From: Agarophyton chilense
Taxonomy: Eukaryota > Rhodophyta > Florideophyceae > Gracilariales > Gracilariaceae
Direction: 5' to 3'
Length of the DNA: 64,000 nt
Assembly: GCA_030374765.1 (NCBI GenBank)
Contig: JARGXX010000007.1
Location: 434,001-498,000 of the forward strand
Part shown: in pieces, positions 1 through 64,000 of the stretch
How positions within the stretch are numbered: position 1 is the stretch's first letter
Layout of the letters: each line of letters opens with the position of its first letter
The notes under the pieces: generated by a model
Database searches by the model: none
What the model was told of the DNA's origin: nothing
Seen by the model: only the letters and a program-made list of their open reading frames with translations
Program-made: the position numbers and the translations under genes

Positions 1-422
1 TACAAGCTAACCCCCTTTGATGTGGCATTGGTGTGTGCATATGTGACAAAACAAGGCTCATCAAAAGGGGATGAGCTACCGAAAAATTGGCAAAGAGGAT
101 GATGGAAGTGTGCATGGCACACGTAATGCGGTTGTGCCATGCACGCCCAAAAGAACGCGCGCGAGTGTAGCCGTTCCCAAAATGGACCGATGGCAAGTAT
201 CCCCGCGTACGCCCACGGCTTTCTTCGAACGTCCACCCACGGTCGCCACCCCCCCGCCCAAGCACTTACCACCCGTTAGCGCGCATGCCAGAAACCGCGC
301 TCGCCATGCGGTCCAACATTCCGCACAAGGATGAATTTGATAACCGTTTTCAGTGATACTCCTTCTGGTCGGAGAGGGCTGATTGACTCCCGGATGCTGA
401 CCAATTTCAGGCCGGGGGCAAC

Positions 423-1145
423 TCCATTGCCCCGGAACAGCATCAGGATGGCTCGCATTTGCGCACCAAGATCGGTGATTTCCAGGTGTACGTGGAGCAT
501 GTAGGCGATGCAGATGACTATGAGCCGGTTTTCTTTGACTGCGACCGAGTTCATCGCGTTGCTGTGCTTGACGTTCGTACACTCAATCACGATCGCCACG
601 GATGCAGCGTGATTGTTACACGATCGAGGTCGCCGGACAGGCATTAGGACCTCTTGCCCATTGACCATGGCTTCATTCTGCCGTTTGTGGTGCAGTCTGT
701 GCCATGGCTCATTTGGATGGATTGGTCGATGATTCGCGAGCCGCTCCCCGACAATGTCAAGGCCTACATTGAGTGTCTTGACGCAGAGTCGGGGTTATGC
801 ATCATGGACAATGAGCTTGATGGAAAGCTCAGATCTGGATCCCTTCGTGCTGTCAAGGTGGCTCCCATGCTGCTGCAGAAGGGTGCAGCGGCCGGGGTCA
901 CGCTTTACGAAGTTGGGCTTTTTATCTACAGCCACCGCGGCGATCCTCACATCAATTCGAAGCTGGAGAAAACTATGATCGAGGCAAAGAACGCGGGTAG
1001 TACCAGGGAGTGCCATCTCAGTGAGGAAGAGTACGAGAACAGGAAGAAGAGTGAAGCACTACACAAGCGTGACCACAGCATGAATGCAATTCACTTTCAT
1101 GACTCTTACGTGGAGGATTACATTGTCACGTATGCTCTAAGCTAA
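423..1145 (+). pseudogene. PI4K gamma-like kinase, C-terminal part, interrupted
   Basis: One plus-strand frame resembles the C-terminal half of the plant/algal phosphatidylinositol 4-kinase gamma (PI3/PI4 kinase-like) family. These proteins phosphorylate phosphatidylinositol, or in some members act as protein kinases. Visible hallmarks are HRVAVLDVRTLNHDRHG (about 550-600), matching the family's HKIAVLDIRLANTDRN catalytic-loop region, and LPIDHGFILP (about 654-685), matching the DxG-like IPIDHG segment. Downstream, MLLQKGAAAGVTLYEVGLF matches the family's helical end (MLLKKGAxxGLTLYEIG). A TAG at 645-647 splits the frame just before LPIDHG, in a loop that is variable in the family, without any frameshift. 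Upstream of 423 the same frame holds further stops and the N-terminal lobe is not recognisable. It is either a decayed copy or the 3' end of a gene whose upstream exons lie outside. The family match is fairly sure; its functional state is not. Confidence 0.68.
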
Positions 1146-2814
1146 TATCCAATTCTGCAATAATACCAGAACGCAGCGGGGTATCTTCGAAGAATGCTTA
1201 AAGCAAATGTTCGACCTCTATTCGACTGATCAACCGGCTCTACTTCCCAGCTCTAAATAATATGATTTTGTCTTCCATACGAGCGTCAGGAATTTTGTGG
1301 TTCGTTTCAAGCTTCTGCATGGTCACATCTTTCATTAAATTTTAAGGGAAGATGTGACCATCTACACCCATTAAATCCGAAGTTTACTATCACGTGTTTT
1401 GCGATGCCGTGCTTATCGTTTAGGGAAATTACAAAGCGAGTAGACGAAGCCCTACTTCGCATCGGCGTGAATTACCGCTCAGCGGTAAAATTATTTCCTT
1501 GGCACCAAACACTTGGAGTGGGGCGGTGTTTACCCAATCAGTTTCGTATAGCAGCCACTCACTTGGTGATCTGGATCTCGATTTCTGATTTCAAAATTGG
1601 ACAGCTTTTGAAGCTTACGTTCTATTCATCATGGTAGTCTGTATCACGAGGCTTCTCTAGAAACCCGTTGTGCGGTTTCATGAGACTGTGTTAGCATTCG
1701 AGAGTATAGTTATGGAATCAGAAATGTCAAATGCCAACGCAGTCCGTGATGCTCAATCTTCGCGAAGCTGGACTTCTGATAGCAGTGAAGATACTGTTGT
1801 GTCTAATGCGTAGAGCCCATCGACAATTATCATATCTTCAGCCGTGCCAGAACCCATTACCTCATTCCGTTAGAAAAACTCCTATCTTCTTAAGCACACG
1901 ATTTTAGTAGGAACTGGACATTTTCAGGGCTCTGCTCCATCATCTACTACTCTCTGTGAGAAAGCCCTGGACTTAAATCAGCCTTTGTGTAATTATTCAT
2001 CGTGCGCATTGAGTGTCTCATCAACTCGTTCTGTTTTAGAGAAGAATAAAGAAAAGATACGCACGTACAGAGCCAGAAACAGAAATAAAGATAATCGAAA
2101 TGCCAGGAAACGTTATAGGTGGCGTAAATCTCAGTAACAAGGGGTTCAACAGCCTGTCAGCACAAATATCCCGGAAATTATGAAACACAGCGCTCTTGAT
2201 AGCAATTAATGTCCGTCGAAGAGTGAGGGCTTATACAAAGTACAAACTGTGAAACTTGTCGCTGAATTTACACGGTACTATCATTCGTTTACATCTAAGA
2301 CCACTGGTGCTGAGAAATGGACTCTTATACGGATTCATAAAACTAGTAATGGATAGCAAAGAGTCATTGGTTCTTTTACATTTAATGTTACTCACAATGG
2401 CTAGCCGATGCTGTACCCATAGGAAACTATCCTATACGTTCATGATCAAACTTTCGTCGGTCATGCTCAAAGCCTACTTGTAGCGCTCCTAAACGGCGAA
2501 TTTTATCCGGAGTAGATGTCGGAGACTTCTAATCACTACCAATCCCAATTCCTAGACTTATCATCACAGTGAGTGTGGTACGCATACATTCTTTTATCAT
2601 CACACATGAGGTTTGCATGAGTATTACTACATAAGGTACGTGCTGCTGATCTATATTCATCGCGTAAGAAGGGATCATTTCCCTGCAAGGTGGCTTGGGC
2701 AGCAGCTTCTGAAGCCAGTTTGGCAAGGCAAGTTGTGGCTAAGTTGTAGTTTCCGGAAGGAGAGCGACCTTCTTATTCCTCAGACTAGGAAGGAATGATT
2801 CCATATGAGGAGGC
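1146..2814. other. Stretch without recognisable gene
   Basis: This AT-richer stretch follows the kinase-like fragment. Reading frames on both strands are short and match no family I know. No repeats, terminal inverted repeats or RNA genes were seen. Confidence 0.5.
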
Positions 2815-3396
2815 TTGCAACTTTTGATGCAACAAGCTACAACAAAAGCTGATAAGTGGGAAAAACTCGGGAGTGACAGAGTTATCGGCCACAGTCAGAA
2901 GCAGAAAAGAGGTATCCAAAGAAAACATGGCGACATGGCTACAATCAACACGTCCAATATAAATGCAATCAATCTCGACACTATATGGGATGAAAGCAGG
3001 AGAATAGACAAAATGGTAAGACATAACGAACAACTAATTCATAGCGGCTTGCCTTGCTCAGGAGTGGGTAGGGCCAAGATAGGCCAGGACCGGGGCAGTA
3101 TACTCTGCCTGACTATTGCACCAAACGCCGCACTAAAACAGGTGACCCTCCAAAGAGTGGATGAGGCCAAGTATGGAGGACTTGAAGATGCATTCCTTGG
3201 CTCGGATTTTGCAAAGTATTGGAAGAGAGAGATTTTAAATCAGGACATCGCAGCGACACGGAGGAAGTTCACTGATACCAGGGGTTCTCGCGAAGCACTA
3301 GGTCGACAAACAAAGCGGAATAAAGTGGGTTTCGAGCCAAGTGTACTTGATGAGGAAGGATTTGATGGAAAGCCACAGTTGATGAAAGTGAATTAG
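2815..3396 (+). CDS. Unrecognised ORF next to the copia insertion
   Basis: A 193-codon open frame, hydrophilic and rich in Lys, Arg, Asp and Gln, with no motif that I recognise. It ends about 140 bp before the copia target site. The sequence before the copia element (to 3539), the ~95 bp between copia and gypsy (8625-8719) and the sequence after gypsy (from 20097) were once contiguous, so this ORF belongs to the pre-insertion locus. It may be part of an older decayed element or a chance frame. There is no clear promoter, and the first ATG codons are not in a strong context. Confidence 0.25.
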   Translation: MQLLMQQATTKADKWEKLGSDRVIGHSQKQKRGIQRKHGDMATINTSNINAINLDTIWDESRRIDKMVRHNEQLIHSGLPCSGVGRAKIGQDRGSILCLTIAPNAALKQVTLQRVDEAKYGGLEDAFLGSDFAKYWKREILNQDIAATRRKFTDTRGSREALGRQTKRNKVGFEPSVLDEEGFDGKPQLMKVN

Positions 3397-3539
3397 GAGG
3401 GCATTTCAGGAGGCATCGAGGTGATGAGAAACTTTTGCACGGCATCGGGTGGAACGTTGGGGACGGAATAGGTACAATTGCAATACAAAATGGTCTCAGC
3501 CGGGAAAACGAATAGTCCAAGCGTGAAGGTGGTGGCGGT

Positions 3540-3807
3540 TAAAAGAGTTATGGACACTCTACTGTTCAGTGTCGACCTTGTCGAAGAGGTAGAGCGTGCA
3601 AATTGCTAGAGTGTAGTCGTTGTACACTATCGGTGTGAGTACCGTGGTTTACAATTCATAATCATGAAGGTCTAAATACACAAAGTCATAACATATAAAC
3701 GGCCGTAATTAACAACGAACATATTCATCAAACTGAATCAAAGATACAAATTCAAATACCAAGCGGGCGCATCCAAAAGCAACCAACCAGAACCGAATAG
3801 TTCTATA
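3540..3807 (-). repeat. Copia 3' LTR
   Basis: This 268-bp direct repeat matches 8352-8619 except at one position. It is preceded by GCGGT, which reappears after the other LTR. Because the element lies on the minus strand, this is its 3' LTR. Confidence 0.92.
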
Positions 3808-3818
3808 CTCCTCCCTTT

Positions 3819-6800
3819 TCACCCAAAGTTTTTCTCAGAGTGTTTTGTCTCCGAGATCTTGTCAAAGTCGAAACAAAGTTTTCCAGTAAACAAAGTTAAC
3901 TGAAGTGCATCAGTCAGCGCGCTGTCCTTCTTCGTCAGAGGATCAGCCAGATTAGAATGTCCAGGAACCCAAGAGATCTTATCCACAGCACCAGTCTGAA
4001 ATTCGTAGCGAACACATGCAACATCACCGCGGATAGACTTGTCGATGGAATTCTTTTGTGTGGATAGTGAAGTAAAGAGATCTTTGGAGTCAACAGCCAA
4101 ACGCAACTTGATTTCCTTCCCAAGTAGCTCGGTGTAGGCGTTAGAAATAGTCTTACCTTCATCAATGCCCTCAGAAGCGGCGAGGATTTCCGCAGCTGGA
4201 ACACTCTTAACAGGACGCTTCGATTTGTGGGACATCCACGAGATGGCATGGTAGATGGACTGATTCTTCATTTCACCAACCAACAAACCAGTGAGCACAC
4301 CAAGTTGTCCGCATTCGTCCGTCCTGGAAGCATCAGAAAAAACCAACACGCTCAGTTCGTGCTGTCTATTATCCGTCGGTATCGGATAAGCAATGGTTGT
4401 CCCAAGCTTCTTAAGCTTACGAACAATATTTATCTGTTCAACCAAATGACAAACCTTAAGTTCCGGTGCTTTCTGCTGCAAGTAGCTTGCATAGAATGAG
4501 CAGAATGGTGAAGCTGCAGTCCCAATCCAACCAAGCGAGCTGTTGGTTGAGGCAAACACGGATTTCTCGATCTTGTTCAGAGATTGATCGAACTGCTTGC
4601 GACGTTGCCTAGTGAATGGATATTCTACGACTGCATCCAACTTGTCATCTGCATCCGTCTCAATTGTCATGTCACCATTTTGCACCGTGTTGATACCAAA
4701 GAACCGAAGCTTTCCTGGACCCTTCATGACATCGCCAAACTTGAAACGCTTGTCGAACTCTTTCATGAAATGATTCACCCGATCTCCTTTTCCGGCAGCT
4801 TTCAGGTCATCAACAATTTTTGCCACAATTAACACCAATTTTCCGTTTTCTTTCTGAAAGAACAGCTGTGGCACATGCACTGATTGCGTGAGTCCAATGT
4901 CAAACATAACTTGATCAGACTGACTCTGCCATTTGGCATTTGCATTGACGAGGCCATACGCAGCTGTGAGTAGTAACCAAAGATGAGTAGCCTTCATGTG
5001 ACTTTCCTTCGGAGGGCGAACATATACATCCCTCTGAGCCTCCCCGGTCTGCAGGAATGCCGCTTTTACGTCAGCTCTATAGATGTTCCATTCGTATAGA
5101 GACGCAATTGACTCAAGGATACGTAGTCCTGTGGGCGGGCACGTTGTGCAATCTTTGCTCAAGGCATTCTTCAAGTCATCTTCATTACCATGTGGTGCTA
5201 TGCGAGCTTTCAGCTTAAGCGAGCCATCATCATTGGTCTTAACCTTGTACAATGTGTGGCTGTTAATGATGTTGGCGTTAGGCGGGACTTGATTATGCGA
5301 AACAGGGCGCACAGTCTTGAGAAAAGTCTCCTCCTCCTTCTTGTAGGCGTTCACCAAGGGAAATTGGTCAAAACCCTGGGCATGATGTCTAAGGAACGGC
5401 TTGTTCCCAAAGTGATCAAGCATCGATGAGAGAACAGAAGTCTCAGTGCTTGTTACCTGTAGCTCAGGTTGCGTAGAACTAGAACTGGCCGCGAATGTCT
5501 CATTGTTGAACTTCCATACTTCGTTCGAAATATCCAAAGTTTCAGTGTCTCCGTCATCATAGTGAATGTTCAAACGTCCATCTTCCTCCTCAGAGTGAAC
5601 AGTACCCGGATAGAACTGATCTTCGAGAGGCCAGAACACTGAGATGTTGTCACCGACAGATGGTTCAACGTTTGCAGACTCAGTGGAAAAATCATCATCA
5701 ACAGGTTTGATGTCTTCAGACGACGACACTGGAGTATCAGAGCCAGTTGCAGCATGTCCGGTGAGGTCAAATGAATTCTCCTCATTCGACTCATCAATAG
5801 AGTCGATACCTTCTTGCACTAGTTGTGCAAAGCTCTCTTGAGGTAGGGCTTTACGGGTGTCCTCGAAAGCAACTGTAACTTGTTTGCCTTTGCGTCCAGG
5901 TACAGTCACTGAGCGAGCACTGCGGTCAACGGAGAGAATTGGCTTGGCAATAGACCATTTTCCTCTCTTCTCGTGGTCTTTCTTATGATATACTTCGACC
6001 ATGTCGCTGACAGCGATAGGTGGTTCAGAGACCGCCTTCGAGCGCAAGATGAGCGCTAGCTTCCTGCGAGCGTGAAGTTGATCGCGAGCAGTGCGAACAT
6101 CATCGGGTACAGTCGTATCAGTGGGCTTTGCCACAACGGGACATGTAAACCCTTTGGCCAGTTCGAATGCAGACATTGTGTCATTCCCGTACAAGTCATT
6201 CGAAATGGAGACAGACTTGTATGCTCCAAGCATAGGATCAAAGTCCTGTCCAGCAGCTTCTTTCAAGCGGAGAAAGACACTGCGTATGATATTGTGCTTC
6301 GACTCGATGGCATTCTTAGAGTGCCTGCCAGGAGGCACTGGCTGAACTGGAATCCCAAGGTTGTCGATGTAGTCTTTAAACACACCGACTTGAAAGGCTT
6401 TGTCTGCCCGAATAGACTCAGGATACCAGAACTGGGAAACCCAAGCTGCTTCGAATCCAACAATAGCTTCTTTGAGGTTTGTCGATGACACCGCATGAAC
6501 ACATGAGTACCTCGTGATTAGATCCATTAGATGCATAAGCAATATTTCATCCAAGTGCAAGTGGTCAACGCACAGAACCTCATTGAAATTCTTGGATAGT
6601 GAGCTGATAGATACCTTGCGGCTCGGTTGCGGAACTGCTGTTGAACGACAAGCAGAACAACGATTGACCATTTGTGTAACATAAGATGCAACCGTGTCAT
6701 TCCAAAATCCGTTTCTTTCTAGAAGAAGCTTGTAGTCGGTAAGGCTAGCATGTCCGCACACATGCTTGTGTACCTTGTCAATGATTCTCTTTACCTCAGG

Positions 6801-8348
6801 CCATGGTTTCGAATTGACAGTTACAGCTGAAAGGCATGAAAGCACAGAGCTCTTACTGCAGTTACCAGTAAAGCGATTGAGCTCGACGTAGCTCAAAAAA
6901 TCACGGTTGACGAGAGAAATAGATTCCCTTGTACCATTTGCAAGAAAGACCAGAGCATTTATTCCAATGTGCTCAATGTTGGCCTTGCTGGTCACATTCC
7001 TTCCTATGACCCACTGAGATGAACCGTCTAATACCAAATGCTTGATTTCGATCAGAGACCCTTGGTCTGATCTGGCTGTCAAAACAATGGAGCCTAAAAT
7101 GCGGCGTGCTGGACTAGCATGATCTCCTGTCCCATACTGCCAATGGGTGTGTCCATTGAGCGTGTCGGGAATGGGCCCTAAGGTGGGGTTTGTTGGCATT
7201 CCAAGATGTTCACCCAACAGGCCAAGTTCAACTGAGCCAATTCCAGCATATGGCGCTCCATCATCAAGAAGAGGTCCTAGTTCAACAGTTGGCATATTTG
7301 TAGTAGCAGAGGAACTGCAGAGACGGTTTGTGGTCACACTATAATGTGGAGCGGCTGGAGATGTTGCCGTGCTAGACGTAACAGGCTTTGGAGTCGTTGC
7401 CATATTGAATCGAACCGTCTTTGTATGCGATTTGTCATCTGTGTCACGTCTTGAGCTTTCGTGATACCTAGATCGCGAGGAACTCAAGCCATTGGCTCCT
7501 GATCTTTGGGGTCTGTCAAAAGACTTGCAATGTGAGGGAAGTGATCCATCAGCATTGTGGTTGCGTTTCCAATGTCCGTACTTACCGCACAGATCACATG
7601 GATACTTCATTGTAGGAGATTGTCCCTTTTGATTGAACCGGTGTCGCTCATGACGAGTTGTACCACCAGAGCTGGCCGATAAGGTTCCATACTCTTGCGC
7701 TGGATGCGAAGTCTTGTCGCATTGCTTGATTACAGAGGCTACAGACTGATACGTGATGGCACTTAAAAACTGTTCGTTGGAAGACTGTGAATTTAGGTTT
7801 TCGTCCGACGGTGCAGCAGCAGCCATGACAGACACACGCTGAGAGTCATCAATTGCAGAATTAGACAGTAGCATCAAAGCTGTAATACATTCCGGTAGTT
7901 TAGTTGTCGTGGAAATAGAGTTGAATCTTGCAACCTGTGCAGAAAAACGAGACTCAAAATTCTTCATGGTCTCGGTATTACCACGTCTTGTATTCCAGAG
8001 TTGGTTAAAGTCACGATACGCCTCACTCACCACAGAAAGAGCGTCTTTCTGATAAATTTTGCCAACTATAACATTGACGGCACCTTCAGTAACCAACTCA
8101 GCCTCTGAAATTCCGGAGCAGAGGTCTTTAGCACGCCCGTACAGCTGGGACTTAAGACAAATTGCTTGCAGAGTAGCTGGGATCTTGTGACTGTTTGAGG
8201 CGGGCAGTGCGTTGTGAAATGTCTGCCAAAGATTGACAGCATCACGATATTCTTTTTGATCACCTTTGCCATCTGTCCATGGCGGGGACTTGGCATCCCA
8301 GGAGAACTTAGGCCTGGAAGGCAAATTGGAATTGGGCGCTGGGCCCAT
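3819..8348 (-). CDS. Copia gag-pol polyprotein
   Basis: A single fused frame of about 1,509 residues from the ATG at 8348; an alternative ATG lies in the LTR at 8369. Order of parts: a gag region with a zinc-knuckle-like CDLCGKYGHWKRNH; a protease-like region (LVLDGSS); integrase with the HHCC-type N-terminal domain (HVCGHASL ... CSACRS) and a DDE core starting CVDHLHLD; reverse transcriptase with VKAAFLQT and KIVDDLKA at the active site; RNase H with SDASR, DSKDL and HSNLADPLTKK. This is the usual copia order. The polyprotein would form a virus-like particle and carry out reverse transcription and integration. It looks whole. Confidence 0.92.
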   Translation of the reverse strand: MGPAPNSNLPSRPKFSWDAKSPPWTDGKGDQKEYRDAVNLWQTFHNALPASNSHKIPATLQAICLKSQLYGRAKDLCSGISEAELVTEGAVNVIVGKIYQKDALSVVSEAYRDFNQLWNTRRGNTETMKNFESRFSAQVARFNSISTTTKLPECITALMLLSNSAIDDSQRVSVMAAAAPSDENLNSQSSNEQFLSAITYQSVASVIKQCDKTSHPAQEYGTLSASSGGTTRHERHRFNQKGQSPTMKYPCDLCGKYGHWKRNHNADGSLPSHCKSFDRPQRSGANGLSSSRSRYHESSRRDTDDKSHTKTVRFNMATTPKPVTSSTATSPAAPHYSVTTNRLCSSSATTNMPTVELGPLLDDGAPYAGIGSVELGLLGEHLGMPTNPTLGPIPDTLNGHTHWQYGTGDHASPARRILGSIVLTARSDQGSLIEIKHLVLDGSSQWVIGRNVTSKANIEHIGINALVFLANGTRESISLVNRDFLSYVELNRFTGNCSKSSVLSCLSAVTVNSKPWPEVKRIIDKVHKHVCGHASLTDYKLLLERNGFWNDTVASYVTQMVNRCSACRSTAVPQPSRKVSISSLSKNFNEVLCVDHLHLDEILLMHLMDLITRYSCVHAVSSTNLKEAIVGFEAAWVSQFWYPESIRADKAFQVGVFKDYIDNLGIPVQPVPPGRHSKNAIESKHNIIRSVFLRLKEAAGQDFDPMLGAYKSVSISNDLYGNDTMSAFELAKGFTCPVVAKPTDTTVPDDVRTARDQLHARRKLALILRSKAVSEPPIAVSDMVEVYHKKDHEKRGKWSIAKPILSVDRSARSVTVPGRKGKQVTVAFEDTRKALPQESFAQLVQEGIDSIDESNEENSFDLTGHAATGSDTPVSSSEDIKPVDDDFSTESANVEPSVGDNISVFWPLEDQFYPGTVHSEEEDGRLNIHYDDGDTETLDISNEVWKFNNETFAASSSSTQPELQVTSTETSVLSSMLDHFGNKPFLRHHAQGFDQFPLVNAYKKEEETFLKTVRPVSHNQVPPNANIINSHTLYKVKTNDDGSLKLKARIAPHGNEDDLKNALSKDCTTCPPTGLRILESIASLYEWNIYRADVKAAFLQTGEAQRDVYVRPPKESHMKATHLWLLLTAAYGLVNANAKWQSQSDQVMFDIGLTQSVHVPQLFFQKENGKLVLIVAKIVDDLKAAGKGDRVNHFMKEFDKRFKFGDVMKGPGKLRFFGINTVQNGDMTIETDADDKLDAVVEYPFTRQRRKQFDQSLNKIEKSVFASTNSSLGWIGTAASPFCSFYASYLQQKAPELKVCHLVEQINIVRKLKKLGTTIAYPIPTDNRQHELSVLVFSDASRTDECGQLGVLTGLLVGEMKNQSIYHAISWMSHKSKRPVKSVPAAEILAASEGIDEGKTISNAYTELLGKEIKLRLAVDSKDLFTSLSTQKNSIDKSIRGDVACVRYEFQTGAVDKISWVPGHSNLADPLTKKDSALTDALQLTLFTGKLCFDFDKISETKHSEKNFG

Positions 8349-8351
8349 AAC
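8338..8351 (-). promoter_or_regulatory. Copia primer-binding site, initiator-tRNA anticodon arm type
   Basis: Directly inside the 5' LTR the plus strand reads GCTGGGCCCATAAC, the conserved anticodon-arm sequence of eukaryotic initiator tRNA-Met (CAT anticodon inside). The minus-strand RNA would therefore pair with an internal part of that tRNA rather than its 3' CCA end, as in Drosophila copia, which is primed by a 5' half of initiator tRNA-Met. The gag-pol ATG (8348-8346) lies within this site. Confidence 0.75.
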
Positions 8352-8619
8352 TAAAAGAGTTATGGACACTCTACTGTTCAGTGTCGACCTTGTCGAAGAG
8401 GTAGAGCGTGCAAATTGCTAGAGTGTAGTCGTTGTACACTATCGGTGTGAGTACCGTGGTTTACAATTCATAATCATGAAGGTCTAAATACACAAAGTCA
8501 TAACATATAAACGGCCGTAATTAACAACGAACATATTCATCAAACTGAATCAAAGATACAAATTCAAATACCAAGCGAGCGCATCCAAAAGCAACCAACC
8601 AGAACCGAATAGTTCTATA
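8352..8619 (-). repeat. Copia 5' LTR
   Basis: The partner of the repeat at 3540-3807, followed by the GCGGT duplication at 8620-8624. It lies upstream of the gag-pol start on the minus strand, so it is the 5' LTR and should hold the promoter. Confidence 0.92.
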
Positions 8620-8719
8620 GCGGTGGTAGCGTCAGTTATGTTGGAGACGAACTGGTAGCGAGCGACGAACGAAAGGCGTATGGCGTCAAAGTTTGAAAGA
8701 GTTTCGGGAAGTTACAGCA

Positions 8720-9385
8720 TGTATTATCCGCTCTAACGGAGAGAGCAGACACCTGCGACAGCGTTCGGACTGCCGATGGGTCGCTTGCGGCGAAGGAAAA
8801 GGGGTGGTAGAGCTACAACACCAGCGAGCTGGAAGTGGGGTGTAAGGCCACTACTCGCCAGCGAGGGTGAACAGTGCAACTGGAAAACGTTGACGGAATG
8901 TAGGTACGAGACGGCTCGTGAAGTGGTTGGGGGCTTACTATCTATTATAGCTCCTCCGGATCTCCGGTTAAGGAATCCTAAGCGAGGAACAGAATAGTCA
9001 TGATGCCAATGTTGTCTCCTTTACTCGGAGTCGGCGCTCACCTGTGGTACACTACATACTGTGTGCCAGAGTGAGTGCCCAAATCATACGTAAATCATAC
9101 CCAGTGATCAGCCACTTAGCCCAAACACTGTATGGGTATGGTCCCTCATTGACTTACATCTACAAAGGGTAGTAATATCAGCCTCGTGGATCGCCACTAC
9201 ATGCGCCGTTGCAAGCCACTCCACTCGTGATACCACGTGTTTCACTAAGACATTCTGCCTCTAGGCATCCTATTCAGGATGCCGCGTCATATCACAATGT
9301 TGATGTTAACACTCACTTATGAGTTCCAACCGCGATTTCGCGAAAACCCAACCCATCCGATTCCCCGACATAGTAGAATAGTACA
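8720..9385 (-). repeat. Gypsy 3' LTR
   Basis: About 666 bp, starting TGTATTATCC and ending AGTACA on the plus strand, in direct orientation with the repeat at 19430-20096. A purine-rich tract (GAGGGGGG on the minus strand, about 9386-9396) next to its inner edge fits a polypurine tract, making this the 3' LTR of a minus-strand element. Confidence 0.85.
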
Positions 9386-9409
9386 TACCCCCCTCGTTAA
9401 GCGCGAACC

Positions 9410-11236
9410 ATGGGGGACGCAAGAAGCGGTTATACGCAGTCAGACCGTTGTTACGGGTACTCATCGTCATTACGAATTCCTCGCCGCCCGACCAACTCTT
9501 ACAGTTCTCAACAGCATTCTGTTTCTCACCGCTCTTCCGCTCGATCTGTCGCGATGGATCCGAACGCCGGGTCAAACCCGTTCCAGCCCTCCTCTGAGAA
9601 TGTGCCTTCTGGGGCTTCGTCCAACACTGCTGGTCATGCGTCGCAGCCTACTGCTCAAGGCGGTCCATACCGTTCGTTCCCCGCACCGTACACCGGATTC
9701 CGGTCGGTACCGTTACCTCAGCCAACCGTGGCTCCGCTGCCAAACGCGGCTGACGTCGCCTGTGCGGGTGTGATTCGAGCTCCTTCTCGTCGTGCTCAGC
9801 AGAGCTACCCGCATCCTGCGAATTTCTATGGACAAGATCCTCTCGACCACGTTGAACGTTTCCCGCAAGCGCCCTGGTTTGATCCAGTTGCTATCCGCGA
9901 TGACGCGTTGATACAACAGTATGTACACGTTGGGTAGTTTCCTGACGGTATTCTGGAACACGCGATTTATAGCGACGACTGGGCTAGCCATATTGCCTTG
10001 CCAGACAACGCGATTGCGCGATATTCAACGGAAACCTTGTCCGAAGCCCGTATATGGTTCACCAAGCTGATTTACCCGCGTCTTCACCGATTTATCAGTG
10101 CGGTTCTCCTCCCGCAGGACTGGGAACTAGATACCTGGAAATCCCGTACCAACGGTGAAGGTTACTCGTATATCGAGAAACTCTTTGAAGTCGATGTTAG
10201 CGGTTGACGCGTTGTGCACGGTGTGCGTGATGCAGCTCTCTGCTTTCAGCAACCTCTTCTCAGTGCGGAGTTCCACTTCCTTTGAAAGCGTGACATTCCC
10301 TATTGGGATTATCCCCGTTGGGAACTTCGTACTCGATCACGTTTGGGCTATTTGGTGCCGTATCAAATAATCGAGACTGACCACATCCGGCGAAACGCGC
10401 GCTTCGGGCGCTACATCGGTATTCTGGAGCATTGGGCGGCGACCGAGAGTCCTCGTGGTTGCCCTGTAGAGCTCCCACCGGCGATCTCCTACATCGGGTC
10501 CGCACTGGTTAACGACCCGTTCTCGGGATATTGGACGGTGGTTTATACCGAGTTTATCGCCAAGATGGCCGTCTTCCTCCTGTGGGATGCTTATGATACC
10601 TTTAGAGTTTGGTACATGTCGCCCACAGCGCGAAAGTATGCGAGAGAACTCGATCTTTCCCTTGTCCTGGGATTCCGTGCGAACCATGCCGACTTCCTCC
10701 ATCTTGTGAATTTGATCGACAGTGTCGACTGGTCTGGGGTGCCAGCTGATCAATCCGCTCGCGGAACCCGTGCAAGACACTACGAGCATTCTCCTGGACG
10801 AACAGAAAGTGCTGGAGATTTCGTTTGGTACGACCCCTGGACGCGCCAGTTGATCACCTCCGAGCAGGCTCGCTTTCTTCGGGAGAACCCGCGTGACATG
10901 CCACCGGACCAGCTTACGGGATACGTGTACGATGCTACTCCATCCGAGAACGGAGAGGAACCGTATGAGGAAGCGCCGGGAGCTGAGGCTGAACTCGGTT
11001 ACGAGGACGAGCCGGAGATGGCAGGCGTAGCGACTTCCGTCGATCAATCCACAGCGGCGGGAGTAGCTCAAGAGAACTTTCATGGCTTTACCCAACAACC
11101 GAGTGCAGTGCCGGTCGAAGATCCAGGCTTGGACCCGCTGAGGCAGTTCCTCCTAGATGCGGGATTTCCCGTGGACCAAGTTGAGGGTGATCGCGCACAG
11201 CTTCTTGCGAACCTGCGTGCTCGCACGTCTCTTTGA
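9410..11236 (+). CDS. Antisense accessory ORF of the gypsy element (broken)
   Basis: A plus-strand coding region, opposite to gag-pol, occupies the space between the 3' LTR and the chromodomain. Its largest piece (10343-11236) encodes about 297 residues. Earlier pieces include a Pro/Ser/Gln-rich N-terminal region. A diverged relative lies at about 29.4-31.2 kb: both contain a segment of the type AVFLLWDAYDTFRVW / AVFILWDLYDQCQLW preceded by a similar P-I-x-Y-x-S-x-L pattern. Protein-level similarity in two diverged copies suggests that the frame was once translated and selected. The C-terminal part is acidic. No known domain was recognised. Antisense extra ORFs are known in some plant gypsy lineages (Tat/Ogre), but I have no evidence of homology to them. 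Confidence 0.6.
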
Positions 11237-11339
11237 TAATCCTAGAAAAGACTCCTATTCAACACTCTTGCGGTGATATCTTGATACCAATAAACTCCGG
11301 TGACTTCGTGTCTTCACGTTCCCTTCTTATCTTCTAGTC

Positions 11340-11456
11340 TTCATCTCTTCTCGCTTCTCGAGTTCTTAACTTCTTCTTCTCGCTTCTCGAGTTCTTCAAT
11401 CATCTCTTCTCGCTTCTCGAGTTCTTCAATCCTTCTTCTCTCGCTTCTCGACTTCT
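11340..11456. repeat. Short CT-rich tandem repeats
   Basis: About four imperfect copies of CTTCTCGCTTCTCGAGTTCTT, about 30 bp apart, lie between the 3' ends of the antisense ORF and the pol genes of the gypsy element. A CT-rich tract lies in the equivalent position of the diverged copy (about 31.28-31.35 kb). A role in ending transcription from both sides is possible but is an inference. Confidence 0.7.
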
Positions 11457-11568
11457 TCCTAGGTGATAATCAGTAAATGTCCTGTGCTTGCGTGTTTTCA
11501 CTTTTCTTCCACATGACTTCTTGTATTCTTCTCGCCTTTCGAGTTTTTACTACCTTGGTAGCCCATAC

Positions 11569-13253
11569 TTAGAAATGGGATGTACCCATGAGCCCGACTA
11601 TCGAGGAGTCGATCTCCCTGGGGAGTGGTATTCGCATGCGTCGATGATATCGCACGAGTTGCGGACGGGGAATATAAGCTATAGGTTCCCACGTATCCAC
11701 TTCCGGAGGAAAACCGTACCAACGGACTCGATACAGTAATTCTCTAGTATCTTCATGCTCGCCATGTTCACATATGCGATCCATAACATGTTCCTGGGCG
11801 TTTCCCAATGCTTTCGCTGTTGGCGCGAGACTCCTCTTAACAGGTTTGAAATGCCTTAAAGCTGACCCAAGCGTCTCTGTGTTAGCAGTCTCCGCGTCGC
11901 TAAGCGTTCGCTCGTCGACTAACTGTCGTTCTGCCCGCAGGGGCAGTGTACTCATTCCTTGAGAACCTTTCTCAGATAAAGAGCTATCCTGTTTTCCAGG
12001 TTCCATAGAAGCGTACTTCTTGCTACTTCTTAATTCCATTCGTGGATGAGCTTTCTTCGGTTTATCCGATTCTACCCGCTGGTCGGTGGACGATGGTGCT
12101 TGCACCACGACAGGAGGCGATACCTCGTCTTCTTCCTGCCCACGAGGGGTGGGAGCCGATATCGGCGGAACAGCGAGTGGCGCTTCACCTGACGGTTCAG
12201 CCTGAAGCGGCAACAGTGCGTTTTCGCGTGCACTCGTTTCCAAGTCCTTGGGGCCAAAGTCCAAAACATCTTTCCTGCTTTCAGGTTCCATTTCTGTACT
12301 AACGGGTGTGCGCGTGCCACGGGACATATCCCGATACTTCGGAAGCTGTCCGTGATTGGCGTACGCAACCGCTGGCGGTGGGACATCAGGAGCTTTCTCC
12401 TCCGCCCGAGCAATTGGTGGCGGTTCACTGTCCCCAGAGTCACTTGGGCTTTTGCCTTGACGTTTCGTTGCACTTGCCTTCTTAGTTCTACCAGATACCA
12501 GGACTTCCACTTCCGGGTCAGACGCGGCTTCAACGCGATCGCACGATACACGTTCAAGGTCCTCACCTGTCTTGATGAACACTGTGTCTTCAATAAGGTC
12601 CACCACTTTGAAGGGTCCAGCCGCTATCGGCAACAACTTATGACGAGATTCTACCTGTTTGTCAGGTCTTTCGACTCGCACGAAGACGTGACCTCCTACT
12701 CGGATTGCCGGATTTCCTCTTCGCCTTCTGGCGTCATAGTTTCGCTTATAGCGAGCTTGCGTCTTTGATAACTCCTTAGCGGCTTCTTCCGCTCTGGCCT
12801 TCAGGTCATTCCTCCATTTCAGATGGTACTTAGCCGGGGTCAGCGCGTCCAATTCTGTCTCGTCATCGAGCGCAACCGGTAAAGCCGGAGGGTTACGTGA
12901 GAGCACGAGGTCGAACGGTGCTGTCTTCGTAGAGGTATGCACTTGCGTATTGTACGCGTAGCACAGAGTATCTGTAAAAATGTCCCATTCTTTCGGGTGG
13001 TCCGCGATGTAGTGTCGTAATGCTGCTATCAGCGTGCGATTGAAAAGCTCCATCTGACCGTTGCACTGCGCATGATAGGTCGTGGTAAACACGTTTCGAA
13101 TGCCCATAATGCGGCAAACATTCTGAAAGAACTTCGCAACGAATTGCTTCCCATTATCCAATAACAGAATTTCTGGTGGTCCGTATATAAATACCCAGTG
13201 TTTGATAAACGCCTGTGCGATTACGGCTGCGGTTATCCGCTTCAGCGGCATAG
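11569..13253 (-). CDS. Gypsy integrase C-terminal part and chromodomain
   Basis: The minus-strand frame carries the second half of a gypsy integrase core (YGPPEILLLDNGKQF, HPKEWD) followed by a long Pro/Ser/Lys-rich linker and a C-terminal chromodomain at about 11.65-11.80 kb (LYRVRWYGFPPEVDTWEP). Chromodomains of chromoviruses direct integration to marked chromatin, typically histone H3 methyl-lysine. The coding region is separated from the integrase N-terminus by an inserted solo LTR. Confidence 0.85.
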
Positions 13254-13920
13254 TGTAGTATTCTACTATGTCGGGGAATCCGATAGGATGATTTTTCGCG
13301 AAGTCGCGGTTGGAACTCATAAGTGAGTGATGTCATCAAACTTGTGATATGAAACGGCACACCGCGTAGGATGCCAGGAGGCAAGGTACATTAGTGGAAC
13401 ACGTGGTATCACGAGTGAACTGGCTTGCAACGGCGCATGTAGTGGTGATCCACGTGGCAGGTTTTACTACCCTTTGTAGCTAGACGTCCATTAGAGACCA
13501 TACCCATACAGTGGTTTGGCTAAGTGGCTGACCACTGGGTATTATTTATATATTTATTTGGGCACTCACCCTGGCATACAGTATATAGTGCACCAGAGGT
13601 TAGCGCCGACTCCAAGAAAAGGAGACAACATGGGCATCATGACTATTCTGTTCCTCGCTTAGGATTCCTTAACCGGAGATCCGGACGAGCCATAATAGAT
13701 AGTCAGCCCCCAACCACTTCACGAGCCGTCTCGTACCTACGTCCCATCAACGTTTTACAGTTGCACTGTTCACACTCGCTGGCGAGTAGTGGCCTTACAT
13801 CCCACTTCCAGCTCGCTGGTGTTGTAGCTCTACCACCCCTTTTACTTCGCCGCAAGCGACCCATCGGCAGTCCGAACGCTGTCGCAGGTATCTGCTCTCT
13901 CCATTAGAGCGGATACTAGA
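13254..13920 (+). mobile_element. Solo gypsy LTR inserted in integrase
   Basis: A copy of the ~667-bp LTR in the orientation opposite to the host element's LTRs. The 5-bp duplication CATAG flanks it (13249-13253 and 13921-13925). It interrupts the integrase coding region. A lone LTR with an intact target duplication is the usual product of LTR-LTR recombination after insertion of a full element. Confidence 0.88.
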
Positions 13921-14259
13921 CATAGTCCGCACTAGCTTCGAGAAGCGGTCGGTGATTACCAATAGGTAGCGATAACCTCGCTTTGATCGAATCAATTCCC
14001 CTAGGATGTCGATATGGGCGTATTGTAAAGGCGCTTTCGCCTGGAATAACGTCCTCGGTTTCCGTTTCCTGTAAAGCTTCACGCGATTCTTCGCACATGT
14101 TGTACACAACCTCACTGTAGCATGGCAGTCCATTGTCAAAGTAGGCCAGTAAAAATCTCTTCTTAGAGTCATGAACAACTTCGTTCCTCCTGGATGACCA
14201 GACAGCCTGCTGTAGTGTGCCAGATGGAGTACTCGACTCTTCAAGACGTGTGGAATCAC
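13921..14259 (-). CDS. Gypsy integrase N-terminal part
   Basis: Minus-strand coding shows the H2C2 zinc-binding domain (HYSRLSGHPGG ... CTTCAKNR) and the beginning of the catalytic core (HIDILGEL ... YLLVITDRFSK). It continues on the other side of the inserted solo LTR. Confidence 0.83.
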
Positions 14260-14484
14260 GATTTGATCATGCTTTTCGACATGTCTTAACAGTATTCCTC
14301 GTGAGTCGAGTGAAAAGGGGAACTCCCTAACCCCGTTAAAACGAGAGCGTATCGACGCACAAAACGTATCGACGTGTTGCTCATTGAGGAGCTCAGTGCA
14401 CGAGATTCGCTCGAGTTGAACTGAAGGGTCAGTGTCTGCTGATGCAAGGAACGGGTCTGCATCCGAATAATCATCAAGGGTCTC

Positions 14485-16341
14485 TTATTCCTCTTCTTCA
14501 AAAGATGGTGAATGGGTCTCCATGTCGAAGCAAGGTATCACTTCATCGATTTTGCCTTGAGTTTCGCCCAGTGTTCTGAGTCGCGATAGCGCGTCAGCTT
14601 GGACATTGGCCAATCCCTTCTTATAATTCACTTCGAAATTGAATTCAGAAAAGCGTAAGCACCATCGTGTGAGACGACCAGACGGGTCTGTAATGGACAG
14701 TAACCATCGTAGAGACGAATGATCCGTGTTGACGGGAAAACGTTCTCCTTGGAGATACGGTCGCATTGTGGTTAGAGTCCAAACGACTGCAAGGCATTCC
14801 TTTTCTGAAACTGAATACTTCTTCTCAGCTGCGTTCAGCGATCTTGACCAGTAACCAATGGGTTTGCGTTCACCATTAGGGTGTGTTTGAAAAAGGGCAC
14901 ACCCTACTTGGTACTCGCCAGAGTCGGTATCCACTGAGTATGGCAGGTTGGGGATGGGCAGCGCCAAAACTGGGGCTGTAATAATCTTTGTCTTCAGCCT
15001 GTCAAACGCTTCCGCTTCAGCTTGTCTGAATTGTTCCAGCTTTACTGGTTGTCCTTTACGCAGCTTTGCGTTGAGCGGTGCCACTATATGCGAGTATCGC
15101 GGCACGAATCGTCGGTAGACGTTGCACAAGCCGAGGAAAGAACGCAATTGCTTCTGTGTCGACGGAGGTTGTACTTCGCGGAGAGCCGCTGTTTGTGCCT
15201 CTTGAATGGCAAGCTGTCCCGGCTTGATCACGTGTCCTAAGTACCGGATGGTGCCAACGAACCATTCGCCTTTCTTGAACTTCAAGGTGATACCTGCGCT
15301 ATGTAGTGCTTTGAGGATCTCCTCGAAATGCCGTAAATGGCTTTCCACATCCTGGGAAAAGATGATCACATCGTCCATATAGACTAAACAAGTCTTCCAC
15401 TTGTATCTTGAGAGCAAGACGTCCAGAGTACGCCGGAAAGTAGCCGGTGCATTCGTTAAGCGAAAGGGCATCCTTTCGAAACGGTAGAGACCGGCGTGAC
15501 ACGCAAATGCGGTTTTGTCTTGGTCTTCTTCCGCTACAGGCACCTGCCAATAGCCAGAGTTGGCGTCCAACGTGGTGAACACGTTCGATCCTCCTAAGCT
15601 GTCAATACATTCGCCCATTCGAGGCAACGGGTATGTATCCCGAACTGTAACTGCGTTCAGTTTTCGATAATCAATGCAGAATCGTTAAGAACCATCAGGT
15701 TTTGGAACCAGCACCACTGGTAAGGCCCAAGCAGATTGAGCTGCTTCGATTACTCTTTCTTCCAGCATCTTGCTGACATTCTCCTCCTCGATTTGGCGAG
15801 TTCGCCGTCCCGCTCTGTAGGGTGGTTGGGAGATGGGTCGTGGCCCTGGGACCGAATCAATGTGGTGTTCCGTAGCGGAGATCTCTCCTAGTTTTTCACT
15901 CCACATGGATGTATACTTCTTCAGCATAGACCTGATCTTCGCTCTGTAGTGTTCCGACACATGTGCTAAGTCTAGCTCATCGACCAGGCTCTCTGGATCC
16001 TTTCCCGTTTGCAATTGATCTCCAGACGGAGTTTGCAGTTTTTCGTCTGTGTCACCGACATGTGTTAATCCCAATACTTCTGCAGTAGAAATATGAGTAG
16101 GGACCACCACTGTGGGATGAGGCAAAGCTGTTGCAAGGACCTTATTATTCGGTATCTGATAATCGCTATCGGTGAAGTTACTCACTAGTATCCAAAAGGG
16201 GCTACCAGGATCAACCTGAGCAATGCCGTTAGCGACTAGCATTCCACAGGATTCGTACATCCGAGTATTCGGTTGAATTACCACGAGTCCGTGTCGTTCA
16301 ATTCTTACTTGAACCCAAGTTTGGGTTTGCGCCTTCAGCAT
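14485..16341 (-). CDS. Gypsy reverse transcriptase and RNase H region
   Basis: Minus-strand coding for a Ty3/gypsy reverse transcriptase: KLGEISATEHHID-type entry, then SGYWQVPVAEEDQDKTAF, CLVYMDDVIIFS (catalytic DD) and LGHVIKPG, followed by RNase H (CALFQTHPNGERKPIGYWSRSL, AVVWTLTTMRPYL, NTDHSSLRWL). The order and motifs are standard for gypsy pol. Confidence 0.9.
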
Positions 16342-16494
16342 GGCACTCTTCGCTACTCCAATCCTCGGCGAGACACGTCCTCGGGATTTCGCGTATTACA
16401 TAGATGGTGGAAGTGGAGGTGCTTCGGGGCAACGACGCATTGGCTTGCCAACAATTGGTACCATTGATACATCATCTAGTTCCCCTAGTTTCCT

Positions 16495-16962
16495 TCACGA
16501 GCGAATGGCTTCGACAAACTTGTCGCAATAATCACATCCCAGTACCACTGGTGCAGCTAGCGTCTTACAGACGATGAAGTCGACTAGGACTACAAAGCGT
16601 CCCAAACGCACCACGAGTCGAACTGTTCCAAGTGTCTTCACAGCATTTTTGTTGGCATCCCGGATGTCCGGTAAAGGACCGTATCGAATAAGTTCTAAAT
16701 CAGCAGGAGCGAGCTCCGATTCCCGTATAAAGTTCGGACCAGCACCTGTGTCCAGGATAGTCAATCGACGAGATAACAGATTCCTGTCAGAGTCCATGTC
16801 GGCATAGAGCTTATAGTTTCTTTTAGACACTACCATGAGGTAACTTTCCCGTTTTGACGGACAAGTATAACGTCTCCAAGGACGATGTAACTCACAGTCA
16901 TACTGTACTCGATTTACGTCCGGCGGATTGATTCCGTACGGCGGAAATTTCTGAGGCCTCAA
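16495..16962 (-). CDS. Gypsy aspartic protease region
   Basis: The minus-strand frame contains TILDTGAGPNFI, the active-site DTGA of a retropepsin, and VVLGCDY near its end. It lies between gag and reverse transcriptase as expected. The protease matures the polyprotein. Confidence 0.8.
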   Translation of the reverse strand: MRPQKFPPYGINPPDVNRVQYDCELHRPWRRYTCPSKRESYLMVVSKRNYKLYADMDSDRNLLSRRLTILDTGAGPNFIRESELAPADLELIRYGPLPDIRDANKNAVKTLGTVRLVVRLGRFVVLVDFIVCKTLAAPVVLGCDYCDKFVEAIRS

Positions 16963-17060
16963 GCGAATCTTGGGCTTCCAAGCGCGGGATCAGGAAGGCG
17001 AGCTCTCCCTGGTCAGCACTACCGGATCGACTAGTGCCGACCCCTGAGGGACTCCTTCAC

Positions 17061-19298
17061 TTATTTTTCCGGTTGCACCGGCTGATTCGCCTCAAAGGCG
17101 CCTCTTCCTACCGGGGTTCCGGGTTGTAACACTTCAGCATTCGGAGCAATTGGCTTGTCCGTCTGGCGCATTGGTGTCTGAGAAAACCAACTTTTGGCTT
17201 TCCAATACATGCCCGCCAGTACGCGGCTCCTTTCCTCTTCTGAGAGTGCTTCATAATTCGTCATGATACGACTCAGATCCTTTGCAGGAAGCGTGCATTC
17301 TGCACTCAAATGGTGTTTTCCATTATATGAATAACATATCAAACCGTCACGACGGCTGGTCAACATAGGTTGTGAACGGTATGCCGTGCGAGTATCCACC
17401 CATGCGGGTTTCCCGTTCTTAAAACCTCCATGTGGCGGCACCTTGTAGGGACGGTACATAGGGCGACGGCCCTCCATAGCCATTAGGGCTTTCTCGTCCT
17501 GAGACTGCGAGTATGGGAGATCCACTGTAGGTACAGAAGAGTCCGTATATTACATTAAATGGACCGCCTCCTCATGCGAGTCACTCCCTTTGGGTGCCAA
17601 AGACGAATCTCGTGAGTGCATTGAAGATTCCAGATGTAGCAGTTTGCTGCGCTGATTAACTCTGGCGGAGATCTTCTCCTTACGCATTGGGGTTCCAAAA
17701 GCCATTGAACGACGGGGGCTGCTGCGTTCTCTGGCCGCGTCACCTTCAGCTTTCGCAAGCTGAACTAACTCCAAAAAGGAGACTCTTCCATGCTTCTCTC
17801 GATATCGAGCTACCAACGACTTGATGCTCGGGTCCAGCCCGTCGATGTGCAAGGTATTCTTGTCTTCCGTCAAGTGGACGTTTCCACAGCGGACTGAAGC
17901 TTTGTGAAGCCTTGAGCTGTACTCAGCTTCGCCCTCCTCAGGCTTTTGAGTCAGATCCCTTAGGTCCAGGATCGCCTGACGTATCGCGTTTGAAGTCGCG
18001 TAACTGCGAAGCAAATACTGCACCGCCTCTGGCCATGAGGTAACGCCGCCTTCATCGGCTGTCAATGATCCACATAAAGAACATATTGCTCTAAAGCAAA
18101 ACCCTTCTGGAAGTGTGGTAAAGACACAAATGCCTGTGGTTCACTCATCTCTAGAGTGTCTGCTTCGGCAACAAATCGAGTGAGAAACTCGATAACGAGA
18201 ATGGGGGTTTTCCCATGAAATATTAAATCATTAAGGCCGATTTTCAATCGTTTGATGTGATCTTTCACCTTCGCGGTTTCGCGTCCTGAGCGCTTCTTGC
18301 TCGTCACCTTCAAACGGTAGTATCTGTAATTCAGGACCTTCCGATAAAGCGGATTCGTGCACGAGAGCACCTTCAATCCACTGTAAGGTGAGCCTTTTTT
18401 TCGCATTAACCACGAAGACGTGTTCTTCTTCCGAGATCGGGACGTTCGATGACCATCATCACTGTCGTCGTCATCTGACGTATCAGAATCATCAGAATCA
18501 TCAGTACTGGAACTGAAACCCTCCGTACTTGACGATTCATCACTCGAATCACGTGCGGACTTCCGCTTCTTACGTCGTGACTTCGACTTCTTCGAACGAG
18601 CTTCCTCCAAAAGGAGCTCCTTCCTCTTCCAGCACGACTGGTTTAGCAGCAGTCTGCGCATGAACTGCCGCCTCCAGGCGTTCTAAACGAGGGTTAACTC
18701 GAGTAAGGACTTCCTCTACATCCACGGTTAAGCCGGGTAGCGCATCGGGCGTATTCCCGTACCTCTCCAGTAGATGGTTCAAATCCTCACGTAGTGTTTT
18801 TACTGATGCAGAGACCTGCTTCCCATCGTCTTGACGAACGAGTGCTTGATGCGCACTGCGTAAATGTTCGACATCAGCGATAAGAGCAGCGGTCTGCGAT
18901 TCCAATGCAACCATGCGCACACGCGAAGCGCTTGACTCAGACTTGAGACGACGCACTTCCCTGCACAAATCATCCTCTTCTTGAGGTACGAAGACCTCGG
19001 GGTCAACTACGGCTTCTGTGGTTGGCGCGACTGCCGCTGCCACAGGGGCCGGTACATCCGAGAGATCTCGTTCATCATTCACCGAGCGTGAGCGCGACAT
19101 CGCTTGACGATACAGCCGCTCTCCTGCTTCAACAGATGAGGCGAGCCTCGGTTTTGGGGGTGGTCCCACAAGACCGGGGCGACCAGTACTCGACTGGCTT
19201 CGGGTCTTCGGCATCCTAGACCAAACCTGAGTGCAGGTGCGAACCAAATGGTGTCTTCGACTTCTCGACCACGTGTTCAACCACGATGAATTCCTCAA
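17061..19298 (-). CDS. Gypsy gag region
   Basis: Minus-strand reading frames upstream of the protease. The right part (18.6-19.3 kb) is basic and Pro-rich with a predicted coiled coil. The middle has Ser/Lys-rich and Asp/Ser-rich tracts. The left part (17.55-18.06 kb) resembles a retrotransposon gag capsid domain (AIRQAILDLRDLTQKPEEGEAEY). The region is broken. A clear zinc knuckle was not found. Confidence 0.7.
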
Positions 19299-19415
19299 TT
19301 GCCGGAGGTGGTTCGATAAACAATAACTGTATTGATTCCACTTCTTCCAAGTATCGATATCGATTCCACGTTCCAGGAACGAATTGTTCAGGGCAGCTGA
19401 CCACAGTGGTTCTAA

Positions 19416-19427
19416 GTCGGGAGACCA
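19416..19427 (-). promoter_or_regulatory. Gypsy primer-binding site
   Basis: Two bases inside the 5' LTR the minus strand reads TGGTCTCCCGAC. It begins with the TGG expected for pairing with a tRNA 3' CCA end. The same block follows the diverged LTR fragment near 27.6 kb, which supports its being a conserved functional site. I cannot name the tRNA. Confidence 0.55.
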
Positions 19428-19429
19428 CG

Positions 19430-20096
19430 TGTAGTATCCACTCTAACGGAGAGAGCAGACACCTGCGACAGCGTTCGGACTGCCGATGGGTCGCTTGCAG
19501 CGAAGTAAAAGGGGTGGTAGAGCTACAATACCAGCGAGCTGGAAGTGGGGTGTAAGGCCACTACTCGCCAGCGAGTGTGAGCAGTGCAACTGTAAAACGT
19601 TGAGGGAACGTAGGTACGAGACGGCTCGTGAAGTGGTTGGGGGCTGACTATCTATTATGGCTCGTCCGGATCTCCGGTTAAGGAATCCTAAGCGAGGAAC
19701 AGAATATTCATGATGCCCATGTTGTCTCCTTTACTTGGAGTCGGCGCTCACCTCTGGTACACTATATACTGTGTGCCAGGGTAAGTGCCCAAATAAATAT
19801 ATAAATAATACCCAGTGGTCAGCCACTTGCCCAAACCACTGTATGGGTATGGTCCCTAATGGACGTCTAGCCACAAAGGGTAGTAAAACCTGCCACGTGG
19901 ATCGCCACTACATGCACCGTTGCAAGCCAGTCCACTCGTGAAACCACGTGTTCCACTAATGTACCCTGCCTCCTGGCATCCTACGCGGTGTGCCGTTTCA
20001 TATCACAAGTTTGATGACATTACTCACTTATGAGTTCCAACCGCGGCTTCGCGAAAAATCATCCTATCGGATTCCCCGACATAGTAGAATACTACA
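19430..20096 (-). repeat. Gypsy 5' LTR
   Basis: About 667 bp, beginning TGTAGTATCC and ending ATACTACA, so its two tips are inverted copies of each other. It is the direct-repeat partner of 8720-9385. It lies upstream of gag on the minus strand. Confidence 0.86.
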
Positions 20097-21748
20097 ACAG
20101 CCAGGAACTTTGGTCATTGCCAGCGCCCATAAGTTGGAGCGAGTGGTACGCCACCACAGACGGCGTGGGAACCAAAAGAAGTGGCAAGACAGGCCAATAT
20201 ATTGCCCATTGGTTTTCATCTACATGAAGAAGCGAAGGATATAATGGAAGACGTTTGTCTGCGCTCATGTCGTGAAACTCTACCTGGTGCCAACAAAAGA
20301 AGAACCCCAGGGATGGACGCGGAGGACCATCGGGCTCATGCATTTCGTTCCATTAGGCCCTATTGGACATCCAAAACAGGCGGACATACGGCGGACGGAA
20401 GCACATGAGCTCCAAGAGGTTGTGATTCGTTGGAAGAAATCGCACATGAGGCGAGATGAAGTCCGTGTATAGGTCCGAAAGGAGTTTGTTCACCCTTAAC
20501 TGATATTCGGCTTCCTGTTCGCAGCAGATGTACAGCATGTCTGCTTAGATGAGAGTGAGACAGCGCGTCATCGAACGTGGATCCACAGGACAATGCCACC
20601 ATCGGATATATTACCAGACGCTGCGCGGGTTTTTGCTGCCCCTCCCGAAATCGGGTATCCTGGCAAACCTTCGGGCGTCGAGATACATTTGGCAGAACCG
20701 TTGGTATTCCTCCACTAGGGACAGAAAAATGGCATGACACACTGACCGCCAGTTTTGACTGATGGTATGGTCATAGCGGTTCCCGGGACGTTCGTAAGCC
20801 ACATGGTATTCCGAGGAGCTCTCAACTTCGTTGTTCGAAGCCATGGTGCCGCTGCCCATCGACTGGTCCCACGGGAAATCCATAGGAAAGCCGATGGAAG
20901 CGACATTGTCCGAAAGGAGAATAGCATATATGACGGGCTAATAAGTCGAGTTCGGCATCGTGCGCCACCAATGGAAAAATACCAAGGTGAAAGGAAGAGG
21001 TACCGGAATTGACCCGAGCGGACTGACGGGCGTTAACCACGGTGGGCGAAGCGCAGAGGGTCGCCAAAGGAAGAGCGCAGACTAAGGAAGGCCTCAAGGA
21101 CTGTCAGAGAAGCAGAAGCCAAGGGACCATCTCGGCAACGCATTGCGAGGAATACACCGGCGTTGCACCTTTGTCCAGCGCTCACGGCGCGCTGGAGTTT
21201 CATTCCTTAGGCAAATCAATTGCCACTCCGCCGCCAATGGTCAACTCACACTTTCTCGCATCCTGGCAAGGGATGACGACACGATGCCGCGTCGCGCCCA
21301 ATAGTACTGGGAGCGACGAAGTGCTTGCGTCCCCTGGGTCAATCATGAGGCCATCTGGACTTCGCCTTGACGGCCGAATCCTAAAAAGGGAGATATGTGA
21401 AGGAGCAACGATAACGATTGAGCCCTGTAAGCCGCCGGGCCCTGAGGTCTCTTACAGTCGACACGTGGACGGGTCGACCTCAGGTGGACTCATGTAGATT
21501 ATTAATTTAATTTAATTAGTGTAATAGATTAACACTACAGTGCCAGGGAGATCTCAGCGCCTCGCCAGTACTATTTACTTGGCCCGAGGGACGCTTCTCC
21601 CTTAGAATACGGTAGGCACCGTAAGGATACTAAATAAAACCCTTTGGTACATTAGTTTCACCAATTGGTTTTCGAGCCATCGTTTCCAGCGCTCCAACCT
21701 GTAGGAGTACGCAGTAAACGCCAGCCCATTGCACCAGGTACTTTGGAA
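20097..21748. other. Decayed sequence without recognisable gene
   Basis: This is the continuation of the locus into which copia and gypsy inserted. Moderate frames occur on both strands (for example 21042-21497 plus, 20360-20740 minus), but none shows a recognisable domain. Probably an old, decayed element. Confidence 0.4.
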
Positions 21749-21750
21749 GT

Positions 21751-21820
21751 GCCGACGTCAAGGATTCGAACCTTAAGATCAGCTTTACTACGCTCCCACC
21801 GGTGAGACTAGTACGCTGAC
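21751..21820 (-). tRNA. tRNA-like sequence (probable pseudogene or SINE head)
   Basis: On the minus strand there is a perfect B-box GGTTCGAATCC (21762-21772) inside a pairable T-arm (TAAGG/CCTTG) and an A-box/D-arm-like TAGTCTCACCGGTGGGAGCG (21791-21810). Acceptor halves TCAGCGT and ACGTCGG pair only partly, and the space between the D- and T-arms is too short for a normal anticodon arm. It is thus a decayed tRNA or a tRNA-derived SINE promoter rather than a working tRNA gene. No anticodon can be assigned. Confidence 0.35.
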
Positions 21821-21829
21821 TCACCATTC

Positions 21830-22672
21830 ATTGCGTTACACAAAGATGGACAGACCTTGAGGTGTTGCTTCGAAATCATACACCGGAACTATTGAAGAGA
21901 TTCTGTAAGGCGACCGACGACTTCTAGAACAATCTTGGTCCTCTGCTTACAAGCCCTTTCGATTGGCGATATATTCCACTTAGAGTAGGGCATTGGGCTT
22001 CTAAAGTGCAAGAAAAGCCTGGAGCATTTGCAAACGGCGTTGGGTATAGCGATAGAATTGTAATAGAGATCGCTCGCCCAGAAGACACCGCCCTGCAGAA
22101 TGATGTCTACAACAGACACAAAATGGAGCACGCTGTCAAATATCCGGTCTTAACCACAGCCGATGGTGTGTTCTATCACTTCAACGGCCCGGTTTAAGAA
22201 AGACGCCAAGATCGAACGCTCTTCTACAGGTCTGGACCAGAAGCACAACTCGGAAATGTGGTACTGGTTGGAGAAGAGCAGTACTCTTTTTTCGTGGACA
22301 GCAGATAAAACTTTCACGAGGACTAAAAATCCTATTCCAGAGCTCTGCCCTGAACGCAGATCAAAAGGCGTTCAATATAGTGAGGTCTTCGGCTAGGATC
22401 ACTGTGGAGATGGTATTTAAGTAGCTGAACACGTAATGGACGACGGTTGACATTCCAAGAAAAATGAAGTTCTTACAGCTACCTGTAGGTTCGCTTTACT
22501 TCTCTGCAATGTTACTATGCAATGTGCACATTTTCTTTACTATATACCAGACATTTATCTACTTTAGAAGCCACCCCCCCTCCTTCGATAAGTTCTTCTC
22601 CTGGATGGAAGATTAAAGATTTAAAAAATGCGGCCCCGCACCTCCCTCGCTTTTCTCGAATCGGCGCCCCCG
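21830..22672. other. No recognisable gene
   Basis: Only short frames. The plus-strand frame at 22163-22396 has no family match. Nothing else was seen. Confidence 0.4.
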
Positions 22673-23330
22673 CTACGGACTTAGGCTCGGAGTGTAAGCA
22701 CCACTCATTGCAGGGCCACCGTCTCCTCTGCCCTCCCTTTGCAAGGTAAGGAACCCATCCATTACTACCATCATGGACCTCATCTTCTTGAGCTCCAACT
22801 CAGCCGCCGCCTCTCGCTTCTCCTTTCGCTTCTCCCACGCATACTTTCGATCCTGCCTTTCCTTGTCAAACAGAAAACATTCAATATCGAACTTTTTACT
22901 TTCTAGATCCATTTGTGCTTGGTCCGCTCTCTTTTAGGCCTCCACGAAAGCCCGCACATTTTCCATGTCCATTGATGATGCTCTTTGTTTTAGCCCTCGT
23001 GGTTCGCTCGGCTTCCCGTTCGACTTCGAATGCCCATCAGCCTCTTTCTCCATACTTCCACTTTCTCTACTGGCACGCCCAGTGACGCGCAAGCGGATTA
23101 CTGCGCTGACCTGTTCCCCTTTTTTTCTCCCATTTTTCCTCCATGTTCTTTTTGGCACTTTTCTCAGCGGCGAGCTCATCGCAATCATCTTTTTTGAGAT
23201 TAAGAAGTTCCTCTATCTCGAGCACCGCGCCGGCTATACAACTTATTTTTCGTGTGGTGCGATCATCCTCGTCTAAACACCCACCTGAACCCTTTTTTGT
23301 CGATCTTGGAGGGCCTTCCGAGTCATCCAT
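22673..23330 (-). pseudogene. Coiled-coil protein fragment, possibly transposon accessory
   Basis: Minus-strand frames encode a Lys/Glu-rich helical region (ERQDRKYAWEKRKEKREAAAELELKK) preceded by an Asp/Ser-rich part. Two frames overlap near a T-run at about 23.12 kb, suggesting a frameshift there, and a stop interrupts the frame at about 22.93 kb. The pattern (charged linker, then a Glu/Arg/Lys coiled coil at the end) resembles the C-terminal region of Myb/trihelix-like proteins that accompany Harbinger-type transposases. That resemblance is weak and the identity is uncertain. Confidence 0.3.
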
Positions 23331-24760
23331 GAAGACAAGCGCCTGGTTGCGTTTGTCTTACTGGTCGTCAGCTCATACCTTTTCTCCGTCTCTCCTAGGA
23401 GTGTGATGCGGGCCTTACACGCCACCACTTCCCGTACAAGGACCAAGCCCTCGCCCACGGAGAACCTTGACTGACGCGCTGCTTTTGTCAGTGCGGTAGT
23501 TTGCAGCGCTGCAGCGTTTCAGGTAGCTAGGAAAGGAGACATTGCGAGACGAAGGCAAGCGTTGGGGCAACGGTGTTTGTGGCGCTGTCAACCGGAGCTA
23601 TAAAAGCGTTCAAATTAACGGCAGATGCAGTGATGGCGGTACTCCTGATTACACTGCTTTTGTTTTCGGCTGCTGCGGATTGTTGTTTTTTCATGTTTCA
23701 GATGGCGGCGCGTTCGACGTAAGGACGGGCGCAGGCAGCGTCCAAATCTGCGAAGAACTGGGGCGTGAGGGTAGCTTGGCTGTATGTGGTGTGCGGGATT
23801 TTGGATGTGCAAGGAAACTGCGCCAGCGGTAGAAGAGTAGCGGGAGATAAGAAGAAAAGAAGCTCAAGGGACTTCATTAAACCCTCACCTTTCAGAATTA
23901 TATGTTACACCACCACGTAGCAATTCTGTAATTAGCAAGAAAGGTGCACACGTATTGCCGAATTCAGATTGCGAAATTGCAGAATTCTCCTACCATTCAT
24001 TCCCCAGCTGCAAAGGACCTTCATTTTCTGTAATGCAGAACTTCATGTCTGCTTCCCCATCAATGTTGGTTTTGATCAGAAATCTTCAAGTTCCATATAC
24101 CACTTTTGGATTCGAGTATTCAGGACTAGAACCATGATAGAAAAAGTCACAGTTGAGGTCTTTAACGTTAAAGTGGATCCTTATTGCGATTGATTGTGCA
24201 GCAGCGAACTCCACGCATCCCACAATACGGTGAAAACCAATCTCCATGATAGGGTTAGAATCTCTCGTTCAACTGACCACATCAAAAGGCAACCCAATAT
24301 ACGTCTTAAAGCATGATTGCGCTTCGATGGGTCGAAGTCTGATGTCAAACCTGCGTTTGGACCACGGTTTCGCTTTTTAGAGACACCATTTTCGAATGCT
24401 TTCCTCTGCGAAGAAGAATTTTGGACCTACCATCTGAGTCGTTGCGTTGGCGTTCAATTTTGTTCTTGTTTGCCAGAAATGAGGGACTTGGGCAGAAATC
24501 GTTACCCACTAGGTGCTCCGTAACACAACAATCAAAACAGAAAGACCACCTTTCACCTTTACCGGCCTTAATATCGGTGCTTTTCCTCTTCAAATAGCCC
24601 GAATTGAAAGACACGGTTTGCATTTCCCTTCTTCATATTTCTTAACCGAGATATTATGCTCTAGTGGGATTGAAAAAAATGCGTACAGGGCAGTTTTGAA
24701 ATGCTGATCCACAATGTTGTTATTCTTATTCGTATAGTGATCGACAGAGCTTAAAAGGGT
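23331..24760. other. No recognisable gene
   Basis: Short frames only on both strands, low similarity to anything known to me. No repeats seen. Confidence 0.4.
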
Positions 24761-25450
24761 TTAGGAGAGATATGGTATGACTGTGACGTCGCTATCCAGG
24801 TTCAGACGGCATCCGCAGAATGGTTGAAGGAGCTTTTTGAAAGACGAAGTTGGGCAGATCTTTGAGCCAGTGTCTGTCCAGTTCCCCTCAAACCCAACGA
24901 TAGCTTCACTGATCTTTCTCTTGGTAACCCAAATATTTTCCTCCGTCATATTGTGATCATCCTGCGTCGAAACCTGAAGGTGAAGTTTAAATACAATTTC
25001 ATGGAGGTTGTCAAGGCACTCCTGAAACTTTGCAAGATCGATTTGGTGCTGGGTTTCTCCTGTATTGCTTCCATTTCTCATGCCAATTTCGGCCATGAAG
25101 ATAAGCTGTACTTTGGCATTCGTCAGCGTATTCTCACTCAAAGATGCATTGTTGAGTTGCGTTATTTCCAGAACTTCTTTAATCTGAGACAAAGATGAGA
25201 GTCTACCATGCATGTGATGATCTAGAGAAAAGTCCTGGAAACATGATGAGAAGCTAACCGGAGGTTTATCTTCGCGCTGACTGCAGTTGCACGATTGAAG
25301 AAAAAAATCAACAAGACACAATAGAAATTGAAGGATCGACAGCGAAAAGTTCAAGTTTGAACAGAATTTACCAAAACACCTGTTACAATAAGCTTGGAAG
25401 TTCTGTAAACAAACGTAATGTATTACGCCATATCCCAAACAGAACATCAA
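24761..25450 (-). CDS. Unrecognised 229-codon ORF
   Basis: An open frame in AT-rich DNA, long for its composition. The N-terminal 70 residues are hydrophobic and Cys-rich (LSILQFLLCLVDFFL could span a membrane). The rest is polar with helical character (IDLAKFQECLDNLHEIVFKLHLQV). No family recognised. It could be an exon of a host gene or a chance frame. Confidence 0.3.
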   Translation of the reverse strand: MMFCLGYGVIHYVCLQNFQAYCNRCFGKFCSNLNFSLSILQFLLCLVDFFLQSCNCSQREDKPPVSFSSCFQDFSLDHHMHGRLSSLSQIKEVLEITQLNNASLSENTLTNAKVQLIFMAEIGMRNGSNTGETQHQIDLAKFQECLDNLHEIVFKLHLQVSTQDDHNMTEENIWVTKRKISEAIVGFEGNWTDTGSKICPTSSFKKLLQPFCGCRLNLDSDVTVIPYLS

Positions 25451-27429
25451 ACAGCGTCATGAACATTCGACTATATTTGGGTTCTTGCATTTCTAAAAAG
25501 CTTGTGTAACATGGCAAATTCTTTGTACAATGTTCCAGTGAAAAAAGGAGCTCTCCTGATAATTTGATTATTTTGCATGCCGAGTGTTGGACTTCTACGT
25601 TCAGTTTTGAGTATGGTTTTCAATAACAGTTACTCTGCTAGACCAAACCGCGTAAACAGCACTGTATTACCATGTCTAAAAATAGAGCTGGGCCCACTAA
25701 CAAAGTGTTTGATTGCCCGCCAGTTCCAGGTCAAGAAGAAAAAGAAGCTTAACTTCGAAATGATTAAATCAGGTTCATCTACTTGGGACTTTCAATTATG
25801 GAGATGCTTTATTCCTGGTGACATTTATTTTCATATTTGACCCACCGAACCACATTAAAAAAGGCTCCCCCACGGTACTGTCTAGAAGGCGGTTTTTCCA
25901 AATTCGGCTCCAAAACCACAACTTACGATGTTTTTTAGTAGACGTTGTAAAGTATTTCTTTTACTTTAAAAATTTTATTATGAGAGGAACACCTAAAGCA
26001 GATTAAGCTTTATAGTTTCTTTGTTTCTTAGAGAATAAAGCAGTCGAGTTTTATTTTGAGAAAAATGCTATCAACAGGTCTTTCTCCTGAGAACAAACGA
26101 GTATGATTATTTGAAAAAGATGTTCATCACCCGCTACAAAAAAGCGAGAAATCTCAGAAAAAGGGGTTTTTCAGAAACCTCTACGGAATTGGATAAAAGA
26201 TACCTATTTATTTCGTTATGTTCTAAGGATAAACACTGTGATAAAACAGAATTAAAATTAAAAGCAACTTTTGGCTTGTTGACAGAACGCCGCTGATAAA
26301 TACGTCGACTCGGCCCAGTTCATCGTTTTTCAAGGTGCAGAAGATTATGATGAGTTTAAATTTCAATTTAAAGCATTTGACTGTGCCACAAAAATGATGA
26401 GACATTCCGTATCATTTGTGACCAAATCTAAGTATATCATTAACAAGCCCTGGTCAAACGGAGATTCTTCTTTTCAAGGTTTAGAATCAACGGTCGACAA
26501 GTTAGCAGGTCAGAAGTCACAAATAGACGGCCGGAATCTAGATAGGTCTTTTTCAAACTGCATAACACCTGGACATTTTCCCTCCCGATGTCATTCAAAC
26601 ATGCGTCGTGATAATACATGCGACGGATATAGCAAGATGAGACAGACCCAGATGCCTTATTGTTGTAGGATCGGGCTGCAAGAATCTAGAAAATTATCGA
26701 ATTTCTCAAAAGAGAGAAGCGGTTATTCGAACAAATCAAGAAGTAGGACCGACCCTGTTAAAAGGGTACCGGAAAATTTTGGAACGGCCGCCATTTTGGG
26801 ATTAAAGAATTATGGATGGAGAAGCTTTACCAAAGCACCTTCGCTCGGGTGACAGAGCTTCTATTCAATTTTTAATGAATCCACGTCGTCGTAAAAGACG
26901 GCATCGTCAGAAAAATGTTAAGAAGAAGCCTAGAAAGTCGAAACCAAGAAACTCGAAGAATCGAATTTACAAGACCATGTAATAAAATATAATGTGATAA
27001 CCGAGATCGTTGATGCTTCATCCAGGAACTCGTTTGGTCAGTGGATTCATGGAGCTGTCGAGATTGACAAGAAATGTCGTGCAATACCCGAAACAGGTAA
27101 AGACACCGAGTAATTCTACTCCTCGCTCGCTTTGGAAAGGAGTGGCAGCGAAAAAGACATCTCTTATACACTTGTTGGTCAATGTAAGACCACCGAAGGT
27201 TTCGGAAATACCACAGAAATAAAAGGTTAGGAAACAACTGAAACAATAGTGAAGGATCGTGTGTCGGATGTTGAAGAGATCCGAACGAAATATCCATATG
27301 AGAAGAAAAAGGAGAAATACCCGAAAGTAAGTTCATAATGAGCAGTAAAATAGCAACTGTCATACTACACAAAATACAGAAAAGAAAAAACTCAATACTT
27401 GGTAGGAGGAAAGTAGAATTAAGTACCTA
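25451..27429. other. Decayed, unresolved sequence
   Basis: AT-rich DNA with a 152-codon plus frame (26394-26852) and loosely coding-like plus-strand sequence at 27.0-27.35 kb broken in several places. It may be the remains of a retroelement. No domain could be assigned. Confidence 0.35.
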
Positions 27430-27835
27430 GTTGATGTCTTCAACTATTCGACCACTTGTTCAACCACGATGAATTCCGAACTTGCCGGAGGTCGTGCCGT
27501 AACCAATGACAAGATTGCGCTTCTTTTTATGCCAAGTATCGAGATCGGTTCCACGATCCAGGAACGATATTTTCAGAGTACCTGACCAATGTGATTTTAA
27601 GACGGGGGACCACTTGTATTATCTGCTTCTTCGGAAGCAGCAGCTACCTGGGACAGTGTTCGGACTGTCAATGTGATGTTTGCGGCGGGAGGAGAAGGGG
27701 TGGCAGAGATACAATACCATCGAGTTGGAAGTGGATTATAAAGCCACTTCTCGCCGGCGAGGGTGAACAGTATGTTTTAGAATGCGCATAGGACGTCGTG
27801 ATCAAGACGGCTAGGAAAGTTATGATGGTAATGAC
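27430..27835 (-). mobile_element. Gypsy 5' end fragment (LTR plus leader), old
   Basis: Clearly related to 19255-19600: the leader motif TTCAACCACGATGAATTCC, the primer-binding block (ACGGGGGACCAC) and the first ~220 bp of the LTR (from about 27615) are all present in the same order but much diverged. It is a truncated, old copy of the same gypsy family in the same orientation. Confidence 0.75.
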
Positions 27836-28019
27836 ATTGTCATTTTCTCGATAAATCTTCAAGAGCATTTAAAGCATATCCAAATCACTTTGGAACGAAT
27901 AAAAAGGCATGAACTTAACAAGAGATTATGGAAGTTTTTATTCGGTCTTCCGAATATATCGCTACTAGAACAAGTTATTGACAATGGTGGTCTTTACACG
28001 GATCAAACAAAGACTGAAA

Positions 28020-28450
28020 GGATTTAAGAAGCTCCGACACCTTTAATGATCACTGAACTCACGTTTTTTCTTGGTTTCGCCAGGTACTATTAGGGTTTCA
28101 TCAATAATTTCGCTGAGAAGTCAAATGTGCTTCACAGTGCTATATCTGGGAATGAAAAGCTGACATGGACAAAACATATGATAAAAGCCTTCCAAAAGTT
28201 GAAAAAGAAGCTAAGTGAACCCCCAGCTTTCTGATTTCTCTGATTCAGAAAAGAGTTCGTTGTGGAAACAGATGCTAAAAGTGCTTCGGTTGGAAACCTA
28301 TTGTGGCAGAAAAAGGAAAATGGTAGGAACCGCCCATGGAAATTTGCTAGTAGAATGATGAATGTTGCCGAAAAGAATTATTCTGCGTCTGAACGAGAAG
28401 GTTTTAGCAGTCATGTTTGGGATTAAGAAGTTCAGGGGGTATTGTGAGGC
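28020..28450 (+). mobile_element. Gypsy reverse transcriptase/RNase H fossil
   Basis: Plus-strand translation contains FLGFARYY followed by GFINNFAEKS, then KLTWTKHMIKAFQKLKKKL, then FVVETDAKSASVG and MMNVAEKNYSASERE. These are the linker and RNase H landmarks of Ty3/gypsy pol. It belongs to a lineage different from the 8.7-20 kb element and is broken in several places. Confidence 0.8.
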
Positions 28451-29000
28451 AAGCTCCGCAGCCAAAGCGGCACAAAGAGGCTTAGTATCTTTCACTCTGG
28501 GTGTAGCAAAGGAATAGAGCCTCTCTGGGAATGCATGTCCAAGGCAGGTTGTAAGCCCGTAACTAACCGACATGAAAAGCGAGGAGAATGTAATGAAAGG
28601 CGTGAGTCCAATGGTATTGGTTCAGAAAGGGTAGTGAGCCACGAAAGTGGGGGAACGGACATGGGTTGGATATCAACCAGTAAGGCGAACAGAACGTAGG
28701 GCGCAGGAGCCAAAGAAAACGAAAGAATAACAACCCCTTCCAGAAGGCGAGGATATGTTAAAGATTAATAAACAGACGCGGGGGGCGGTAGAAGTTTTCT
28801 CGAACGCGGGGGATGGTCAGTCTACTGTGTAGAACAAGTCACCACCTCCAAAGGGAGTCGTAGCGCACGGAAGCGGAAAAGTCTTAGAACTACAAGAACC
28901 CGGTTGGGAAAGAGTTACTGGGCGGCAAATCGAGGCCTTTGAGCTATTATATAGTGTAGATTACTACGGTACACTCCCTTCCTTAGTAGGAATAACGCAG
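28450..29000. other. Purine-rich, hairpin-forming sequence of unknown nature
   Basis: No coding. The plus strand is rich in A and G and contains several short perfect hairpins: CCAC-GAAA-GTGG (a GNRA-type loop), GGTTG-GATAT-CAACC, and AGAGGCT paired with AGCCTCT about 40 bp apart. This texture resembles a structured RNA such as a group II intron fragment, but no diagnostic element (domain V) was found. Identity unresolved. Confidence 0.3.
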
Positions 29001-29399
29001 TTAAAAATCATATAAGCTAATCAGCAGTGCTGGTTGTATAAGTTTATATTTCATTTGCACGACCAATTCGTCGGGAAATGATGCTTCCTAATAGGAGCAA
29101 GATTCAAAACAACGCGCAAGCCGTAAAAATGCCTATGTCGTAGGAAGCAACCTTAACGAAGGTTGCACTTCATATTCCTTTTCTCAGGTCCGAGTACGAC
29201 ATCCACGATTGCGAGCAAAGCAGCGGATATCCCGCATATAAGAAAATCCAGGTACTTTGTATCGCCACCTACTCGAAGTATCAGACGCGCGGGAACGAAA
29301 CTGAAGTCTTCTGGCGGTATGCCCTCTCAGACAACGGTATCCATGACCAATTCTCTCTTGCAGTCAAATTCCGGGATTCATCGTCTTCCGCCAACAGTC

Positions 29400-31165
29400 T
29401 TCCATTCAACTCTTCCAAATTTTCGGTAAAGATTTCATATGATATACGAAAGCAACAACAACGCCGATGACCTTAACAACACCCTACAGGTGTACTTATG
29501 AGGATTCCGTTCCATGGAATTTCGTTCTGTGCCCTTTTCCCTGAGCGGTGCGACATCTCCAGTGCCATTTGAACTAGTCATGAACGAGGGCGTTTCTCCA
29601 GTGCAAAAATATTCACCTATGATGTGGGCATCGTATGAACGGCTCCTGGGTCATCAATTAACTCTGAGCTCACCTATTCTCCAGCTTGCGCCGTGGTTTC
29701 ACCCGACTGCGGTATTTAACGACTTGCATTTGGCGATGAACGACGCTGGAAGCAAGATGCTCCCGGGGAATATTAATGTACCGGAAACCACTTCGTAGAA
29801 TTAGAGAATTCGCATGGCGGTTCTAATTCATGCGGTAAGTCGTCGCGGAAGCGAGTCGGTAGCTTCGAAGTATGTGGTTTTTGTCCTGTTTTCCATCAAC
29901 GGCTTCGCAGGGCCCCTTTTTAATATTCCCTCTTCGCTGGTCGTGACTTTGAGGAATCGCTGTACGCCAGCCAAGTTGAACCTACGTACCTCGACCGCCT
30001 AGTAGGCTCAGAAATTTTCCCGTTGAGGGGCCTTCCCCCTGCGCGTAAGAACGATGTTTGCTGGGACCATCCTATTATTCGGTTGGAATTCCTATTCATG
30101 CAAAGGCTTGGGAGAGCGAACGTATCAGCGATAGTATTCTTTGAGCGTTGAGCGCGGTACCGGGTCGGGTAAATGCTCCGATACCCAAATGTCGAGAACG
30201 AACGCCCTAGCGCAGCAAGCCGACACGATTAGTTATGTTCTTCTTCTATTTTTTTGGTTGTATTTAGAAGCTCGGCAAGACGGTTTTATCGAGTTACTTC
30301 CGGTCATCACGTTTTACAGGTCCTACCTCCTCGATTATTCTCAGCCCAACCTTTGGTACGTTTTTGTCATTCACAAGGCTATCTGCACGGCGGTTTTCAT
30401 TCTATGGGACCTTTACGACCAGTGCCAACTGTGGTTCATTCCATTGTAAGTTCCCGCTAGCATTAGGGTCCTGGTCTTTCGCATCCCATTTTATGGTGAG
30501 GCTCACGCCAAATACATGGCGACACTTCTCGATTACATCGACCGGGTGGAATGGGTCTCAGTAATTTTTCTTACGAAATAGACGTGCAACTAGTTGCAGT
30601 GCGCCGGACCTGTCAGCAGGACGTCGAACCCCGCTCGCAGATGACGTCATATTTTTTAATCCCTGAAAGGAACACAATATCTATGCAAAGAAGACGAACG
30701 AACTTCAGTTTGCTCTGCGATATTTCCCCGAGGGACACCCCACAAGTTGGGGACGTGCAAAAGTATTACCATAGCTACGACGGTGAGCACCCGATGTTCG
30801 ATAATGAACCCAATGACGGGGTGGCGTCCGTGGAGGAGTTTGAACCCCAAGTCATGGATGAACCACACAAAGCATGGAACCATATTAGGCCATGCTTGAA
30901 TGTGGAGAACCTTTGAGGGGTGGCTCTTGCCGTTGCAGATGGTAGTAAAGCTCCCGTTCTGCCTGTGGGCGTTCCGGGTTGTGTAGCCTTCGTCTCAGGC
31001 GGAACAAATGCGGCCTCGGTGGATCCGGCGAATGTGGTCTCCGAGTTCGTCCAAAAGGTAGGCCTGTGCAGTAGCGCTGCCAGTAATGAAGTTTCCGAGA
31101 TGCGTGCGGTTTTGATTTCCCGTCCTCAGGGCAACCAGTTAGATAGTAACCATCTCAATTGGTAA
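29400..31165 (+). mobile_element. Diverged copy of the gypsy antisense ORF
   Basis: Plus-strand pieces (29514-29798, 30141-30449, 30551-30916, 30920-31165) follow the same order as the antisense frame of the 8.7-20 kb gypsy element: a Pro/Phe-rich part, the AVFILWDLYDQCQLWF segment, then an acidic C-terminal part. A CT-rich tract follows at about 31.28-31.35 kb, as in the other copy. No LTR is recognisable to its left. It is an old, broken copy. Confidence 0.6.
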
Positions 31166-31359
31166 GAGGGTGATGATCTCGAAAAGGACGTGTACATTGC
31201 AGATGAAGGGTAGTTTCCGGCTTCTGGATAACATACTGATATATTTAAATAAATACAAAAGCTTGTTCAATGTTCTTGCTTCTTATTCTACCTTCTGAAA
31301 CATTCCTACATTTACTTTCTCCTCTTCTTTTTCTTTCTTCTTTTCTACAACCGTGGTTC

Positions 31360-32335
31360 GAATGGCCCACGTGGTCGTTAACGATCGTTGCAGGGATCAA
31401 TTTACACGTTCGGTGGTGATGCGAAACTACTTTCGAACGTAGAAGTTTATTAACGGGTTCATCCAAATTGGTCCTGGGACCATAGCCGTACCTAAAGATA
31501 AGATACTGAATGAAACAGCCCAGATGGTATGAATATTCCAAGACACATTCGATAACGAATATTTGCTCGCAGACCTTACGTCTGGGTCACGCTCTACCAG
31601 TATACGTGCTAATATCCGTCCTACAGGTAAGGAAGTTGACCGAAGAGGTGTGACGAATCCAAAATTATACATTTAAACCCAAGCGTGCACACGGGCATGT
31701 GCATTTGTATAGTATGGAACTGTACAAAACAGAACAAATGCAGATTCCTACAGCGAAATGTTTGAGAACAATGGAATGGTGTAAGGCAATCATAGCTTTA
31801 CTTAAAAACTAGGCACAAAACCCATCTTCCATCCGTGCAGAAGACAGAAAAAAGGACGTAAATTGAAACAACCCGTGTAGCCCACAACCTTGATGTTACT
31901 GGCGATTACTCCGGAATTCTTTATTCCTGGAATAATGCTGAAACGTATAGCTTTCTTTTCTGATTACCCTAGATATCTGTCCTGAAATAACAGGTAGTGA
32001 GAACAAAACTAACTCTGAGTATTTGAAACTCTTCGAGTTCTTAATCACCACGTTCAAAAACAGACTGCAGTGTTGATCCTCAGCAAAAGGCGGTTGTGCT
32101 AGTAGGCGTCGTCTTTCGGGGAGTCGACTGCCTCGTGAGTTGATTGGTCCATCTCTCGACCCTACAAGAAAATTTTGCTATTTTGGGAGGGTAGTTGGAG
32201 TGCAATGTCCCACAGTTTGGTCGCATGGAGGGTAACTAGAGTGAAATCGGAGTGTATGGCGTCGAGACACTTTCGCCGATGGGTTCTGTAGGCGGAAAAT
32301 TGCACGCAGATGGAGGGCGCGGTTTCTGCTACTTA
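31360..32335. other. Decayed sequence left of the Tc1 element
   Basis: The first part may be the remnant of the pol end of the old gypsy copy, since it lies where the chromodomain would be, but no domain is readable. No other feature seen. Confidence 0.35.
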
Positions 32336-32364
32336 CAGTGCGCGAAATCTGGATAAAGCCACCA
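32336..32364 (+). repeat. Tc1 left terminal inverted repeat
   Basis: Begins CAGTGCGCGAAATC right after the TA; matches the reverse complement of 33844-33872 at about 24 of 28 positions. Confidence 0.9.
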
Positions 32365-32561
32365 CCTTATTCCTCCTTACTGCCATCCACAGTCGGCAAC
32401 TGGGACTTTTACCGTAGTCAGTACTTAGAAAACCATTAAAAAACTAGTTTCAGAGCTTTGCAGAACCAGACCTAGCCCACAGTTTTCTGAACTTTACAAA
32501 ATCCTGAACAAGATAGCGAAATCTAAAAAAAGGCCAAAACAAAGAAGCACATTTATTTCAT

Positions 32562-33653
32562 TCAATACTTAGTCATTTCACCTTTTTTCTCTACCACTTG
32601 AATACAGCGCTCCTGTATAGAGCTGTAAAGTGATTTAATAAACTCTTCGCTCAAATTATTCCAACATTCAGTCACACATTCCAAAAGCGTTCCAACATCT
32701 GGGAATTGGCGCTGATTGGCATAAACGCGGCGTGCTAAAACCCCCCAAATGTTTTCCATAATGTTCAAGTCAGGTGACTTAGCTGGCCACTGTAAAACAT
32801 TAACATTATGATCAGCCAACCACTTTGTAGTATACACTGAACGGTGTATAGGAGCCCCGTCTTGCTGAAAATTAAAACTTTCGCCGATTGTTTCCGCCGC
32901 AAATGGAAGCAATTCTTTCTGCAATACCTTGCAGTACTTCATGGAATCCATTTTACCGACGCAAACAACCAGATTACTTAAACCATAGTAGGAACAAGCA
33001 CCCCAAAGCATCACAGAATCCCCTCCATTTTGTCGCTTAGAAAAATTAATCTCTTTCTTCCTTTTATCATGCCAATAATGAGCAAATCCATTTGGTCCAT
33101 CTAGGTTAAATTTCTTTTCATCGGAAAAAATGGGTTTCTTCCATTTCGTCATAGAAAAAGTCATCTTCTCTCGAGCCCAAATAAACCTTTTCTCTTTGTG
33201 TATTTTCGTCATCATTGGTACTTTCTGCATCTTCTTATAGATTAAATTTGGATCATTATGTAACACTTGTTGTATGCGCCTGACAGCAACCGAGAGAGAA
33301 AGATCTTTACTGAGTTCTCTTGCGGAGCTAGATGAGTTTGATGCCGAGCGAAGAAGAGCTCGTTTAGCCGTCAAACTCATTTGGTTGTTGTTAGAGCCTT
33401 TATAACGTTTGTTGTAGTTTTTGGGTTCTTTGAGGAATTTTTGGACCACAGTGCGAGAGCGTGTAATGGATTGAGCAATCTTTCTTTGAGAACAGCAATG
33501 AAATGAAGCTGCAAGTATCATACCTTTTTCTTTATCCGTTAAAGGTTTTCCACCGCCCATTTTTATGTTCTTGGACTTTGAAGTTGTAGAAATTGTTGAG
33601 AAGAATGTTGTTAGAGCTTTTGTTTTATTCAAAATGCGCGCGCGTTTGTTCAA
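32562..33653 (-). CDS. Tc1/mariner DD34E transposase
   Basis: A frame of 363 residues from the first ATG; an ATG 31 codons later (MGGGKPLTDKEKG) starts the conserved part and may be the real start. The N-terminal half has two helix-turn-helix DNA-binding units (GMILAASFHCCSQRKIAQ; SSARELSKDLSLSVAVRRIQQVL). The catalytic triad is visible: FSDEKKFNLDG (first Asp), FQQDGAPIH (second Asp) and SPDLNIMENIWG (Glu), with 34 residues between the last two, so DD34E as in Tc1. The length is near the 340-350 usual for Tc1. It would cut out and reinsert the element at TA sites. No stop or frameshift was seen. Confidence 0.95.
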   Translation of the reverse strand: MNKRARILNKTKALTTFFSTISTTSKSKNIKMGGGKPLTDKEKGMILAASFHCCSQRKIAQSITRSRTVVQKFLKEPKNYNKRYKGSNNNQMSLTAKRALLRSASNSSSSARELSKDLSLSVAVRRIQQVLHNDPNLIYKKMQKVPMMTKIHKEKRFIWAREKMTFSMTKWKKPIFSDEKKFNLDGPNGFAHYWHDKRKKEINFSKRQNGGDSVMLWGACSYYGLSNLVVCVGKMDSMKYCKVLQKELLPFAAETIGESFNFQQDGAPIHRSVYTTKWLADHNVNVLQWPAKSPDLNIMENIWGVLARRVYANQRQFPDVGTLLECVTECWNNLSEEFIKSLYSSIQERCIQVVEKKGEMTKY

Positions 33654-33843
33654 AGGGAAAAATACTGTACTGGACTTTAAATAGATTTCGGGGGTGCTTT
33701 TTGTACATAGTGTTATTGACAGTGTAGATAAGTAGAAAAGTTTTATTAATGGCGTCTATAGTGTTTCATTTGTTCTTTTTAAGCGTTACTAGAGAGAAGG
33801 TTGAGAGGAACATGAGAGAAACGGAGCGCATCAACAAAAAGTG

Positions 33844-33872
33844 GGGTGGCTTTAATTGGATTTCGCGCACTG
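33844..33872 (-). repeat. Tc1 right terminal inverted repeat
   Basis: Reverse complement begins CAGTGCGCGAAATC, the partner of the left repeat, and is followed by TA. Confidence 0.9.
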
Positions 33873-33874
33873 TA

Positions 33875-36480
33875 CAGACTCACTTTCCAAAACTTTTTTA
33901 CTGTAACATTTATGCGCCCAATGCACACTCCAAGTACCACTGTACCGCTGTACCTTCGTCTTTCAGAAACAACATCATCCTACTTCCGAGATTTCCCCGC
34001 CTCCCTCCATCCTGGAATCCTGATGGGCTGCTTTGTGCTCTGCGATCCATGCGGATATGTCTATGCAAATGTATTCCACATGACAAGTAATTGTACCTGA
34101 TGGATTGGAAATCGTGTACGTTCTTTGTTGAGTAATTATGAAGGGAAAGAACGTCTTCATACTGTTCATTGAGTGGGTAAACGTTTCGGATCGCCTGGTT
34201 GCCACCACTTCCAAAACATGGACTTGTACTCAGAACAGTATAAATACATAGTTGGCAACTGCGAAGAAGGCAGAGAAGAGAGCGCTGTTTACGCTACGCT
34301 GGGACGGTGACGTCCATTCACATTTGCGACAGAATCTATTGATTCCATCCGATGTTCAAATTGACAGGGCTGGTATAGTAAGACTTTTTGCAATTGTGCT
34401 AGTTTTCTGCATTCATTATGTTCCGTGATTGCTGAGGCAAATTGGGTGAGTTCTTGAAAAACGTAAGATGTTCTTTCGCCTGATGTATTTATTAGTTTCA
34501 TTAGCCTGGTTATCTCATGTACAAAATGAATTTGGTTTTTTCAGACCTCTTTGGTTTCCAGGGACAATTAGCGAGTCTCTAGGAGATCAGTGATTCCCAA
34601 AGTAGGGCTGTGCAAGCAGTTGGATTTTAATAAAACGCGACGTGCCTAACGCCACACAGTGCGCAGTGGCAGTGTAAGGCCAGAAATCCGTGAACAACTT
34701 TGTCCTCATTATCATAGTAGAAGTTTGAAGCAAATATATTTTGGTATGAATATAGTGTAAACGTGTAAATATTACATTGGTGAAAGCGGTAAGAAAAACA
34801 AATTTTTTTGTATGTATGCTACGAAGAGAATTAAATTCGCATGTTAGGACACTGGACAGTGTAGCGTAGAACCTATGAACAAGGACCGCCACCATGATTG
34901 GAAAAGAAGACTTTCGAATCGAAAAGACACTTTCCCGAAAGAATAGAACGAAGAAGCGCTCTCCGTTTGCAAATGCTGTAGATGCTTCAAATACGCTCCT
35001 AATAAAACAAAGGAGCCGCGCTAGGAGAGGTTGTAGTGATTCCGTCATAATTAATGTTCGTTACCTCTCCATCAGCACTTAATACTTCAACATGACCTTC
35101 AATTCTGATGAACAGTGTTTGCCCGACTATAGGTTCACAGAGAGGACCAGGGTAAAGTAATGGTGCAGATGTTCAAGTGCCGTATAAGAAAAGAATGAGC
35201 GCAGTTTGAGGTGCCGTCGAGTAGAACTATTAGGGCCTGAAGCAAGCCTTTACCAGAAACGAATTAGCTCATGTTCTGAAAGTACGCTTGCTTTCCGTTG
35301 CATTACATTATGTAACAGCAATAATGCTGTTGAACTTTATGACGTTCAAAAAACAGAACATCCAAGTCAGTACATTCTTCTCTTGGTAATCCCCATCCTT
35401 CCGTACGTGAAAAAATGTAGAAGAAAAATGATTGAGCGGCTTGACAACCGAGTAGTGGGGGGCCAAGCACCAAAAGAAGCGAAGAAATGTAACGACTTTC
35501 AAACGCACGACAAGCTACTCCAGCTTTCCTGCAACTGCCGCAATCACACCTGCCCTCTTAAAGCTCTCTCAAATAGCAGTCCGACGTTCCTCCGACTCAA
35601 GTTCGAAGCGCTTCTCATCTATATCTAAGTGACACGTTTCGTTATTTTTCTTCTTCGTCATATGAGCAAACAAAAGCCTCGACCCCTCTTTTATGGATCC
35701 AAAAAGCGACATGTTTCTCGCATCTAGAAACTGGCGTGCCTTTTATCTCGTCAACTTCAATGCATTCTAATTTATCCTGGTTACAAACATCGTGAAAAGC
35801 AGAATCTAGTTTTGATGAATCAGTCACCACGTAACGCTTCTCTCTTTTTTATTACTAATTCTTTACGTCTGCAAAAGTCTCATCTTGTTCATATATCTTC
35901 AAAATGAAAACTTGTAGAATTTGATGTTTCTCTGAAAAACGTTTTGCGATACCTGAAGTAACGGAAAACAAATACACGTCTTTCAAATAAAGCGCTTAAC
36001 TGCGCTCGAAACAGTTTTGTAGCGTCTTCGGTGATAGAAGCTGCAGGAGATGAAACACGCGGGTCGAATATAGAGGTGTTAAGACGATAAAGACCTCTTT
36101 ATAAAGCGCTTTGGTTGTACTTTACTCTACAAGAAAGACTTGTGAAATTGATACTGATCTGAGCAGAGAAATAAGATACTCTTTAATAAAATGGTAGACC
36201 TATTGTTTCTTGAACAATATTCCAAAAGTTGTAGTTATTTGGATTAATTGAAGGGCTCAATAGCGTTTGGTCAATCAATAAGACGCAAAAGAGGAAAGAA
36301 TGTTGTTGGGCGGACGTAGCTTTGCTTTACGATCAACGAACTACTTTAATGTTTCGGTTGGTGTTGAAGTTGTAGACTGTGGAACCTAAAATCGACAACG
36401 TGCAACACGTGTGACAACACAAAGTGCTGTCGGAGATCGCGCAGTTGGCTCCCGGGACAATTATACAAACCCCGTAGCAG
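33875..36480. other. Stretch without recognisable gene
   Basis: Frames of 140-150 codons occur (34587-35048 minus, 35206-35628 plus), but their composition is irregular and they match nothing known to me. No repeats or RNA genes seen. Confidence 0.4.
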
Positions 36481-36499
36481 CCATTGGGAACATGACCGC

Positions 36500-37340
36500 T
36501 CCACATGGACAATGAGGTACTTGGTCCTGTTTTCTGACTATCGCACGCGCTCTGCGATAGTTCATCTGCGCTACGCTGCCTCTACATCTACGATATTTAT
36601 TGATCGGCCCAGAACCCTCTCATAGAGCCATGCATTTTCAGTTACATCCGCCGATGTTTTCGGTATATGAAGACGCCTATCTGCGGGTCGTCATGTCTTC
36701 AATTCGGTAGATTAAGTGAAGATTGCTGCCGAGAAAGGAACAGACAAATCATATAAAACTGTCTACACTACTCTTGGGCGACCGCATTACGATCGTGGCC
36801 TTCCTGCTGGTCATCAGTCTGTTGTCGAAGAAGCTTAACTCAAAGAAGTCATACACTACGCTATTCGACCCAGTCTCGAGAAACCCCCGAGATTCTTTGC
36901 CTTCTCTGACCCAAGCCAAAGGAGAATGTCTTAGTGCCAGATATGAGACATATCTGTAATATTCCTGCGAGTGGGAGGTGAGGTGGCTCTGTACCATACG
37001 CTTGACTTGTCGAGCTCGAAGCAAGCATCCGTGTCCTTCAGTGCCACTAGCGCTGAAATTCTGGCTGTTGTATTATCTGCCGATCGGGGTACTGTCTTGG
37101 ATCCGTGCTTCAAAGAAACGTACGGTTCTTAGTAGGACCTTCCGTTCCTTTTAACAGTTGGTTCCGATGGAATTTGTTCCACCATCACAACGCTTCACGA
37201 AGGATCCGTCTATATTCTATGGCCTATCGTGCCACTACTTAGGGATTCATTCGAAGCCGGCAAAACATCAATACTACAGTGGATAGGTGGAACTCGTATT
37301 CTTGCTGATGCCTTGACTAAGCGCAACTTTGTCTTGTAGA
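36500..37340 (+). mobile_element. Ty1/copia pol fossil
   Basis: Plus-strand translation shows RYLVLFSDYRTRSAIVHLRY (copia integrase core, about 36515-36575), later SSKQASVSFSATSAEILAVV (RNase H, about 37012-37071) and LQWIGGTRILADALTKR (RNase H end, about 37276-37326). The reverse transcriptase between them is mostly missing or unreadable. An old, broken copy, unrelated in sequence to the young copia at 3.5 kb. Confidence 0.75.
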
Positions 37341-39095
37341 GGAGACTTGAAAAAGCACTAGTATCATGTCTTTTATCACAAGAAGTATTCAATGACGCCA
37401 AACGGGTATCTGAATTCATACAAAAGGACAATTTCGCGCTATTCATGCACTTCATGTGCCTCTTAGCCGACCTATTCTTGTTTCCTCCCCTTCCTACCTT
37501 GAACTCTTCTATGTCTCTCATTTCAAGCAAGCGTTGGAACTTTAGAGAACTACCGACGCAGCAGTGCAGGGATTCCTCACATATACGCAATAGAAACTGC
37601 TCCACGGCATCCAGTATCTGTCGGCAACCAAGTTCAAGGCATATATATTGCCCGACGTCCAAGCCCTGTAGTAACAGTAAAAATACTCCGGCTGTTTTGA
37701 GTAAGAAACCAATCTAGCCCCGAGTGGTTCTTGGCTACATCAAAGTAGAATTGCTCCAATATAACACGCCTGGGTTTTTCGTTCTCCCATCCGGCTACCC
37801 TGCAGAAAGATATCATGAGTGGTAACTCTGGGCGGAGAACAATTTCTTCAGCACACTGTTCATCGACTATGCGCGAGATACCTTTTTCAAGTGAAGCTTG
37901 CCAGCATGTGTTGGTAGTACGGCACACAATCATGCGCTGCTTTTTCAATTCTAACCGCACAGAGTGGGAAATAAAAGAACGAGGGCCAGGATTGAAAACA
38001 CGAACTATAACACACTGATATCGAAAGCAGTAATAATTTACCTAATACAACATATTCCTATTCCAAATACCTTGTATGCATTTCGAATCCGTCAGTGTGT
38101 CATATTCCAAATTATATGGAATTTCTCTGATCCATATCCTTCGTTCGATAAGTACGTTCGCTGAGCCGTCGCCGGTAAGCGAATGGATCTGGATCGGATG
38201 CTAGTCTTAATTCTGTTCGTCGTTGTTCTATGGGCAGTATTGGGGTCACCATAGCGGCGCACACTGTTCCTTCCCCGTGACCCCGTTTCCGTACGAATGG
38301 ACATCACAACGTAAACGCCTCACTGTTGAAAATCAATGCCAGCTTCATGTAGACCGTACCAATGAGCGGTAACATGCTCAAGCAAACAATTCGGACGTTT
38401 ACGGCACCATTTGAGAACAGAAAAACTGCCAACACTGTCGAGCTGTGATGCGCGAAAAAGTATACAATCTCCATCGACGTGTTAGAAAAAATAACGTTCG
38501 CGCCCACCGATGTCTGCTGTACAAATCTATAGAACCTCTTCGACGTTCCGCTTCTCAGCAAGGCCTTGAATTGGGGTGACGGTATCGGTTTGAAGAATAA
38601 CTGGTCTTCAAACGATTAACTACCACGTCTTGTTAGAAACAACCTCAGAGTTGGTCCATCCTAGTCGTAGGAACATGTGGCAGATGGTTAAAACCGTTTG
38701 ACTGATATTGACGTTTCTTTATGTCGTACCAGTTGTATGAGCAATCGCAGTGTCTTGCAGCAACTTCCCACAATGATGCATTTCACTCTTTTTCAGTGCA
38801 GTAGAAGTACTCTACCGTGCTGCGCGGGTAACGAGTTCCCGCCTCGCAACTCATACCACGATGGAACTTGAGTACCCACCGCCGGTGGACTACGGTGTAC
38901 TTTGCATTGTTATATCATCATTCCAATTTTTTTCGCGCAGTGACGGCAGTTGTTTCCGGAAATTATACTAATCCCGCTGTCCCCTTAGAAGCTCTGTGTT
39001 TGCGCACTTTGTAGTCGTAAAATCATTTTTTCCAGGTTTGACGCTTGACCCCACAAGGGTGAATAGGTCAACGGACCCACATTTTTCGGTCATCG
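37341..39095. other. Stretch without recognisable gene
   Basis: A minus frame at 37634-37960 has coding-like composition but no family match. Otherwise only short frames, up to the first terminal-repeat copy at 39.1 kb. Confidence 0.35.
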
Positions 39096-39138
39096 CTCGT
39101 CTGTTTTCTCGGAATGCTATTTCAGTGTGCTAGATAGC
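39094..39138 (+). repeat. Outer left-end terminal repeat copy
   Basis: Contains CTGTTTTCTCGGAATGCTAT then TTCAGTGTGCTAGATAGC. It shares about 40 bp with the copy at 41916 and, inverted, with the right end. Followed about 270 bp later by a minus-strand Lys/Glu-rich ORF, as is the copy at 41.9 kb. Confidence 0.7.
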
Positions 39139-39408
39139 TGTGTGGGACCGCAAACTCGTGAAAATTCGTGGAATTTCAGTTCACGTTAGTTCACACCATT
39201 TGCACTGTAGAAATTTTAATTTTCTGATCCTTTCCACTTTTTCTAGAACCGATAGTGCAAGTCCCAGTTCGATGATAGTTTAATATTTCATTCCTTTTCT
39301 CTCTAGTTTCACATTCACGAAAGTCACCAGCATCACCGGTCAGAAACCAATTTTTTCCAAAACATATTTACTTAATCAACTGCCATCCGCCACATAGGAA
39401 GCCAGAAC

Positions 39409-39840
39409 TCATCTGGAATCCGGCCATTGCTTCACCGGAAACAACATCGCATAAAACTCTCGGGGTACACTCTCTATCCCCTCCCACCGCTTTCGTCGGC
39501 TCCTTGAGTCCTCTCCGCCTCTGCACTCATTCTTCACATCTCCCAAACGCCCCATCGCCCCAACCTTCCCCTCCTCCTCCAGAACACTCTCCGATACCCT
39601 CTTACCAGTCCCTTCACTAGCAATCTTCATTCTCAACCTCTGGCCCAAACCTACCGCAGTTATCAACCTCTTTTTCCCCACCCTCCCTTCACTCCCCTCA
39701 TCTCCCTTCGGCCCTTTTCCCGGTCGTAAAAAACACTCAATCCCAATCTCCTCTTCCTCTTTTCTCCCCCTTTCACCCCCCTTGTCCCTCTGCAGTTCCT
39801 TCAAAGCCCTCCCCAGCTGTAAAACACGACCCTCCAGCTG
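39409..39840 (-). CDS. Basic coiled-coil ORF just inside outer left end
   Basis: A minus-strand frame, open upstream of 39804, starts with a coiled coil (LEGRVLQLGRALKELQRDK) and is rich in Gly, Glu, Arg and Lys. The architecture (short coiled coil, long basic linker, hydrophobic end) and the position relative to the terminal repeat are the same as for 42170-42670, so the two may be diverged copies of one element-end gene. No known domain. Confidence 0.35.
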   Translation of the reverse strand, partial: QLEGRVLQLGRALKELQRDKGGERGRKEEEEIGIECFLRPGKGPKGDEGSEGRVGKKRLITAVGLGQRLRMKIASEGTGKRVSESVLEEEGKVGAMGRLGDVKNECRGGEDSRSRRKRWEGIESVPREFYAMLFPVKQWPDSR

Positions 39841-40033
39841 GCTTTTTTCTCCCTCACCTCTTGAACACGTTGCGATGGCTAGCTTCTCATCCGTTCGGCG
39901 CCAGTTTCAATCGCTCTTTTCCAATATCGCGCTTGCCGAGCTTCGACGATGACACCTCGAAAGAAAGTTCTATGAGGTTCTTTTTGAACACCGAGAAGCG
40001 TTGGTTGAAGAACTCTTTGTTCATGGGCAACAT

Positions 40034-40852
40034 TTAACCCCAAACATCGGCGCCAGTCATGTGTTTGACCCCTTGGAATACGGCAGCAGCGACGAGTAGG
40101 GCGCCGAGAGTCGGTTGTTTTATTTCCAGCTCGGTCGCGGAGTGAGAGAGCTGTGCAGAAACGAATGTAGCGTAGAACAACTGCAGCATCGCGCCCACGA
40201 CGGTGGAGGTATGTTTTTCCGAGAAGACAACCAGCAGGGCCTCGTCATGAGGGGAGAGGCGGTGGGCGACTGGCATAAACGCGCTCTTTGACAACAGAGG
40301 TTCCATGAACTTGGCCGTTGCGTCGAAAACAAGCTCAGTGACCTTGTCAAACGTAAAGTGGAAACGCGAGATGAGCTGCATAAACTTGTTGACGGCGTCC
40401 TCGACCGTCATCTGCTCCGTGCCCTGTATGCAGTTGAAAGAAAGGTTTATCATCTTGGAGTAGCCTTTCGACTCCTCTCGGAAGAGGTGATAGCCACTTT
40501 GTGTGAACCACATCCTTGTTCGCACTCGCTCGTTTTCAAAGGCGTGTGTGGCTTTGGGGCGAAGAATCGCCGACGCGTTTTAATCCAAGGCGTGCAGAAG
40601 CCCTTCTTTTGGGAGGAACCCAGATGAGAGAGGCGCGTCAACGACTGAGCGGAAGATGTCGAGACGAGAAGGGTTGGATTCAGAGGCACTCGAAAGCTTG
40701 ACTATGTTTAGAAAGAACGAAATGGTGTTGGCGAGAGAGGCTGAATTGAGCTCGTGGTTGCGGTTTCCGGTGACAATCTTCGAAACACTAGTCGGAGAGG
40801 TGAAGTTAATGACAGGTTCAAAGAGAGATAGGACTGATTGGCTGGGGGCCAT
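40034..40852 (-). pseudogene. Unknown gene with one in-frame TAA
   Basis: One minus-strand frame of about 270 codons from ATG 40852, with a single in-frame TAA at 40580-40582 and no frameshift. Both halves have regular protein-like composition (SVLSLFEPVINF, FHFTFDKVTELVFDATAKF, GALLVAAAVFQGVKHM). The frame can be read upstream past a TGA and a TAA for another ~25 codons, so the start is uncertain. The protein is predicted mainly helical, with no transmembrane-certain segment. I do not recognise the family. It lies between the two left-end repeats. Confidence 0.5.
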
Positions 40853-40968
40853 TCAGTCGTCGGGAAGAGTCATATCGTTACAGAATTGTTATGTGACATT
40901 GATGTGACGAGTAGAAGGCACATTGCAGATTTTGCTGAGAGCAAGCGTTGATCCATGTAACCGCAAGA

Positions 40969-41373
40969 TTAGAAATTGCACAGAGAAGGGCGACGTTTGG
41001 TCGGGTGAGCGCGGAACTTGGATTGGAAGAAAGCGCGGCTGGCAGCGGCGCACCAAAACAGGGCGCCAACCATCGGCTTGGTGCAGTCGGTCGTGTGGTG
41101 TGCCTCGAGGATTGTCGTGGAAGTGGTGATAGAATGGGAGTTGGTGAAGGCTGGGTTTTTGGAGTTGGGTTTCGTGGGAGGGTTCGTAGTGAGAGTTGGG
41201 GTTATCGCAGTGGTTGAGGGGGAGCTGGTGCGGGGGTTAGTTGCTGACGGGGTCGCAGCGGAGGTTGAGGGGGATTTGGTGCAGGGGTTAGTTGCGGACG
41301 GGGTAGCGCCGGCAAAAATTGTTTTGGTTGTGGTGATACAAGTGTTGATTGTGAAGGCGGAGTGGGGATTCAC
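40969..41373 (-). CDS. Thr/Ser/Pro-rich low-complexity ORF with tandem repeat
   Basis: The minus frame encodes TPSATNP-type repeats; on the plus strand a ~54-bp G-rich unit (GGGGTTAGTTGC-GACGGGGT core) is repeated twice at about 41205-41310. It may be a linker of a larger broken gene or noncoding repeat DNA. Confidence 0.3.
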   Translation of the reverse strand: MNPHSAFTINTCITTTKTIFAGATPSATNPCTKSPSTSAATPSATNPRTSSPSTTAITPTLTTNPPTKPNSKNPAFTNSHSITTSTTILEAHHTTDCTKPMVGALFWCAAASRAFFQSKFRAHPTKRRPSLCNF

Positions 41374-41483
41374 AGTGGAATTGGTAGGAAACCGGGGAAC
41401 GTGTATTGCGCTGAGGAGGGGCGTGGAGAGAATGTGACAATGTGATGGTTAGTTGTGGAAGGGGTTGCTGTGGCAAATGATTT

Positions 41484-41801
41484 TTAGGTGATGGTGGTAC
41501 AAAAACTGGTTAAAAAGGCGGAGTTGGGGTTGGCAGTGTATCTAAGAACAACCATGGGCTTTTGAGACTCATCATCTACGGCAGTGATTGCGGCTGACAT
41601 CGGTCGTAACGATTCCTTGGTTGTAAGGCCTGTTCCATAATATCCAGCGTGAGCAGCTGCTAAATCCTTTAGCAATGCAATGCCACCGCTCCGGTATACA
41701 TCTTGAGCCATGCATTTCGCAGAGTTAGATGATTGGTTATCGTTGGGAAACATTTGTGTGCTCTTCTTTGCCTCGTAGGGTCTTAGCGCTAGATTTTCCA
41801 T
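41484..41801 (-). CDS. Unrecognised 105-residue ORF
   Basis: Starts with ATG and has regular composition (YRSGGIALLKDLAAAHAGYYGTG). No family recognised. It lies just outside the inner left terminal repeat, so it belongs to the outer left-end copy or to flanking DNA. Confidence 0.35.
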   Translation of the reverse strand: MENLALRPYEAKKSTQMFPNDNQSSNSAKCMAQDVYRSGGIALLKDLAAAHAGYYGTGLTTKESLRPMSAAITAVDDESQKPMVVLRYTANPNSAFLTSFCTTIT

Positions 41802-41915
41802 CGGTTTTGATACGATGGGCTTAAATCTAGACCTTTAGTTTCTTTCTGTGAATCCGGTCATTCTAAAGTCAACTTCGAGATATGATTCATTGGTGATGGA
41901 CGATTCAGGCTGCCT

Positions 41916-41965
41916 CGCGTCTGTGTTCTCGGAATGATAGATAAGTGTGCTAGATAGCTAGTTTT
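41916..41965 (+). repeat. Inner left terminal inverted repeat
   Basis: CGCGTCTGTGTTCTCGGAAT onward, followed by GTGCTAGATAGCTAGTTTT. It matches the inverse of 60290-60315. Confidence 0.75.
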
Positions 41966-42169
41966 GTAAATAAAAAGGCAAAAAATCTAAGAATTTTGCT
42001 AATTGCGCTAGTTCGGCACCTGAAAAAAAAATTTGGAAATAAGAACTCCATGCATCTTAGTGTTTTGACCACTTAATGCAGTTTAATCTGCATTTGCAGT
42101 TTACTGGTCACTTTTGACCGCTGTAGGTGGAGATCCATACCAAGGCAGTCGTCAGTACCTTCTACCTCC

Positions 42170-42670
42170 TTACTGGCTTTTTTGCTTACTAGGCTCCAGC
42201 GTTCCACCGGGAGGGTATTTGAGGTTGAAGAAGTCCACCACCGCAGTCTCAACCTCGTCCACCTCCCCACTGCTCAAGTTCCTCACACCCGGCTGCCCCA
42301 CCACACACACATTCCCACCCTTCTTCTCCACATCCTTACCAACCCTCCTCTTCTTCAGCCGACTCTCTCCAACTCCTCTCCCTTTCCATTCCTCTCTCCC
42401 CTTCTTCATCCCAGCCGGCTCCCCGCGTCTCCCTGGCGTCACCGGTGATCCTTTCGCTCTCCCTTTCTCCTCTCCCACCTCCTTCAACACCTTCCGCGCA
42501 CCCCAAATCTCCCCCACCCCTTCCATGTGCACTTCCAACACCTTCACACGCCCCTTCAGTTCCTCATTCGCCCTCCACAGCTTCCCCATCTCCAGCCTCA
42601 TGGGGATCCGCTCGACATCGCCAACGCCCGCGAAAGCTATCGACAAGAGCCACCGCAAGCGCAAGCGCAC
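42170..42670 (-). CDS. Basic coiled-coil ORF just inside inner left end
   Basis: A minus frame of about 166 codons with a coiled-coil-like LEMGKLWRANEELKGRVKVL, a Lys/Arg/Gly-rich middle resembling a nuclear protein, and EVETAVVDFFNL near the end. It begins ~250 bp inside the inner terminal repeat and runs towards it. Possibly a DNA-binding accessory protein of the transposon; that role is an inference from position and charge. Confidence 0.4.
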   Translation of the reverse strand: MRLRLRWLLSIAFAGVGDVERIPMRLEMGKLWRANEELKGRVKVLEVHMEGVGEIWGARKVLKEVGEEKGRAKGSPVTPGRRGEPAGMKKGREEWKGRGVGESRLKKRRVGKDVEKKGGNVCVVGQPGVRNLSSGEVDEVETAVVDFFNLKYPPGGTLEPSKQKSQ

Positions 42671-43212
42671 TCACCTTAGTGCGGCCAGTAGTACCCGCAG
42701 CCTCCCACACAGCACCCCCCCTCGAAAATCCTCTCGCCCACCTCCGGCCTTTTATCTCCTTTTTTTGACCCGCTTTTCGCGCGCGCTCGCCCAATTTCAA
42801 TACCATCGTACATCCCTGCATCTACGCTCCGGATGCCCTTCACCCCACTCATTGCTCACTCACACACTCACATCCATATTCCTACACCTTCTATCATGTT
42901 CAGCGCTCCCTCACTACTCACAATTTCATAGCCTTCTCATTTATAATAACTCACACTCATTCGTAACACAAACCGCCGATTACTCATAAGCCCTCTTTCC
43001 CGTTATGACTTCCATAACAACACACACTCCTACACTTTTAACACAAGAAACACCATTCAATATCATAAATCTAACCTCCTTCCCAAAAACCCCTAACACC
43101 CATTTCTCCACAACCATACTCCTTCTCTATTTAATCACATCTCCACACTCGCCACCCCCACCACTTCTTCAATTCCAAGCACATCGCACTCCAAATACCT
43201 TTCGCAATCAAC

Positions 43213-44037
43213 ATGACCGACTCTCTCACTGCCATCCCTTGCACCTCCGACCCAGCCGTTATTGTCGGCAGAGGCCGAATCGGCACTTTGCTTCGCAACA
43301 ACGGCACCCCACAAGATGCTTTTCTCTCAACTCAAGAATTCATCTCCGCGCAATACATCCCCGACCGCCCCATTTTCTTCTGCGGCAGAAATCATTCACT
43401 CTAAGACGTCATTCAAGTCTGCCCTTCCTCCCGCAGAGAGGATCTGGTCTTCCATCAGAACGGAAACATTCTCCCTCTTCTTTCAACCTATGGGCTCCAA
43501 AACTGCACCAAAGCCGTTCTCTTCCTCGCCGTCCCCTCCCTTAACGCACCCCCCGAGGACGGTGTCACCCTCCTCAGTCCCCATGGTCTCACAACTGCCA
43601 CCGGCAAATGGGCTCCCGCACTCGCCAATCGCCTCAGTACCGCAGGCCTCACTTGTCATGTCGTCGACCAGCCCTCCTTCTCTAAAGCTTACTACGAAAA
43701 ACTCGTATGGATATCAGCTTTTAATCTCGTCGGCTCCTCTTATGGCTTTATCACAATGCACGAAGTTGCAGTACAACACCGCACACTCGTTTCAACCATA
43801 ATGAAAGAGCTCCTCGCCATCGTCACATCCGAAACAGGAATCGCCTACAATACAACAGAAACACTCCAAAAACTTCTGGCCCATGGAAAGACACTTACGC
43901 AGTTCCCCACCTCGTTCTCAGACTTTGAGTTCCGGAACGTCTACTTCTACAACGTTTCTAACGCCCAAAAATCCATTGGAAACCGTGACCGCGCCCCTTT
44001 CCATACGAACTTCTTGAACGTCCTCCTCAATGGGTAG
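43213..44037 (+). pseudogene. Ketopantoate-reductase-like Rossmann protein, one in-frame TAA
   Basis: ATG at 43213 opens a frame of about 274 codons. The N-terminus has a Rossmann dinucleotide-binding loop (AVIVGRGRIGTLL). The middle has REDLVFHQNGNI, and the C-terminal helical half has YYEKLVWISAFNLVG, TSETGIAY and FPTSFSDFEFRN. These match a plant/algal NAD(P)-binding family related to ketopantoate reductase (ApbA/PanE fold), which uses NAD(P)H on a 2-oxo acid; the true substrate of the algal family is unknown to me. A TAA at 43402-43404 (after CGRNHSL, before DVIQVCPSSRREDL) interrupts the frame at a variable position, with no frameshift. It looks like host-type cargo inside the transposon. 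The family call is good; whether it still makes protein is unclear. Confidence 0.72.
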
Positions 44038-44170
44038 TACTTCATTCATATAGCCCTTCCAATAAAAACAAGTCCTCCTTTTTAAAGCATATGTCCATCT
44101 CCTTCGCTGCCTCGATAAAGACTGCTATCCGCACGACACCACGTCAGAATATATGAAACGATATTAAGAA

Positions 44171-44797
44171 TTGCTTCGTACATCACAAATCATCACTACA
44201 ACCACTCTTCATAAATCTTCCAACTTTGCAATTAAGTCTGTTTCCAATAACCGCTCCTACAGCCTATCAAAGGTTTTCATTCATAATAATTATTCATACT
44301 CCGCGACAGAGATACGGCAACAACCTAACAACTACTTTGATCACTACATATATATATCCACCGATGACCACCCTACTTCATTGCGCTGAACATACTGTAT
44401 CCAGTCCCTCACAAATCACTTTCTACACAACACTCTCCTCTCCTTCTGAAGCATACAGCGCTACAAAGAACGTCTTTCCCTACCCCCTGGTTCTTCTGTC
44501 CAATGCTCAGCAGCTGTGGATATTCTTCCACAACGAACGGTTATCACCATCGACGAAGTCCTTCAAATCAAACTTCCAACCACCCAGAATGTGGTCGAAG
44601 TCAGAGGGTTCCAGAATCATATCACCAACGAGCTCATGGACGAGATTCCTGACATTTGTACGACCACCAGGAGGCTCCCCACTCGCAACTCCCTACAGCA
44701 GCAAGATACTCTGAAACAACTGTTCAAAGAGCGGTATCATATCGCTACCTACGTGCAGCGTACAAGGAAGACTAGCAAACCGGAACGCCTTTACTAA
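44171..44797 (+). pseudogene. Unknown small gene, interrupted
   Basis: A plus frame whose last part (44450-44797) reads convincingly as protein (TVITIDEVLQIKLPTTQNVV, TRNSLQQQDTLKQLFKERYH). Two in-frame TGA codons (44387 and 44447) lie upstream, again without frameshift. No family recognised. Its stop (44795-44797) is one base before the ATG of the next gene. Confidence 0.35.
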
Positions 44798-44798
44798 G

Positions 44799-45638
44799 AT
44801 GTTCAGTTAGCAAACACTCTTCACATCGACCTTAACGTTCACAATCACACTAACTACACTCTTCGGAGTTATAGACCCAGCTCTGCAATATACGCTTCCA
44901 TTCAGATTCAACTCTCTCCTTCGGTTCATTCTCATAACGCTATTGAGGTGTCCTATCCAAAGCCTGCTACACATTCTCATAATCGAAGGAGACGTACAAT
45001 GTATAAACGCGTTATACGGGTCTCTACAAACTACGCCGTTCAATCCAAACCAGCGATATACCTGGAAGAAACGAGCCTTTCTGGAATTCGGGGCTCTACT
45101 CCTTACTCTACTCATCCCCCTCAACGCCATACTTTTCCTCGTTCACCGCTTCATTCCAGTCAGCGGTACCCTTTCATCAGACGTGAAGACAAATTGTATC
45201 GCCTTCTCCACAGGAGGGGCCGCAGTTGACGCTTTGGCATATCTTCTCCAGCTTGTTTCTATATTCTTCTTTCCAGAGTCCTATCTTAACACAAAGTTCA
45301 CAATGACCCCGGAACCACGGAGAACCACTTTTATGAACCTCGTGCTTGGCGCCCTCTCCCACTCTTTTCAACAGGCTTTATTCATATCCAGTCGGGCTGT
45401 AACCTTCCGACTACTCGGTATGAGGCTGTCGGCATGCACTTTCGCTGCACTCTCTTCAGCCGCCTTCTCCACCTCTCGCATTGAAGGCCCTGGTGTTCCT
45501 ATACTGCTTGGTAACACAGTGGATGTCGTAATCTCGATATCTTCGACAGTTGTCATTCACTATGAGAAAGTGAAAGCAAGTGCTGCTCTCACGCGTTTCA
45601 ATCCAGTTGTTCAGGAGTTTCTACTGAAAGACGACTGA
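44799..45638 (+). pseudogene. Multi-pass membrane protein, early in-frame TAG
   Basis: From ATG 44799 the frame meets a TAG as its fourth codon (44808-44810), then stays open for 275 codons to 45638. No other in-frame ATG occurs before 45303, so either the TAG is a nonsense change or an upstream exon is missing. Four to five hydrophobic segments are visible: LLRFILITLL, ALLLTLLIPLNAILFLV, AVDALAYLLQLVSIFFF, FMNLVLGALSHSFQQALFI and TVDVVISISSTVVIHY. The C-terminus is hydrophilic. No transporter family recognised. It ends 80 bp from the converging 3' end of the ParB/dioxygenase gene. Confidence 0.5.
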
Positions 45639-45719
45639 TCACTATTACAAGAAAAGGGGACTACCCCACATATTACTTCAAATTGTACTCTTTATTGTTC
45701 AATAGGTAACAGATACTAT

Positions 45720-47066
45720 CTAGTCGTCGTCGTCATCCATTATCATACAGCCGTCTTCATAGTCTCCATCTGTGTTAGCCGAGTTGAGACCCATCCCAGG
45801 TTCGTCATCCTCTTCTTCATACTCCTCTTCCCCACTTTCAACAACTTCCATTTTATAATCTTCATCCAACTCCTCATCCTCATCTACCTGGACGTCTTCA
45901 TCATCACCCTTGTTGGAATCATCCTCTTCGAACTTAGGCCGAAATGCTGGTTGCCTATGCACTGCGTCCGGTAGCTTGTACCCATCCGGTACCAAGTACA
46001 TGTGATACCTCATGCGAACTTCCTTAACCAATGCATCCTCGTATCCAGCTCCAGCATGAAACACATCTCCTCGTCCAATAAAAATGGAGTACGGCGGAAT
46101 CCTGAACTTCCTCACTACCATCGTCCGAGACAGCCGCTTCAAGCTCCTGTCGTCGGGCACGTACATGTTATGTGACCTCTCACAAACCCAAAGCATAAAC
46201 GAACTCGCTCCCGACGCCATCATGAAGAACCCTGGAACCTCTCCGACGTTCTTCTCGGCATCGGTCAGTCCTCGAAAGTCCGTATGTAACACCTGCCTTG
46301 GACAGCCCTCCGCCGTACACAGCACTCGCCCCCCTGTTTCAGGGGCATACATCCTCTTCTTCCCCGACCGGTTGTTGCACAACCGAAGAGCGGCCGCAAT
46401 CTGTCCAAACCTCGCATCCAACAATGCCCTTTTCCTCACCATTAAAACGTTGTTCTCGTCCCCCTCCACAGAATCCACAATCCCCACCTTCGTCGTAATG
46501 TACCGCCCAACTCCCTTCATTCTATCTCCAGCGTCTCTCTCCTCACCAGCGTTGATTATAGGGTCCCATCTCTTTCTATTCCCTTCAATCGTCAAGTCCG
46601 GCTGGTTCAAGAAATCCGTCTGGAAGAACTCTAGCAAAGTCCCAGTCACATCCCCATCGAAGTTTACCCCCCTCTTCTTCGCCTCATCCGCCATCCTCTC
46701 GTCCGTGGCAAACTCTTCCAGCACAAAAAATCCTTTCTCCATCAGCTCACTTCTCTTAGTCGCGAAGTACTCGCGGGCCAAGTCATCCCTCTCCATTGCT
46801 GCCATCCATATCGCCTGCTCTTCATTCACAGGGTGGTCCTTCGTCGGTAGAATCACCCCAAGAACCGGTTCTTTCGTGGAACCCAGTTCTTTGTGCCTGT
46901 TATGAGCAGCACGCCAATAAACCGCATGGTGCACACTTTTCAAGTCTTTTACCCTCAAGCACTCCGCCCTGTGCTTGTTCCGTAGGTACATCATCTGCAT
47001 CCAGAGGTGCTGATGCTTCACTCCATTTTCACCCGCCGGCCACTCGCTCGGAAGTGCATTCACCAA
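45720..47066 (-). CDS. 2-oxoglutarate/Fe(II) dioxygenase-like domain with acidic tail
   Basis: The uninterrupted last 448 codons of the preceding frame. The double-stranded beta-helix signature is visible: HTDF (46275-46286), the proximal HxD iron ligands; FHAGAGYE about 78 residues later (46039-46060), the distal His; and RMRYHMYLVP shortly after, whose Arg would bind 2-oxoglutarate. The strand IPPYSIFIGRGDVFHAGAGY is typical of algal and protist 2OG-oxygenase-like proteins. The last ~90 residues are almost all Asp/Glu, as in histone-binding or DNA-mimic tails. Whether it acts on DNA (TET/JBP-like), histones or something else cannot be told. The first codon of this part is TTG after a TAA, so it is probably not an independent gene start. 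Confidence 0.6.
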   Translation of the reverse strand: MVNALPSEWPAGENGVKHQHLWMQMMYLRNKHRAECLRVKDLKSVHHAVYWRAAHNRHKELGSTKEPVLGVILPTKDHPVNEEQAIWMAAMERDDLAREYFATKRSELMEKGFFVLEEFATDERMADEAKKRGVNFDGDVTGTLLEFFQTDFLNQPDLTIEGNRKRWDPIINAGEERDAGDRMKGVGRYITTKVGIVDSVEGDENNVLMVRKRALLDARFGQIAAALRLCNNRSGKKRMYAPETGGRVLCTAEGCPRQVLHTDFRGLTDAEKNVGEVPGFFMMASGASSFMLWVCERSHNMYVPDDRSLKRLSRTMVVRKFRIPPYSIFIGRGDVFHAGAGYEDALVKEVRMRYHMYLVPDGYKLPDAVHRQPAFRPKFEEDDSNKGDDEDVQVDEDEELDEDYKMEVVESGEEEYEEEDDEPGMGLNSANTDGDYEDGCMIMDDDDD

Positions 47067-48278
47067 TTACACCCACGACATACCCGACCCCCCCGCATAC
47101 GGTCCCGCCCTCTTCAGCCCCTTCGGAACACCCTCCGGATTATTGTCTTCGAAGCCACGCATTTGCACACCTTCCTCCTCTTCGTCCCCTACAATTGCGC
47201 CCTGCCCCCCGTCATCATCCAGTTCATCCTCACTCGATGAGAAAACATTGAGTACATGTTCCTTCAAGAAGCGCTTCAGCTCTTTCCTGCTCATCTTCTT
47301 GAACACATCCACCACGTCAGCCGGTATTTGAGCCGGAGATGTGCCCACCGTCTTTCTCCTCTTCCTCTTCCGTTTTAAAGGCTGTTCATACTCGCGTTCA
47401 TCATCACTAATGACCACAGCCTTTCTCTTCCCCTTTCTCTGTCTAGGTTCCATCACCCTCTCACCCGCAGCATCCAGCCCGCGCTCAGTACCTTTTCTAG
47501 TTCGTGTGATGCGTCTGGGAACCACGGTTTCCTGGTGGGGTACGGACTGCCCAGCACTAGACGAAGGAACATTCACAGAAGGTGGCACCTCCACCACATC
47601 CTTCTCCGCACTTGGGGACGCCAGATTCACTTTCAGACCGCCTTCAATCCGCCTTTGTGCAATTTTCATCCTCTTCGACACCAACCCCGGCCACAACCGC
47701 TTCGGACCACTGAGCTCCATCTTCGCTGTTTGCATGCAAAGGTACTCCCTTAAAGACACCTCGTTCTTTCCCATCACAATTGTGCTGTCTAGAACCTTCC
47801 CCGCCGTCAGACCCTTCTCCTTTCCCGCCCTTTCGCATAGCTGGAACATTCCTATGGCGCATTAGAAGAACTGCTTTCGCGTCTCCTGGAAACGTCCCAT
47901 ATTCCCCGTAGAACCCATCCTCACCCTCACATGTAGCTGCAAACAACGGATTGCGAAACGGAATATTTCGTCTTCGAGTCCTAACAACAAGTCACTCGAC
48001 ACATGCGCAAGCGTTAGCACTGGACCCTCCTTGCATACGTTCTCAAAGAACTCCAGGAGACCTTCGCTCCTGACGAATTTCAACCCAAGAGTCTCATAGC
48101 GATTCAAGCGGCGCAAGATGTAGATTCCTATGGCTTCGCTCGTCTTCAGCGCCCCAGCTATCCGTGTCGGAGTAAGGTCAGCCAACTTGGTTCTCTTATC
48201 GTCAATCAAGTTGCAAATGAAGGACACTGTCGAATGAACCTTGTCGGCGAAACTCATCTTCAACAGATTTGAACTCAT

Positions 48279-48500
48279 TTAATTGAGTACATTACCAAGA
48301 CCGAGCACTTCGTTCAGCGATAACGGCTTCCGGTCCTTGCGTCTCCAAAGAAAGACATCAAGAGACCGCACAATTTCCAACCACTTTCTCCCTTCAGAGG
48401 GATCATTCTTCAGATCTCGCAGAACCAAGACGCGGTGATGACCGTCAATGAGTATGACAGGCACCACTACCCTCCCATTGTGAACAATTTCACTGAAATC
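48279..48500 (-). other. ParB/Srx-like domain core
   Basis: DFSEIVHNGRVVVPVILIDG then HHRVLVLRDLK is the classical ParB N-terminal box with the GHHR motif used for phosphate/CTP contacts in the ParB/sulfiredoxin superfamily. It is followed by a helical region. Only the core lies in this uninterrupted stretch. Confidence 0.6.
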
Positions 48501-49406
48501 TTATTCCATCCCCCCGACGATGGCAACAGCAATCGACCCTGCTGACGAAAGCCAGCCAAACGTTTTGCACTTTGCCATCGTCGCCGCCTTGTGTCCTGCA
48601 TTCACACTTCTGACAGTCTTCTCGGAGATTTGTATGTCATCTATGTCCACAATCAAGCGGCACTGGTCATAGTCTGAAACAGAGATCTTCTTTTCCACGA
48701 GCGTCCTATCCACTTCCTGCGAAGGAACGGCATCGCCGTCATCGAACAACTCCAACTCGGGACCGTTGTGCGAATCCCCGCGTACATTCACCGCTGACCC
48801 CATCTCCAAAACATCTTTATCAGAATCATCCACTATCGTCACACTCTTTTTCGGCTTGACGGGTTGCTTCATGGCCGGCGGCACTGTTGTTGGCTGTGCC
48901 CTCTTCCCCCTCAAAGGCGTAGCAGACTCCTTCGAGGGGGTCGCGCTTTTGGCAGTCTCCGGCCGAGGAGGCCCTGGAGTCAGCACAGAGGAGACGCTTG
49001 TCATCATCGAGGTATCTCATGCGTATATATTTGCCGACACCATATCCTTCAGCAACTCCGGCGGCTCCTCTGCTTCCTTGAAGGAGTACGGATACTTGGA
49101 GTTGATCCCCTTTTTAAGTTCAGTCCTCTAGATGGCCACCAAGTCCTCTCCCGGCTTCGCAGACTCGCGCAACGAATGGCCATGCATCGCTCTGCAAAGC
49201 GCCTTCCCGGCCGCTCCACTGCCCCAAACACCTCTCAACTCCGCAGTGCCAACCATAGTACCCTTCTTCTTCCCTGTGCCATCCGCCAGGAACAACGCCA
49301 CCCTATCCCCACCAGCCAGATTGTTTCCCGATGTAGCTTTTCGCGGAGTGGCGCGTGGAGTACCCCGTGGAGTACCCCTCGCTTTCGCTTTGCCTCGAGT
49401 CATCAT

Positions 49407-50313
49407 TTGAATCGGATCGTAGTTGGTCGAGGTTGCAAATGGTCGCAGAGCGCTTTGAGCCTTTTATGGTATACAGACTAAGACGTATTGGATCGAGCTC
49501 CTTTGGTGGCGACTATCCGGAACACTCCCGAGAGCAGTTCGTTGCAATCAGCCTGAATTACGTCCGCTTAGTTTCAACCTGAGCTACGTCCGCTTAGTTT
49601 CAAACTCAAGAAACTCCTTGTCTCTTTCCATCGCAAACACGCCTATTGGCTTGATAGGCGATACAAGAAAATAATATTAAAAAATTAAAAATATCCTGAC
49701 GGCCGACAGAGGTGCGCTCCGACTTCATCGGGACCCCCGATGAAGTCAGAGCGCACCTCTGTCGGCCGTCAGTCGATCAATATCTCAGAAACGCATCGTG
49801 CGTGATGTTATGGCGTATTTGTCGGCCGACAGGGGTGCCCTGCGACTTCATCGGTCCACCGATGAAGTCGCAGCACACCCCTGTCGGCCGACATAATACA
49901 TATAATTTTGGAACGCCCAGGTGTACACGGTGCACTCTGTCGGCCGACAGAGGTGCGCTCCGACTTCATCGGTGGTCTCGATGAAGTCCCCGCGCACCTC
50001 TGTCGGCCGACATAATACATATAATTTTGTAATTTTTAGGACGCCCAGGTGTACACGGTGCATTCTGTCGGCCGACAGAGGTGCGCGGGGACTTCATCGG
50101 GACCCCCGATGAAGTCGGAGCGCACCTCTGACGGCCGACAGAATGCAACCAGGATAGCTGCGAAGTCGTTCCGCAACAACCGTTCTTCCGTGCGCGCTCC
50201 TCAACCGTACTCACAATCTTTCCGTACCCACCCGCACCCACCCGCACCCGCTGCTCTCTTTCACTCAGGCTCTCGTGACGACCGCCCGTGAGGTTGTTTG
50301 AACACGTACATAA
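49407..50313. promoter_or_regulatory. Divergent intergenic region of the two chromatin-modifier genes
   Basis: The 0.9-kb space between the 5' ends of the ParB/dioxygenase gene (minus) and the methyltransferase-SET gene (plus). It must hold both promoters and is filled by the palindrome array at 49696-50146. The frames seen in the array are by-products of the repeats, not genes. No convincing TATA box was picked. Confidence 0.7.
49696..50146. repeat. Array of four long hairpins built on TGTCGGCCGACA
   Basis: Four near-perfect inverted repeats of 74-87 bp: 49696-49772, 49820-49893, 49938-50012 and 50060-50146. Each arm is about 34 bp and starts with the 12-bp palindrome TGTCGGCCGACA (or the one-base variant GACGGCCGACAG). 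Next come a GAGGTGCGC block and GACTTCATCG, then a short loop. So the 12-mer occurs eight times. Hairpins 2-3 and 3-4 are joined by a second repeated unit (ATAATACATATAATTTTG ... ACGCCCAGGTGTACACGGTGCA). Arm sequences differ from one hairpin to the next while partners within a hairpin mostly agree. Confidence 0.93.
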
Positions 50314-51417
50314 ATGGCTCCAGAACCCACGAGAACTTCTTCATCGCCTGCGGCAGACATCTTCGAAATGGGTAAACTGTTTGGTACGGGAGATGAAGTT
50401 ATCAGAGCGTGTCTGGATTTGCGTGATCGTTACGCATCAACGAGGCGGGAGGAAGATGAGCCGCGAAAAGTGGGGCACACTGCATTCATCGATTTCGCAA
50501 TTGCCAATCGCCACATCCTACCGGAGACCGCGAAGTTTTTTTATACTCTCCTAGGTCCCGACCACACCAATTACACAGAAGATGAGCTCCGAGTTGTAGG
50601 AATGAGGGGCTCGAACTGTCAGAATTATTTCTCGGCGAGGTTGCTGGATATAAGGGATGGGGACCCAGATAGGCGCGTGAGGGACTTTTGGAACGCGTAC
50701 GAGGCGGTGGAGTTCAAGGGCATCCCGAAGAATGTCACTTTCACAGAGTTCTTCAAAGGTCTTGATACAACCCGAAAGAAGGCGAGCAAAAGCCGGGCTC
50801 CATTCGCGACCGGCTTTCCGACAATGTTCCAGAGGTTGCTGTTCCCCATTTGTATTCAGTCGGTCTCTATGGAGAAGAGAAGAGTCTCCCGTAAGCGAAG
50901 AAAGCGGGACAGAACCTACGATAGGCCATTTTCGAAGGTGGCGATTTATGACAAACCAGTAGCTCAGCGTGTGGGCTTTGGTGTGCAGCTCGTCAATAAC
51001 GCGTGGGACAGCTTTGCCCAGTATTTGGGATTCCCTGGCGTGGAATTCATGGTTTTGCCCTTTATCCATCTACGATATTCTGATATGCAGTTCCAGGCAA
51101 TCGGAAACAGAAGGGATGGGTTCTCTCACAAGGACATTGCCCAACGACTCCTTCCTTGTAGAAACCGTACTTTATTGGAGGAGGATGTCGTCCCATGGGT
51201 GTGGAACCTGCCGGAGTACGTTGACACTCCACTTCGTATGTTGCTCAAAGAGTTTCTCGCTGACCTGCACAAAGTGGTGGTGCATGAGCAGCTTTACTCT
51301 ATATCAGCTCCGGAAAGATGGGACGTTCTAAAACCATTTACATACACTTTGCCTAGAGTGTTTGCGGAGAGATTCGACTGCTTCTCGAACTCTCTTATCT
51401 CTACCATCTCGGAATAA
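50314..51417 (+). CDS. N-terminal half of methyltransferase-SET gene, unknown domain
   Basis: ATG 50314 (context ACATAAATGGCTC) opens 367 codons ending in TAA 51415-51417. The same frame continues to 53445, so this is likely the N-terminal half of one gene. The protein is well folded in appearance (FIDFAIANRHILPETAKFFYTLL, LVNNAWDSFAQYLGFPGVEF) with a basic patch RRVSRKRRKRDRTYDR. No family was recognised. It could be a DNA-recognition or chromatin-reader module for the enzyme that follows. Confidence 0.6.
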   Translation: MAPEPTRTSSSPAADIFEMGKLFGTGDEVIRACLDLRDRYASTRREEDEPRKVGHTAFIDFAIANRHILPETAKFFYTLLGPDHTNYTEDELRVVGMRGSNCQNYFSARLLDIRDGDPDRRVRDFWNAYEAVEFKGIPKNVTFTEFFKGLDTTRKKASKSRAPFATGFPTMFQRLLFPICIQSVSMEKRRVSRKRRKRDRTYDRPFSKVAIYDKPVAQRVGFGVQLVNNAWDSFAQYLGFPGVEFMVLPFIHLRYSDMQFQAIGNRRDGFSHKDIAQRLLPCRNRTLLEEDVVPWVWNLPEYVDTPLRMLLKEFLADLHKVVVHEQLYSISAPERWDVLKPFTYTLPRVFAERFDCFSNSLISTISE

Positions 51418-51444
51418 ATATCGCCACTAAAGCTGCGAGGGAGT

Positions 51445-53445
51445 GTGGAGGTGGAAGTGGTGGCTGCGACAAAGGCGGAACCTACTATGGTTATGGAAGA
51501 AGACAAGATAGAATTTGTACCCCCTGAGAAAGATTCGGAGGCTCCGGCGGTGGAGGGTGGAGAGGGAGTGGACGGTGGGACCGGGAATGAGAAAGAGAAC
51601 ATGGGTGTTGGTCAGCATTCTTCCACAGCTGGACCAAGGTCGGTCGAATCTGAGTCGGTGGATATTCTGCCGCCTCACGACCTTACCTCTCTGGATGATA
51701 TAATGTCTCTCCAAAAGTGCGAGTCGGAGATGGATAAGCACTGTCGAATGTACAATTGTACTTTCGAGAACCTGGTGGAGATTGACGAGACATTGCGCAG
51801 CAATGGGGTATCTCCGATAGGGAAATTGCAGTTGGTTCTCACGGACCCGCCGTATAATATACGTGCGAAGAAGAACAGGAAAAACAGCTGGTACGACGTT
51901 CTTAACCGGCAAGACATGGTGAAGACGGCGAAGCTCATCTCTAAACTTCTGCGTCTGGGAGGGCATTTCGTTATATTCTGCGCGATTGAGCAGGTGAACG
52001 AATGGAAAGAAGTGTTGGGTCGAATTGGTGCAAAGGATGAGAATGGACAGAAGAGCAGGTCGTTTGTCGTGGACAAGGTCCAGCTGCACTTCATTCGCTC
52101 TCAAGGCAATCCGATGCGTAATCCCGGACGTAGTTCGTGCTCCCTGTTTCCCGGAACAGAGTACGCCATTCATGGAGTTCGCAGCGGGTTATCCTACGCC
52201 GAACAACATGGCATGGTGAACTATGAGAACTTCAGCTTTGTACCATCGCGATATCCGGGTTACCATAGCGTGATTGACCAAGTGCCTCCCATGTCGAATG
52301 GTGAAACACTTCTATGGAGAAGGAAGAATGCCAAAGGAGCAGTTACGTATCAGAAAGTGCGTGCGGAACAGAAGTCACGCGCTTTGCTGAAGGAGCTCAT
52401 CAGCAGGTTTTCTCAGCCGGGAGACATAGTGGTGGACCTCTTCGCCGGAACATTTTCAACGGCCATGGCATGCATGGAACTGAAAAAGCACCGTCAGTTT
52501 CTAGGGTGTGAGCCAGATCCGCAGTGCTTTGCTCATGCGAAGCACGCCACTACAGTGAAATTTGCGTCATGCATGCGGAACAACGAGACGGACATTCATA
52601 TAACGCAAGATGTTCGGAACACTGTGACTCGAGTGACATGCTTGTTTCCGGACGTCGTCATAAAGCGTTCGAAGTCCTGGAAAAGACCTACCGGATTTCT
52701 CGAGCATCAGATGTTTCCACCCCATATCGTGGATTTTCTCTCCTCCATGTGGCAGGAGAAGAATATATCGGAGATTGGGCGACGGCAGGCGCTGTATGAG
52801 TGGCCAAGAAGTTTTCAAGGAAAGATGTCACTGTTGGATTCGAATGCTATTCTGGCAGTGGCGGCGACAGTATGTGGTTGTCGGATTGCAAAGTCGACGA
52901 GAAGGCACCCGAATGCTGGAGTTGGTGTGTACACAACACGCCGGGTGATACAAGGTGAGACTGTTTGTTACTTTTACGGGACTTTGGTGTACCATGAACT
53001 TTCAAAGCGGAAGGAAGTTCATAAGGCAAACGGAGGGGGGCTATTGAAAGCGACTGCTGATCGTTTTAGGCAGTACGCGATGGAGATAAGCGTCCGAGGG
53101 GAAGTGTTTCACAAGCTACCAGGAAGAATTAGTGGGGTGTCTCTTATTCCGGTGTGGATTGTCCCTGCTCCATTTTGCTTGGGGGGAACAATTAACGACC
53201 CCAAGTATGTGGAAGGGGATAGGGACAGGGATGCGGTTGAAGACGGGTTAATGAGACGCCGAACTGCAAATGTTCGGGTTATCAGAACTCCGGGGACGGG
53301 GCGGACCCCATTTCAGTTGAGAGACTATAGATTGCTTTCTGTGCAAGCAATTCGAGATATAGAAATAGGAGAGGAGCTGTTCGCAGATTATGGGACAGAG
53401 TATATCTGGAGTATGAATAACACGCCAGTCATAGTAATCAATTAA
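51445..53445 (+). CDS. DNA amino-methyltransferase fused to SET domain
   Basis: The frame continues from the preceding ORF after one TAA; the first codon here is GTG, so this is probably not a separate start. After an acidic linker comes a DNA methyltransferase: LVLTDPPYNIRAKK (motif IV, DPPY, 51832-51870), FVIFCAIEQV, then KSRALLKELISRFSQPGD and IVVDLFAGTFSTAMACMEL (motif I, 52420-52480). Motif IV before motif I is the beta-class order of bacterial and phage N6-adenine and N4-cytosine methyltransferases. The C-terminal ~190 residues are SET-like: GVGVYTTRRVIQGETVCYFYG, an NDP in place of the usual NHS, and IGEELFADYGTEY at the end. SET enzymes methylate histone lysines. A DNA-base and a histone methyltransferase in one chain is unusual. 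Confidence 0.8.
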   Translation: MEVEVVAATKAEPTMVMEEDKIEFVPPEKDSEAPAVEGGEGVDGGTGNEKENMGVGQHSSTAGPRSVESESVDILPPHDLTSLDDIMSLQKCESEMDKHCRMYNCTFENLVEIDETLRSNGVSPIGKLQLVLTDPPYNIRAKKNRKNSWYDVLNRQDMVKTAKLISKLLRLGGHFVIFCAIEQVNEWKEVLGRIGAKDENGQKSRSFVVDKVQLHFIRSQGNPMRNPGRSSCSLFPGTEYAIHGVRSGLSYAEQHGMVNYENFSFVPSRYPGYHSVIDQVPPMSNGETLLWRRKNAKGAVTYQKVRAEQKSRALLKELISRFSQPGDIVVDLFAGTFSTAMACMELKKHRQFLGCEPDPQCFAHAKHATTVKFASCMRNNETDIHITQDVRNTVTRVTCLFPDVVIKRSKSWKRPTGFLEHQMFPPHIVDFLSSMWQEKNISEIGRRQALYEWPRSFQGKMSLLDSNAILAVAATVCGCRIAKSTRRHPNAGVGVYTTRRVIQGETVCYFYGTLVYHELSKRKEVHKANGGGLLKATADRFRQYAMEISVRGEVFHKLPGRISGVSLIPVWIVPAPFCLGGTINDPKYVEGDRDRDAVEDGLMRRRTANVRVIRTPGTGRTPFQLRDYRLLSVQAIRDIEIGEELFADYGTEYIWSMNNTPVIVIN

Positions 53446-53769
53446 AAGTGCATCGCTTTTGGTACTTTACTTCATTGTAGTGTACCAGATATTGTGGGCT
53501 TTTACTATGTTTGTCGCTACATATAACGTCAAATCGTGACGTAGTACATATGCTAAAGGAAAGTCATGTACACGGGAGGAGAATACTTTTTCAATATCTG
53601 GTGCGTTCGAGCGCATATTTAAAATATCTGAAAAGTTTGGGGGTGTTCTGAGAACACGAAAAGGGTGGAGGTATATTTTTGGAAGCAGAATGTTTCGAAG
53701 CTTCTCTCCCATCCATCGAATTGCAACGTGTGGAAGACCATATCACGATCGCTCTCTCTCTCTTCAACC

Positions 53770-55986
53770 ATGGCTCCGAAGCGCAAATCGAGAAGCGAGA
53801 ACACTAGCGGGCGCGGTACAAAATCACGGCGGCATGGAGGGGATGCGGAGGGCGGAAGGGACAAGGGGCGTAGGCTCCAGGGCGCGAGTGGAGAGAAGGG
53901 AGGCGTGTGCCTGAGAGGTAGATCAAGGCAAGATGGTGGGGAAGGAGAGGCGAGTGGGGGCAAAGGAAAGGCTGATCGCGCAAAGGAGACGGTGACGGAG
54001 GAGAGTGCGGAGCAAATCACGTTGCGTACGGAGCAAATCACGTCGCGTGCGGAGCAAATCACGTCGCTTACCGGAGAGATGGTGCGGAGCGGCGATGGAA
54101 AACGGGATGGCGTGCGAAGCAACCGCACGCGTGTATCTAGAAGTGGATTGCGGGGGAGGCCGAGCAGAGCTCCAGGGAGGACAAGGAGAGGGGATGCATC
54201 CGAGCGGACTCTAAGTGCTGTACTCACGTCTTCAGCTGATGTGGAGCCGGCAAATCCATGCTCTGCACCTGAAGGAGGTGAAGAGATTCCGATTGAGAGG
54301 ACGAAGGGGCGTAAGGAGGGAGAGAGAATGATCGGAGAACGTGGATCCCGCCTCAGATGCGTTGAAGAAGCAGGGGCATCGTTTACGGGTATGAGGGAAG
54401 AGGACGGTGATAATGAGATACAGAAAGGGAGAATAGAGAGTAGCCGTGGTGGGGAGGGTAGAATAGGTGGACCCAGTAGTGGTCTAATCGCGGGCGCAAG
54501 AGTCGTTCGAGAGAGAACAGAAGGAGAGAGTGTTGGAGTTACCGCGCGGGAACAGGCGGAAAGATGGGAGGGGGCGAACTTGGATTACGTGGAAGAAAGG
54601 AGAGAGCGTGCAAGGGAAAGAATGGGGAGTGTTCGAGATACAGGAAGAAGAGCGATAGACGAAAGGGAAAGCAGAGAAGGGCATGTGAGTGAGGGGGGGA
54701 GAAGGGGGTTTGCTGGAGGGAGAACACGTGGTTCAGGGGAGGAAGGCGATGGAAGAGCAGTAGTTCTTTCTCATCAGGGAGAAGATGTCGAGCGTTTGCC
54801 ACCGAGGAGAGGGGTGGGTTTGGGAGTTGAAGGGTTTGAGGTGAACGCAAGGCGAAGGACGCCGGAAGGTATGCGAGTAAGGAGAAACATTGTATTCACA
54901 AGGAATAATGATAACGGGGAGAATGCGAATTTAAATGTGGTGGAGAACGCCGTCCGTATAGTGGAAGATGAAGCAAATGATGATGACATAGGTTTGTTGC
55001 CGCGGTCGATGCTAATTGAGAAGATGAATGTGTTGAAGGGACAAATGGGACGTATGAAGGAAGACAGCTACAGTGTGATGGTGAGTTTGAAAATGACCCA
55101 AACGGAGCTGGATCGGGCGAGGGAGGAAATGAAGCAGCAGAATGTACTGATTGAGAGTTTGAGGGAGGCGTCGAAAGGTAGAATCGCTGGGGAAGGGAGG
55201 GGAGAGGGAGGCGTGACGCGGCCACGAAAGTATGACATTGGAGTGCAGGAATGCTTTTATGGATTTGCACGTCGTGTGTATGATAGGATTCTTCATTATG
55301 CAAAACTGGAGGCATCGGAACTTTGTTTCGACACCAAGAATGTGGGTCGAAGCTGGAAGAATAGAAGTGAGGAGGTTGGGGAGAGTAGGGACGAAAGTAT
55401 GTTTGTGGTGGGAGAGAAGGAAATGGTTCTGCGATGTCCAATTGAGGTTGCATATGAGATGAGACCGTATACGCCATCGACAGAGGGCGGGAGCCATTTG
55501 TTGTTGAAGCACGTGGTAGAGACTGAGTTAATGGGAGAGAAATGGGAGTCGATAAGGGAAGCGGGGAGGAGAGAGGAGTGCGTGGAAAATGTAAGTGCGG
55601 ATAGATGCTTGAGACAGAGGATGAAGCAGACATTGAGCGATGTGGTTGGGGTGCATAAGCGAGCAGCGCGTGATAAGCTGTTTTCCATGCTTGGATATGA
55701 TTTGATCGCGAAACGAGCTAAGGTGACTGAAGGGACGGAGCTTTGGGTGGAGTTGAAGAAGCAGATTGACGAGGCGCAGGAGAAGTTGATGGGGTCGGGG
55801 GAGGATGGGAGAGGTAAGCTGTGTGCGTGGAGAACGAGTGCGATTGAAGATATTACTTATTCTGGATCGAAGGTGTCTGAGAACTTGGAGGACTTTGGTG
55901 AGGCAGATGTGTATTTTCGAAATCAGGTGTCAATGAAAGTGTTGGAGGAGTTTATGGGCTACGCGGTAGAGAGTCACAGAAATTGA
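53770..55986 (+). CDS. Large unknown protein with basic N-terminus and coiled coil
   Basis: ATG 53770 lies in a strong context (TCAACCATGGCTCC) and starts with a basic MAPKRKSR. The first ~360 residues are Gly/Arg/Glu-rich and disordered, with a 21-bp tandem repeat at 54008-54075 giving three copies of EQIT(L/S)R. Then follow a coiled coil (about 55015-55180, LIEKMNVLKGQMGRMKED ... LDRAREEMKQQ) and a well-folded C-terminal part (ECFYGFARRVYDRILHYAKL, DVVGVHKRAARDKLFSML). The frame meets a TGA at 55984-55986 and continues open to 56412. No family recognised. Its place after the methyltransferase-SET gene and before the transposase suggests an element-specific protein. Confidence 0.65.
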   Translation: MAPKRKSRSENTSGRGTKSRRHGGDAEGGRDKGRRLQGASGEKGGVCLRGRSRQDGGEGEASGGKGKADRAKETVTEESAEQITLRTEQITSRAEQITSLTGEMVRSGDGKRDGVRSNRTRVSRSGLRGRPSRAPGRTRRGDASERTLSAVLTSSADVEPANPCSAPEGGEEIPIERTKGRKEGERMIGERGSRLRCVEEAGASFTGMREEDGDNEIQKGRIESSRGGEGRIGGPSSGLIAGARVVRERTEGESVGVTAREQAERWEGANLDYVEERRERARERMGSVRDTGRRAIDERESREGHVSEGGRRGFAGGRTRGSGEEGDGRAVVLSHQGEDVERLPPRRGVGLGVEGFEVNARRRTPEGMRVRRNIVFTRNNDNGENANLNVVENAVRIVEDEANDDDIGLLPRSMLIEKMNVLKGQMGRMKEDSYSVMVSLKMTQTELDRAREEMKQQNVLIESLREASKGRIAGEGRGEGGVTRPRKYDIGVQECFYGFARRVYDRILHYAKLEASELCFDTKNVGRSWKNRSEEVGESRDESMFVVGEKEMVLRCPIEVAYEMRPYTPSTEGGSHLLLKHVVETELMGEKWESIREAGRREECVENVSADRCLRQRMKQTLSDVVGVHKRAARDKLFSMLGYDLIAKRAKVTEGTELWVELKKQIDEAQEKLMGSGEDGRGKLCAWRTSAIEDITYSGSKVSENLEDFGEADVYFRNQVSMKVLEEFMGYAVESHRN

Positions 55987-56412
55987 GAAAGGCAGTATGT
56001 GGATGGGACGGTGCTGCATCTTGCGCAACTTGATGCATGGATTGGATGTGTGGAGACAACGATGGATAGAGACGTTGGGCGGGGAGGCCAAAGGCAACTT
56101 TTGTTCTCGACGCTGTTTGGGAGGTTTCTGCGACTGGCTGTTGAGGACATATTGAGGGTTGCCTGGAACATGGTGAAGGATGAGTATGCTGAGGAGTTTG
56201 AGAATGATGGATTCTGTGGAGGGAATCTTAGAGAGGTGAGTGGGAATAAGGAGAGAATCGCGACGGTTGGGCTATGGATACCGTCGAGAGAGAAAATCTA
56301 TCTGGCGATGAGGGAGGAGTTTTTCATGGAGAATCTCACGAGAAGACTTGGAGCGGTGTTAGATTGCTATATAGCGTCATGTGGACCAGAAGAACCACGG
56401 TCCAAGCGCTGA
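55987..56412 (+). CDS. In-frame continuation of the large unknown protein
   Basis: About 141 more codons in the same frame beyond the TGA at 55984, with the same protein-like texture (DGTVLHLAQLDAWIGCVET, LAVEDILRVAWNMVKDEY). No new start codon is needed, so the TGA is most simply a nonsense change or a read-through site in one gene of about 880 codons. Confidence 0.5.
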   Translation, partial: ERQYVDGTVLHLAQLDAWIGCVETTMDRDVGRGGQRQLLFSTLFGRFLRLAVEDILRVAWNMVKDEYAEEFENDGFCGGNLREVSGNKERIATVGLWIPSREKIYLAMREEFFMENLTRRLGAVLDCYIASCGPEEPRSKR

Positions 56413-56532
56413 GCGTTGGGGAATAGGCAAGGAGTGGGAGAGTGATAAGGTACGGGGGGATAAGGGGGTAAGGAGGTGGAGCAAGATGGGGGTCGGCTAT
56501 GGAAGAAAAGCAGCGGTGACTATTTTGTTGGA

Positions 56533-59500
56533 TCATGTGCCTTGGGAGGTATTATTGTGGGTGCCACCCAGTGGTGGTGTTGTGCCACCAGTGGTGGTGT
56601 TGGAGAAGTAGGGCTGGGCAGTTGGGTCTCGGTAGAATCTGTTGAGGTAAAATCGATGGAAGCGCCAGTGCAATCGAGGGGTGAAGGGGGGTGCGGGGTA
56701 GTTTTGGCGAAGTACATGAACGGGGCCAAGAATGGAAGACGATGGTACGAGGCCGAACCAGGGGGAGACGTTGTCGGAGTTGGAAGTGTTTGAGATAGGA
56801 AGGGGGTGGGCGGTGTGGTTTTGTTCGTCGTCTGTTGCCCATCGGAGGCAGATGCAATTGAGAGAGACATCGACTTGATCCTGGGGTGGAACGAGTTCGA
56901 GGAACTGAACGAAGGCGAACTCGTTATGAGTGGAAGGGGAAGAAGGGGTAGTGAAGCGAAGAAGAGAGTTGAGCTTGCAGACCCAGGCGGTGGAAATGGG
57001 GTTGGAGAAGCTGGAACCGGCAACGAGGATGTGGGAGAACTTTGGGGTTTTAGAGGGACTGAAGGAGGGAGCAGCGAAGATACGTTGAATGAGTGGGAGA
57101 GGGGGATCTTTGACGGCGAGCTCGTTTCGATCGGCGATGTAGTCGTCTAGGGTTGGGGTGAAGCCGCCGACGACGTATGCGGAATTGACGATTGTGAGAC
57201 GGGTTTGGCGGAGAGTGGGGGAGTCCTGGTTGAGAGCTAGTGTTTCGAGTGTGAGTGTGACGAAGGAGGGGAGTGCGAGGGTTCCAATCTGTGAGATGAT
57301 GGCGATAGTGTCTGGGGAGAAGAGCTCCTGAAGGGAAGAGATTGTTGAGTGGGGGTTTGCTCGAAGGAATTTGTGAGCGGTGATGAGATCGGAAAAGGAG
57401 GTGTGCTTGCCATCACGGACGAAACCTGTTTTGCGGGCTTGGAAGGGAGGAGGAGGGGCATGGGAGGATGAGGTGACGGAAGGATCAGCGGAGAGAGAAA
57501 TCCAATTGTTGACGGCATTGGAGCGTTCGATGGCACGGATGGTTTCGTTGTGCGCGGTGGGTCTGCGCTTGGAGGTTCGGGAGTAATGTGCTTTGAAGAG
57601 GGTATGGATTTGTTCGAAGATGCCTGCATCGTTGAAGTGGAGACCCCCAAAGCGTCGAATGTCCTCAACGATGTGATCGAGGAGGTGGAATTTGAGAGTG
57701 CCAAGGTTGGAGGTATGGTATGGACCGAGAACATCGACAGCTCTGTGCTTGAAAGAATGGATTTGGGAGGCGAGTTTGGCAAGACGAGAAGTGGTCCATT
57801 CGGGGACGGAGTTGTAGCACATGGAGGTGAGGAGGAGGTCTGTGTACTTGGAGAAGACGGTTGTGATGGGAGCGGAATTGGCTTCGTCACAGCAGCGGTC
57901 GAAGAAGGCGCCGATGAAGGGGAAGACCATGTCGAGGGCGCGGTAGTCTTTTGCTTCTAGCATGCCGCGGACGCCGTCAGTTGTGAAGAAGCCGTTGAGG
58001 GACTGCCCGCTTTCGGAAGTAGAGAAGTCGATGTGGAGGCCGGTAGCTGGGGAATGATTTTCGATGGCGGTGAGGATGAAGTTGGAGTGCTTGAGGATGG
58101 AGGTGCGGACGGAGTGGAAGGAACGGCGGGAGTTTGTGGAGCTGATGGTGGTGAAGAGGTGTTCTGATCTGAGACGTTCGATGGCGGCGAGCTTGATGAG
58201 TTTGGAAACGCCGAGGTGGAAGTTGTGGAGGGGTTCGAAGTCGAAGATGTTGTATGGGGTGAGGAGGGGGGTGATGTTGAAAAGGGGGTAAGACTCGAAG
58301 AGGGAGGGGTATTTTGCGAGGGAGAGGGAGTGGAGTGCTTGGAGAGCTTGTTCCTTGAAGTTGCGCGAGACTCTTGGCTTGCGGGCGAGGAGAGCTGCTG
58401 CTTCGGAGTCCTTGAGGAGGGAGAAGTGTTTGTTGCGGGCTGCAAGGGTGAGGGGAAGAGATCGAGGGGGATGGGCGTGAGAGTGTTGGTGGAGTTGTGA
58501 GCGAGCGACAGAGCATCTGTGGCAGGGGTGCTGGGGGCGGGTGGCGTGGGAGATGGCGAGAATATTCTTTGCCTCGGGAATGTCTGCGCAGTAGCTGGCG
58601 ATGATGGGGTGGCATTGACGAAGAACGCCGTCTGCGTCGCGGAAGGGGAAACCGGGGAGGGCGGAAGAGATGAGAGTTTGAAGGAGGAGGAGATGGTCTG
58701 CTGTATGAGTTCCATTTTTGTTTGGCGGGGGATGGAGGAGGAATGAGTGATGATATCTGCATCTGGAGAAGGAGTGATTGGGGTGAAGGAGGTGGGAAGA
58801 TAGCCGAGGAGTGTGAGATTGTCGGAGATGCATTTGCGGCGAAAGGAGTCGGAGAAGTTGAGAAGGGTGATGTGGAGGGGGTAGGAGGTGATGGAAGAAG
58901 ATTTGAGAGAAGTAGAGGACTTGTCGGAGTAGATTTGGACGAGGCCGATGAAGGAGTCGATACCGGTGGAGTGAGGGAGATGCCAGACGATGTTATCTTT
59001 TGTGGACTGCATGATGGCGGTCTTGAGTGCGGGGACGACTTTTGAGCCGAGGGTGGCTGCCATGGGGTGTGGGAAGGCGGGGGAGCCGGAGGCGGATGTT
59101 TGGGAGATGGGGTGGAAAAAGGTGTTCTTGAAGTGTGCGAGGGCGAGCTGTTGTTTGAGGACATGGATTGCGTCTTTCTGGAAGAGGGTTGCGGAGAAGC
59201 GTTTGTGGGGATCGAAGATGGTGGAGGGGGCGAAACCAATGGACCTGATTCTCTGGTGGAAGAGGTCTGCCTGGAGCTCGAGGCATTGCTTTGCGGAGGA
59301 GACTGAGATCCGGAATGTTGATTCGGAGAAGTGGGGATCATTAAGGAGAGTGATGAGTTCGTCAGTCTTTCGTTGTCCAAGCTTGGAGGCGATGGAGGAG
59401 ATGTAGAGGACCATTTTCTCCAGGTGGGGGTTGTCGAGGGGGGGGAGTGGAAGGAGGGAGGGGGGAGAGAGCGAGAGAGGAGGGGGAACCGAGAGGGGCA

Positions 59501-59921
59501 GTGGCGACGTGGATGGCGTCCTGGGTGTGGAGGGAGAGAGAGAGCTGGTCTTGGAGCTAGGAGTCATGTTGTGCGAGAGGGACGTTGTCGGAAGGGCGAT
59601 GTGAGGGAGGAGGATGAGGGGGGAGTTGTGAGGTGGACTTGTGGCGTTATGTGCGGGGGGGGAAGTTGGGTTCATTTCCGCCAGTGGAGAGGAAGCGCTT
59701 GTTGGCGGAGAGGCGATGAGGGCACCTTCTCTGGTGCCGCTGGAGGGCGGGGATTTCTCGGGGGAAGAAGGAGCAACCGTTGAAGCAGCAGGAAGGCATG
59801 GTGGGTGGAGGAGAGGTGGTGGGAAAGAAGTTGGTAGGGGGCGTAGACGGAGAGAGAGTATGGCGCACACAGGGCACGTGACAGGGGAGGGCGGTGGAGA
59901 ATAATGTAGAATGCAAGGCAC
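56533..59921 (-). pseudogene. CMC/KDZ-like (Plavaka-like) DDE transposase, one frameshift
   Basis: Minus strand, start about 59921 (MPCILHYS). A Pro/Ser-rich N-terminus with CxxC-type spacing (PVTCPVCAI) is followed by LEKMVLYISSIASKLGQRKTD and FGLVQIYSDKSSTSL-type sequence (58,92x), where the Asp fits the first catalytic residue. Then come YPLHITLLNFSDSFRRK and LGYLPT. At about 58.69-58.75 kb the coding moves to another frame: GFPFRDADGVLRQCHPIIASYCADIPE, HPCHRCSV (about 58.51 kb), IFDFEPLHNFHLGVSKLIK (about 58.21 kb) and GTLKFHLLDHIVEDIRRFGG (about 57.67 kb). These landmarks match Plavaka-type transposases of the CMC/KDZ assemblage (CXXC region, LH-x-H-x-G helix, KFH...D-x-R-x-F-G). The single frameshift means this copy cannot move itself. 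It sits next to the right terminal repeat. Confidence 0.72.
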
Positions 59922-60117
59922 GTGAGGTCTGCCAGGTCGGGCTGCGATTCTATTGCGATTGATATGGATGGTACTAAATGTTCAATTTCTATTTTGAGGT
60001 CCATTTTGGGGCCGGTTGTTTGTACTAATCTGTCAATCTAGAGCGCACAAAGATTGAATCTGCTCCTGCACCACTTCTCTACTTTTACCTTTAAACTGCG
60101 GCGACAGAAAGATTCAC

Positions 60118-60316
60118 GCTAGTTTTACCTCCATCAGAACTAGAAAAACTGCAGATATGTGCTAGTTTTCCTTCCCATACAAACTAGCACTAATGAACGA
60201 ATGAAAATATTTTCGGAAATTAACAACTCCAAATTTGGATAAATTCACGGGTTTTTCGGTCATTTCAATTCGTCCTTTTCTGACCACTGAACTAGCATTC
60301 CGAGAACACTGACGCG
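60118..60316 (-). repeat. Right terminal inverted repeat and subterminal motifs
   Basis: Inverted GTGTTCTCGGAATGCTAGTT at about 60291-60311, with GCTAGTTTT/AACTAGC motifs at about 60118, 60137, 60158 and 60181. These are spaced copies of the same heptamer in both orientations, as expected for transposase-binding sites. Confidence 0.7.
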
Positions 60317-63300
60317 CTCCTTGCATATCATACATACTGCTTGATCGCCGGGAATCTATGTTTGAAGGAGAGCCTATGATACATGTGTTCTGCAAAAGGG
60401 GGTAAAACTGCTTACCGCTCAGGATCAAGACGTGAGATAATAATGAACCTGTAGTCTTTTTTCCCAACATCAAGTTGTCTCTAGACAAATCGGTATGTAA
60501 TCCGTATTTAGAGATACGGGGCATGAGATCCCCAACGGATGGACCATTAGGAGCAAATGTGGATAAGCGAATAGGCGACTTTCTCTTTGGAAACGCAGAA
60601 ATGTCACTTCGACGAGCTGCCGGCGGTGGTTGGGGCTCAAGATGCCCACTAAGCTTTGAATAGGTCTTGCCTATGTTTTCCATCACTGCAATTCCAGTTG
60701 CTCAAGGCAGTGGTAAGGTTCAATGGGTCTCGCGAAAGAATTTAGCGTTCCGGAGGTTCATGACACCCATTGCGAAAATGCGGAAACCTTCCAGGAAGGA
60801 GGCCCGTATCATCCTCGGCAATCAAGGAAGCATGACTCAAATTGTTATTTCTTCTATCTTTTGGCATCCATCCAGTGGTAAATGAAGGTGCATTAGCCGG
60901 AGCGATTGGCAAGATACTTGGTGTGAATATCCATGGAAGTCGACTTTCTGGAGCGTGTTTGATGGCATCATTCAACCCCTCAGAGAGACGACTCACTTGG
61001 GCTGGAGCTAAACTTGGTGCAATTCCACATGGATGAGTTCGAGAAACGAGACAGAAACATATATCGGGATCATTCAGAGCTCTACAGGCCCAGCATCCCC
61101 ACCACCCAGCGCTGGAAAATGCGTCGGTTTGTTCGTTACCCTCCTCAATTCCTCTAGTTAGACTTTCGTGCTGGTCTGGTGTTGAGTACACGTCCCAAGG
61201 GTTTGTCTCACGGGATACCGGACATCAACGCTTTGCCTTTGGACTTATGCTAAATCGCTTACCCAGCTTCTCTATCCGAGCAATCAGGCTAAGAATCATG
61301 CGTTGTAGTCGCTACCTGTGTGCCTCAGTTGGAAAGTGATGAAGCTCGTGATAGGCTGCTGGACGTTTGGATGTTTGCATTGTCGAGATAGAATGAAGTG
61401 ATTCCAGAAGGGAACGATGTAACTGTCGTGGAGGAGCTGATGACTCAGAATCTTGGATGATAGATGTTGACTTCTTTTCAGCCATGGAAAAGAGAATTCT
61501 GACTGAGAAATGCGTTTTTCGTTGTATGTATGGCTTCGCAGTTGAGTACGAGTAAATGATGCTTATCTGAGATGAAGCGTTGTGGCGATAGTTGGATGTA
61601 CATGAGTCGTTTCGTTTTCAAAATCATGACTGGACACGTCAACAGAGGTGGTTAAACATGGAAGACCCATGAATGTGGGCGGTTAAGCTGATTCGTGATA
61701 ATTTGTCGGGTATAGTGCATGGCTGTGGAGGGTGGATTTCATTTAAAGCGATTATGATTATAGAAGCTGAACACAGCGTTTCAGTTGGATTAACAAGTGC
61801 TGAAGTGATCTTTGAACGCTATGGATGGTGCTGTTGCGTTTCGATAAGCAAGGCTTCTTCTGGGTGTTCGAGAGCCGGGATATGGGTTGAAATTAGTGAA
61901 TATATATCGGAGTTGCCATTTGGTTGACCTGAAGCTGTCGTGCTCAAGTCTTTTTGATGAGGTGAAAACTGGTATGCGTCCGTTGCAGTAGTGTTTGTAG
62001 TATTTGGCATAATGGGCAATGCTCCAGAAGATGTAGAAGGTGAGTGTTCGGAACTATTACAAGTCGCGGCTACAAATGATGAGGAGACAGAAGGAGAGGT
62101 TGATAGCAATGGAAATGAAATGAGTTGAGATTGATGGGTGTTCAGCTGTGCTTGAGTCGGAGGTTGCAGCTGATGTGAGACAGAGAAAGATTTGGGCAGG
62201 CGCATTGACTGCCAGTCTTTAGTTTTGTTGGAAAGGCGGTTTTAATTTGTCATAGAAATGTCGCAGAGTGGAAAAAGATGAAATTGAATGAAGCAGAAAA
62301 ACAAAATAGGCTTTGGTAACAACCCTTGGTTTGGAGGATGAGTTTGTTGCACGCTACCAGTTTGGACGTTGCGGTCAAAGATAAGTAATAAAAAGTCTGC
62401 AAACGATGCTGTAACGACGTCGGGCAGAATCTGAGGGATGATGGGGGTACAGAGGTCGTTGACTGGATCCTCAACGTCGGTTCAAAGTAAGCCATGAACA
62501 CCCTTTGTCGAAAGCGATCAGAGAATGCTGTGGGTGTGGGGAAGCAGTCGGTGCGGGGATCCCAACAAAACGGCTTGTTGGATCGTTGGTTTCCGGAAGG
62601 TGGGTGCGTAGCTTGCAGCATTGGATACCTCCTGGGTGAAAGACCTGAGGGATAAAGGGAGAAAGAAGGAGGGGCGGCAGCGGAGCGGAGATGGCGATGG
62701 CAAGTTGCGGCCGCATTATGAGACACGAGCAACGCGGTAGACGTGTGGTCCATGGTGAGCTGGTGCTGAATGGTGACAAGGGTTGAGGAAGAGAGAGGAG
62801 AGGGGGCCGGGAAATGGGATGGATTGGGTTGGTGGTGGTAATAGTGATGGATTGAGCAGGGTTAAGCTGAGGGTAGCAGAGGGACGGATCGGTAGCGAGC
62901 AGTAGTAAGGAGAAAAAGGATGTGGCAAAGTTGTGTTGGAGTAACGGGTTGTAAGCGTTGAGAGGGAGATGACCGTGCGGGAAGAAGGAATGGTGCGGGC
63001 GGCGAAGAGTTTGGACGTTCAGGGAGCGCGAGAGGAGTGCAGACGTCCAGAGAAAGCCGTGGACGTAAGAAGTGATACCAGGCATCGATTCCGTTTTGAA
63101 AGAGCTGCACGCGAGCGCGCTTTTTCGGGCCTGCATGGCCAAAATGGACTACGTGCGCTCGGCAAGCGTGACACGCGTGGTCGTTAGTAACCTGAGACCC
63201 CCACCCTTTTCTTTTCACGGTGGACCTTATGCTCTCTGCTTCTTCTGCTACTCATCATCGCGAGGTATCTACCCAAGCTACTCTTCCTCCCTTGTCGCCT

Positions 63301-63410
63301 GCTTCCTTGCCTTTCGTCACACTCTTTCGTCGCGCTTGTCCAGGCCGTAGTTCTGTTTCTCACGCGCGTATCAAAGACTATGCATCCTAGAGGCTATTGG
63401 AAAAACACGC
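60317..63410. other. Right flank of the transposon, weak coding signals
   Basis: Minus-strand frames at 60742-61191 (about 149 codons) and 61819-62205 (128 codons, Ser/Thr/Gln/Pro-rich like a transcription-factor linker) have plausible composition, and 62471-63142 is long but Pro/Leu/Ser-rich and may be an artefact of GC bias. None matches a known family. They could be exons of one interrupted host gene whose end was displaced by the transposon. Nothing else is seen here. Confidence 0.35.
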
Positions 63411-64000
63411 TGTCTAGTATTCTACTATGTCGGGGAATCCGATGGGTTGGTTTTTCGCGAAATCGCGGTTGGAACTCATAAGTGAGTGTTATCATCAGCA
63501 TTGTGATATGAAACGGTATCCCGCATAGGATGCCTAGAGGCAGAATGTCTTAGTGGAACACGTGGTATCACGAGTGGAGTGGCTTGCAATGGCGCATGTA
63601 GTGGCGATCCACGTGGCTGGTTTTACTACCCTTTGTAGATGTAAGTCCATTAGGGACCATACCCATACAGTGGTTTGGCTAAGTGGCTGACCACTGGGTA
63701 TTATTTACGTATTATTTGGGCACTCACTCTGGCACACAGTATATAGTGTACCAGAGGTGAGCGCCGACTCCGAGTAAAGGAGACAACATAGGCATCATGA
63801 CTATTCTGTTCCTCGCTTAGGATTCCTTAACCGGAGATCCGGACGATCTATAATAGATATTAAGCCGCCAACCACTTCACGAGCCGTCTCGTACCTACGT
63901 TCCATCAACGTTTTACAGTTGCACTGTTCACCCTCGCTGGCGAGTAGTGGCCTTACACCGCACTTCTAGCTCGCTGGTGTTGTAGCTCTACCACCCCTTT
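63411..64000 (+). mobile_element. Gypsy LTR, cut by the window end
   Basis: From TGTCTAGTATTC onward the sequence follows the LTR at 13254-13920 in the same orientation for about 590 bp and is cut off by the window edge. It is either a solo LTR or the 5' LTR of a plus-strand gypsy element lying to the right. Confidence 0.85.

What the first reader, a model, noticed from the sequence alone, without database searches (positions are those of the whole stretch)
41916..60315. Candidate large DNA transposon that carries DNA- and histone-modifying enzymes
Inverted ends with subterminal GCTAGTT motifs enclose a CMC/KDZ-like transposase, a DNA methyltransferase-SET fusion and a ParB/2OG-dioxygenase fusion. 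Known parallel: in fungi, KDZ transposons carry TET/JBP dioxygenase genes. A writer (DNA and histone) plus a possible eraser in one element would be a self-contained epigenetic module, perhaps used to escape or impose silencing. The ends and genes are seen; the mobility and the joint function are inferred.
Basis: partly seen in the sequence, partly recalled or inferred. Interest (0 to 1): 0.93.

Follow-up and report, generated by a model that had tools for sequence, protein, structure and literature searches.

The report
Jumping DNA carrying DNA/histone-marking enzymes
A large, recently active jumping gene in an unnamed eukaryote carries its own predicted DNA- and histone-marking enzymes and a cluster of mirror-image DNA sites that several of its stripped-down copies keep, which suggests that it marks itself to manage how its host treats it.

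Summary
Window 41918-60314 is one copy of an ~18.4 kb Plavaka-type DNA transposon with CGTC...GACG ends and a 2-bp target duplication in 14 of 15 independent end pairs; an empty-site comparison supports insertion. The methyltransferase-SET gene has 62 places in the genome, 11 with a full 1043-codon frame; the window's own copy is broken. The modifier genes lie inside the ends. Methyltransferase (beta-class, DPPY) and SET are supported by profiles; ParB and 2OG-dioxygenase rest on motifs. New: a palindrome array between the two divergent modifier genes; 19 of 35 sampled array clusters have no methyltransferase gene nearby, and some are shortened copies with intact duplications. A second family (44-54% identical) has the same divergent pair with different palindromes, in a ~773-bp tandem satellite mostly near contig ends. 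I propose that the palindromes are self-recognition sites for self-marking. Related accessory proteins are published (ParB-methyltransferase in algal transposons, TET/JBP in fungal Plavaka, SET in oomycete transposons), so this is a new variant of a known kind. Joint function, the 'eraser' and ParB binding are untested.

The parts
41918..60314 (.). Plavaka-type DNA transposon, window copy, 18,397 bp
   Evidence: Borders set by other copies
41916..41917 (.). target-site duplication CG, left copy
   Evidence: 14 of 15 independent end pairs have a 2-bp duplication
60315..60316 (.). target-site duplication CG, right copy
41918..41947 (+). left terminal inverted repeat, starts CGTC
60285..60314 (-). 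right terminal inverted repeat, ends GACG
41957..42013 (+). left subterminal GCTAGTT motifs (41957, 42007)
60118..60296 (.). right subterminal GCTAGTT/AACTAGC motifs (60118, 60161, 60182, 60290)
43405..44037 (+). gene A, Rossmann/ketopantoate-reductase-like by eye only; cut away in several copies
   Evidence: no Pfam match at E<=0.05
44811..45638 (+). gene B, unknown, hydrophobic
   Evidence: no Pfam match at E<=0.05
45720..49407 (-). ParB-like + 2OG-dioxygenase-like fusion; interrupted here, 1247-codon open frame at C10
   Evidence: start codon placed by eye from the C10 frame
49696..50160 (.). palindrome array in the divergent intergenic region, cores TGTCGGCCGACA (5 intact here, 9 at C10)
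50314..53445 (+). beta-class DNA methyltransferase (DPPY) - SET fusion; in-frame stop at 51415-51417 here, 1043 codons in 11 copies
53632..56412 (+). gene E, unknown, basic N-terminus
   Evidence: no Pfam match for the part tested
56533..59981 (-). Plavaka transposase, interrupted here

Best explanation
It is an autonomous-type Plavaka DNA transposon family, mobile until recently, that moves with a 2-bp target duplication (shown). It carries a divergent two-gene epigenetic cassette: a DNA methyltransferase of adenine type fused to a SET domain (writer; domains shown, activity inferred), and a ParB-like protein fused to a 2OG-dioxygenase-like domain (motif level). The palindrome array between the two genes is the cassette's address (inferred): the ParB-like part binds it, regulates both genes, and brings writer and oxygenase to DNA that carries the array. 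This marks the element's own DNA, including shortened copies that kept the ends and the array, and holds it in a state that allows expression and transposition. Because no C5-methyltransferase was detected and CpG transitions are little raised, the oxygenase more likely acts on the element's own adenine methylation, or on protein, than on 5mC (inferred).
For: Multi-copy with fixed borders; 2-bp duplication in 14 of 15 pairs; joined flanks of a nested insertion align across the junction with the right ends of 20 of 20 copies tested; near-identical copies at different sites. The consensus of 38 aligned methyltransferase-SET sequences, some of them partial, keeps the motifs of both halves; profile and structure-sequence matches. 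Pooled dN/dS among the 10 best places per gene plus the C10 reference (itself one of the ten): 0.77 methyltransferase-SET, 0.43 ParB-2OG, 0.60 transposase. Palindrome cores only in the divergent intergenic region of the two copies examined; 661 genome sites against 0 for the reversed pattern; 19 of 35 clusters among the first 100 listed sites have no methyltransferase gene within 5 kb; of 7 left-end loci with the array close by, six share one deletion junction and one (C96) has another, and both junctions keep the array. Family B has the same gene order and its own palindromes. Relatives of the two proteins are listed with the same 20,528-base longest contig elsewhere.
Against: No experiment. 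ParB: no Pfam match; best profile comparison P=0.0043, probability 8%. 2OG: only an HxD...H...R triad conserved in four proteins; no Pfam match and no usable PDB match. One 8.07-kb copy with an intact duplication (C3:949868-957937) lost the array. Palindromes are unstable, so deletions may start there without selection, and only two junctions were aligned. dN/dS for the methyltransferase-SET gene is weakly constrained, on very little synonymous divergence (0.0076). Not all 19 clusters were checked to lie between two ends.
Confidence: 0.55

Rival explanations
1. The cassette imposes repression: the element marks and silences its own copies to limit copy number and host damage.
For: Bdelloid N4CMT, a bacterial-type methyltransferase in a eukaryote, marks transposons and is tied to silencing (PMC8885841, abstract and passages). 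Many copies carry stops.
Against: The gene has 62 places in the genome and the array occurs in many copies without it, so any brake is weak; a brake gives little benefit to shortened copies that keep the array.
Confidence: 0.2
2. The array is only a shared divergent promoter whose palindromes are deletion hot spots; the ParB-like and 2OG-like readings are wrong or irrelevant, and the enzymes act diffusely on the genome.
For: Inverted repeats of up to 102 nt sit there; one junction dominates the shortened copies, six of seven; ParB and 2OG lack family matches.
Against: A second junction also keeps the array, and family B has unrelated palindromes at the same place. A ParB-like plus methyltransferase accessory protein is reported in a brown-algal transposon (PMC12477816, passages).
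Confidence: 0.2
3. The ParB-2OG protein does not erase but builds on the methyl mark, making an oxidised or otherwise altered base that labels the element.
For: Some TET/JBP enzymes hypermodify bases (PMC12730594, section 26).
Against: No further modifying gene such as a glycosyltransferase was recognised among the element's proteins scanned.
Confidence: 0.12
4. Artefact: genes fell between two unrelated transposon ends by chance.
For: A third similar end lies at 39095 in the window.
Against: Same ends, genes and order recur across the genome with duplications.
Confidence: 0.01

Closest known systems
Plavaka transposons with TET/JBP genes (Kojima 2025, PMC12730594; outline, passages, sections 21 and 26 read)
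   Same: Plavaka transposase; 2-bp duplication; carries a presumed DNA-acting dioxygenase
   Different: Ends CGTC..GACG, not TGT..ACA (PlavakaA) or CATCA..TGATG (PlavakaB); the dioxygenase-like protein has no Pfam match to Tet_JBP; adds a DNA methyltransferase-SET fusion and a ParB-like part
[quoted passage not shown] passages read)
   Same: Prokaryote-type ParB-like and DNA methyltransferase modules in a large eukaryotic DNA transposon; the authors suggest binding and epigenetic marking of the element's own sequence
   Different: There one protein, in Sola-1; here split over two divergent genes, each with another partner (2OG-like; SET), in Plavaka, with a palindrome array between
HarbingerS / MuDR transposons with SET genes (oomycetes; one sentence and references in PMC12730594)
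   Same: Transposon-borne SET domain
   Different: No fused DNA methyltransferase is mentioned in the passage read
Bdelloid N4CMT (PMC8885841; abstract and passages read)
   Same: Bacterial beta-class N6_N4 methyltransferase in a eukaryote, fused to a chromatin module
   Different: Host gene; SPPY (4mC) and chromodomain, not DPPY and SET
Phage-type ParB-methyltransferase fusions (P0049; 74 viral loci)
   Same: ParB_N and N6_N4 methyltransferase domains; best PHROG for the methyltransferase is family 67, a phage DNA methyltransferase
   Different: Both domains in one protein; no SET in P0049; P0049 is the weakest of the 49 relatives
Vandal (MuDR) elements of plants, which encode a sequence-specific regulator of their own silencing (one sentence in PMC12730594; the protein name VANC is recalled)
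   Same: Works like: an element-coded, sequence-specific counter to silencing
   Different: No homology tested; analogy only

Membership tests
Plavaka (CMCT clade) | Plavaka transposase domain | tested here: met
   PF18759 E 1.4e-22, 80.8 bits against cut-off 26.3
Plavaka (CMCT clade) | 2-bp (or 3-bp) target duplication | tested here: met
   14 of 15 independent pairs, 2 bp
Plavaka (CMCT clade) | TGT..ACA or CATCA..TGATG termini of the two described lineages | tested here: not met
   Ends are CGTC..GACG; so at most a further Plavaka lineage, not PlavakaA or B
Plavaka (CMCT clade) | C(2)C and H(3-4)H motifs between the catalytic residues | not tested
   Seen by eye only
TET/JBP-carrying transposon | Tet_JBP domain (PF12851) | tested here: not met
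   No Pfam match to it at E<=10 in family B, P0050, P0051 or the window piece; very divergent PE-type proteins, as described in PMC12730594, could escape such a test
Beta-class adenine DNA methyltransferase | DPPY motif before the DxFxG SAM motif | tested here: met
   nearest PDB chains are adenine enzymes DpnA and CcrM. Base specificity not tested
SET histone methyltransferase | SET domain | tested here: met
   PF00856 23.4 bits against cut-off 22.4; weak PDB profile match to SETD8/KMT5A. Substrate not testable here
ParB | ParB N-terminal domain | tested here: inconclusive
   No Pfam match; direct HMM search below threshold; profile-profile P=0.0043 with the VDG.HR stretch on the ParB G.RR stretch, three other segments of the protein P 0.18-0.71
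2OG-Fe(II) dioxygenase | HxD...H...R in a double-stranded beta helix | tested here: inconclusive
ParB-methyltransferase transposon accessory protein | both domains in one protein | tested here: not met
   Here on two separate proteins
DNA transposon | inverted ends, duplication, multiple copies, empty site | tested here: met

The most novel reading that the evidence does not exclude
A eukaryotic counterpart of ParB-parS: each element family has its own palindrome array and its own ParB-like protein, fused to an oxygenase and paired with a double writer for adenine in DNA and for histones, so that DNA bearing the array is recognised as self and given a private chromatin state. In family B the same pair has become, or lives in, a ~773-bp palindrome satellite mostly near contig ends (close to telomere repeats at two ends checked), that is, a self-marking chromosome-end domain.
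Probability: 0.3. Interest if true: 0.92.

Novelty: new variant of a known kind. Interest (0 to 1): 0.74.

Why it matters
Transposons are known to carry single epigenetic enzymes. Here one element appears to carry a whole circuit: a double writer for DNA and histones, a probable oxygenase with a probable DNA-binding part, and candidate target sites that two diverged families have with different sequences. That makes a long-standing question, how a transposon tells its own DNA from the host's when it manipulates silencing, directly testable from native-DNA reads: do bases in and around the palindromes carry adenine methylation, and do stripped copies that keep the array share it? The contig-end relative adds the possibility that such circuits seed chromosome-end chromatin.

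Tried and rejected
Rejected: KDZ assignment (the Pfam match is to Plavaka only); chance association of ends and genes; 5mC eraser on the TET model as first choice (no PF00145 match in the genome while 10 of 14 controls match; transitions per kb 6.2 at CpG against 5.4 CpC, 4.5 CpT and 2.7 CpA). The PF00145 result is weak evidence: the 14 controls are prokaryotes and a gene split by introns may escape. PF12851 and PF05063 also gave no match, but no control rang, so they say nothing.

Led nowhere: viral contigs gave 64 methyltransferase relatives, at most 29% identical over the methyltransferase domain and higher only in short segments, and no confirmed ParB-2OG relative among 94 pattern matches; the profile search for further ParB-2OG relatives found none; PDB searches for ParB-2OG and for the transposase found nothing usable; a 2OG comparison through AlkB found no viral loci; telomere, eRF3 and EF-like protein did not settle the host. 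BLAST of 39001-41917 against the C10 stretch found nothing.

Counting notes: of the 20 left-end loci held, L063 could not be read by the automatic classification, and its structure comes. Pair C2:1231604-1246890 fails the duplication test and is kept in the count. C12:654623-673556 has the flanks of C2:40670-59136 and was counted once with it. Six further one-sided or unread ends (for example C25:587639, C12:164906, C1:1830591) could not be paired and are not in the 15. The left end of C10 was read by eye from the printed stretch, since the script's pattern ran past its end. In one search the reference is the C10 copy, which is also one of the ten places per gene.

Full report
WHAT WAS CLAIMED AND WHAT IS THERE. 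The window is G000:C7:434001-498000 of a 79.8 Mb eukaryotic genome in 135 contigs. Matches to other copies place the element at 41918-60314, starting CGTC and ending GACG. Six GCTAGTT/AACTAGC motifs lie in its two 300-bp ends (0.07 expected; 7 in the whole window). The window copy is damaged: the methyltransferase-SET frame has a stop at 51415-51417, and the ParB-2OG and transposase frames are interrupted. Uninterrupted copies exist elsewhere; I read one, C10:918487-937296, without changing it.

IT IS A TRANSPOSON FAMILY. Left and right ends each give 40 scored places, out of 120 and 118 candidates. The methyltransferase-SET protein has 62 places at 79-100% identity, 11 of them with the full 1043-codon frame and no stop; the transposase has at least 55. 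I paired left and right ends for 15 independent insertions: 14 have an exact 2-bp duplication (CG, AG, CA, TT, AG, AA, TA, TT, CG, AT, AT, TT, TT, TA) and one, C2:1231604-1246890, does not. The copy at C2:1067377-1080405 sits in the right end of an older relative; removing it and one AA joins flanks that align across the junction with the right ends of all 20 copies tested, at 73-82% identity, with 22 to 28 bases on the short side. Copies at C10 and C117 differ by 3 of 9,384 compared coding bases (reference against L024, L033, L046) but have different right flanks, so transposition was recent. Lengths of paired copies run from 3.0 to 18.9 kb.

GENES. In C10 order: gene A and gene B (+, unknown), ParB-2OG (-), methyltransferase-SET (+), gene E (+, unknown), transposase (-). 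The transposase is Plavaka. Genes A and/or B are cut away in copies that keep the methyltransferase, e.g. L053, L064, L070, so they look dispensable. The methyltransferase is beta-class with DPPY, and its nearest solved structures are the adenine enzymes DpnA and CcrM. SET passes the Pfam cut-off in the C10 copy. The search found 49 related proteins, 16 with a precomputed SET domain; in my own scan of five of them SET appears in 5 of 5 at E<=0.01, one below the cut-off. I aligned 36 of the 49 with two loci; the consensus keeps the motifs of both halves, though several rows are partial. The 2OG-like end keeps HxD...H...R in 4 of 4 proteins. ParB is weaker: no Pfam match, best of four segments in profile comparison with 81 phage-contig ParB sequences, P=0.0043, probability 8%.

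THE PALINDROME ARRAY. Between the divergent ParB-2OG and methyltransferase-SET genes lies an array of inverted units around TGTCGGCCGACA: 5 intact cores in the window copy, 9 in C10, none elsewhere in the window copy or in the C10 stretch examined. A 21-base form of the site occurs 661 times in the genome at up to 2 mismatches, against 0 for the reversed pattern. In the first 100 listed sites (contigs C1-C27) I find 35 clusters: 16 within 5 kb of a methyltransferase gene, 19 not; not all 19 were checked for both ends. Shortened copies with both ends and a duplication (C16:982452-986708, C79:753753-757947, C25:1014693-1017734) lack the modifier genes in the lists but keep the array near the left end. 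Of seven left-end loci with the array close by, six share one junction (C10 position ~919171 to array) and C96:300194 has another (918765 to array). Spacings in C4, C17 and C22 suggest further junctions that I did not align. One shortened copy, C3:949868-957937, lacks the array. Deletion driven by the palindromes themselves is a fair alternative.

A SECOND FAMILY. Four places encode a 44-45% relative of the methyltransferase-SET, and a 53-54% ParB-2OG relative recurs. At C92 the two are divergent, with 1130- and 1316-codon frames, and the space between them holds two copies of a 16-bp palindrome, ATTGCCTGCAGGCAAT, in 57-nt inverted arms. In the genome a 30-base form of that site occurs 182 times at up to 3 mismatches (reversed pattern 0); the 100 listed sites lie largely in tandem with a period near 773 bp, with ParB-2OG genes inside the array on C9, C31, C32, C63 and C76. 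By PF01555 match, 26 places look like this family; only the four were compared by identity. At least 22 of the 26 lie within 25 kb of a contig end; of the others one is 57 kb in and three are on contigs of unknown length (lengths). Of 20 contig-end stretches read, three show telomere repeats (C95 start, C68 start, C22 end), one a degenerate form (C95 end), and three end inside the array (C31, C4, C16; C98 likewise). At the C95 start the genes lie 4-15 kb from the end; at the C22 end two palindromes lie about 6 kb in. The true extent of the arrays is unknown. The gene after methyltransferase-SET on C95 has an OrsD zinc-finger domain and shows no significant resemblance to gene E or Plavaka within 2 kb, so the pair may travel in more than one kind of element.

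ELSEWHERE. P0002 (methyltransferase-SET) and P0050 (ParB-2OG, 51%) are both listed with a longest contig of 20,528 bases and 4 contigs; I infer that they lie together in another organism but could not open the contig. Viral contigs hold ParB-methyltransferase fusions, and the best PHROG match of the methyltransferase is family 67, so a phage or bacterial source for the methyltransferase is plausible.

HOST. Telomere repeats are of a T(3-4)AG(3-4) type. The EF1A-like gene on C2 reads as the EF-like protein EFL (recognised from recall). From recall these fit several algal, other protist and early fungal groups; the host is not established as a fungus.

HOW IT MAY WORK. Shown: mobility, gene content, array, shortened copies that keep it, and the same layout in a diverged family. 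Inferred: the ParB-like part binds the palindromes; the writer adds methyl groups to adenine and to histones there; the oxygenase trims or alters one of these marks; the outcome favours expression or mobility of DNA that bears the array. The absence of a detectable C5-methyltransferase and the weak CpG signal point away from 5mC. Selection is consistent but weakly measured (dN/dS 0.43-0.77).

WHAT IS KNOWN. Transposons with TET/JBP (Plavaka included) and with SET genes are published (PMC12730594: outline, passages, two sections). [quoted passage not shown]). Plavaka-flanked giant repeats are described in Amoebidium (PMC11244446: passages). My searches for a methyltransferase-SET fusion, a ParB-2OG fusion or their pairing in transposons showed none in the listings of the open library searched; subscription papers and Repbase were not searched. 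Hence: new variant of a known kind.

Noticed in passing
window 39095-39127: A third end-like sequence, 88% complementary to the right end, with no BLAST similarity to the element beyond it: probably the end of a related, different family.
   Followed up: partly
G000 contig ends, e.g. C31:718459-754384, C63:17999-32809, C32:599-33280: A ~773-bp tandem satellite with a 16-bp palindrome and embedded ParB-2OG genes, on several contigs running to the contig end.
   Followed up: partly
G000:C95:15928-16998 (L178:929-1999): A gene with an OrsD zinc-finger domain follows the family-B methyltransferase-SET gene.
   Followed up: partly
G000:C21:491047, C4:1099193, C88:1593552, C73:257595 and others: Further, lower-scoring N6_N4 methyltransferase places outside the two families, suggesting additional families.
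   Followed up: no
G000:C2:40670-59136 and C12:654623-673556; C10:937296 and C75:10123; C3:1603382 and C4:6578; C70:98310 and C86:1413547: Pairs of copies with the same outer flanks: probably duplicated chromosome segments, several near contig ends.
   Followed up: no
window 3822-8417, 11572-18682, 32565-33755: Copia-like (1532-codon open frame), Gypsy-like with a chromodomain-like end, and Tc1/mariner-like sequences, named by eye; the window is rich in transposons.
   Followed up: no
G000:C2:348100-349700 (L177): Host carries an EF-like protein (EFL) gene, named from recall of its motif.
   Followed up: partly
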